Under the pieces are notes generated by a model that saw only the letters and a list, made by a program, of their open reading frames with translations, did not search any database and was not told where the DNA came from. A DNA stretch of 64,000 nucleotides. Source: Streptomyces venezuelae (GTDB lineage: Bacteria > Actinomycetota > Actinomycetes > Streptomycetales > Streptomycetaceae). Shown here piece by piece: positions 1 to 64,000 of this stretch. The stretch covers positions 744,001-808,000 of the forward strand of contig NZ_CP029192.1 in the NCBI RefSeq assembly GCF_008642315.1. The letters run 5' to 3'. Numbering within the stretch: position 1 is the first letter of the stretch; each line of letters opens with the position of its first letter. The position numbers were made by a program, and so were the translations under genes.

Positions 1-213
1 CAGGCTGCTCTCGCCGGTGACCTCGAAGCGCGTGTGCTCCACGCGCTCGCGGGGCGGCGCCTCCACCGGGTCAGGACCGAACATGCGCGTGCCGGCGCGT
101 GCCGCGGCCACCTCGTCGGCGATCACCGTCTCGCGGCCGTCCCGCGTCACGTACGCCCCCGCCGCGACGATCCGCTCCGTCTCCTGCGCCTGTCCGCGCA
201 GCCGGGCGCTCAT
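1..213 (-). CDS. TIGR02452 / PARG-like protein, N-terminal fragment
   Basis: Minus-strand reading frame open from an ATG at 213 to the left edge (71 codons, no stop), so only the N-terminus is present. The protein begins MSARLRGQAQETERIVAAGA and continues with the stretches TVIADEVAAARAGTRMF and GPDPVEAPP. This resembles the start of TIGR02452 family proteins, whose N-terminal domain is the microbial poly(ADP-ribose) glycohydrolase N-terminal region. Those proteins are thought to process ADP-ribose on protein or nucleic acid. The catalytic macrodomain-like part would lie outside the window, so the function is inferred from the N-terminus only. It is divergent from the ergothioneine operon, with about 160 bp between them. 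Confidence 0.6.
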   Translation of the reverse strand, partial: MSARLRGQAQETERIVAAGAYVTRDGRETVIADEVAAARAGTRMFGPDPVEAPPRERVEHTRFEVTGESSL

Positions 214-230
214 GTGCACGCCCCCGTGTC

Positions 231-240
231 GTTCATGAAC
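231..240. promoter_or_regulatory. 10-bp palindrome in divergent promoter region
   Basis: GTTCATGAAC is a perfect palindrome in the 159-bp gap (214-372) between the divergent PARG-like gene and egtA. It may be an operator, but a 10-bp palindrome can occur by chance. No clear -35/-10 pair was recognised nearby. Confidence 0.2.
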
Positions 241-372
241 GCATGGTGAGCCGCATGCGTCTGGCGGCGCAACAGAAATTCCCGGTACGTGAACGGCCTG
301 AGGGGCACTCTTGTGCGGACGCCCTCGAAGGTTTTGGGTGTGACGAGCAGCACCGGATGGAAGGATCCCCGC

Positions 373-1713
373 ATGCCTGAGGGAGACTGTAGGAAACACC
401 GGACGGCGGGCCGCACAACGGCGCGTGACACGGTGTCCGAAGCCGAAGTGGAAGCCCTGGTCCAGGGCATCTGCTTCAAGACGGGGCCACCCCGCACCAT
501 CGGGGTCGAACTGGAATGGCTCGTCCACGAACCGGGCCTGCCCCACCTGCCCGTACCCGTCGCCCGCCTCGAAGCGGCCTACGCCGCACTGCGGGCCCTG
601 CCCCTGCACTCGTCCGTCACCGTCGAACCCGGCGGCCAGCTGGAGCTCAGCTCGCTGCCCGCCGACTCGCTGACGGAGTGCATCTCGGCCATGCAGGCCG
701 ATCTCGACGTCGTACGCGACGCGTTACGTCCCCACCGCCTCACCCTCAGCGGGGTCGGCGCCGACCCGTGGCGCCCGCCGTCGCGGATCCTGCGCGAGCC
801 CCGCTACGACGCGCTGGAGTCGTGCCTCGACCGGGGCGGCCCCGCCGGACGCCGCATGATGTGCTCGACGGCGTCCGTGCAGATCTGCCTCGACGCCGGA
901 TACGAGGAGCCGGGCCCGCTCGGCTACGCGCGCCGCTGGCGTCTGGCGCATCTGCTCGGCCCGGTCCTGGTCGCCGCGTTCGCCAACTCACCGCTGCAGG
1001 ACGGCCGCCCCACCGGCTGGCGTTCCACCCGGCAGGCCGTGTGGGCGGGCATCGAACCCGGCAGGTCCGGCGCCCCGCCGCTGGACGGGGAGCCGCGCGA
1101 GACCTGGACCAGACACGCTCTGGACGCGCCCGTCATGTGCGTCAGGAGAGAGCCCGGCGAAGGTCCGTGGAGCGTTCCGGAAGGGATGAGCTTCCGGGCG
1201 TGGGCCCGTACCGGCGCGTCCCGCAGACCCACCCGGGAGGACCTCGTCTACCACCTGACCACGCTGTTCCCTCCGGTGCGCCCGCGCGGCCACCTGGAGC
1301 TGCGCATGGTCGACGCCCAGCCCGGCGAGGACGGCTGGATCGTGCCGCTCGCCGTGACGAGCGCCCTGTTCGACGATCCCGAGGCGGCCGAGACCGCCTA
1401 CCGCGCCGTGAAACCGCTCGCCGAGCGGTACGGGCCGCCGGGCGCGACCGCCGCGCCGCACAATCCGCTCTGGCTGGACGCGGCACGCCACGGCCTCGCC
1501 GACCCCGAACTGCGCGAGGCCGCGACCGCGTGCTTCGCCGTCGCCGTCGACGCGCTGCCCCGGCTCGGCGCCGACGCGTCCGTGCGGGACGCCGTGGCGA
1601 CGTACGCCGCGCAGTACGTCGCGCACGGCCGCTGCCCCGCCGACGACCTCCTCGACGCGGTGCGCGACGACCTCACCCCCCACGACACACCTGGGAAGGA
1701 TGTCCGCCGATGA
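373..1713 (+). CDS. egtA: ergothioneine biosynthesis glutamate-cysteine ligase EgtA
   Basis: 446 aa. EgtA joins glutamate and cysteine to gamma-glutamylcysteine, the sulfur donor used by EgtB in ergothioneine synthesis. It is a cytoplasmic member of the GCS2-type glutamate-cysteine ligases. The family core is visible as ICFKTGPPRTIGVELEW near residues 34-50 and as the C-terminal RGHLELRMVDAQPGEDGW segment. ATG 373 was chosen because AAGGA lies seven bases upstream; an ATG at 289 in the same frame lacks such a site and would add an unconserved leader. A GTG at 433 is a further option. The stop codon overlaps the egtB start (ATGA), showing translational coupling in the egtABCD operon. Confidence 0.9.
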   Translation: MPEGDCRKHRTAGRTTARDTVSEAEVEALVQGICFKTGPPRTIGVELEWLVHEPGLPHLPVPVARLEAAYAALRALPLHSSVTVEPGGQLELSSLPADSLTECISAMQADLDVVRDALRPHRLTLSGVGADPWRPPSRILREPRYDALESCLDRGGPAGRRMMCSTASVQICLDAGYEEPGPLGYARRWRLAHLLGPVLVAAFANSPLQDGRPTGWRSTRQAVWAGIEPGRSGAPPLDGEPRETWTRHALDAPVMCVRREPGEGPWSVPEGMSFRAWARTGASRRPTREDLVYHLTTLFPPVRPRGHLELRMVDAQPGEDGWIVPLAVTSALFDDPEAAETAYRAVKPLAERYGPPGATAAPHNPLWLDAARHGLADPELREAATACFAVAVDALPRLGADASVRDAVATYAAQYVAHGRCPADDLLDAVRDDLTPHDTPGKDVRR

Positions 1714-3068
1714 CCGGCTCCACCACCGACCCGGAAGCGACCGACCCCGAAGCCCTGCGGGAGCGCGCCCTGGCCGCGCTCCTCGCCGCCCGGGAGCGTA
1801 CGACGCTCCTCACCTCCTGTGTGGAGGACGACGAACTGACCGCGCAGCACTCGCCGCTGATGTCACCGCTGGTCTGGGACCTGGCCCACATCGGGAACCA
1901 GGAGGAGCAGTGGCTGCTGCGCGCGGTCGCGGGGCGCGAGGCCATGCGGCCCGAGATCGATCCGCTGTACGACGCCTTCGAGCATCCCCGCGCCGAGCGT
2001 CCGAGCCTGCCGCTGCTGGCGCCCGCCGAGGCCCGCGGCTACGCGGCCGAGGTGCGGGGCCGCGCGCTCGACGTGCTGGAGAGAACCCCGTTCCGCGGCT
2101 CACGGCTCACCGACGCGGGCTTCGCGTTCGGGATGATCGCGCAGCACGAGCAGCAGCACGACGAGACGATGCTGATCACGCATCAGCTGCGGTCGGGGCG
2201 GACCGCGCTCACCGCCCCCGACCCGCCGCCCGGCGAGCCGTTCACCGGTCCTGGCGAAGTCCTCGTCCCCGGCGGCCCGTTCACCATGGGGACGTCCACC
2301 GAGCCGTGGGCCCTCGACAACGAACGCCCGGCGCACCACCGCATCGTCCCGCCGTTCTTCATCGACACGACTCCGGTGACGAACGGCGCGTACCGGCGCT
2401 TCATCGAGGACGGCGGCTACGAGCACCAGTGCTGGTGGGACCCGGAGGGCTGGGCGATGGTCCGCCGTCACAACCTGAGCGCGCCGCTGTTCTGGCGGCG
2501 CGAGGGCGGGCAGTGGCTGCGGCGGCGCTTCGGGACGGTCGAGCCGGTGCCTGACGACGAGCCGGTGCTGCACGTCAGCTGGTACGAGGCCGACGCGTAC
2601 GCGCGGTGGGCGGGCCGGCGCCTGCCCAGCGAGGAGGAGTGGGAGAAGGCCGCACGGTACGACCCGGTGACCGACCGGTCGATGCGCTACCCGTGGGGCG
2701 ACGCGGACCCCACTCCGGAACGCGCCAACCTGGGCCAGCGACACCTGCGCCCCGCGCCCGCCGGCAGCTACCCGGCCGGCGAATCGCCGCTCGGCGTACG
2801 CCAGTTGATCGGCGACGTGTGGGAGTGGACGTCCGGCGACTTCCTGCCCTATCCGGGTTTCGCCGCGTTCCCCTACCGCGAGTACTCGGACGTGTTCTTC
2901 GGTGGCGACTACAAGGTGCTGCGCGGCGGCGCGTTCTCCGTCGACGAGGTGGCGTGCCGCGGCACGTTCCGCAACTGGGACCACCCGGTGCGGCGGCAGA
3001 TCTTCGCCGGGTTCCGCACCGCGCGGGACGCAGGACCCACCGAGACGCCGTCCCCGGGACCCGCCTGA
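1710..3068 (+). CDS. egtB: sulfoxide synthase EgtB
   Basis: 452 aa. EgtB is a non-haem iron enzyme that uses O2 to form the C-S bond between hercynine and gamma-glutamylcysteine, giving the sulfoxide intermediate of ergothioneine. The N-terminal DinB-like domain (residues about 20-170) has the iron-binding histidine pattern: LVWDLAHIGN and AQHEQQHDETML. The C-terminal formylglycine-generating-enzyme-like domain has GGPFTMGTS, LPSEEEWEKAARYD and the terminal RGTFRNWDHP segment. The start overlaps the egtA stop by four bases and is preceded by GGGAAGGA. The stop overlaps the egtC start. Confidence 0.95.
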   Translation: MTGSTTDPEATDPEALRERALAALLAARERTTLLTSCVEDDELTAQHSPLMSPLVWDLAHIGNQEEQWLLRAVAGREAMRPEIDPLYDAFEHPRAERPSLPLLAPAEARGYAAEVRGRALDVLERTPFRGSRLTDAGFAFGMIAQHEQQHDETMLITHQLRSGRTALTAPDPPPGEPFTGPGEVLVPGGPFTMGTSTEPWALDNERPAHHRIVPPFFIDTTPVTNGAYRRFIEDGGYEHQCWWDPEGWAMVRRHNLSAPLFWRREGGQWLRRRFGTVEPVPDDEPVLHVSWYEADAYARWAGRRLPSEEEWEKAARYDPVTDRSMRYPWGDADPTPERANLGQRHLRPAPAGSYPAGESPLGVRQLIGDVWEWTSGDFLPYPGFAAFPYREYSDVFFGGDYKVLRGGAFSVDEVACRGTFRNWDHPVRRQIFAGFRTARDAGPTETPSPGPA

Positions 3069-3823
3069 TGTGCCGTCACATCGCCTGCCTCGGACCGCCC
3101 GAGACGCTGGGGAGTCTCCTCGTGGCGCCCGCGCACAGCCTGTTCCGGCAGTCGTGGGCGCCCCGGATGCAGCGCCACGGGACCGTCAACGCCGACGGTT
3201 TCGGGGTGGGCTGGTACGCCGAAGGGGACCCCGTGCCCGCCCGCTACCGCCGTTCCGGGCCGATCTGGGGCGACGGCTCGTTCGCCGATCTGGCGCGGGT
3301 CGTACGCTCCGGGGCGGTGCTCGGCGCGGTGCGTGACGCCACGCTCTCCGGGGCGGACGGGGAGGCCGCGGCCGCACCCTTCGCCGCAGGGCCGTGGCTC
3401 TTCAGCCACAACGGCGCGATCACCGGCTGGCCCCGCTCCCTCGCCCCGCTCGCCCAGGGCCTGCCGCCCGCCGGACTGCTCTCGATGGAGGCGCGCTGCG
3501 ACTCCGCACTGGTGTGGGCACTCGTCCTGAACCGGCTGCGCCGCGGCGACGAGGAGGCGCAGGCCCTCGCGGACACCGTCCTGGAGGTCGCCGAGGCCGC
3601 GCCAGGGTCGCGCCTCAACCTCCTGCTCACCAATGGCGACACGATCGCCGCGACCGCCTGGGGCGACACCCTCTGGTACCTCGCGGAGCCCGGCCGCCGC
3701 ACCGTCGTGGCCTCCGAGCCCTACGACGACGACCCCCACTGGCGCGAGGTGCCCGACCGCACCCTGCTCGCCGCCAGCCGCACCGACGTACTGCTGACCC
3801 CGCTCAAGGAGCCCCCCGCGTGA
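3068..3823 (+). CDS. egtC: gamma-glutamyl hercynylcysteine sulfoxide hydrolase EgtC
   Basis: 251 aa class II glutamine amidotransferase-fold hydrolase that removes the glutamate from gamma-glutamyl-hercynylcysteine sulfoxide. The N-terminal nucleophile is Cys2 (MCRHIACLG), exposed after removal of Met1. NADGFGVGWY and FSHNGAITGW are the usual Ntn-hydrolase substrate-pocket motifs. The start overlaps the egtB stop by one base, and the stop overlaps the egtD start, so the protein is made as part of the coupled operon. Length is normal for the family. Confidence 0.94.
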   Translation: MCRHIACLGPPETLGSLLVAPAHSLFRQSWAPRMQRHGTVNADGFGVGWYAEGDPVPARYRRSGPIWGDGSFADLARVVRSGAVLGAVRDATLSGADGEAAAAPFAAGPWLFSHNGAITGWPRSLAPLAQGLPPAGLLSMEARCDSALVWALVLNRLRRGDEEAQALADTVLEVAEAAPGSRLNLLLTNGDTIAATAWGDTLWYLAEPGRRTVVASEPYDDDPHWREVPDRTLLAASRTDVLLTPLKEPPA

Positions 3824-4782
3824 GCCCGTTCCTGCTGACCCGCACCCTGCCCGAGGACGCCACGGGCGCCGCCCTGCGCGCCGACGTCCTCCAGGGCCTC
3901 ACCCGCACCCCGAAGACGCTGCCGCCCAAGTGGTTCTACGACGCGCGCGGCAGCGCCCTCTTCGAGGAGATCACCACCCTGCCCGAGTACTACCCCACCC
4001 GCGCCGAGCGCGAGATCCTCGTCGCCCGCGCCGACCGGATCGCCGCGATCACGGGGGCGAGGACACTGATCGAGCTGGGCTCGGGCTCGTCGGAGAAGAC
4101 CCGCCACCTCATCGACGCCATGGAGTCCCTGCACACCTACGTCCCCGTGGACGTGAGCGAGAGCGCGCTGACCGGCGCCGCGAACGCCCTGCTCGCGCAG
4201 CGGCCCTCGCTCGACGTGCACGCCCTGATCACCGACTTCACCCGCGGCCTCGCGCTGCCGGGCACACCCGGACCGCGCCTGGTCGCCTTCCTCGGCGGCA
4301 CGATCGGCAACCTGCTGCCCGCCGAGCGCACCGCGTTCCTCTCGTCCGTACGCGACCTCCTCTCCCCCGGCGACGCGCTGCTCCTCGGCACGGACCTGGT
4401 CAAGGACGAGTCGGTCCTCGTCTCCGCGTACGACGACGGGACGGGCGTGACGGCCGCGTTCAACAAGAACGTCCTGACGGTCATCAACCGCGAGCTGGCC
4501 GGGGACTTCGACCCGGACTCGTTCGAGCACGTGGCCGTCTGGGACCGCGAGCACGAGTGGATCGAGATGCGGCTGCGCTCCACGGCCGACCAGACGGTGA
4601 AGATCCACGCGCTCGACCTCGCGGTCGACTTCGTCGCGGGCGAGGAGCTCCGCACGGAGATATCGGCGAAGTTCCGCGAGGACGGCGTACGTTCCGAGCT
4701 GGCCGCCGCCGGGCTCGAGCTGGCGCACTGGTGGACGGACGAGAGGGGGCGCTTCGCCCTGTCGCTGAGCACCGTGGCATGA
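3820..4782 (+). CDS. egtD: L-histidine N-alpha-methyltransferase EgtD
   Basis: 320 aa. EgtD transfers three methyl groups from S-adenosylmethionine to the alpha-amino group of histidine, giving hercynine, the first committed intermediate of ergothioneine. The SAM-binding motif is IELGSGSSEKT near residue 85. Other family signatures are KWFYDARGSALFEEIT, LPEYYPTRAER and AFLGGTIGNLLP. The GTG start at 3820 overlaps the egtC stop (GTGA) and has CAAGGA ten bases upstream. No egtE (the PLP-dependent C-S lyase for the last step) follows, so that step must be supplied from elsewhere. Confidence 0.95.
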   Translation: MSPFLLTRTLPEDATGAALRADVLQGLTRTPKTLPPKWFYDARGSALFEEITTLPEYYPTRAEREILVARADRIAAITGARTLIELGSGSSEKTRHLIDAMESLHTYVPVDVSESALTGAANALLAQRPSLDVHALITDFTRGLALPGTPGPRLVAFLGGTIGNLLPAERTAFLSSVRDLLSPGDALLLGTDLVKDESVLVSAYDDGTGVTAAFNKNVLTVINRELAGDFDPDSFEHVAVWDREHEWIEMRLRSTADQTVKIHALDLAVDFVAGEELRTEISAKFREDGVRSELAAAGLELAHWWTDERGRFALSLSTVA

Positions 4783-4810
4783 CGGCGGCGGCGTAGCGCC
4801 CGCGGGGCTA

Positions 4811-4842
4811 CTGGACGTCGGTCACAGGCCGCCGACGTCCAG
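4811..4842. terminator. convergent stem-loop between egtD and the binding-protein gene
   Basis: CTGGACGTCGG and CCGACGTCCAG form an 11-bp perfect stem with a 10-base loop. It lies 28 bp beyond the egtD stop and overlaps the last codons and stop of the converging lipoprotein gene, so it could end transcription in both directions. There is no T-tract, which is usual for high-GC actinomycete terminators. Confidence 0.55.
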
Positions 4843-6111
4843 GGCCCTGGTGATCCGGGCCGAGGCCTTGCGGGCCTCGGTCGCCGGGTCGCCGCCGGTC
4901 AGGACCTTCGTCATGTATCCCTTGATCGGGTTGTCCGCCTCGACCCCCGCCCAGCGCGGGGAGTTGGGGGTGGCCCGGCCGTTCGCCGCGCCGACGGCCA
5001 TCGCCGCCGCGCCCTCCTCGTCGGCGACCGCAGGGGCCAGCTTGGCCTTGTTCGGCACGTAGTTCATGGTCCGCGCGAGATCGGTCTGCCACTTCTTGCC
5101 CGCCAGCGCCTCGATCACCTCGACCGCGCCCTTGTGGTCGTCGCTGTGCTCGGGCACCACGAGGTCGGAGCCGCCGGTGAAGACCGCGGCGGGCTTGCCG
5201 GCCTTCTTCCCCGGAATGGGGAAGTAGCCCAGCTTGCCCTTGAGGTCGGGGTTCTTCTCCTCGATGGCGCGGGCCGCGCCGGGCACCGCGACGATCTGCG
5301 CGACGTCGCCGCCCGCGAACACCCCGGCCTGCGCCGGGTGCTCCTCGTCGGCGTCGCGCGGGCCCTCGCCGAGCGCCTGCAGCTGCCGGTAGAACTCCAT
5401 GCCGCGCAGCGCCTCGGGCGTGTGCAGAGTGCCGCGCCAGTCGCCGGAGGACTCCTTGGTCTCCTTGGCGAGCTCGCCGCCCTCGTCCCAGATGAAGCCG
5501 GAGAGGGTGTACCAGTCCTGGCCCGCGAGGTAGATGCCCTGCTTGCCGCCGGTGTTGAGCTTCTCCGTGGCCTCCAGCCACTCCTCGCGGGTGCGGGGTG
5601 GCGTCTTGATGCCTGCCGCCGCGAACAGGTCCTTGTTGTAGATGACGACGCGGTTGGCGGCGTACCAGGGGATGCCGTACTGGGCGCCGCGGTAGCGGCC
5701 CGGCTCGGCGAGGCCCGGCAGCCAGTCGTCCATGCCGAGGTCGCGTGCGGACTCCAGGGTCAGGTCGTACAGGCCGCCCTCGTCGACGTACTGCGCGACC
5801 TGCGTGTTGCCGACCTCGATGACCTCGGGCCCGTCGCCGCCCTCCTCCTTGAGCGCCTTCTTCACCTTGGCGCCGATGCCGGTCCATTCCTGGATGCGGA
5901 TGTCCAGCTCGATGTCGTCGTGCTCCTTCTCGAACTCCGACGTGAAGCGCTCGACGAACTCCGGGGAAGCACTGTCCTTCATCAGCCAGACCGTGACGGT
6001 CCGGGTGTCGTCACCGCCCGGGAGCATGCCGCACCCGGCGACCAGGACGGTGGAGGAAAGGGCGAGCGCCAGGGACACGGCGGCACGGTGGTGCGGTCTC
6101 ACGTGGGTCAC
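4822..6111 (-). CDS. ABC transporter sugar-binding lipoprotein (family 1)
   Basis: 429 aa extracellular solute-binding protein. The N-terminus has a lipoprotein signal: a basic start, a hydrophobic core and the lipobox LVAGC near residues 23-27, so the mature protein is tethered to the outer membrane face by its Cys. The body shows family 1 (MalE-like) features: TVTVWLMKDSASPEFVERF, PEVIEVGNTQVAQY and GIPWYAANRVVIYNKD. It probably captures an oligosaccharide or sugar for import. No permease or ATPase genes adjoin it, so it either serves a transporter encoded elsewhere or is an orphan. The GTG start is the longest sensible one; a second GTG lies three codons in. A GntR-like operator lies upstream. 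Confidence 0.85.
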   Translation of the reverse strand: MTHVRPHHRAAVSLALALSSTVLVAGCGMLPGGDDTRTVTVWLMKDSASPEFVERFTSEFEKEHDDIELDIRIQEWTGIGAKVKKALKEEGGDGPEVIEVGNTQVAQYVDEGGLYDLTLESARDLGMDDWLPGLAEPGRYRGAQYGIPWYAANRVVIYNKDLFAAAGIKTPPRTREEWLEATEKLNTGGKQGIYLAGQDWYTLSGFIWDEGGELAKETKESSGDWRGTLHTPEALRGMEFYRQLQALGEGPRDADEEHPAQAGVFAGGDVAQIVAVPGAARAIEEKNPDLKGKLGYFPIPGKKAGKPAAVFTGGSDLVVPEHSDDHKGAVEVIEALAGKKWQTDLARTMNYVPNKAKLAPAVADEEGAAAMAVGAANGRATPNSPRWAGVEADNPIKGYMTKVLTGGDPATEARKASARITRALDVGGL

Positions 6112-6188
6112 TTTCTGCCTGCGGACAGGGGAAGGTCAGCCCGACGCGGGGGGTGAGCAGCGCTGCTCGAACGGGTACTGGCTGGATT

Positions 6189-6202
6189 TTGGTCCGTACC
6201 AA
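6189..6202. promoter_or_regulatory. candidate GntR-family operator
   Basis: TTGGTCCGTACCAA has 5-bp inverted arms (TTGGT/ACCAA) around a 4-bp centre. It resembles the TGGT-N4-ACCA core bound by GntR-family repressors such as DasR, which control sugar uptake in Streptomyces. It lies 78 bp upstream of the sugar-binding lipoprotein start and about 130 bp upstream of dodecin, in the 221-bp divergent gap. The target gene and regulator are inferred. Confidence 0.4.
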
Positions 6203-6332
6203 TGAGCTGGTCAAGGGGGTACGCCGTCTCGCGCCACGGGAGGGACTGGGGCACGGTGGAGTGACGGCACTTCTCGGCGCCGTGCGGCACCGTGCCGCGC
6301 GGCCTCATCCGACGGCCCGGAGGAACATCCTC

Positions 6333-6554
6333 ATGTCAGACCACACGTACCGTGTCACCGAGATCGTCGGCACCTCGCACGAGGGCGTCGACCAGGCGAT
6401 CCGCAACGGCATCGCGCGGGCCTCGCAGACGCTCCGTTCACTGGACTGGTTCGAGGTCACGCAGGTCCGCGGCCACATCCTGGACGGCGAGATCCAGCAC
6501 TACCAGGTCGGCCTGAAGGTGGGGTTCCGGCTGGAGGACGACGCGGAGGTGTGA
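6333..6554 (+). CDS. dodecin family flavin-binding protein
   Basis: 73 aa. Dodecins form hollow dodecamers that store or buffer flavins (FMN, riboflavin or lumichrome) in the cytoplasm. The protein begins MSDHTYRVTEIVGTSHEG and has the characteristic SLDWFEVTQVRG segment, whose Trp stacks on the isoalloxazine ring, followed by the paired beta strands HYQVGLKVGFRL. Length matches the family. ATG 6333 has a GGAGGA site eight bases upstream. The gene stands alone and diverges from the sugar-binding protein gene. Confidence 0.92.
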   Translation: MSDHTYRVTEIVGTSHEGVDQAIRNGIARASQTLRSLDWFEVTQVRGHILDGEIQHYQVGLKVGFRLEDDAEV

Positions 6555-6566
6555 GAACCGGGGCGT

Positions 6567-7100
6567 TCAGGTGCGCCCTTCGCGTTCCTGGGCGTCCTTC
6601 AACGCCTCCGGCGTGTTCGCCCACGTCACCCGGACGACGGTGAATCCCGCACGCTCCGCCTCGGCGCAGACCAGCTCGTCGTCGTCCACGAGCATGCGGA
6701 CCGTCCGCTTGCGGGCGATCTCCTGGAGGGTCTCCAGCTTGGTGCGGCGTGCGGGGCGCCGGTCGTTGTTGCGGCGCATCCAGATCCGCCCTTCCGGCAG
6801 CCCCTGACCTGCCAGCCAGTCGACCGTGTCGGCGCGGCAGCGCTCGGGGCGGCCGGTCAGATAGACGACCTCGCACTCCCCCGCGCTCTCCAGGGCCAGC
6901 TCGACGCCGCGTGCCAGCGGCGGGTCCTGGGGAGCCGCGGCGAAGAACGCGTCCCAGTCGCGGGGCTTGCGCTCCAGGAAACGCTGCCGGTGCCCGGTGT
7001 CCGCGAGGGTGCCGTCCAGGTCGAACACGGCCAGGGGCCGGCTGTTCGCCGTACGGGACGCCCTGCTGTTCCGTGTGCGCGATCCGCTGTCTTCCGTCAC
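6567..7100 (-). CDS. HAD-family phosphatase (PNKP 3'-phosphatase-like)
   Basis: 177 aa. HAD motif I is AVFDLDGTLADT near residue 20 (nucleophile Asp and general-acid Asp), motif II is VVYLTGRPERCR, and the C-terminal acidic motif is MLVDDDELVCAEAERAGF. The WDAFFAAAPQDPP insert and C-terminal region match the HAD domain often annotated as a polynucleotide kinase 3'-phosphatase-like phosphatase. The substrate is unknown. The start is the GTG at 7100; the frame stays open upstream but runs into the divergent flavoenzyme gene. No ribosome-binding site precedes the GTG, so the mRNA may be leaderless. The stop is 12 bp from the converging dodecin stop. Confidence 0.75.
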   Translation of the reverse strand: MTEDSGSRTRNSRASRTANSRPLAVFDLDGTLADTGHRQRFLERKPRDWDAFFAAAPQDPPLARGVELALESAGECEVVYLTGRPERCRADTVDWLAGQGLPEGRIWMRRNNDRRPARRTKLETLQEIARKRTVRMLVDDDELVCAEAERAGFTVVRVTWANTPEALKDAQEREGRT

Positions 7101-7179
7101 GTCGACAGCGTAGGAGCGTACGGAGGGGATCCGCGAGGCGGGCCGGGAATCCTGGCGGGCCGCGTGCGTTGAACCCTGT

Positions 7180-8184
7180 GTGAGCTCAGTGATCGCGGCA
7201 ACCCGGTTCTCCGTCCTCGACCGATCGCGCACCCGTGAGGGGCACGACGGGCCCGAGGCCCTGCGCGACACCGTGCGCCTGGCGCAGGACGTCGAGGCGC
7301 TCGGCTACCACCGCTTCTGGGTCTCCGAGCACCACGGGGTACCGGGGGTCGCGGGTTCGGCGCCCACCGTCCTCGCGTCGGCCGTCGCGGCGGCGACCCG
7401 CACCATCCGGGTCGGCACGGGCGGCGTGATGCTGCCGAACCATCAGTCGCTGGTGGTGGCCGAGCAGTTCGGGGTGCTCGCATCGCTCTTCCCCGGCCGG
7501 ATCGACATGGGGCTCGGCCGTTCGGTCGGCTTCACCGACGGGGTGCGCAAGGCGCTGGGGCGCGACAAGCACGACGCGGCGGACTTCGCGGCGCAGCTCG
7601 GGGAGCTCCTCGACTGGTTCCGCGGCACGTCGGACACGGGGGTGCGGGCCCGGCCGGCCGAGGGTCTGAGCGTCCCGCCGTACGTCCTCGCGGTGGGCGA
7701 GGGCGCGACGATCGCCGCCGACGCGGGCCTTCCGCTGGTCATCGGGGACATCCGGGGCCGCGAGAAGATGCTGCGCGGCATCGAGCAGTACCGGAGCGGG
7801 TTCCGGCCCTCGCCGTGGCTCGCGGAGCCGTACGTCATGATCGCGGGCAGCATCGCCGTGGCGGAGAGCGAGGAGGCGGCGCGGCGGCTGCTCGTGCCGG
7901 AGGCCTGGTCGATGGCGTACTCGCGCACGCACGGCACGTTCCCGCCGCTGCCGCCCGCCGAGCGCGTGGAGTCCCTGACCATGACGGACAAGGAACGCGG
8001 CTTCTACGAGTCGGGGCTGACCGGCCACGTGCACGGCACGGAGGAGCAGGTGGCCGACGAGCTGGAGCGGGTGATCAAGGAGAGCGGGGCGCAGGAGGTG
8101 CTGGTCACGACCAGTACGTACGACCGGCAGGGGCTTCTCGACTCGTTCCGGCGGCTGGCACGGGTGGCGGGCCTGACCGCCTGA
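7180..8184 (+). CDS. LLM-class flavin-dependent oxidoreductase (MsnO8-like)
   Basis: 334 aa member of the bacterial luciferase-like superfamily, a TIM-barrel enzyme using reduced FMN or F420. The opening RFSVLDRSRTREGHDGPEAL, then YHRFWVSEHHGVPGVAGSAP and RTIRVGTGGVMLPNHQSL, are typical of the MsnO8 group of actinomycete LLM oxidoreductases. The exact substrate cannot be read from the sequence. The GTG at 7180 opens the frame. No Shine-Dalgarno sequence is evident, and a second in-frame GTG at 7189 is possible. It diverges from the HAD gene across 79 bp. It is not obviously part of the peptide cluster. Confidence 0.85.
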   Translation: MSSVIAATRFSVLDRSRTREGHDGPEALRDTVRLAQDVEALGYHRFWVSEHHGVPGVAGSAPTVLASAVAAATRTIRVGTGGVMLPNHQSLVVAEQFGVLASLFPGRIDMGLGRSVGFTDGVRKALGRDKHDAADFAAQLGELLDWFRGTSDTGVRARPAEGLSVPPYVLAVGEGATIAADAGLPLVIGDIRGREKMLRGIEQYRSGFRPSPWLAEPYVMIAGSIAVAESEEAARRLLVPEAWSMAYSRTHGTFPPLPPAERVESLTMTDKERGFYESGLTGHVHGTEEQVADELERVIKESGAQEVLVTTSTYDRQGLLDSFRRLARVAGLTA

Positions 8185-8376
8185 CTTCCTGACCGTGGCC
8201 GGACAGCGCCGGGTCCCGCCCGCGTCGCGTTCCGGGATCGGCCCGGAGGCGGCGCGGACGGGCGCGGTGCGCCTGTGGCACGGGGGATGGCTCCAGCAGG
8301 AGCACCGCGGTCCCTGAGGCGCTTCTCGGGTGCCTCGCGGAGGGTCTTGAGGGTCTTCAGGTGAGTGGTGGCGGTC

Positions 8377-9627
8377 TCATGTGGTCGCCAGGGCCTCGGT
8401 CGGGGGCAGTCGTGCCGCGCGTACCGCCGGGTAGAAGCCGGCGAGGCCGCCGATGACGAGCGTGGCGCCGACGCCGCCGGCCATCGCCCAGACGGGGACG
8501 ACGGAGGGCCAGCCCTGGTAGGAGGCGTAGCCGCCGGTGACGGCGATGCCGAGCAGGACGCCGCCGACGCCGCCGAGTGCAGACAGGAGCAGCGCCTCGG
8601 CCAGGAACTGGGTGCGGATCTGGCCCCGGGTGGCGCCGAGCGAGCGGCGCAGGCCGATCTCGGAGCGCCGTTCCAGGACCGAGATGACCATGGTGTTGGC
8701 GACGCCGACGCCGCCCACGAGCAGGGCCACCCCGCCGAGGCCGAGCAGCAGCCCGCTGAGGGTGTCGTCGGTGGCTTCCTTGGCGGCCAGCGCGTCCGAG
8801 GGCCGGGAGACGTTGGCCTCGTTGGGGCTCTCGGGGTTGGTCGTGGCGCCGAGGACTTCCTGCACGTCGTTCACGGACGACTCGTCGGCGCGCGTGAAGA
8901 TGGTGGTCGGCGAGCCGTCGAAGTCCAGTTCGCTCTCCGCGACGGACCAGCCCACGAGGGCGGACGAGTCCAGGGAGGGCACGAGTTCGTTGGGGGCGAG
9001 CAGGCCGACGACGGTGAACCAGCGGCCGCCGATCCAGACCTTCACGTCGTCCCCCGCCCGGTGCACGCCGAGCTGCTCGGCGGCCTTGGGCCCGAGGACG
9101 ACCGCCGGGTAGCGGCTGTTGGCGGCGTTCAGCCAGCGGCCGTCGACGATCTCCGCGCCGACCGACTTCGGCAGGTCCGTGCGGGCCGCCGACACGTTGA
9201 GGCCGCCGGTCTCCTCCACGGGCGTGTAGTCGCTGCGGTACACCTTGGCGCCGGTCTTTCCGATGGCGGAGACGGACTCGACGTCGTCCATCGCCGCGAT
9301 CATGTCGACCGACTCCTTTGGCAGATGGGCCTCGCCGCCGCTGAAGTTCTGCCCCGGGGTCACCGTCAGGAGGTTGGTGCCCAGGTCCTGCAGCCTGCGG
9401 TTGAGGTCCTCGGTGGACGAGGTGGAGATGCCGACCACGCCGACCATCGCGGCGATGCCGATGGCGATGCCGAGCGCCGAGAGGAACACCCGCATCGGCC
9501 GGGAGCGCAGCCCCGAGCCGCCGACCCGCAGCACGTCCGCGGGGTTCATCCGGGCGGGCTTCGGCCGCCGCGGGGGCCCGGAAGGCTCGGGGGCCGCGCC
9601 GCGCTCCAGCTCCTTGATCGCGGTCAT
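8377..9627 (-). CDS. MacB-type ABC transporter permease
   Basis: 416 aa. MacB/FtsX-fold permease: a cytoplasmic N-terminus, one membrane helix (about residues 45-70, VFLSALGIAIGIAAMVGV), a large extracytoplasmic MacB_PCD domain, then three C-terminal helices ending with GFYPAVRAARLPPTEAL. The segment VLERRSEIGLRRSLGATRG is the cytoplasmic coupling loop. It works by mechanotransmission with the ATPase and adaptor encoded just upstream, and its start overlaps the ATPase stop by four bases (ATGA). The likely role is export or extrusion of lipids, peptides or small molecules across the membrane; the substrate is unknown. It is last in a four-gene operon. Confidence 0.9.
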   Translation of the reverse strand: MTAIKELERGAAPEPSGPPRRPKPARMNPADVLRVGGSGLRSRPMRVFLSALGIAIGIAAMVGVVGISTSSTEDLNRRLQDLGTNLLTVTPGQNFSGGEAHLPKESVDMIAAMDDVESVSAIGKTGAKVYRSDYTPVEETGGLNVSAARTDLPKSVGAEIVDGRWLNAANSRYPAVVLGPKAAEQLGVHRAGDDVKVWIGGRWFTVVGLLAPNELVPSLDSSALVGWSVAESELDFDGSPTTIFTRADESSVNDVQEVLGATTNPESPNEANVSRPSDALAAKEATDDTLSGLLLGLGGVALLVGGVGVANTMVISVLERRSEIGLRRSLGATRGQIRTQFLAEALLLSALGGVGGVLLGIAVTGGYASYQGWPSVVPVWAMAGGVGATLVIGGLAGFYPAVRAARLPPTEALATT

Positions 9628-10406
9628 CGCACGGCCTCCTGGGGCAGGCGGGCGTCCTGGGCAACGAGGGCGGAGGAGCCACCGTCGGCGGTGACCGAGT
9701 CGTGCTCGATCCGGCCGTCCTTGAGGCGCACCTCGCGGGGCAGGGTCGCGGCGATGTCCCGGTCGTGGGTGATGACCACGACGGTCGTCCCGGCCTCGTG
9801 CAGCTCGTGGAGCAGCTCGATGACGACGGCTCCCGACCGTGAGTCGAGCGCGCCGGTCGGTTCGTCGGCGAGCAGCAGCGGCGGGTCGCCGAGCACCGCG
9901 CGGGCGATGGCCACGCGCTGCTTCTCGCCGCCGGACAGCTGGTGCGGCAGGTGGTGGAGCCGGCGGCCGAGGCCGACCCTGCGCAGTGCCAGCTCGGCGA
10001 GACGGCGGCGTTCGCCGCGCGGCCTGCCGCTGTAGAGCAGTCCGTCCGCGACGCTGTCCAACGCCGGTACGCCGAAGGCCAGGTGGAACTGCTGGAAGAC
10101 GAAGCCGATGGTGTCGGCGCGCAGCGCGGACAGTTCACGGTCGGTCAGGTCGGCCACGTCGTGCCCGTCGATGCGGACGCGGCCCGCCGACGGGCGGTCC
10201 AGGGTGCCCATGATGTTGAGCATCGTGGACTTGCCGGACCCCGAGGGGCCGACGATGGCGAGGAGTTCGCCGCGCCGGATGACCAGGTCGGCGCCGCGCA
10301 GGGCGGCGACGTCCTCGTACGTCTTGGAGACGCCCGTCAGCTCGACCACGGGACGGTCCGTGGCGGAGGCGGAGGCGGCGGGAAGCTCCGGGGTGGACGA
10401 GGTCAC
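9624..10406 (-). CDS. MacB-type ABC transporter ATP-binding protein
   Basis: 260 aa ATPase of the MacB/LolD type. Walker A is GPSGSGKST (about residue 55), the signature motif is LSGGEKQRVAIARA, Walker B is LLLADEPTGALD, and the H-loop is VVVITHDRDIA. A Pro/Ala-rich 20-residue tail precedes the NBD. The GTG start overlaps the stop of the adaptor gene (GTGA), and the stop overlaps the permease start, so the three are translationally coupled. Confidence 0.93.
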   Translation of the reverse strand: MTSSTPELPAASASATDRPVVELTGVSKTYEDVAALRGADLVIRRGELLAIVGPSGSGKSTMLNIMGTLDRPSAGRVRIDGHDVADLTDRELSALRADTIGFVFQQFHLAFGVPALDSVADGLLYSGRPRGERRRLAELALRRVGLGRRLHHLPHQLSGGEKQRVAIARAVLGDPPLLLADEPTGALDSRSGAVVIELLHELHEAGTTVVVITHDRDIAATLPREVRLKDGRIEHDSVTADGGSSALVAQDARLPQEAVR

Positions 10407-11929
10407 TTGGGGACCCCCACGACGGTGCCTTCCTTGATGCCCTTGCCGGACACCTCGACCCTGCTGTCCGCGAACATGCCGAGCTTGACCGGGCGGTACT
10501 CGGTGCCGTCCGCGGTGACGACCTCCACCGCGTATCCTCCGCCGCGCTGCGCCACCAGGGCGCTCACGGGGACGACGAGGACGTCCTCGCGGGACTCGGC
10601 CTTCAGCGTGACCTGGACGGCGGCGGCCTGGTAGCGGCCGAGGCCCTTCTGGTCCTTCACCGTCAGCTCGACGGGCAGGGTGGCCTTGTCGTCGGAGTCC
10701 CCGGAGCCGGAGTCGCCGGAGCCGGAGCCGTCCGCGGAGTCGTCGCCCTGAGAGGTGGACGGCGTCCCGATGTCCGTGACCTCGGCCTGGACGGTGGTGT
10801 TGTCGGGGAGTTCGACGGTGACCTTGGTGCCCTTCTCGACCAGGTCCTCGAACTGCACGTCGAGGTCGACGCCGACGATCCGCTCGGTGCCGGTCCAGGA
10901 GAGGATGCTGCCGCTCAGGGCGGCGCCGGGCGAGGTCTTCACGTCGGCCACGCGCCGCGCGCCGTCGGCGACCACGGCGTCCCCGGCGGCCACGGTGCCG
11001 GTCTCCTCGCGGTTCAGGTCGTCCTGCCACTCCTTGACGGCCTCGGCGGTCGCGGAGTTGTACGTGTCGTCGACGGTGAACCCCGTGTAGCCGAGGGCGC
11101 GGAGGTTCTTCTCCAGCATCCTGACGTCGTCTCCCTCGCTGCCGGACCGCAGCGTCCGGTAGAGCGGAAACGAGCCGTACAGGAGCGGGATCCGCTGCTG
11201 GTCGACGCGGTACACGGTGTCGCCGCGCTCGATCTTCTTGCCCTCCTCGGGCACCCAGGTGACGATGCCGTCGCCCGCGCTCCCCGCGGCGGAGGAGCCT
11301 TGACCTGACTGGCCCTGGCCGGACTGGTCCTGGCCCGACTGTCCGTCGCCCGTGCCGGAGGACGAGGCCGGTGCCTGCACGGTGGTCGCGTCGCCGTAGC
11401 CGAGGTTGCCGTCGACGGTCTCGGTGTCGGTCAGCGTCGTGCGTTCCACCTTCGCCGTGGCCGGTGGGCCCGAGGGCGCGGAGCCCCCCGAGCCGCCGCC
11501 GTCGCCGCCGATGGTGCCGGTGGCGGCGACGCCGGCGGCCGCGGCCACGGTGATGGCGGCGAGGGCGATCAGCGAGGTGCGCAGCGGGCGGCGCTTACGG
11601 CCGCCGGGTGGCGCCCCGTCGTCGTCGGAACCGTCGTCGGAACCGCCGCCCGCCGCGGTGTCCGGCGCGGTGGCGGCCTCCGCGATGAGGGAGGTGTCGA
11701 GGTCGCGGGTCCGGGGGCGGGTGCCCGGGGAGGGTTCCTCGGCGGTGTCGACCGCGCCGGGCCGCTTCGTCGACACCTCGCCCGAACTGTGCCGCTCCGT
11801 CGACACCTCACCGGAACTGTGCCGCTGCGTCGACACCTCACCGGAGCCGGAGCCGGAGCCGTGCCGTTCCAGCGCGCCTGACGACTCGGCGGCCACGGAC
11901 AGCGCTTCGGTCTCGTCGCGGCTGGTCAC
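10403..11929 (-). CDS. HlyD/MacA-like adaptor with peptidoglycan-binding domain
   Basis: 508 aa. The N-terminal ~110 residues are disordered, rich in Ser, Glu, Thr and Pro, and contain a three-fold 10-residue repeat (GEVSTxRHSS). One membrane helix follows (LIALAAITVAAAAGVAATG). The extracellular part has a peptidoglycan-binding-1 fold (SEGDDVRMLEKNLRALGYTG...YNSATAEAVKEWQDDL) inserted in a lipoyl/beta-barrel adaptor scaffold that resumes after it. In Gram-positive bacteria such adaptors link MacB-type permeases to the cell wall. The GTG at 11929 overlaps the upstream lipoprotein stop by four bases. Confidence 0.85.
   Translation of the reverse strand: MTSRDETEALSVAAESSGALERHGSGSGSGEVSTQRHSSGEVSTERHSSGEVSTKRPGAVDTAEEPSPGTRPRTRDLDTSLIAEAATAPDTAAGGGSDDGSDDDGAPPGGRKRRPLRTSLIALAAITVAAAAGVAATGTIGGDGGGSGGSAPSGPPATAKVERTTLTDTETVDGNLGYGDATTVQAPASSSGTGDGQSGQDQSGQGQSGQGSSAAGSAGDGIVTWVPEEGKKIERGDTVYRVDQQRIPLLYGSFPLYRTLRSGSEGDDVRMLEKNLRALGYTGFTVDDTYNSATAEAVKEWQDDLNREETGTVAAGDAVVADGARRVADVKTSPGAALSGSILSWTGTERIVGVDLDVQFEDLVEKGTKVTVELPDNTTVQAEVTDIGTPSTSQGDDSADGSGSGDSGSGDSDDKATLPVELTVKDQKGLGRYQAAAVQVTLKAESREDVLVVPVSALVAQRGGGYAVEVVTADGTEYRPVKLGMFADSRVEVSGKGIKEGTVVGVPK
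11762..11851. repeat. three tandem 30-bp repeats in adaptor gene
   Basis: Three imperfect 30-bp units (11762-11791, 11792-11821, 11822-11851) encode GEVSTxRHSS-like decapeptides in the disordered cytoplasmic tail of the adaptor. Differences are single bases, so the array is probably young and may vary between strains. Confidence 0.85.
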
Positions 11930-12519
11930 TGCGGGACGCCTCCCCCTTGACCGTTGTTCATCATCATGCCGCCGCCGGGGTACTTGCTCTGGCAGGCGCC
12001 CATGGCCTTGGTGAACTCCGCGCTGCCCGGGGTGATGCCGGTGCCGTTGATGTCGATCTTCATGTTGCTGCCCTCGATCTCCGGGTCGGGGAACTTGGGG
12101 AGCCCGTTCTCGCGCAGGCACTTCGCCCAGGCCGACACCTTCGCCGAGTCGAGGGCGGCGCCACCGCCGCCACCACCGCCGAGGCCCTGCGGGGCCTTGT
12201 CGCGGCAGGCCTCCTCGGCCTTCTTGAACGACTCGGAGTTCGGATCGACGCCCTCTCCGGGCGTGAGCCTGACGCCGCCGGTGTCCTGCTGCGGGTCGGG
12301 ATAGTCGGGCGCCCCGTTCTCGCGCATGCACTTGGAGTACGCGAGTCCCTGGTCGAAGGGGCTGGTCGGGGACGCGGACGGATCCTTGTCCGACGAGGCG
12401 GCCGAGGAGTCACCCGAGCAGCCCGTGAGGACGGCTCCGGTGACGAGAGCGGACGCGGCGAAGAGTGCGGGGGCGATGGCTCGCCTGCGGGCGAATGCTC
12501 GCTTGTATGAGGTGGACAT
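11926..12519 (-). CDS. secreted lipoprotein, first gene of the MacB-type operon
   Basis: 197 aa. A lipoprotein signal peptide (basic RRRAIAP, hydrophobic LFAASALVTGAVL, lipobox LTGC) anchors it outside the cell. The mature part contains two related repeats of the form K-C-M/L-R-E-N-G-x-P-x-Y/F-P-D-P, each ending in a second conserved Cys (EEACRDK and MGACQSK), so two disulfide-linked units are likely. A Gly-rich linker separates them, and the C-terminus is Met/Gly-rich. Proteins of this type commonly precede MacB-like operons in Streptomyces; the function is unknown. ATG 12519 follows a weak purine-rich site and gives a full signal peptide. The longer frame beginning at 12633 would bury it. 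Confidence 0.75.
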   Translation of the reverse strand: MSTSYKRAFARRRAIAPALFAASALVTGAVLTGCSGDSSAASSDKDPSASPTSPFDQGLAYSKCMRENGAPDYPDPQQDTGGVRLTPGEGVDPNSESFKKAEEACRDKAPQGLGGGGGGGAALDSAKVSAWAKCLRENGLPKFPDPEIEGSNMKIDINGTGITPGSAEFTKAMGACQSKYPGGGMMMNNGQGGGVPQ

Positions 12520-12688
12520 GGACCCAACTTCTACGCGGCGGCCGGTCACACGGCGGGCACAAAGCGGGCCGTCCGCACAGTGCCCTGAAGGGTGCGGGAC
12601 CGTGCGCCCGGGCAGGCCGGAGCGGCCGCGCACCCGGGGTGTGCGGCCGTTCCGGTTCGCCCGCGACGCCGGGGGCGCCGAGGGCAGG

Positions 12689-14053
12689 TCAGGTCTCCGC
12701 CCGCTCCGGGCTCCCCCGCACCGGCGTCCCGCGCCACGCGGTGTGCCTGCGCTGCTCCTCCGGCGTGCAGTCGATGCGTTTCACGGCCGCCTTGAGCAGG
12801 GGCGGCGCCATGACGGAGGTAACCACCGCGACCAGCACGACGATCGTGTACGTCCTCGTGTCGAGGATGCCGAGCCGCAGCCCGACCATCGCGACGATGA
12901 TCTCGATGACGCCGCGGGCGTTCATGCCCGCGCCGAGCGCGAGGGCCTCCCAGCGGCTCAGTCTGCTCAGCCGCGCGCCGATGTAGGCGCCGGCGAACTT
13001 CCCGAGGACGGCGACGGCGAGGACGATCAGCGCGGCCCCGAGCACCGCAGGTTCGGTGAGCGCGCGCAGGTCGATGCGGAGCCCCGCGGTGGCGAAGAAG
13101 ACAGGCGCGAGGACGGCGAGGACGACCATCCGCAGCGACACCGTGCGGGCCCGGTCGAACTCCCCGCTGGAGCCGATGAGCATGCCGCACAGGTACGCCC
13201 CGAAGACCGCTTCGAGACCGAGCGACTGAGTGCCCGCCGCCGCGAGCAGGATCATCGCGGCGGCCGCGGACACGGTCCGCTCGTCCGATCCCTTGCACAG
13301 ACGCAGGGCTCTGCGCACGAGCGGGCGGCCGATCAACAGCGCGACCAGGAGGACCAGCAGGAGCGATCCGATCGCCTCGGCGAACACGCCCGCCGTCAGG
13401 CCGCCCACGGTCATCGCGGAGACCACGGAGAGCATCAGCCAGCCGAAGGTGTCGTCGATCATCCCCGCGGCAAGGGTCAGCTGCCCCACGTCCCGGTGGA
13501 TGAGGTCCATGTCCATCAGCGTCTTGGCGATGACAGGAATGGCGCTGACGCACATGGCGACGCCGAGGAAGAGCGCGAACATCGGCCGGTCGGACGTGTC
13601 GATGCCGAGCATGTGCGCCACCGGATGGCCGAGCCCGACCCCCAGGGCGAGGGGCACGAGCAGCCCGGCGAGGCTGACGCGCAGCGCCGTGCCGCCCCTG
13701 CGGCGGATCATCCGCAGGTCCATCTCGATGCCGGTGAGCCCGACGAGGAGGAGCACCGCGATCTGTCCGACGGCGTCGAGCAGGTGCACCTGGGCCGGGT
13801 CCGACGGCAGGAGCCAGGCCGCCGCGTCCGGCGCGACCCACCCGAAGAGGGACGGGCCGAGGAGTACTCCTGCGCTCAACTCCCCGACGATGGCCGGGAG
13901 TCCGCAGCGCGAGGCCAGCCTGCCGAGCATGATGGCGAGGAGCAGCAGCACACCGATCTGGAGCAGGAAGATGAGCAGGGGGTGTGCCTCGATCGGCGGC
14001 ACGGGGGCGGCGAGGAGCATCTCGGTGGCCGCGGTCGGGCCGGCGGCGGGCAC
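12689..14053 (-). CDS. CPA2-type cation/proton antiporter
   Basis: 454 aa integral membrane protein with about 12 hydrophobic segments, Kef/NapA-like: LLAIMLGRLASRCGLPAIVGELSAGVLLGPSLFG opens the fold, and LAAGMIDDTFGWLMLSV carries the acidic pair typical of the ion site. There is no C-terminal TrkA-N domain. It exchanges Na+ or K+ for H+. Glycopeptide antibiotic clusters regularly carry a Na+/H+ antiporter of this kind, and this gene sits five bases after the flavin reductase on the same strand. It is therefore best read as the last gene of the peptide locus; its role there (ion balance or export) is inferred. Confidence 0.8.
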   Translation of the reverse strand: MPAAGPTAATEMLLAAPVPPIEAHPLLIFLLQIGVLLLLAIMLGRLASRCGLPAIVGELSAGVLLGPSLFGWVAPDAAAWLLPSDPAQVHLLDAVGQIAVLLLVGLTGIEMDLRMIRRRGGTALRVSLAGLLVPLALGVGLGHPVAHMLGIDTSDRPMFALFLGVAMCVSAIPVIAKTLMDMDLIHRDVGQLTLAAGMIDDTFGWLMLSVVSAMTVGGLTAGVFAEAIGSLLLVLLVALLIGRPLVRRALRLCKGSDERTVSAAAAMILLAAAGTQSLGLEAVFGAYLCGMLIGSSGEFDRARTVSLRMVVLAVLAPVFFATAGLRIDLRALTEPAVLGAALIVLAVAVLGKFAGAYIGARLSRLSRWEALALGAGMNARGVIEIIVAMVGLRLGILDTRTYTIVVLVAVVTSVMAPPLLKAAVKRIDCTPEEQRRHTAWRGTPVRGSPERAET

Positions 14054-14058
14054 GGCGT

Positions 14059-14580
14059 TCAGCCGCCCTGTTCGGAGAGGGCTCCCACGGCCGGTTCACC
14101 CGGGGACGGGGCGAGTTCGCTGTAGCGCCGGAAGCCGTAGAGCAGGGCGCTCTCGTGGCGCAGCCGCTCGACCGAGCGCACCGCTCCGACGACGATCACG
14201 TGGTCGCCCGAGGGGTGGGTGCGCTCGACGGCGCACTCGGCGACGGCGTGCGCCGCCTCGACGAGCGCGGGGCTGCGGCCGCGTCCGAAGGGCCGCCAGG
14301 CGACGCGCTCGAAGCGGTCGGGCGCCCCCGACGCGAAGAGCGCGGCGACCCAGCCCGCCTCGCCGTGCAGCAGGTTGACCGCGAACGCGCCGCTGTCGAG
14401 CACGGCTCTCAGCGTCGGGCTGCCGCTGCGCAGACACGTCAGGAGCGTCGGCGGGTTCACGCTGAGGCTGCACAGCGAGGAGCAGGTCATCCCCCGTGGC
14501 CCCGCGCTGCCGTCCCGGGCCGTCACGACCGACACTCCGGTCGGGAACGACGCCATCATGTCGCGGAACTCGATGTCCAT
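14059..14580 (-). CDS. flavin reductase (halogenase partner)
   Basis: 173 aa short-chain flavin reductase with the split-barrel FMN-binding fold: MASFPTGVSVVTARDG, GMTCSSLCSLSVNPPTLL and GAFAVNLLHGE are standard family motifs. It uses NAD(P)H to make free reduced flavin. It lies nine bases after the stop of the tryptophan halogenase gene, which needs FADH2 from such an enzyme, so it is the probable dedicated partner. Length is normal. Confidence 0.88.
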   Translation of the reverse strand: MDIEFRDMMASFPTGVSVVTARDGSAGPRGMTCSSLCSLSVNPPTLLTCLRSGSPTLRAVLDSGAFAVNLLHGEAGWVAALFASGAPDRFERVAWRPFGRGRSPALVEAAHAVAECAVERTHPSGDHVIVVGAVRSVERLRHESALLYGFRRYSELAPSPGEPAVGALSEQGG

Positions 14581-14589
14581 GTGCCTCGG

Positions 14590-16152
14590 TCACACCCCGT
14601 CGCGCATGCGTTTGAAGTAGGCGTTCTGCGTGGGCAGGGTGCGGACCAGCGACCGCGCCTTGTCCTTGATGGCCTGGAACTCGGCGAGCGCGGCCTTCTC
14701 GTCGATCAGGTCGAGGGCGGGCGAGGGCCGGACGGGGATGCCGCCGGTGCCGAGCAGGATGCAGTTGTACGAGTAGGACGGCAGGCCGTGGTAGCGGGGG
14801 TGGACCGTACCGGCGTCGGGGACCTTGCTCTCCCACAGCTCCAGGCGCTCGGCTAGCGCGTCGGGCACTGCACGCGTCTTGGTGTCCCGCCAGTACTGGT
14901 TGTCCGCCCGCTTCGCACCGCGGTAGTGCAGGACGAGGAACTCCCGTACGCCGTCCATGACGTTCGCCAGCGCGCTGTTGTACTGCTCGCGCAGGGGGAG
15001 GTCCCAGTCGGTCGCCGGGTAGTACTTGACGAGCTGCTCGATCGCGTAGTGGATGAAGAAGATCCCGGTCGACTCCAGCGGCTCGACGAAGCCGCTGGAC
15101 AGGCCGATGGCCACGCAGTTGTTGACCCAGGAGCGGCGGCTGCGGCCGATCCGCATCCGGATGTGGTTGGCGGGCACGTCGGCCGCGGCGGGTCCGACGA
15201 ACTCGCGCAGGGTGCGTTCGGCCTCCTCGGGGTCCATGTAGTCGCGTGCGTAGACGTAGCCGGTGCCGATCCGGCTGATGAGCGGGATGGTCCAGATCCA
15301 TCCGGCGTCCTGGGCGGTCGCGGTGGTGCAGGGGCGGAGCGGTTCCTTGTCCATGTCCATGGGGACCTGGAGGGCGACCGCGCTGTCGTTGGGCAGGGTG
15401 TCCTGGTAGGAGACGAAGGGTTCCTCGAGGGCCTTGTTGATCAGGAGGCCGCGGAAGCCGGTGCAGTCGACGAAGAGGTCGCCGTCCAGGCGTCCGTGCT
15501 CGGCGGTCTGCACGTGCGAGAGCCAGCCGCGCTCGTCGAGTCCCACGTCCACGACGTTGTCGACGACGTGCCGCACCCCGCGCTGAGTGGCGTACTTCGT
15601 CAGGTACTTGGCGAGCAGGTGCGCCTCGAAGTGGTAGGCGTAAGGGAATTGGGCGCCCTGGTACTCGGCGATGGTGTTCGGCGCGGCCTCGCCCTCGACG
15701 AAGTCCTGTTCCAGGAGCCGGTTGTCGAGGTAGCGGGGGCTGCGGTTGCCGTCGATGAGGGAGGCCATCACGAAGCAGTCCACGTCGAACCGGTCGCTCG
15801 TGGGGTACCGCAGCCACCAGTCGGTGAGGGGGAAGCCCTTGACCGACCTGAGCTGCTCGAAGGGGTGGTAGAAGTGGTGCCCGGGTTCGCGCCAGTTCTC
15901 GAAGCGGACCGCGAGTTTGTACGTGGCGTTGCAGGCGGGCATCCAGTCCCGCTCGGCCAGACCGAGGAACTCGAAGAAGTGCCTGATGTCGCTGAACGTG
16001 GCCTCGCCGACGCCGATGGTGCCGACGTCCGCCGACTCCACGAGCGTGACGTTGATCCGGTCGCCGAAGGCCGCCGTCAGATACGCGGCGGTCATCCAGC
16101 CGGCCGTGCCGCCGCCGACGATGACGACGTCGCGTACGGGAGCATGCGTCAT
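14590..16152 (-). CDS. FAD-dependent tryptophan halogenase
   Basis: 520 aa. It oxidises chloride with FADH2 and O2 and chlorinates the indole ring of free tryptophan. The FAD motif GGGTAGWM is at residues 13-20; the catalytic lysine is Lys79 (YKLAVRFENW), the same number as in PrnA; the WxWxIP monooxygenase-blocking motif is at 285-290 (GWIWTIP); the substrate-side glutamate is in FVEPLESTGIFF (Glu360). Segments such as EATFSDIRHFFEFL and SYQDTLPNDSAVALQVP look closest, from memory, to tryptophan 6-halogenases (SttH, Thal, KtzR), so C6 is the likely site but unproven. It differs from the carrier-protein-dependent halogenases of ordinary glycopeptide clusters. ATG 16152 follows a GTGGGGAA site. 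Confidence 0.92.
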   Translation of the reverse strand: MTHAPVRDVVIVGGGTAGWMTAAYLTAAFGDRINVTLVESADVGTIGVGEATFSDIRHFFEFLGLAERDWMPACNATYKLAVRFENWREPGHHFYHPFEQLRSVKGFPLTDWWLRYPTSDRFDVDCFVMASLIDGNRSPRYLDNRLLEQDFVEGEAAPNTIAEYQGAQFPYAYHFEAHLLAKYLTKYATQRGVRHVVDNVVDVGLDERGWLSHVQTAEHGRLDGDLFVDCTGFRGLLINKALEEPFVSYQDTLPNDSAVALQVPMDMDKEPLRPCTTATAQDAGWIWTIPLISRIGTGYVYARDYMDPEEAERTLREFVGPAAADVPANHIRMRIGRSRRSWVNNCVAIGLSSGFVEPLESTGIFFIHYAIEQLVKYYPATDWDLPLREQYNSALANVMDGVREFLVLHYRGAKRADNQYWRDTKTRAVPDALAERLELWESKVPDAGTVHPRYHGLPSYSYNCILLGTGGIPVRPSPALDLIDEKAALAEFQAIKDKARSLVRTLPTQNAYFKRMRDGV

Positions 16153-16208
16153 TTCCCCACCCCACTGTGATGTTTGAGCGATGTGTGAGCACCGTTCGTG
16201 ATGAAGTC

Positions 16209-16421
16209 CTAGCGGCCGCGCGCGTCCCCGCCGCTCAGCGTGATCGCGCCTGCCGGGCATCTCGCGGCGGCGCCGCGCACCGCGGCGGCCGCTCCCGATG
16301 CGGGCCGCGCCGCCTTGAGCAGCACCTTTCCGTCGTCGTCCGACTGGTCGAACACGGCGGGTACGTAGCTCATGCACAGGCCGGAGCCCGCGCACCGGCC
16401 GCGGTCGACGTGTACCTCCAT
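16209..16421 (-). CDS. single-cluster ferredoxin for P450s
   Basis: 70 aa ferredoxin of the type that pairs with actinomycete P450s. The cluster ligands are in CAGSGLC (residues 10-16) and CPAGAI (about residue 55), with Ala or Gly where a fourth Cys could stand, pointing to a [3Fe-4S] or atypical [4Fe-4S] centre. It lies 39 bp after the third P450 gene on the same strand and presumably delivers electrons to the three P450s. No ferredoxin reductase is present. Confidence 0.9.
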   Translation of the reverse strand: MEVHVDRGRCAGSGLCMSYVPAVFDQSDDDGKVLLKAARPASGAAAAVRGAAARCPAGAITLSGGDARGR

Positions 16422-16460
16422 CCCTCTGCCTCCTCTCTGTTCTCACCAGGTGTTCTGTTC

Positions 16461-17666
16461 TCACCAGGTGACGGGCAGCCGTTCCACCCCGTAGGCGGTC
16501 GACCGGACGCGGAATGCCACGTCCTGTACGGGCACCGCGAGCCGCAGGCCGGGAAAGCGCCGCAGCAGCGCCGTGTACGCGATGCGCAGTTCCATCCGGG
16601 CGAGGGCGGCGCCGATGCAGTGGTGGATGCCGTGCCCGAACGCGACGTGCGGCACGGGATCCCTGGCCAGGTCGAGCCGGTCGGGCTCGGCGGTCAGGTG
16701 CGGGTCGCGGTTGGCCAGCGGGATCGAGCAGACGACGGTGTCGCCCGCTCTGATCAGCCGCCCGCCGAGGGTGGTGTCCTCGACGGCGGTGCGGGGCGTG
16801 GGGGCGTGGGGCACCGACAGGTAGCGGAGCAGTTCCTCGACGGCGCGGTCCAGGGCGGCGGGATCGTCGCGCACCAGGGCGAGTTGGTCCGGGTTCTCCA
16901 GGAGGGCGAGCGCTCCGAGGCCGAGCATGCCGGAGATGTTGTCGAGGCCTGCGAGCATCAGCAGGACGCAGATGCCCCGCAGCTCCTTGTCGGTGAACTC
17001 GCTTCCGTGGTCGCGCACCAGCATGCCGAGGAAGCCGTCGTCGGGGTTCTTGCGCTGCCGTGCCACCAGGGCGGCGAGGTAGCGGGTGAAGGCGGAGCCG
17101 GCGGCCGTGCGCTCCTGGCGGCCGCGTCCCGTGGCGAGGTGGGCGTGGCAGCGGCGCAGGAAGTCGTCGCGGTCGTCGCGGGGCACGCCGATGAGTTCGC
17201 ACAGCACAGGCCCCGGGATCGCCGAGGCGAAGAGCTCCGCCAGGTCGGCGGGGTGCCCGGCCCGTTCCACGGCGTCGAGGCGTTCGGCGACGATGGCCTC
17301 GATGCGCGGCTGGAGTCTGCGCATCCGCCGTACCGTGAACTCCGGCGTGAGCATCTTGCGCAGCCGGGTGTGCTCGGGCGGGTCGTAGTCCATCAGGAGC
17401 CCGACGCCTTCGTCGGGCCGTTCCCCGTCGTCCTCGGCCGCTCGGCGCGAGCCGAAGCGGCGGCGGGTGGAGAACCTGGTGTGGTCGCCGAGGACCCGGC
17501 GCACTTCCTCGTGCCCCGTGACCAGCCACAGGGGCTCACCGCCCGCCCCGGGCGCCAGGCTGACACGGGTGACGGGCCCGTCGGCGGCGAGGCGCCGCAG
17601 GTCGTCGGCAGGGTCGAAGTGGGTGCGGCGGGTGTGCAGCGGTACCGGTGCGCTCTCGTGCGGCAT
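16461..17666 (-). CDS. OxyB-like cross-linking cytochrome P450
   Basis: 401 aa. The haem-thiolate motif is FGHGIHHCIGAALARMELR; the K-helix is EELLRYLS. The opening PLHTRRTHFDPADDL, the I-helix LAGLDNISGMLGLG and the stretch SVPHAPTPRTAVED closely recall OxyB, the P450 that makes the first aryl-ether link in glycopeptide antibiotics on the carrier-bound peptide. Asn replaces the usual I-helix Thr, as I recall for OxyB. I chose ATG 17666, which has AAGGGG five bases upstream; a duplicated start at 17690 adds eight residues. The gene starts just after the stop of the preceding P450 gene. Its expected substrate is the peptide on module 9, docked through the X-domain. Confidence 0.88.
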   Translation of the reverse strand: MPHESAPVPLHTRRTHFDPADDLRRLAADGPVTRVSLAPGAGGEPLWLVTGHEEVRRVLGDHTRFSTRRRFGSRRAAEDDGERPDEGVGLLMDYDPPEHTRLRKMLTPEFTVRRMRRLQPRIEAIVAERLDAVERAGHPADLAELFASAIPGPVLCELIGVPRDDRDDFLRRCHAHLATGRGRQERTAAGSAFTRYLAALVARQRKNPDDGFLGMLVRDHGSEFTDKELRGICVLLMLAGLDNISGMLGLGALALLENPDQLALVRDDPAALDRAVEELLRYLSVPHAPTPRTAVEDTTLGGRLIRAGDTVVCSIPLANRDPHLTAEPDRLDLARDPVPHVAFGHGIHHCIGAALARMELRIAYTALLRRFPGLRLAVPVQDVAFRVRSTAYGVERLPVTW

Positions 17667-17701
17667 GTCGCCCCTTACCTCGTGCGGCATGTCGCCCTTA
17701 C
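17655..17701. repeat. tandem duplication of RBS and start codon of the OxyB-like gene
   Basis: A 24-bp unit (17655-17678) is repeated as a 23-bp copy (17679-17701). On the coding strand each copy holds an AAGGG-type ribosome-binding site, a short spacer, and ATG-CCG-CAC-GAG. The two ATGs (17690 and 17666) are in frame, so either or both can start translation. The distal copy overlaps the TAA stop of the upstream P450 gene. Confidence 0.85.
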
Positions 17702-18813
17702 CAGGCCACCGGCAGCGTCTCCACGGCCTTCGACGTGAAGCGGAGTTCGTCGCGCGGCGCGGCGAGCCGCACCCCGGGGAACCTGCGGAGCAGTTCCGCG
17801 ATCGCGATGCGCAGTTCCATCCTGGTCAGCGGCGCGCCGAGGCAGTAGTGGATGCCGTGTCCGAACGCCATGTGACGGCTGTTGTCCCGGGTGATGTCGA
17901 TGGGTTCCGTCGGTTCCCCCGGCGAGTGGGTGTTGTTGGCGCCGAGCAGGGAGCAGGCCACGGGCTCCCCCGCCTTGACCGTCCTGCCCGCGAGGGTGAC
18001 GTCCTCCAGGGCGGTGCGCGGCGAGGCGTGCGAGATGATCGAGACGCTCCGGATCAGCTCCTCCACCGCGTGGTCGATGAGGTCCGGGCGCTCCTTGAGC
18101 AGGGCGAGCTGGTCCGGGTGTTCCAGGAGGGCGAGGATGCCGAGACCCAGTGTGCCGCCCACGTTCTGGATGAAGGAGGCGAGGAGGGTCGCGGCGGTTC
18201 CGGTCAGTTCGGCGGGGGTGAGGTCGTCGCCGTGGCGCTGGATGAGTCGGCCGAGCAAGTCCTCACCGGGGTCGCGGCGCTTTCGTGCCGTGAACTTGCT
18301 GAGGTAGACGAGGTAGGAGTTGCCCGCCGCGTCCCGCTGGTCCCTGTCGGGGTTGTCGATGCGGTTGGTGTCGAGGTGGCGGGCGAGTTCGGCCTGGTCG
18401 TCGCGGGGTATGCCGAGCAGCGCGCACCCGATGAGGCTGGTGGTGGGCCAGACGAAGTGCGGTACGAGGTCGATGGGCTGGGCGGCGCCCTCCATGGCGT
18501 CGAGGCGCTCGGTCACGATGCCTTCGACGAGGGGTTCGAGGACGCGCACCCGGCGGAGCGTGAACTCGCCGGTGAGCATCTTCCGCAGGCGGGTGTGCTC
18601 GGGCGGGTCGTAGTGCAGCAGGTTGCCGGGCTGCACGAGGCGCCGGGAGTCCTCGATGTTGTCGGCGGGCGGCAGTGTGGTGAAGCGGTCCGAGTCGCCG
18701 AGGATCGCCCGCACCTCGTCGTATCCGGTGGCGAGCCATGCGCGGTCCAGTGTCCCGGGAGGGGTGGTCTCGACGAGCGGCGACTGCTCGGTTTCGTCCA
18801 GTGGCTTGGGCAT
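17698..18813 (-). CDS. Oxy-type cytochrome P450 with atypical I-helix
   Basis: 371 aa. The haem ligand motif is FGHGIHYCLGAPLTRMELR; the K-helix is EELIRSVS. It belongs with the two neighbouring P450s (shared HYDPPEHTRLRKMLTGEFTLRRVR, LGLGILALLEHPDQLALL). Its N-terminus is about 25 residues shorter than theirs, lacking the HTRR-type opening. The I-helix reads LLASFIQNVGGTLG: both the conserved acid and the Thr of the usual (A/G)GxDT are replaced (Gln, Asn). It is presumably a cross-linking enzyme acting on the NRPS-bound peptide; which bond it makes is not deducible. ATG 18813 is preceded by GAAAGGA. Confidence 0.8.
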   Translation of the reverse strand: MPKPLDETEQSPLVETTPPGTLDRAWLATGYDEVRAILGDSDRFTTLPPADNIEDSRRLVQPGNLLHYDPPEHTRLRKMLTGEFTLRRVRVLEPLVEGIVTERLDAMEGAAQPIDLVPHFVWPTTSLIGCALLGIPRDDQAELARHLDTNRIDNPDRDQRDAAGNSYLVYLSKFTARKRRDPGEDLLGRLIQRHGDDLTPAELTGTAATLLASFIQNVGGTLGLGILALLEHPDQLALLKERPDLIDHAVEELIRSVSIISHASPRTALEDVTLAGRTVKAGEPVACSLLGANNTHSPGEPTEPIDITRDNSRHMAFGHGIHYCLGAPLTRMELRIAIAELLRRFPGVRLAAPRDELRFTSKAVETLPVAW

Positions 18814-18892
18814 TTCTCGGAATCCTTTCGCCCTTTCTCACGAGTTTGAATTCGGCTCCGCGCACCCGTCAAGGATGTCCAGGAAGCCGCAC

Positions 18893-20113
18893 TCACCACC
18901 GCACGAGGAGTTCGTCGACGCCGTAATTGGGCGTCCAGGTGCGGAAGCGGATTTCTTCGGCGGGCACCGCGAGGGTCAGTTCGGGGAACCGGCGCAGGAG
19001 CGCCGGAATCGCGATGCGGAGTTCCACGCGGGCAAGGACCGCGCCGATGCAGTGGTGGACGCCGTGGCCGAACGCCAGATGCCCGGAGTTGTCGCGGGTG
19101 ATGTCGAGCGTGCCCTGCGGTACGCCGTTCGACGGGGCGCCGCCCGCCGGGTCGCGGCTCACCGCGAGCAGCGAGCAGATCACGGACTCGCCCGCCCTGA
19201 TCAGCTGCCCGCCGACGGTCACGTCCTCCAGGGCGGTGCGGGGTGTGGCGTTCTGCACCGACGAGACGTACCGGATGAGTTCCTCCACCGCGGAGTCGAG
19301 CAGGTCGGGCCGGTCCTGGAACAGGGCGAGCTGGTCGGGGTGTTCGAGGAGGGCGAGCGGTCCGAGGCCGAGCATGCCGCCGATGTCCTCCAGGCCCGAG
19401 CCCATGATGGCGGCGGACATGCCGGCCAGCTCCTCGTCGGTCAGGTCGTCGCCGTGCCGCCGGATGAGCATGCCGAGCAGGTCGTCTCCGGGGTCGCGGC
19501 GCTTCTGCCGCACCAGCCTGTTCATGTACGTCATGTACGCGTTCACCGCGGCCCGTTGGCGTTCGCGTTCCTCACGGCTGGTGTGCCGGCCGAAGCCGGT
19601 GCCGGTCCTGCTGATGTTGAGGTTTCGGGCGATCTCGGCCGCGTCGTCACGGGGCACTCCGAGGAGCGCGCAGCCGACCAGGCCGGGGATGGGCCAGGCG
19701 AAGTGCCGGACGAGGTCGGCGGGCCTGCCCGCCCCTTCCAGCGCGTCGAGGCAGTGCTCGACGATCTCCTCGATGAAGGGCTCCAGCCTGCGGATGCGCC
19801 GCATCGTGAACTCGGGGGTGAGCATCCTGCGCAGCCGCGTGTGCTCGGGCGGGTCGTACTGGCGCAGGTTGCCGACCTCGATCTGGCGCTTGCCGCCGGT
19901 CCTGCCGTCGTCGGCCGGCAGCATGCTGAACCGGTCGTCGCCGAGGACGGCCCGCACCTCGTCGTATCCGGTCGCGAGCCAGTGACGGCTCGGGGCGCGC
20001 CCGCCGGTGTCCAGTTCCACGAGCGGGGTGTGCGCGCCGAGTTCGACGAGTTCCGGCACGGGTTCGATGCCGTTCCTGCGGGTGTGCGCGGACGTGCTCA
20101 CTGCCTTCGACAT
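18893..20113 (-). CDS. Oxy-type cytochrome P450
   Basis: 406 aa. The haem ligand motif is FGHGVHHCIGAVLARVELR; the K-helix is EELIRYVS; the PPEHTRLRRMLTPEFTMRRIRRLEP segment is typical of the Oxy group. The I-helix reads GSGLEDIGGMLGLG, with Asp in place of the usual Thr. It is first of three P450 genes after the last NRPS and probably forms one of the aryl cross-links while the peptide is held on the X-domain module. ATG 20113 was chosen over an in-frame GTG at 20137 because a GAAAGGG site lies just upstream and the conserved HTRR opening begins shortly after. Confidence 0.82.
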   Translation of the reverse strand: MSKAVSTSAHTRRNGIEPVPELVELGAHTPLVELDTGGRAPSRHWLATGYDEVRAVLGDDRFSMLPADDGRTGGKRQIEVGNLRQYDPPEHTRLRRMLTPEFTMRRIRRLEPFIEEIVEHCLDALEGAGRPADLVRHFAWPIPGLVGCALLGVPRDDAAEIARNLNISRTGTGFGRHTSREERERQRAAVNAYMTYMNRLVRQKRRDPGDDLLGMLIRRHGDDLTDEELAGMSAAIMGSGLEDIGGMLGLGPLALLEHPDQLALFQDRPDLLDSAVEELIRYVSSVQNATPRTALEDVTVGGQLIRAGESVICSLLAVSRDPAGGAPSNGVPQGTLDITRDNSGHLAFGHGVHHCIGAVLARVELRIAIPALLRRFPELTLAVPAEEIRFRTWTPNYGVDELLVRW

Positions 20114-20139
20114 TCCGGGGCCCTTTCGCCCTTTCACTC

Positions 20140-20171
20140 TTCGGCTCGTTCGTTCTTCGGCTCTTTCGTTC
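20140..20171. repeat. two tandem 16-bp repeats in NRPS4-P450 spacer
   Basis: TTCGGCTCGTTCGTTC (20140-20155) is followed directly by TTCGGCTCTTTCGTTC (20156-20171), one mismatch. They lie in the 117-bp gap between the last NRPS gene and the first P450 gene and give a purine-rich leader on the transcript. Confidence 0.8.
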
Positions 20172-20230
20172 TTTCTTTCTCCGCGTGGCGGTGACAGCGC
20201 CGCCCTGCCGTGCCGGGAATTCCGTTTCCG

Positions 20231-31495
<11,265 letters not shown>

Positions 31496-31547
31496 CGCTC
31501 TGTCTCCTCACAGCGCCCGGGCCTGTCGGCCACGGCTTCTATGGCAT

Positions 31548-45686
<14,139 letters not shown>

Positions 45687-45803
45687 CGTCTCTGTCTCCT
45701 CACAGCGGCAACGGCGAGATGTGCGCGAGCGGGGTGGAAAGAAGAGGGAAAAGGAAGAAGGAAGGGGGCACGGAGGCGGCGGGTGACGAGTGCGTCGGGA
45801 GGG

Positions 45804-48800
45804 TCAGGAGCCCTCGGCCTGGCCCGGCGGTCCTTCGAATTCGTCGACTTCGTCCTGCGCCAGATCGAGAAGAGGGAAATCGGAGGGCGTGTGACCGCCC
45901 GAGGCGGGCGCGTCGGTGTGCGCGGCCAGGCCGCACAGGAGCTCCACCCAGGTTCGGCCGAGCTCTTCGGCCTCGTCGTCCGTCACGAGGTGCGCGGGCC
46001 GGCCGAGAGTGACGGTGAGTTCCGGCCGTCCTCCTCCCGGGGCGTCCTGGACCATCGCGCCCGCGGCCAGAAGGTGGCACAGGGGTGTGTCGGGGTCTGC
46101 CGAGCCTCCGATGGCCGTCTCGCCCTGCAACTGCCAGGCACCGCCTGCGGAGGATGCACTGACGTCGGATGCGGACCCGTCCGTATGGCGGGCGAACCGG
46201 CCCATGTAGTTGAAGCCGATCTCGGGGGCGGGACGGGCACGGAGGACGGGTGCGGTCTCCGGGTTGAGGTGGCGGAGCAACTCGTAGCCGAGCCCGTCAC
46301 CGCCAGGGACCGCGCGCAGCTGCTCCTTGACCGCCTTCAGCAGCGCACCCGCCGCAGGGCCGCCCGCGCGGGCCTCGACGAGGTCGATGCCCGAGGCGTC
46401 CAGGCGGACCGGGTGGGTGGCGGCGAACCAGCCGACCGTACGGGACAGATCCATGCCGCTGTCGCCGAGCGGCTCACGGCCGTGGCCCTCCACGTCGATC
46501 AGGAGGCCGGCGGCCGCCTCCGGCCGCCAGTGCGCGACCGCACCGGCCAGGGCGGCCAGCAGGACGTCTTCGACACCGCAGTGGAAGGCGGTCGGTGTCC
46601 TGCCGAGCAACGTCTCCGTCTCCTTCGGCGGCACCACCCAGGACTGCTGCCGCAAGGTGCCCACCGTGTCGATGCGCGAGTCCAACCCCCGCCGCGCGAG
46701 CGGGACTCGGGCCCCGGCCTCACCGAGCAGGCCCAGCCAGCCGTCGAGTTCCGCGACCCGCCCCTCATCGACAGCCTCCGCCGCCAACGACTCCGCCCAG
46801 CGCCGGAACGACGTACCCACCGGATCCAACTCCGGCACCCGCCCCCCGGCCACCGCCTCGCACGCCGCCCGCAGATCCGGCACCAGCACCCGCCACGACA
46901 CACCGTCCACCACCAAGTGATGGACTACGAGAACTAGTTGACCGGGCCTGTCGTGTCCCGCGTCCACCCACACCGCCCGCACCATCGCGCCGGACACCGG
47001 ATCCAGCCGCGCCGCCGCGTCCCGCGCGGCTCCGGCCGCCAGCCTCCGCACCGCGGCGGGCCCGGCCCCCACCGCATCCACGCGCGTCACCGACGAGGCC
47101 GCGTCGACCGACCCTCGCTCCCCCACCACGAACCGCGCCTCACCGGGAACGGTGCGGGCCCTCAACATGTCGTGCGTGTCCAGCACGGCCGCCAGACCCG
47201 CCACCAGAACATCCAGCCCGAGACCGCCCGGCACACCGAGAACCACCCACTGCGCGAACCCCGGCCGCGCCGCCCGCTCCCCTGACGCCCGCATGACCGG
47301 CGTCCACGGCACGTCGCCCACGCCGACGTCGACCTCCGGACGCGCCGCCTCGGGCACCTGCACGACGGCCGCCAGACCTTCCGGCGTCTTCTCCTCGAAC
47401 ACCTGCCGGGGCGTGATCACGAGCCCCGCGCGGCGCGCCCGCGAAGCCAGCTGCATCGAGCTGATCGAATCCCCGCCCAGCTCGAAGAACCCGTCCCCGA
47501 CGCCGACCCGCTCCAACCCCAACACCTCGGCGAACAGCCCGCACAGCACGCGCTCGGTCTCCGTACGCGGCTCACGCCCCGTAACCCGCCCGGCGAAGTC
47601 CGGCGCGGGAAGCGCGCACCGGTCCACCTTCCCGTTCACCGTCAACGGCAACGCATCCAGCACCACCACCGCCGCCGGAACCATGTACTCCGGCAACCGC
47701 CCCGCCACATACACGCGCAACGCCCCGGCATCCACCTCACGCCCGCCGTCCGGCACCACATACCCGACCAGCCGCTTCTCACCGCCCGACACGTCCTGCC
47801 GAGCCACCACAACCACCTGACCGACCGCCTCATGCCCGGCCAGCACCGCCTCGACCTCACCCAGCTCCACCCGGAACCCGCGCACCTTCACCTGCTCATC
47901 CGCACGCCCCACGAACGACAACTGCCCGTCGTCCGTCCAACGGGCCAGATCCCCGGTCCGGTACATCCGCTCCCCGCCGCCGCCCCCGTCCCTGCCCTCG
48001 GCGAACGGGCACGCCACGAAACGCTCGGCCGTCAGATCCGACCGCCCCACATACCCACGGGCCACCCCGGGCCCGGCCACATACAGCTCCCCCGTCGCCC
48101 CGACCGGAACCGGGTGCAGGAAGCCGTCCAGGACGTAGGTCCGCACGTTGTCCAGCGGGCGGCCGATGGGCGGCGGCTCATCGGTGGACCCGGTCGTGGC
48201 GTCCACCGGTCCCGCGGTGGCCATCACGGTGGCTTCGGTCGGGCCGTAGGTGTTCCACAGTCGCGCCTGTGGCGTCCACCGGCTCGCGAGGTCGGCGGTG
48301 AGCAGCTCGGCGCCGAGGACCCAGTTGCGTACGCCCGGCACCGAGGCCGGATCCAGCACGCCCAGCAGGGAAGGCACCACGCTGGCCGTCGTCACCCCCG
48401 CCGACTCGATCATCGCTGCCAGCGCGGAGGGCTCGGCCCGCTCAGCGGCGGAAGCGATCGCCAACGTGCCGCCACCGGACAACGTCACCGCCACGTCCAG
48501 CACCGCCGCATCGAAACTGAACGACGCGAACTGCAACACCGAGACACCCTCGCCCACACCCAACACCGGACCCATCGCCGCCACCAGATTCGCCACGCCC
48601 CCATGCGCAACAGCCACACCCTTAGGGCGACCCGTCGAACCCGACGTATAGATCACATACGCAAGCTGGTCTCGGGTCGGCCGCCGACCGGGGGTGGACG
48701 GCGACTCGGCCTCCAGCGCCCCTGCGACGTCCGCGTCGTCCAGCAGCACCACGTGCGCCCCGCCCACAGGCACCGCCGCGAGGGAGTCCGCGACGCCCAG

Positions 48801-50498
48801 GACCACGGACGCACCGCTGTCGGCAAGCACGTAACCGAGGCGGTCCGGCGGATACTCCGGGTCCAGCGGGACAAACGCACCGCCCGCCTTCCACACCGCC
48901 AGCTCCGCAACGACCATGACGACACCCCGAGGCAGGCACAACCCCACCCGTAACTCGGGACCGATCCCCAGTGCCACCAGATACCGAGCCAGCCGATTCG
49001 CCCGCACCTCCAACTCCCCGTACGACAAAGCCTCCCCACCACACCGCACCGCCACCGCATCAGGCGCGTTCCGCGCATGGGCCGTGAACAGCTCAGGGAC
49101 GAGGGTGTCCGGGTGGGACACAGCGGTGGTGTTCCACTCCCGGACGACGCGTTCGCGTTCCGGTGCGTCCAGGATGTCGACGCGGGCCGTCGGGGTCGTC
49201 GGGTCGGCCGCGATCTGTCGGAGGACACGGATGAGGCGCCGCCCCAGTTCGGCGGCCTTCTCCTGGGGGATGAGGTCCGGCCGGGACGTGACGTGCACGT
49301 GGAGGTGGCGGTCGGTGGCGAGGATGCCGAGGGTCACCGGGTAGTTGGTCGCCTGGTGGCCCGCCGACGCGGTGAAGACGGGCAGGTCGGCGGGGGTCGG
49401 GCGGACGGGCGGCGTGGGGTAGTTCTCGTAGACCACGAGGGTGTCGAAGACCGATCCGGGGCCCGCGAGCTTCTGGATCTCGGCGAGACCCAGGTGCTGG
49501 TGGGCGATGAGGGCGGAGCTGCGCTCCTGGAGGCCGGTCAGCAGCTCGGTCATGGGCTGCGCGCCGTCGAGACGTACGCGGACCGGGAGCGTGTTGATCA
49601 GCAGGCCGACCATCGACTCCACGCCCGGCAGTTCGGCGGGGCGGCCCGCGACAGTGGCACCGAAGACGACGTCCGTGCGCCCGGTGAGGCGGGCGAGGAC
49701 CAGCGCCCACGCGCCCTGCACCAGCGTGTTCACGGTGAGACCGTGGGCGCGGCCCGTCTCCGTCAGGGCCCGTGTGTCCTCCTCGGACAGGCGCAGGGGT
49801 GTCTCTTCCGGCAGGACGAGCGCGCCGCTCGGGTCGGCCGGTGCCACGAGCGTCGGCTCGTCGGTTCCGGCCAGCTCCGCCCGCCATGCCGCGCGCGCGG
49901 CCTCCTTGTCCTGGCGTCCCAGCCACGCCAGGTATGCACCGTAGGAGGCCGCGCGCTTCAGTACGGACGGGCCGCCGCCCGCCTCGTACACCTGTGAGAG
50001 CTCGTTCAGGAGGACCGGCATCGACCAGCCGTCCATCAGGAGGTGGTGGGAGGTCACGACGAGGCGGTGGCGGTCCGTGCCGAGTCGGAGCAGGAGGAGG
50101 CGGAGCAGTGGGGGGACGGTCAGGTCCAGGCGCTGGTCGCGTTCCTGTGCGGCCAGTTTGCCGGCCTGGTCGGCCAGGTCCTGCGGCTCGGTGAGGTCCG
50201 AGAGGTCGACCTCACGCCAGGGCAGCGGCACGTTGCGGGTGATGAGCTGTACCGCCTCGCCGGACTTCCTGCGGTGGAAACTGGCCCGCAGCGCCGCGTG
50301 CCGGTCGAGCAGCGTCTCCCAGGAGGCGCGCAGCCGGTCCGGGTCCAGGGGGCCCGTCACCTCCAGGAGGAACTGGACGGCGTAGACGTCGGGGCCCCGG
50401 TCGTCGAAGTCCGCGTGGAACAGCAGCCCTTCCTGCAGTGGCGACAGGGGCCACACTTCGGCCAGGGCCGAGCCGTGGGCGGCGGTTGAAGACTTCAC
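45804..50498 (-). CDS. NRPS2: module 4 (C-A-T-E)
   Basis: 1564 aa single module. C4 is D-Cl type ([22 protein letters not shown] ~150), matching the E domain at the end of NRPS1. A4 has the code DALSVGTVM (core FDAAVLD ~660), for which I recall no assigned substrate. The carrier has GGDSI (Ser ~1010) and the E domain has HHLVVDG (~1193) and GFNYMGRF, so residue 4 should be D. The GTG start at 50498 overlaps the NRPS1 stop (GTGA). A 117-bp gap with a pyrimidine-rich coding strand separates it from NRPS3. The A core is nearly identical to A2. Confidence 0.94.
48206..49030 (-). repeat. near-identical A-domain core, A4 copy (partner A2 at 56206-57030)
   Basis: About 825 bp of A4 matches A2 of NRPS1 at an offset of exactly 8000 bp, with only scattered differences. 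Both have the code DALSVGTVM. A9 (about 24.5-25.4 kb) carries a related but more diverged version. Confidence 0.88.
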
Positions 50499-53400
50499 CG
50501 GGACAGGCCTCCCTCGAGCTTCGCTGCTATCGCTTGGAACTGGTCGACCTCGTCCTGCTCCAGGTCGAGGAGGTGGAAGTCGGACGGGGTGTGTCCGCCC
50601 GCGGCCGGGTCGTCGGTGTGGGCGGCGAGACCGGCGAGCAGCCGTACCCAGGTCCTGCCGATCCGCTCGACGTCGGCCTCGGCGAGGAGCCGTCGCGGCC
50701 GGCTGAGCGTGACGGTGAGTTCCGGGCCTTCCGGTGTGTCCCGGACGACCGCGATCCCCTCCAGTACGTGCGGGGCCGGTGTGTCCGAGCCGTCGGTGCC
50801 GCCGGCCCCGGCGGGTCCCGCGAGCTGCCAGGCACCGACCGCGGTTTCCGCCTCGGCCGCCGCGGCGAACCGGCCGAGGTAGTTGAAGCCGATCTCCGCC
50901 GCCGGTGCGGCCCGCAGAACCGGGGCCGTACGGGGGTTCAGATGGCGCAACAGGCCGTAGCCGAGTCCGTCGCCCGGGACCGCCCTCACCTGCTCCTTGA
51001 CGGCCTTCACCAACGTACCGGCAGCCCTGCCACCGGCCATAGCGTCGTCCAGGTCCGCGCCGGTCACGTCGAGACGCACCGGATGCGAGCTCGTGAACCA
51101 GCCCACGGTCCGCAGCAGGTCGGTCCCGTCCAGCGGCTCGCGCCCGTGCCCCTCGATGTCGAGCAGCAGCCCGGATGCGGTGCCGGGCCGCCAGTGCGTC
51201 ACCGCGCCCGCGAGGGTGGCGAGGAGCAGCTCGTGCACACCGCAGTGGAAGGCGGCCGGTGTCCGGCCGACCAGCGTCTCGACGTGCTCGGGCGGGACGG
51301 TCCACGAGCGGCGGCACAGGGTACGGGACGTGTCGACGGCCGGGTCCAACTGGCCGCCCCACATGGGCTGTTGCCGCTCTCCCAGCAAGGTCAGCCAGTC
51401 CGGCAGCTCCGCGAGCCGGGACTCGTCGGCCGCCTGCGCGGTCAGCAGTTCGGACCAGCGGCGGAAGGACGTGCCCACCGGGTCGAGCCGTGGTGTCCGG
51501 CCCGCGGCCGCCGCCTCGCACGCGGCGCGCAGGTCCGGGATCAGCACGCGCCAGGACACGCCATCCACCACGAGGTGGTGGGCGACGAGGACCACCCGGC
51601 CGGTGCGGTCCGGGCCCGCGTCCACCCATACCGCCCGCAGCATCGTTCCTGCCGCCGGGTCGAGCCCGCGGGCCGCTTCCCGTGCCGCCCGGCCTGCGAT
51701 CTCGTCCAGGGTCCGCGGGTCGGAGGCGAGCTCGTCCAAAGCCCCGGTGTCGGAGACGCGTCCGTCCAGGACCCCGGCCCCGGTCCCGGCGGTGGCCGCG
51801 TCGACGCGGGACACCGCCGCCCCTGCCTCGACCGAGCCGCGCTCGCCGACGATCAGCTTCGGTTCGCCGGGCACCGTGCGGGCCCGCAGCATGTCGTGGG
51901 TGTCCAGGAGCGCGGCGACACCGGCCGTGAGGACGTCGAGGCCGAGCCCCGCCGGTACGCCCAACGTCATCCATTGGGTGAAGTCCGGGCCCACGACCTT
52001 CTCCCCGAAGGCCCGCATCACCGGCGTCCACGGCACCTCGCCGATGCCGACGTCGTCCGCCGCGGTCTCGTGTCCGGCTAGCTCGGCCACCTCCGCGAGA
52101 CGTTCCGGCGTCTTCTCCTCGAAGACCTGCCGGGGCGTCACGACGAGACCCGCGCGGCGGGCCCGGGACACCAGCTGCATCGAGCTGATCGAGTCGCCGC
52201 CCAGCTCGAAGAAGCTGTCCTCGGCACCGACCCGGTCGAGCCCCAGCATGTCGGCGTACAGCGAGCAGAGGATCTCCTCGGTGGCGGTCCTCGGCTCCCG
52301 GCTCGTGACGCGGCCCGCGAAGTCGGGGGCGGGCAGCGCGGCCCGGTCGACCTTGCCGTTGGCGGTGCGGGGCAGGGCGTCCAGGACCACCACGGCCGTC
52401 GGCACCATGTACTCGGGGAGTACGCCGGTGACGTACTCGCGCACCGTCCGGCCGTCGACCGCTTCGCCGTCCGCGGCGACGTAGCCGACGAGGCGCCGCT
52501 CGCCCGGCCGGTCCTCCCTGATCGTCACGGCCGCGTGGTGCACCCCGGGGCAGCTCGCGAGGGCGGTCTCGATCTCGCCGGGCTCGATGCGGTGTCCCCG
52601 GATCTTGATCTGGTCGTCGGCGCGGCCGGCGAAGACGAGCTCACCCTCGTTGGTCCAGCGGACGACATCGCCGGTGCGGTACATCCGGCTGCCGGGACCG
52701 AACGGGTTCGCCACGAACCGCTGGGCGGACAGGCCCGCGCGGCCCAGGTAGCCGCGGGCGAGCCCGGCACCGGCGACGTAGAGCTCCCCCGCCACGCCCG
52801 CGGGCACGGGGCGCAGGGACGTGTCCAGGACGTACGCCTGGGTGTTGGAGACCGGGCGCCCGATCGGGGGCGGCCCTTCGCTGTCGCGGATCAGGGCGGT
52901 CGTCGAGATGATCGTCGACTCCGTGACCCCGTACTGGTTGTACATGGCGCGTCCGGTCGACCAGCGCCTGCGCACCTCCGCCGGCACGGCCTCGCCACCG
53001 GTGATGAGCAGGCCCAGGTCGGGCAGTTCTTCCGGTGGCATCTGCGAGAGGTAGGTCGGGGGGATCGCGGCGTGGGTGACGCGGCGGGTGCGCAGGAGAC
53101 GGGACAGTTCGTCGCCGGAGATGTCGAGGCGGGTGGGGGCGAGCACGAGACGGCCGCCCGCGCACAGGGTGGGCCAGATGTCCGCCAGGGAGACGTCGAA
53201 GCTCGGCGAGACGAGTTGCAGGACCCGGCTGTCGGGGTCGATGGCGTAGCGCCGCACGTTCTCCGCGATGAGGTTGCGCAGGCCTTCGTGCGAGACAGTG
53301 ACGCCTTTCGGGGTGCCGGTGGAACCCGAGGTGTAGATGACATACGCGGCATGCGACGGCAACAACACCCCCAACCGCTCCCCCTCCTCCAACGGACCCG

Positions 53401-56400
53401 GCGCACACCGCCCGATCTCCGCCGCCACCACCGGGTCATCCACCACCACGACCCGACCCCCGAACCCCTCCGGCACCACCCCCCGCGACCCCACCGTGCA
53501 CACCACCACCGACGGACCCACATCACCCACCACAAACCCCACCCGCTCCACCGGATAACCCCCATCCACCGGAACGAACACACCCCCCGCCAACGACACC
53601 CCCAACAACGCCACCACCAAAGACACAGACCGCTCACCCACCACAGCCACCCGCACCTCAGGCCCCACACCCAACCCCACCAAAAACCGCGCCAACCGCC
53701 CCGCCCCCACCCCCAACTCCTCGTATGTCAAACGCACTTCACCCGACACCAACGCCACCCCACCCGACGACACACACACCTGCCGGGCGAACAACTCGGG
53801 GGCCAGTGCGTCCGAGACGGGTGCCGCCGTGTCGTTCCAGCTCCGCACGATCCGCGTGCGTTCGGCGGGTGCCAGGAGGTCGATCTCGCTGAGGCGGAGG
53901 TTCGGGTCGGCGGCGACCTGTTCCAGGACGCGGGCGAGCCGGTTCGCCAGGGAGAGGGCCGTGTCGTGGTCGAAGAGGTCGGTGGCGTAGAGGATCTCGC
54001 CGTCGAGGCCGGCAGGAGCTCCGTGTTCGTCGCGGCGTTCGACGACGGACACGGCCAGGTCGAACCGGGCGGCGAGTTCGGGCGGCAGGGGCGCCGGGCG
54101 GACGTCGACGCCCGGGAGGTCCCAGGTGACCTCGGGAATGTTCTGGAGGGCGAGCATGACTTGGAACAAGGGGTTGCGCGAGAGCGAGCGGGTCGGATTC
54201 AGCTCTTCGACGAGGCGCTCGAACGGGACGTCCTGATGGGCATACGCGGCCAGATCCGCGGTCCGCACCCGCTCAAGAAGCTCGGTGAACGTCGGATCAC
54301 CACTCACATCGGCGCGCAGCACCAGCGTGTTCACGAAGAAGCCCGCAAGCTCCTCCAAAACCGCATCCTCACGGCCCGCGGTGGGCGTACCGACCGTGAT
54401 GTCATCACCCGCACCCACACGGGACAACAGCAGGACGAGCGCGGCGTGTACGACCATGAACATCGTCGCCCGACCCTGCCCCGCCACCCCCACCAGCCGC
54501 GCATGCGTCTCCGCATCCGCCGCCACCGGCACCAACCGCCCCCGGAACGACGGCACCGCAGGACGCACCCGATCCACCGGCAGCAGCAACTCCTGTGGCA
54601 AGGCCTGCAACGTGTCGCGCCAGTAAGCCAGTTGACCGCTCAGAACACTCGCCGGGTCATCCAGCTCACCCAACACCTCCCGCTGCCACAACGCATAATC
54701 CGCATACTGCACCCGCAGCCCCGACCACCCCGGAGCCCGCCCCTCACACCGCGCCCCATACGCCGCCTCCAAATCCCTGGCCAACACCCCCATCGACCAG
54801 CCGTCCACCGCCACGTGATGCGCCACCACCGACAACACACACTCACCCACACCGGCCGTTACCAGGCACACCCGCCACGGCAGATCGGTGCGCAGGTCGA
54901 AGCCCGTCGCCAGCTGGGCGGCGAGCGTGCGGTCGATGCCGATGCCGGGGCCGTTGTCGGTCCCGTCCGCGTCCCGCACCTCGCCCTGCACCTCATCGAC
55001 CCGCAGCACGGTCAGAGGTGGGCGTCCCGCGTCGCCATGCCTCACCTGCTGGTGGGGGACGCCGTCGATATCGGGGAAGACGGTCCGCAGGCTCTCGTGG
55101 CGATCCGCCACATCCCCGAGCGCCGCCTCCAGCGCCGCCACGTCCAGCAGACCGGAGATGCGTAACACCAGCGGCAGGTTGTACGCGGACGCCGCCCCCG
55201 GGACCGTCTCCTCCAACCGGTTCAAGAACCACATCCGCTGCTGAGCGAACGACAACGGCACCACATCCGGCCGCACCCGCACCGCCAACGCCGGACGGCC
55301 CCCCGCCGAACCCGCGGACTCACCCACCCACCGCGCCAACCCCGCAACCGTCGGCGCCCCGAACAACTCCCCGATCCCCACCTCAACATCCAGCACCGCT
55401 CGCACCCGAGCCACCAACCGCATCCCCGACAGCGAATCCCCACCCAGATCGAAGAAGCCGTCCTCGATCCCGACCCACTCCAGTCCGAGGACCTCCGCGA
55501 AGAGGCCGCACAGGATCTCCTCGGTCTGCGTCCTCGGTTCGCGCCGGGTGACGCGGGCGGCGAAGTCGGGGGCCGGGAGGGCGGCGCGGTCGAGCTTGCC
55601 GTTGACGGTGAGCGGCAGCGCGTCCAGGACCAGCACGGCCGCCGGCACCATGTACTCGGGCAGGGCTTCGGCCGCGTACGCGCGCAGTTCCTGGGGATCG
55701 ATGTCGCAGCGTTGCCGTTGCTGTTGGCCCTCACGCAGTCGTTCGTTGGGCACGACGTAGGCGACCAGGTGTTTGTCGCTGCCCGGTCCGCCGTCCTGTC
55801 GGGCCATGACGACCGCCTGGCCCACCGCTTCGTGCCGGGTCAGCACCGCCTCGACCTCACCGGGCTCGACGCGGAACCCGCGTACCTTCACCTGGTCGTC
55901 CGCGCGTCCGGCGAACGACAGCTGCCCGTCTGTCGTCCAGCGGGCCAGGTCACCGGTGCGGTACATGCGCGGCCCGCCGCCGCCCCCGTCCTCGCCCTCG
56001 GCGAACGGGCACGCCACGAACCGCTCCGCCGTCAGGTCCGGGCGCCCCACATACCCTCGTGCGAGGCCCGGCCCCGCGATGTACAGCTCGCCGACGACCT
56101 TCGGCGGGACCGGGTGCAGGAACTCGTCCAGCACGTACAGCCGTACGTTCCCGAGCGGGCGTCCGATGGGCGGCGCCTCGTCGTCGGGCAGGATCCCGGC
56201 GTGCACGGGTCCCGCGGTGGTCATCACGGTGGCTTCGGTCGGGCCGTAGGTGTTCCACACGCGTGCCTGTGGCGTCCACCGGCTCGCGAGGTCGGCGGTC
56301 AGCAGCTCGGCGCCGAGGACCCAGTTGCGTACGCCAGGCACCGAGGCCGGATCCAGCACACCCAGCAGGGAAGGCACCACGCTGGCCGTCGTCACCCCCG

Positions 56401-59400
56401 CCGACTCGATCATCGCCGCCAGCGCGGAGGGCTCGGCCCGCTCAGCGGCGGAAGCGATCGCCAACGTGCCGCCACCGGACAACGTCACCGCCACGTCCAG
56501 CACCGCCGCATCGAAACTGAACGACGCGAACTGCAACACCGAGACACCCTCGCCCACACCCAGCACCGGACCCATCGCCGCCACCAGATTCGCCACGCCC
56601 CCATGCGCAACAGCCACACCCTTAGGGCGACCCGTCGAACCCGACGTATAGATCACATACGCAAGCTGGTCTCGGGTCGGCCGCCGACCGGGGGTGGACG
56701 GCGACTCGGCCTCCAGCGCCCCTGCGACGTCCGCGTCGTCCAGCAGCACCACGTGCGCCCCGCCCACGGGCACCGCCGCGAGGGAGTCCGCGACGCCCAG
56801 GACCACGGACGCCCCACTGTCGGCGAGCACGTAACCGAGACGGTCCGGCGGATACTCCGGGTCCAGCGGGACAAACGCACCGCCCGCCTTCCACACCGCC
56901 AGCTCCGCAACGACCATGACGACGCCCCGAGGCAGGCACAACCCCACCCGCGACTCGGGACCGACCCCCAGTGCCACCAGATACCGAGCCAGCCGGTTCG
57001 CCCGCACCTCCAACTCCCCGTACGTCAGGGACGTCTCGCCGCACCTCACTGCGACCGCCCCCGGCGCACGGGACGCGCACCCCTCGAAGAGTTCGGGCAC
57101 CGACGCCTCCGGCACGTCGGTCGCCGTGTCGTTCCAGCGCCGCACGATCCGCATGCGCTCGGCGGGTGCCAGGAGGTCGATCTCACTGAGGCGGAGGTTC
57201 GGCTCGGCGGCGACCTGTTCCAGGACGCGGGCGAGCCGGTCCGCCAGGGACTGGGCCGTGTCGTGGTCGAAGAGGTCGGACGCGTAGAGGATCTCGCCGT
57301 CGAGGCCCGCCGGGACCCCGCGCTCGTCGCGGCGCTCCGTCAGGGTCACCGCCAGGTCGAAGCGTGCGGCCGGCGCCTTCATCGACGCGGAGCGCACCTC
57401 CACGCCTTGGAGCCGCCACCGCGGTTCGGGCACGTGGTCCAGGGCGAGCATCACCTGGAAGAGGGGGTTGCGGGACACCGACCGCGTCGGGTTCAGCTCT
57501 TCGACGAGGCGCTCGAAGGGGACGTCCTGATGGGCATACGCGGCCAGATCCGCGGTCCGCACCCGCTCAAGAAGCTCGGCGAACGTCGGATCACCACTCA
57601 CATCGGCGCGCAGCACCAGCGTGTTCACGAAGAAGCCCGCCAGCTCCTCCAAAACCGCATCCTCACGGCCCGCGGTGGGCGTACCGACCGTGATGTCATC
57701 GCCCGCACCCAGACGGGACAACAGCAGGACGAGCGCGGCGTGTACGACCATGAACATCGTCGCCCGACCCTGCCCCGCCACCCCCACCAGCCGAGCGTGC
57801 GTCTCCGCGTCCGCCGCCACCGGCACCAACCGCCCCCGGAACGACGGCACGGCAGGACGCACCCGATCCACCGGCAACGTCAGTTCCTGCGACACCCCGG
57901 CCAAAGTGTCGCGCCAGTACGCCAGTTGACCGCTCAGGACACTCGCCGGGTCATCCAGCTCACCCAACACCTCCCGCTGCCACAACGCGTAATCCGCATA
58001 CTGCACCCGCAGCCCCGACCACCCCGGAGCCCGCCCCTCACACCGCGCCCCGTAGGCCGCCTCCAAATCCCTGGCCAACACCCCCATCGACCAGCCGTCC
58101 ACCGCCACGTGATGCGCCACCACCGACAACACACACTCACCCACACCGGCCGTCACCAGGCAGACGCGCCACGGCAGTTCGGTGCGCAGGTCGAAGCCGT
58201 GGCCCGCCTCCTCCGCCAGCACTTCCTCGGTCCGGGACGCGGTGCACTCCACGATCAGCAAGGGAGGCCGGCCCGCTTCCCCCTCCAGGACCTGCTGACG
58301 GGGAACGCCGTTCGTCTCGGGAAAGACCGTCCGGAGGCTCTCGTGCCGATCCGCGACGTCCCCGAGTGCCGCCTGCAACGCGATCGCGTCCAACGCGCCC
58401 GAGATCCGTAGGGTCACCGGCAGGTTGTACGCGGACGCCGCCCCCGGAACCGTCTCCTCCAACCGGTTCAAGAACCACATCCGCTGCTGAGCGAACGACA
58501 ACGGCACCACATCCGGCCGCACCCGCACCGCCAACGCCGGACGGCCCCCCGCCGTGCCCGCACGCTCACCCACCCACCGCGCCAACCCCGCAACCGTCGG
58601 CGCCCCGAACAACTCCCCGATCCCCACCTCAACATCCAGCACCGCACGCACCCGAGCCACCAACCGCATCCCCGACAGCGAATCCCCACCCAGGTCGAAG
58701 AACGAGACGTCGGTGCCGACCCGGCCCAGGCCGAGGATCTCGCCGAAGAGTCCGCTCAGGACGTCCTCCACGGGGGTCGCGGGGCCGCGTACCGTCCCCG
58801 TGCCCGCGAAGTCGGGCGACGGCAGAGCAGCCCGGTCGAGCTTGCCGTTGACGGTGAGCGGCAGCGCGTCCAGGACCAGCACGGCCGCCGGCACCATGTA
58901 CTCCGGCAGCCGCCCCGCCACGTATGCGCGCAGCGACTCGGCGGACACCGCACACCCGCCGCCGTCCGGCACGACGTAACCAACGAGCCGCTTCTCACCG
59001 CCCGGCACGTCCTGCCGCGCCACCACCACGGCCTGACCGACCCCCTCGTGCCCGGCGAGCACCGACTCCACCTCAGCCGGCTCCACCCGGAACCCACGGA
59101 CCTTGACCTGCTCGTCCGCACGCCCCACGAACAGCAGCTCACCACCCGCCGTCCACCGCACCAAGTCACCCGTGCGGTACATCCGCCGCCCGACCCCATC
59201 ACCGAACGGAGACGCCACGAAACGCTCCGCCGAAAGCCCCGGCCGCCCCGAGTAGCCCCGCGCCAGCCCCGACCCGGCGACGTACAACTCCCCCACCAGG
59301 CCGGCGGGCACCGGTTGCAGCGCCGCGTCGAGGACGTATGCCTGCCGGTTGGCCAGTGGGCGGCCGATGGGCAACGTCCGGCTCGCCTCCGCTTCCGGGC

Positions 59401-61723
59401 CCAGCAGGTGGGTGGTCGCGCAGAGGGTGATCTCCGTCGGCCCGTACAAGTGCCGTACGGCCACCTCAGGACAGGCCTCCCGCACCCGTGCGACCGCACC
59501 CGCGGGCACCACGTCCCCACCCGTCAACACCTCACGCAGACCCGCGAAGCACTCCGGCGACGCCTCCGCCAGCACCCGGAACATCCCCGCCGTCACATGC
59601 ACCGCCGACACACCGTCACGAACTGCCGCTCGGATACGGCCTGCACCCACCGGCCCCGGACCCGCGACCACCACCCGGCCGCCCGCCACCAACGGCACCC
59701 ACACCTCGAACAACGACACGTCAAACGCGTGAGGGGCATGCATCAGCACCGCGTCACCGGGAGTCAGCGACCATCCGGAGTCCCCGGCCAAGCCCGCCAC
59801 GGAGCCGTGGGGCACCACCACCCCCTTCGGCACCCCCGACGACCCGGACGTGTACATCACATACGCCGCATCGCCGCCGCCCACCTCCACCGCAGGCCCG
59901 TCCGCACGGCACGCCGAGACAGCCGCACGGACACGCGGGTCGTCCACCACCACCCGCCGCCCGCCAAAGACCGCAGGGATCACACCGCGATACGCCTCCG
60001 TGCACACCACCGCTGCCGGCGCCGAGTCCTCCAGCAGAAGCGCCACCCGCTCCGCCGGATACTCCACATCCACCGGCACGAACGCCGCCCCCGCCCGCCA
60101 CACCCCCAGCAACACCACGATCAGATCCACGGAACGCTCCATCACGACCGCGACACGGTCGCCCCGGACCACTCCTTGGTGCGCGAGATGCGACGCCAGG
60201 CGTCCCGCGGCGCGGTCCAACTCCACGTAGGTGAGGCGCTGTTCGCTGTCCTCCACCGCCACCGCGTCCGCCGACCAGGCGAGGTGGCGGGCCAGCAGCT
60301 TCGGCACGGAGTCCGCCGCGGGAGCGGACGGCCCTTCCGTGGCGTTCCAGCGATTCAGCACCTGGGCGCTCTCAGCCCCGTCCATCAGAGGTACCGCCCC
60401 GACCGGCAGCGACGGGTCGGCCGTCGATCGTTCCAGGAAGAACAGGAAGGCACCGAGTGCGGCCCGGAGCCAATCTCGTTCGTACAGCGCGGAGTTGGCC
60501 TCGAACGTGATCTCCATGTCCTGGCCCTCCGACGCACCGCTCACCAGCACGCCGAACTCCTCGACGCGGCGGCTCGACAGGTCGCGCACGACGGACCGGT
60601 GGCCGCCGAACGACAGGGTTTCGCCGGCCCTGGGCATGACGTTCACGTACGGCCCGAAGTGCCAGCGGTCGCCCGACGGCCAGTTGAGTTCGCGGCGCAG
60701 CCGTTCTCCTCGCATGCCCTGGTGGTCGAGGAGGGCGCCGATCTCCCCGTCCGTCGTCCGTGCGAGGTCCAGGAGGCTCGTGGCCGCGGTCACCGGGACG
60801 CGGAGCGGCAGGATGTTCGCCATCGTGCAGGGCGTGCGCCGGGCTCGGTCGCCGGTGCGGCCCGCTACGGGGAGGCTCAGGATCGCCTCGTCCGTTCCGC
60901 CGAGGCGGCCGACGAAGGCGGCGACCGCCGCGACGACGAGGCGTGGCCAGCTCGCCTCGGCGCGGGCGGCCGCCGCGCGCAGTGCCGCGACGGCGTGCGA
61001 CGGCAGGTGGCCGGTCTCGCGCAGGATCTCGCCGTCGCTCACGCCGGGCGTGGCGTGGCCCGGGACGCCGGTCAGGTCGGGGCGGTCCGCGAAGCGCTCG
61101 TGCCAGTACCGCCGGTCGGTCTCGTGGCGTTCCGCAGTGCGGCGGGCCGATTCGTCCTCCAGCAGGGCGTGGAGCGGGGCGTGTCGTGCCGGGGGGTGGG
61201 GCCGTCCGGTGAGGAGCGCCGTGTAGATGTCCGCTGCGCGGTCGGCGAGCAGGGAGCAGCCGTAGGCGTCCATCAGGAGGTGGTCGTAGCGCTGGTACCA
61301 GATGTGGTGATCCGGGGCGAGGCGGAACAGTGCGTGACAGAAGAGGCGGTCGGCGTGGGAGGTGATCTCCTGGTCGAGTTCCGCCCGCATCCACGCCTCG
61401 GCGGCCTTCTTCGGGTTTTTGTGCGCGGTGAGGTCGTGGAAGTCGAGGAGGGGGCGTGGGCTGCTCAGGTCTCCGGATTTCGGGAGGGAGAACGTCATGT
61501 GCGCTCCGCCCGCGCCGTCGTCCTCGAATCGCGCGCGGAGGATTTCCGTCTCGTCCGTCAACTGCCGCAGCGCACGTTCGAACAGGTGCGGCTCGACGGG
61601 CCCGCTTATGTCGACGTACTGCCCGACGCTGTACAACCGGCGTGAGCCCGATACGCGTTGAGCCAGCCAGATTCCCTCCTGGGCCTCGAGGAGGGGCAGA
61701 GTGCGAGCAGCGTTGCCGTTCAT
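50495..61723 (-). CDS. NRPS1: starter C plus modules 1-3 (Hpg first)
   Basis: 3742 aa. Order: starter C (DHLLMDA ~147), A1, T1 (GGDSL ~1014), C2 (HHVAVDG ~1202), A2, T2 (GGDSL ~2093), C3 (HHVAVDG ~2302), A3, T3 (GGDSI ~3177), E3 (HHLVVDG ~3381). C2 and C3 are L-Cl type ([14 protein letters not shown]). Codes: A1 DVFHLGLLC (Hpg); A2 DALSVGTVM (unassigned); A3 DVAAIGQII with an unusual YGVTES (unassigned). The first C domain has no upstream partner in the window, so it either acylates residue 1 or is vestigial. I chose ATG 61723 with AGGGGGA just upstream; ATG 61762 adds 13 residues and would leave only 46 bp to the StrR-type site. The C-terminal [18 protein letters not shown] helix is a docking donor for NRPS2. 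Confidence 0.94.
54201..54860 (-). repeat. duplicated C-domain segment (partner 57495-58154)
   Basis: About 660 bp of C3 is nearly identical to the same part of C2 (57495-58154), at a constant offset of 3294 bp. A second stretch, carrier end to C start, is also shared (about 55215-55452 and 58454-58691). Confidence 0.87.
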
Positions 61724-61808
61724 CATTCCCCCTGGCCGAGCGGTGTCCCTCGGCTGTTCCATCTGTCCGGGCCGTTCCTACCGGCTGAGTCGTACGAGGG
61801 CGAGAGCC

Positions 61809-61837
61809 GTCCAACCGCTCAGTTTCCGCACTTGGAC
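61809..61837. promoter_or_regulatory. StrR/Bbr-type operator upstream of NRPS1
   Basis: GTCCAA, 17 bases, TTGGAC: a perfect match to the inverted repeat GTCCAR-N17-TTGGAC bound by StrR and by its relatives in glycopeptide clusters (such as Bbr of balhimycin). The arms extend to 8 bp (CCGTCCAA/TTGGACGG). It lies 85 bp upstream of the chosen NRPS1 start, in the only long gap of the cluster, so it probably drives activation of the NRPS-P450-halogenase transcript. The regulator itself is not in the window. Confidence 0.82.
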
Positions 61838-61859
61838 GGAGAGGCGGAAAGCACGCTCG

Positions 61860-61881
61860 GGGCATGCCGGAAGGCATGCCC
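61860..61881. promoter_or_regulatory. 9-bp inverted repeat between kinase gene and NRPS1
   Basis: GGGCATGCC-GGAA-GGCATGCCC, a perfect 9-bp stem with a 4-base loop, 22 bp upstream of the StrR-type site. It could be a second operator (for example for the adjacent response regulator) or a terminator for the two-component operon. The remainder of the 61763-61988 gap is relatively AT-rich and holds no open reading frame I can support. Confidence 0.5.
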
Positions 61882-61988
61882 GGGAAAATGCGCGCGGCCT
61901 CGCACGGAGAATTAGATGCTAGGACCGCGGCGGGAAAAGGCGCGACCGTCCGGGATTGGCATTCACCGGTGCGCGCGCCCGGCCATTC

Positions 61989-63401
61989 CTATTCCGAGGC
62001 GGTGCTCAGGGAGTGGGGCCCGGTGTCGTACGACTCGGTGGCCGGGGCCGACGGCCGGCCCTGCGTCTGCGGCGGGGTCGGCAGGGGTGGTGCCGTCGTC
62101 CGCAAGGGGAAGCCCACTTCCACGACGAGGCCGCCCTGCGGACGTGCGTGCGCGTTCAGCGTCGCGTCGTGGGCAGCGGCGATGGAGCGCACGATCGACA
62201 GGCCGAGCCCGTGGTGTCCGTTGTCGGCTTTCCTGCCGATGCGCTGGAAGGGCTCGAAGAGTCGGCTGACGCCCGCGGCCGGGATGGTCGGGCCGGTGTT
62301 GGAGACGCGTACGAAGGCGCAGCCGCCTCGTACGCCGGTCACGACCGTCACCCAGCCGTCGGGCACGTTGTACCCCATGGCGTTGTCCACGAGGTTGGCG
62401 ACGAGGCGTTCGACGAGGGCGTCGTCGCCCCACAGGCCCGCGGGGTGAACGTGCGCCTCGACCCGCAGGTTCCGGTGTTCGGCCTCTTTTTGGGCGCCGA
62501 CCAGCACGTTGCCGGTCAGCTCGGCCAGGTCCAGCGGCTCCCTGCGGTCGAGGCCGCGTTCGCTGCCGGAGAGGGTCAGGAGCGACTCCAGGAGGCGGGC
62601 CTGCTGTTCGCTGAGGGTCAGGAGGCGCTCGAAGTTCGACCTGAAGGAGTCCACCGTGGCGTCACGGTCGATGAGGGACTCCTCCAGGAGCGCGTGTTCC
62701 ACGGTCAGGGGGGTGCGCAGTTCGTGCGCCGCGTTGGCGACGAACCGTTTGTGGGAGTCCAGGGCCGCTTCGAGGCGGCCGAGGAGGCCGTCGACGGTGT
62801 CGGCCAGGTCCTTCAGTTCGTCGCCGGGCCCCTCGACGGCGAGGCGTTCGTGCACGTTGTGCGCGGAGATGCGCTGGACGGTGGTGGTGATGGTGCGCAG
62901 GGGGCGCAGGACCCGGCCCGCGACGAGCCAGCCGAGGCCTATGGCGATCACCGACATGATCGCCAGTGCGATGCCGGACTGGGTCAGGAGATGCTGCATT
63001 TCGGCTGCGTGCTGGCGCATCGCCTGCTGTTGCTGGGCGTGCGCGAAGCTGTCGACCGCTCCGGGGACCTCGTCGCGCGTGTACATGTGGACGCCCGCGT
63101 CGCCGGGTGAGCCGGAGCCGCCGCGGCGGCTGACGAGGACCGTGCTGGTGGGGCGGTTGACCAGCAGGTAGGTGATCGTGAGCAGGACGGCGCCGGAGAT
63201 GACGAAGAGCAGGCCGTACAGGAGGGTGAGCCGCATGCGGACCCGCCGGGGCACGAGGCGCGAGCGCATCCCCGCGACGGTACGAGGGCGGACCTCGCGT
63301 GACCGGGCCGCGCGGGACCCGGCTGTACCTGAACGGGCCGCGTGTGAGCGGGCGTTACGTGACCGGGCCGTGCGGGCCGCGCTGCGCAGGCGCATCGTCA
63401 T
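61989..63401 (-). CDS. sensor histidine kinase
   Basis: 470 aa membrane kinase. A basic, repetitive N-terminal tail (residues 1-44) precedes TM1 (LTLLYGLLFVISGAVLLTITYLL). A ~75-residue extracellular loop follows, then TM2 (GIALAIMSVIAIGLGWLVAG), a HAMP domain, the H-box FVANAAHELRTPL, the N-box LVANLVDNAMGYN and the G-box GHHGLGLSIV. It pairs with the response regulator 14 bp upstream. ATG 63401 has a GAAG site; a later ATG at 63269 would remove the basic tail. Glycopeptide clusters often carry a VanRS-like pair, so this kinase may sense cell-wall state or product and control synthesis or resistance, but no VanHAX genes are seen. Confidence 0.9.
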   Translation of the reverse strand: MTMRLRSAARTARSRNARSHAARSGTAGSRAARSREVRPRTVAGMRSRLVPRRVRMRLTLLYGLLFVISGAVLLTITYLLVNRPTSTVLVSRRGGSGSPGDAGVHMYTRDEVPGAVDSFAHAQQQQAMRQHAAEMQHLLTQSGIALAIMSVIAIGLGWLVAGRVLRPLRTITTTVQRISAHNVHERLAVEGPGDELKDLADTVDGLLGRLEAALDSHKRFVANAAHELRTPLTVEHALLEESLIDRDATVDSFRSNFERLLTLSEQQARLLESLLTLSGSERGLDRREPLDLAELTGNVLVGAQKEAEHRNLRVEAHVHPAGLWGDDALVERLVANLVDNAMGYNVPDGWVTVVTGVRGGCAFVRVSNTGPTIPAAGVSRLFEPFQRIGRKADNGHHGLGLSIVRSIAAAHDATLNAHARPQGGLVVEVGFPLRTTAPPLPTPPQTQGRPSAPATESYDTGPHSLSTASE

Positions 63402-63415
63402 CTCGCTTCACATCG

Positions 63416-64000
63416 TCAGATCCGGTACCCGCCGCGGGGCACGGTTTCGATCACCGGCGGGGAACCGAGCTTCGGCCGCAGCCTGTTGATGGTCGCCTTG
63501 ACCGTCGTGGTGAACGGATCGGTCGCCTCGTCCCACACGCGTTCCAGGAGCTCCTCGGCCGATACGACGCGGCCGCGGGCGGCCAGCAGGTATTCGAGGA
63601 CCCCGAACTCCTTCGGGGTGAGCGCCAGTCGGTCCCCGGCGCGGGTCACGATCCGCTGGGCGGGGTCGAGCCGCAGGTCGCCGTGGACGAGGATCGGCGG
63701 GACGGCCGGCTGGGCGCGACGTGCCACCGCCCGGATGCGAGCGACGAGTTCGGCGTACGCGAACGGCTTGGGGAGGTAGTCGTCGGCGCCAAGACTGAGA
63801 CCCTCGACGCGGTCCGCGATCGTGCCGGACGCGGTGAGCATGAGGACGCGGGTGCGGGCGGGCTCCGCCATCAGGGCTCCGCACACCTCATCGCCGTGCA
63901 CGGTGGGGAGGTCGCGGTCGAGTACCACCACGTCGTAGTCGACGACCGACGCGCGCTCCAGCGCGTCCTCTCCGTCATAGACGACGTCGACGGCCATGCC
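63416..64000 (-). CDS. OmpR-family response regulator, N-terminus cut by window edge
   Basis: At least 194 codons, open to the right edge. The receiver domain lacks about its first 20-25 residues. VVVLDRDLPTVHGDEV holds the phosphoacceptor Asp, MLTASG the switch residue and LPKPFAYAELVARI the conserved Lys. The C-terminal winged helix runs from LALTPKEFGVLEYLLAARGR to VKATINRLRPKLGSPPVIETVPRGGYRI. It binds DNA when phosphorylated by the adjacent kinase. Met at 63997 is internal, not the start. Confidence 0.9.
   Translation of the reverse strand, partial: GMAVDVVYDGEDALERASVVDYDVVVLDRDLPTVHGDEVCGALMAEPARTRVLMLTASGTIADRVEGLSLGADDYLPKPFAYAELVARIRAVARRAQPAVPPILVHGDLRLDPAQRIVTRAGDRLALTPKEFGVLEYLLAARGRVVSAEELLERVWDEATDPFTTTVKATINRLRPKLGSPPVIETVPRGGYRI

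Follow-up and report, generated by a model that had tools for sequence, protein, structure and literature searches.

A gene cluster of Streptomyces venezuelae quite probably encodes a type V glycopeptide of the corbomycin kind: a cross-linked nonapeptide bearing chlorotryptophan, with Dpg at residue 4. It lies in a 64,000-nucleotide stretch of contig NZ_CP029192.1, called the window here, and is a variant of the corbomycin plan, not a separate class. A domain parse with profile HMMs built from the window placed four colinear NRPS genes on the minus strand (Table 1); together they comprise nine modules, as many as the initial annotation had described. The whole inventory of that annotation stood (modules, X-domain, three Oxy-type P450s, ferredoxin, halogenase, reductase and antiporter), and the evidence is best explained by an aryl-cross-linked type V nonapeptide, chlorotryptophan itself being a predicted constituent. 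Its statement that the product could not be matched to a described compound did not survive: module order, eight of nine codes and the P450 set agree with corbomycin in the available parts of its published accounts (PMC7567792, PMC9023744). A full match of order and codes to a characterised cluster would have made the cluster not new; the order agrees and the codes fall one module short.

Table 1. Features of the window (positions counted from its first nucleotide).
Feature	Position	Strand	Basis and remarks
MacB/FtsX-type permease and ABC ATPase	8377-10340	-	Pfam; conserved beside type V clusters
Na+/H+-antiporter-like transporter	12689-14053	-	Pfam Na_H_Exchanger, 186 bits; 94% in G457
Flavin reductase	14059-14580	-	Pfam Flavin_Reduct
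Flavin-dependent free-tryptophan halogenase, predicted 6-halogenase	14590-16152	-	PDB matches and motifs
4Fe-4S single-cluster ferredoxin	16209-16421	-	Pfam Fer4_15
OxyB/OxyC-type P450	16461-17690	-	PDB and tree; PRDD; predicted C-O-D link Hpg5-O-Tyr7, possibly A-O-B too
P450_2, taken as corbomycin OxyA equivalent	17698-18813	-	PDB and tree; PRDD; predicted Trp3-Hpg5 link (DE)
P450_3, taken as corbomycin OxyE equivalent	18893-20137	-	PDB and tree; PRDD; predicted phenolic link, residues 2/4
NRPS-D, modules 8-9	20231-31495	-	C-A-T-E-C-A-T-X-A*-TE; predicted Dpg8-Dpg9; module 8 E degenerate
Thioesterase domain	20231-20983	-	Pfam Thioesterase, 123.9 bits
A*, degenerate adenylation-like domain between X and TE	20984-22327	-	Pfam AMP-binding, 106.8 bits
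X-domain	22328-23695	-	Motif HRIATDD; predicted docking platform for Oxy P450s
NRPS-C, modules 5-7	31548-45686	-	(C-A-T-E)x3; predicted Hpg5-Tyr6-Tyr7 (domain parse, codes)
NRPS-B, module 4	45804-50498	-	C-A-T-E; predicted Dpg4
Module 4 A-domain stretch copied from module 2	48219-49058	-	Source around 56418-56923; spans specificity pocket
NRPS-A, modules 1-3	50495-61762	-	C-A-T-C-A-T-C-A-T-E; predicted Hpg1-Dpg2-Trp3, E in module 3 (domain parse, codes)
Degenerate N-terminal condensation domain, module 1	60359-61705	-	Pfam Condensation, 166 bits
Sensor histidine kinase	61989-63401	-	HisKA, HATPase_c, HAMP
Response regulator of two-component pair	63416-64000	-	Pfam Response_reg and Trans_reg_C; frame runs on to 64126, outside the window

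NRPS-B starts with a GTG codon overlapping the stop of NRPS-A. In module 1 the condensation domain has DHLLMDA in place of HHxxxDG, and module 8 has an E domain with the degenerate motif DHLVMDA; both motifs are likewise degenerate in G322 and G465, two related clusters. The catalytic motif is present in the E domains of modules 3 to 7. The adenylation codes were DVFHLGLLCK (modules 1 and 5), DALSVGTVMK (2, 4 and 9), DVAAIGQIIK (3), DASTVAAVCK (6), DASTVAAVC followed by a gap (7) and DGLSVGTVMK (8). The Hpg initially assigned to modules 1 and 5 and the Tyr at 6 and 7 are borne out by DVFHLGLLCK and DASTVAAVC. The published order of corbomycin, as given in the available text, is Hpg1-Dpg2-Trp3-Hpg4-Hpg5-Tyr6-Tyr7-Dpg8-Dpg9 (PMC7567792). 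The nine-module layout recurs in G322 and G465, where the codes follow the corbomycin order, so that DALSVGTVMK can be read as Dpg and DVAAIGQIIK as Trp. Eight of the nine window modules agree with the corbomycin order, the exception being module 4 with its Dpg code. Read against corbomycin, the Trp module lies two positions ahead of the central Hpg and a Tyr module two behind (Trp3-Hpg5-Tyr7), as in type V. The order predicted from the four genes is thus Hpg1-Dpg2-Trp3-Dpg4-Hpg5-Tyr6-Tyr7-Dpg8-Dpg9. Adenylation codes do not prove substrate uptake. The code finder missed modules in several genomes (G432, G472, G380, G320 and others), and from these only the modules with a code entered the comparison.

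An inactivated condensation-type X-domain (HRxxxDD/E), typical of glycopeptide NRPSs, lies ahead of the thioesterase, with A* between the two. Its top PDB sequence matches were the glycopeptide X-domains 4tx2/4tx3 (409.6 bits) and 6m7l_B (373.1 bits); the next match scored 293.7 bits. The initial annotation had made its reading depend on such homology and had named the HRxxxDD motif, and both were found. The kistamicin X-domain, Xkis, has HRxxxDE in the portion of its description available (PMC6565677). The A* domain, in which none of the A5, A7 and A10 motifs was found, was called in 14 of the 15 X-bearing sets parsed, the A40926 set being the exception.

The P450s and the ferredoxin were also as first annotated. 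OxyB chains were the top PDB matches of the OxyB/OxyC-type enzyme (536 bits), and OxyE, OxyA and OxyB chains were among the top matches of the other two; the X-binding motif PxDD occurs in all three. In the tree, the OxyC-, OxyE- and OxyA-type P450s each grouped with their counterparts in G465 and G406 (support 99/97, 100/99 and 100/100, respectively). The P450 set of corbomycin is given as OxyC, OxyE and OxyA in the part of the source available (PMC9023744), and we infer that the three window enzymes correspond to these. A corbomycin pathway with two P450s, modelled on G322, was dropped given that account and the three P450s of G465. The OxyE-like gene of G322 has lost its I-helix region.

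Free-tryptophan halogenases are marked by a flavin site, a catalytic Lys and Glu and the WxWxIP motif. All of these were found in the window halogenase, which carries NATYK, FVEPLES and WIWTIP and scored 949.7 bits against 6nsd (BorH) and 858.5 bits against the tryptophan 6-halogenase 5hy5. PDB and Pfam matches uphold the tryptophan halogenase, reductase and antiporter of the initial annotation. Compared with 6nsd, 5lv9 and 5hy5 (SttH), the enzyme is alike over its full length, in its catalytic motifs and in the LP at the regioselectivity site; it differs by its setting in a glycopeptide cluster and by LPS at that site, where G457 and S.PNR 29 have LPP as well. The site is LPP in SttH and FET in PyrH according to the available part of PMC5071727. 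The halogenase-reductase-antiporter cassette, for which G465, G406 and G224 gave no counterpart, should supply chlorotryptophan, probably 6-chloro, to module 3.

It is possible, but in our view unlikely, that a plain unchlorinated Dpg4-corbomycin is made and that the cassette belongs elsewhere or is silent. The halogenase could act in another pathway: searched at E <= 1e-60, the G465, G406, G224 and S. silaceus genomes gave no halogenase match, and in G322 an 82% identical halogenase lies about 150 kb from the P450s. Moreover, the ten-letter code of module 3 is the same in the window, G322 and the halogenase-free G465, only neighbouring residues differing. Against this, the cassette comes after the ferredoxin gene and shares its strand in the window and in G457, and in S.PNR 29 the halogenase and reductase genes come after that of the OxyB/C-type enzyme; the window enzyme is also the only full-length tryptophan halogenase found in its genome (460.5 bits, two other matches being below 26). 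The residues flanking the module 3 pocket change along with the halogenase, reading THAAIPPT in both halogenase-bearing clusters with the module available (the window and S.PNR 29) and THLATTPT in all four whose cluster has no halogenase of its own (G322, G465, S. silaceus and G224). These neighbouring residues also track relatedness, and the comparison sets two clusters against four.

We propose the following assembly model for the chlorinated Dpg4 nonapeptide. The halogenase and flavin reductase would make the chlorotryptophan that module 3 would load, 6-chloro being the likeliest form. While the peptide is bound to the last carrier protein, the three P450s would be recruited one after another by the X-domain: the OxyB/C-type enzyme would close Hpg5-O-Tyr7 and may add a fourth link, the OxyA-like enzyme would couple Trp3 to Hpg5, and the OxyE-like enzyme would couple residues 2 and 4. 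The thioesterase would release the cross-linked peptide, which, by analogy with corbomycin, may target peptidoglycan and block autolysins. For this peptide with one Cl and no other tailoring, the calculated [M+H]+ is 1515.388 with four links, 1517.404 with three and 1519.419 with two; the values without Cl are 1481.427, 1483.443 and 1485.458, and the corbomycin order with four links and no Cl gives 1465.432. The same calculation gave 1437.4582 for GP6738, whose published value is 1437.4588. The published OxyE link is Dpg-Hpg, and the pair predicted here is Dpg-Dpg. The indole of complestatin is joined at C6; a 6-chloro group would block that position, which counts against a 6-chlorotryptophan model. 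With C6 taken, the OxyA-like P450 would have to couple C7, C5 or N1, and we regard the resulting new ring topology, together with a Dpg2-Dpg4 link, as a speculative outcome. If true, chlorination before assembly would dictate the site of a P450 cross-link, and the A-core swap would have occurred at the very residue used by the OxyE-like P450.

We know of no product for this cluster. It appears doubtful that the product is a type V compound described before, be it misaugamycin or another member of the corbomycin family. The tryptophan of misaugamycin takes part in an N-C link, an arrangement that might be favoured by a blocked C6. Besides corbomycin, the available part of PMC10221674 names five peptides of its family, rimomycin A-C and misaugamycin A/B; the passages retrieved on corbomycin, halogenase and tryptophan described no cluster like the one in the window. 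The source of rimomycin is S. rimosus (PMC13372681, available in part). Among the 120 matches listed of 1050 (7999 candidates scored), those from S. rimosus and S. chrestomyceticus were 50% and 55% identical to P450_3, so rimomycin is unlikely to be the product of the window.

The predicted Dpg4 would have its origin in an exchange within the NRPS genes. Upstream of the tract in Table 1, modules 4 and 2 share 46–67% nucleotide identity; this rises to 80% over one 60-base step and to 93–100% over the next 13 steps (780 bases), with exact repeats of 204, 145 and 83 bases. The condensation domain ahead of the tract and the module end behind it are module-4-like. Since the core of module 4 is near-identical to that of module 2, Hpg4 should have become Dpg4, relative to corbomycin, by gene conversion from module 2. 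The tract is a natural A-core swap of about 260 residues; its two borders can be read, and it can serve as a model for NRPS engineering. An assembly artefact, with module 4 really loading Hpg, seems very unlikely. NRPS repeats do collapse in some assemblies, and the NRPS-A/B of G406 looks collapsed into one 1644-aa gene, for which reason its "module 4" was excluded from the argument; the window genome, however, is a single contig, the two copies differ in sequence and the tract has module-4-like flanks. S.PNR 29 is of little help on this question: its module 4 is closer to module 2 (34/40 and 33/40) than to G465 (21/40 and 20/40) at residues 481–560 and near neither at 561–614 (15/32 and 7/14 versus 14/32 and 3/14), and the contig breaks before the code.

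The reading of DALSVGTVMK as tryptophan, giving a Trp-rich chlorinated peptide with Trp at modules 2, 4, 8 and 9, is largely refuted and was abandoned: the code is closer to known Trp codes than to the A40926 Dpg code DPYHGGTLCK, but G322 and G465 show the same code at modules 2, 8 and 9, the positions of Dpg in published corbomycin, and dpgA lies beside the cluster, 6 kb past the window end. This gene (equivalog match of 652.8 bits, cut-off 425) belongs, with a Hmo/HpgT-like fusion, a prephenate dehydrogenase and an HmaS-like gene, to a Hpg and Dpg supply region 5–12 kb past the window end. Five clusters with DALSVGTVxK codes hold dpgA (the window, G322, G465, G406 and G380), and none was seen in the stretch fetched for three clusters without such a code (L001, G386 and G422); G432 and G472 carry dpgA with no DALS code read, most of their modules having been missed by the code finder. 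The cluster probably extends beyond the range first annotated, down to the MacB-type transporter at position 8377 and to about 12 kb past the window end. The permease recurs at 74.6–89% identity in 11 of the cluster sets fetched (L001, G056, G224, G322, G380, G386, L004, G465, G406, G472 and G432). Relatives of the histidine kinase (74–77%) lie beside the G322, G465 and G406 clusters, and response regulators encoded near L001 and near the A40926 cluster are, respectively, 71% and 79% identical to that of the window.

According to the available text of PMC7567792, the action of type V glycopeptides is on autolysins, and D-Ala-D-Lac resistance does not affect them. A natural congener differing from corbomycin in two defined ways, the predicted Dpg4 and chlorotryptophan, would therefore probe the roles of residue 4 and the Trp ring.

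The closest known system is corbomycin (crb, Streptomyces sp. WAC01529), for which the G465 and G322 sequences stand in here. It is alike in its nine residues, in eight of nine codes in order, in Hpg and Dpg and in type V membership, and its OxyC, OxyE and OxyA have window counterparts (PMC9023744, in part); the window differs by the Dpg module 4 and probably by the halogenase cassette. Three clusters, L001 (S. chartreusis NBC_00851), G386 and G389, which we call complestatin-like from their residue order, share the X-A*-TE ending and the OxyA-like and OxyB/C-like P450s, and L001 and G386 also the MacB permease. G386 and G389 have seven modules (Hpg-Trp-Hpg-Hpg-Hpg-Tyr-Hpg) instead of nine, L001 and G386 have two P450s instead of three with no dpgA seen, and L001 carries a different, glycopeptide-type halogenase (18358-19851, recognised by eye). 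A40926 (L002) and A47934 (L007) are heptapeptides whose clusters share the X-domain and the Oxy family with the window; they have four P450s, OxyE and OxyA from these clusters stand on branches of their own in the tree, and A40926 lacks A* between X and TE. In the available parts of the sources, GP6738 is a type V nonapeptide with the same Trp-Hpg-Tyr core (PMC7567792), and kistamicin is a type V compound whose X-domain recruits OxyA and OxyC, like the plan proposed here, with seven residues, two P450s and a chlorophenyl ether in place of the predicted chlorotryptophan (PMC6565677). The scan of named genomes covered the best 80 of at least 596 stretches, and further relatives surely exist. Comparison of the window with S.PNR 29, S. 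silaceus, G224, G465 and G322 suggests that residues 1 and 4, module number, the halogenase and the third P450 vary on one frame.

The domain parse spread nine modules over four NRPS genes, and the cluster genes within the window lay on the minus strand of a host genome made of a single contig of 8.94 Mb. The NRPS genes were followed by three P450s, a 4Fe-4S ferredoxin, a tryptophan halogenase, a flavin reductase and a Na+/H+-exchanger-like transporter, with an ABC ATPase and a MacB/FtsX-type permease approximately 2.3 kb beyond the latter, and a two-component pair was located upstream of the NRPS genes. Beyond the end of the window, frames recognised by eye were those of an ABC transporter, MbtH and dpgC-like and dpgB-like genes; an alpha/beta hydrolase, dpgA, a fused FMN-dehydrogenase/aminotransferase and a prephenate dehydrogenase lay further on. 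An opposite-strand gene there was placed by NCBIfam with 4-hydroxyphenylpyruvate dioxygenases and is read, from its neighbours, as HmaS. In locus L105, 4-hydroxymandelate-oxidase-like and aminotransferase domains were fused in one 748-aa protein, and each part matched a different place in the complestatin-like sets L001 and G386.

Coordinates of the features (G, compared genomes; L, loci; positions in the window unless prefixed)
Feature	Position
Window in the host genome	G000:C1:744001-808000
NRPS-A, modules 1-3	50495-61762
NRPS-B, module 4	45804-50498
NRPS-C, modules 5-7	31548-45686
NRPS-D, modules 8-9	20231-31495
P450_3 (OxyE-like)	18893-20137
P450_2 (OxyA-like)	17698-18813
Third P450 (OxyB/OxyC-type)	16461-17690
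C domain opening module 1	60359-61705
E domain closing module 8	27227-28246
A* domain	20984-22327
Module-4 tract like module 2	48998-48219
Repeat, module 3	53694-53328
Repeat, module 7	34849-34483
Fused protein	L105:6818-9064
P450_3 of G322 (L114 end/L115 start)	G322:C1:8139353-8140435
Larger cluster, G472	G472:C1:8325001-8405000
Larger cluster, G380	G380:C2:8480001-8560000

The top PDB sequence matches of the X-domain were both of the known glycopeptide X-domain structures, those of all three P450s were glycopeptide Oxy chains, and each P450 possessed the PRDD motif, described in a passage of PMC6565677 as an X-domain contact. By these sequence features, the glycopeptide character of the cluster exceeds what chance would give. 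The E domains showed HHxxxDG in modules 3–7 and a degenerate motif in module 8. Enzyme families, gene order, domains, codes and the module-4 conversion tract are read directly from the sequence; the stereochemistry and the target of the product are predicted ones. In the C domain opening module 1 and the E domain closing module 8, DHLxMDA replaced HHxxxDG, with a V variant in some relatives, and both domains were also degenerate in G322 and G465. A degenerate adenylation-like domain, A*, separated X from TE in 14 of the 15 X-bearing sets parsed (the window, L001, L004, G320, G322, G380, G386, G389, G406, G422, G432, G457, G465 and G472) and was absent from the A40926 set (L002). A* resembles the remnant of an additional module that was lost, with its C domain turned into the X-domain. 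In both G472 and G380, dpgA accompanied a larger X-A*-TE cluster; that of G472 comprised roughly ten modules, a further X-like call and three P450s closest to P450_3.

The family and the mechanism are already known. As far as can be told from the open-access literature, mostly listings and passages, what is new is the chlorotryptophan predicted for a corbomycin-type peptide, together with the module-4 swap. A prior description of the compound, for instance among the rimomycin/misaugamycin peptides, is a real possibility.

The halogenase matched free-tryptophan halogenases over its full length, with the catalytic motifs present, and a search of the window's own genome found no second full-length halogenase. 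Among 14 genomes searched at E <= 1e-60, a halogenase was found in five: on the same contig as the P450s in G457 (96%) and S.PNR 29 (88%), approximately 150 kb from the P450s in G322 (82%), and elsewhere in G422 (65%, 63%) and G433 (65%). No match at this threshold occurred in G465, G406, G224, S. silaceus, G432, G434, G472, G404 and G394. The regioselectivity site, where LPP (SttH) versus FET (PyrH) was shown to influence 6- versus 5-chlorination (passage of PMC5071727), was LPS in the window and LPP in its relatives; any chlorine position would be a prediction. Around code position 278 of module 3, the window and S.PNR 29 shared the stretch THAAIPPT, where G322, G465, S. silaceus and G224 had THLATTPT. 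The former stretch would fit a pocket altered for a bulkier tryptophan; however, the ten code letters were identical in the window, G322 and G465, and in this small, related sample 44 positions (8 in an end gap) separated both groups.

P450_2 was matched in 13 of 394 family genomes (E <= 1e-80) and P450_3 in 24 of 199 relatives (E <= 1e-90, many at just 46–50% identity and not necessarily corbomycin-kind), the window's own included in both counts. Identity to P450_3 was at least 66% in G457, G465 and G406 within the 199-relative sample; a listing of 120 proteins added Streptomyces sp. NPDC093510 and NPDC029674 (both 88%), S. jumonjinensis (73%), S. alfalfae (69%) and a few more. A tree built from 44 P450s placed the three of the window with their counterparts in G465, G406, G224 and G457. 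P450_2 and P450_3 formed neighbouring groups (pair support 89/87, each group at least 100/99) inside a Streptomyces type V branch (99/98), whereas OxyE and OxyA of A40926 and A47934 (L007) stood apart. This position suggests that the OxyE-like enzyme of this family arose from an OxyA-like ancestor. The tentative assignment for corbomycin in a passage of PMC9023744 comprises a bifunctional OxyC (C-O-D, A-O-B), OxyE for F-O-G, a phenolic Dpg-Hpg link, and OxyA for DE, a Trp-Hpg link; both GP6738 crosslinks are described in a passage of PMC7567792 as occurring in corbomycin too, which may have more. By analogy, the OxyE-like link would join residues 2 and 4 as the teicoplanin F-O-G ring moved by one residue. 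The P450_3 of G322, a strain with a corbomycin-order cluster, was an open frame of 355 aa that had lost the I-helix region, so that its peptide may have one link fewer. In S.PNR 29, the NRPS end (8760) and the OxyA-like gene (8828) lay too close together to accommodate a P450_3.

Module 4 of the window carried a Dpg code. Compared in 40-residue steps, the C domain of this module (residues 1–360) was 62–90% identical to module 4 of G322/G465, whereas residues 481–760 showed 85–100% identity to module 2 of the window itself and just 24–58% to module 4 of G322/G465. Residues 761–920 were similar to all modules compared, 2 and 9 included, and from residue 921 onward identity to module 4 of G322/G465 was 39–92%. 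The corresponding DNA tract covered 13 steps of 60 bases at 93–100% identity to module 2; just upstream, one step at 80% preceded values of 48–60%, and downstream, three steps at 70–78% were followed by four at 80–92%. This pattern is best read as a gene conversion that exchanged the adenylation core. The module-4 fragment of S.PNR 29 was like module 2 at residues 481–560 (34/40, 33/40), near neither at 561–614 and cut before the code; the tract may or may not be common to this strain. The probable module 4 of S. silaceus (L183) was Hpg-like. Modules 3 and 7 of the window shared exact A-domain repeats of 214 and 152 bases, apparently another conversion tract.

In S. silaceus, NRPS-A (L184) contained four or more A domains, and three codes of the Dpg type stood ahead of Trp, and module 1 of S.PNR 29 (L180) also had a Dpg-type code; both would be further variants of the corbomycin order. 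The layout of the window was matched by G322 and G465, which serve here as stand-ins for the crb cluster of Streptomyces sp. WAC01529. Their codes, Hpg-DALS-DVAA-Hpg-Hpg-Tyr-Tyr-DGLS-DALS with minor letter differences in G465, match the corbomycin residues Hpg1, Dpg2, Trp3, Hpg4, Hpg5, Tyr6, Tyr7, Dpg8 and Dpg9 (passage of PMC7567792) at nine of nine positions, which makes Dpg the predicted substrate of DALSVGTVMK and DGLSVGTVMK, and Trp that of DVAAIGQIIK. Compared with corbomycin through these stand-ins, the window differs in order solely at module 4, with its Dpg code.
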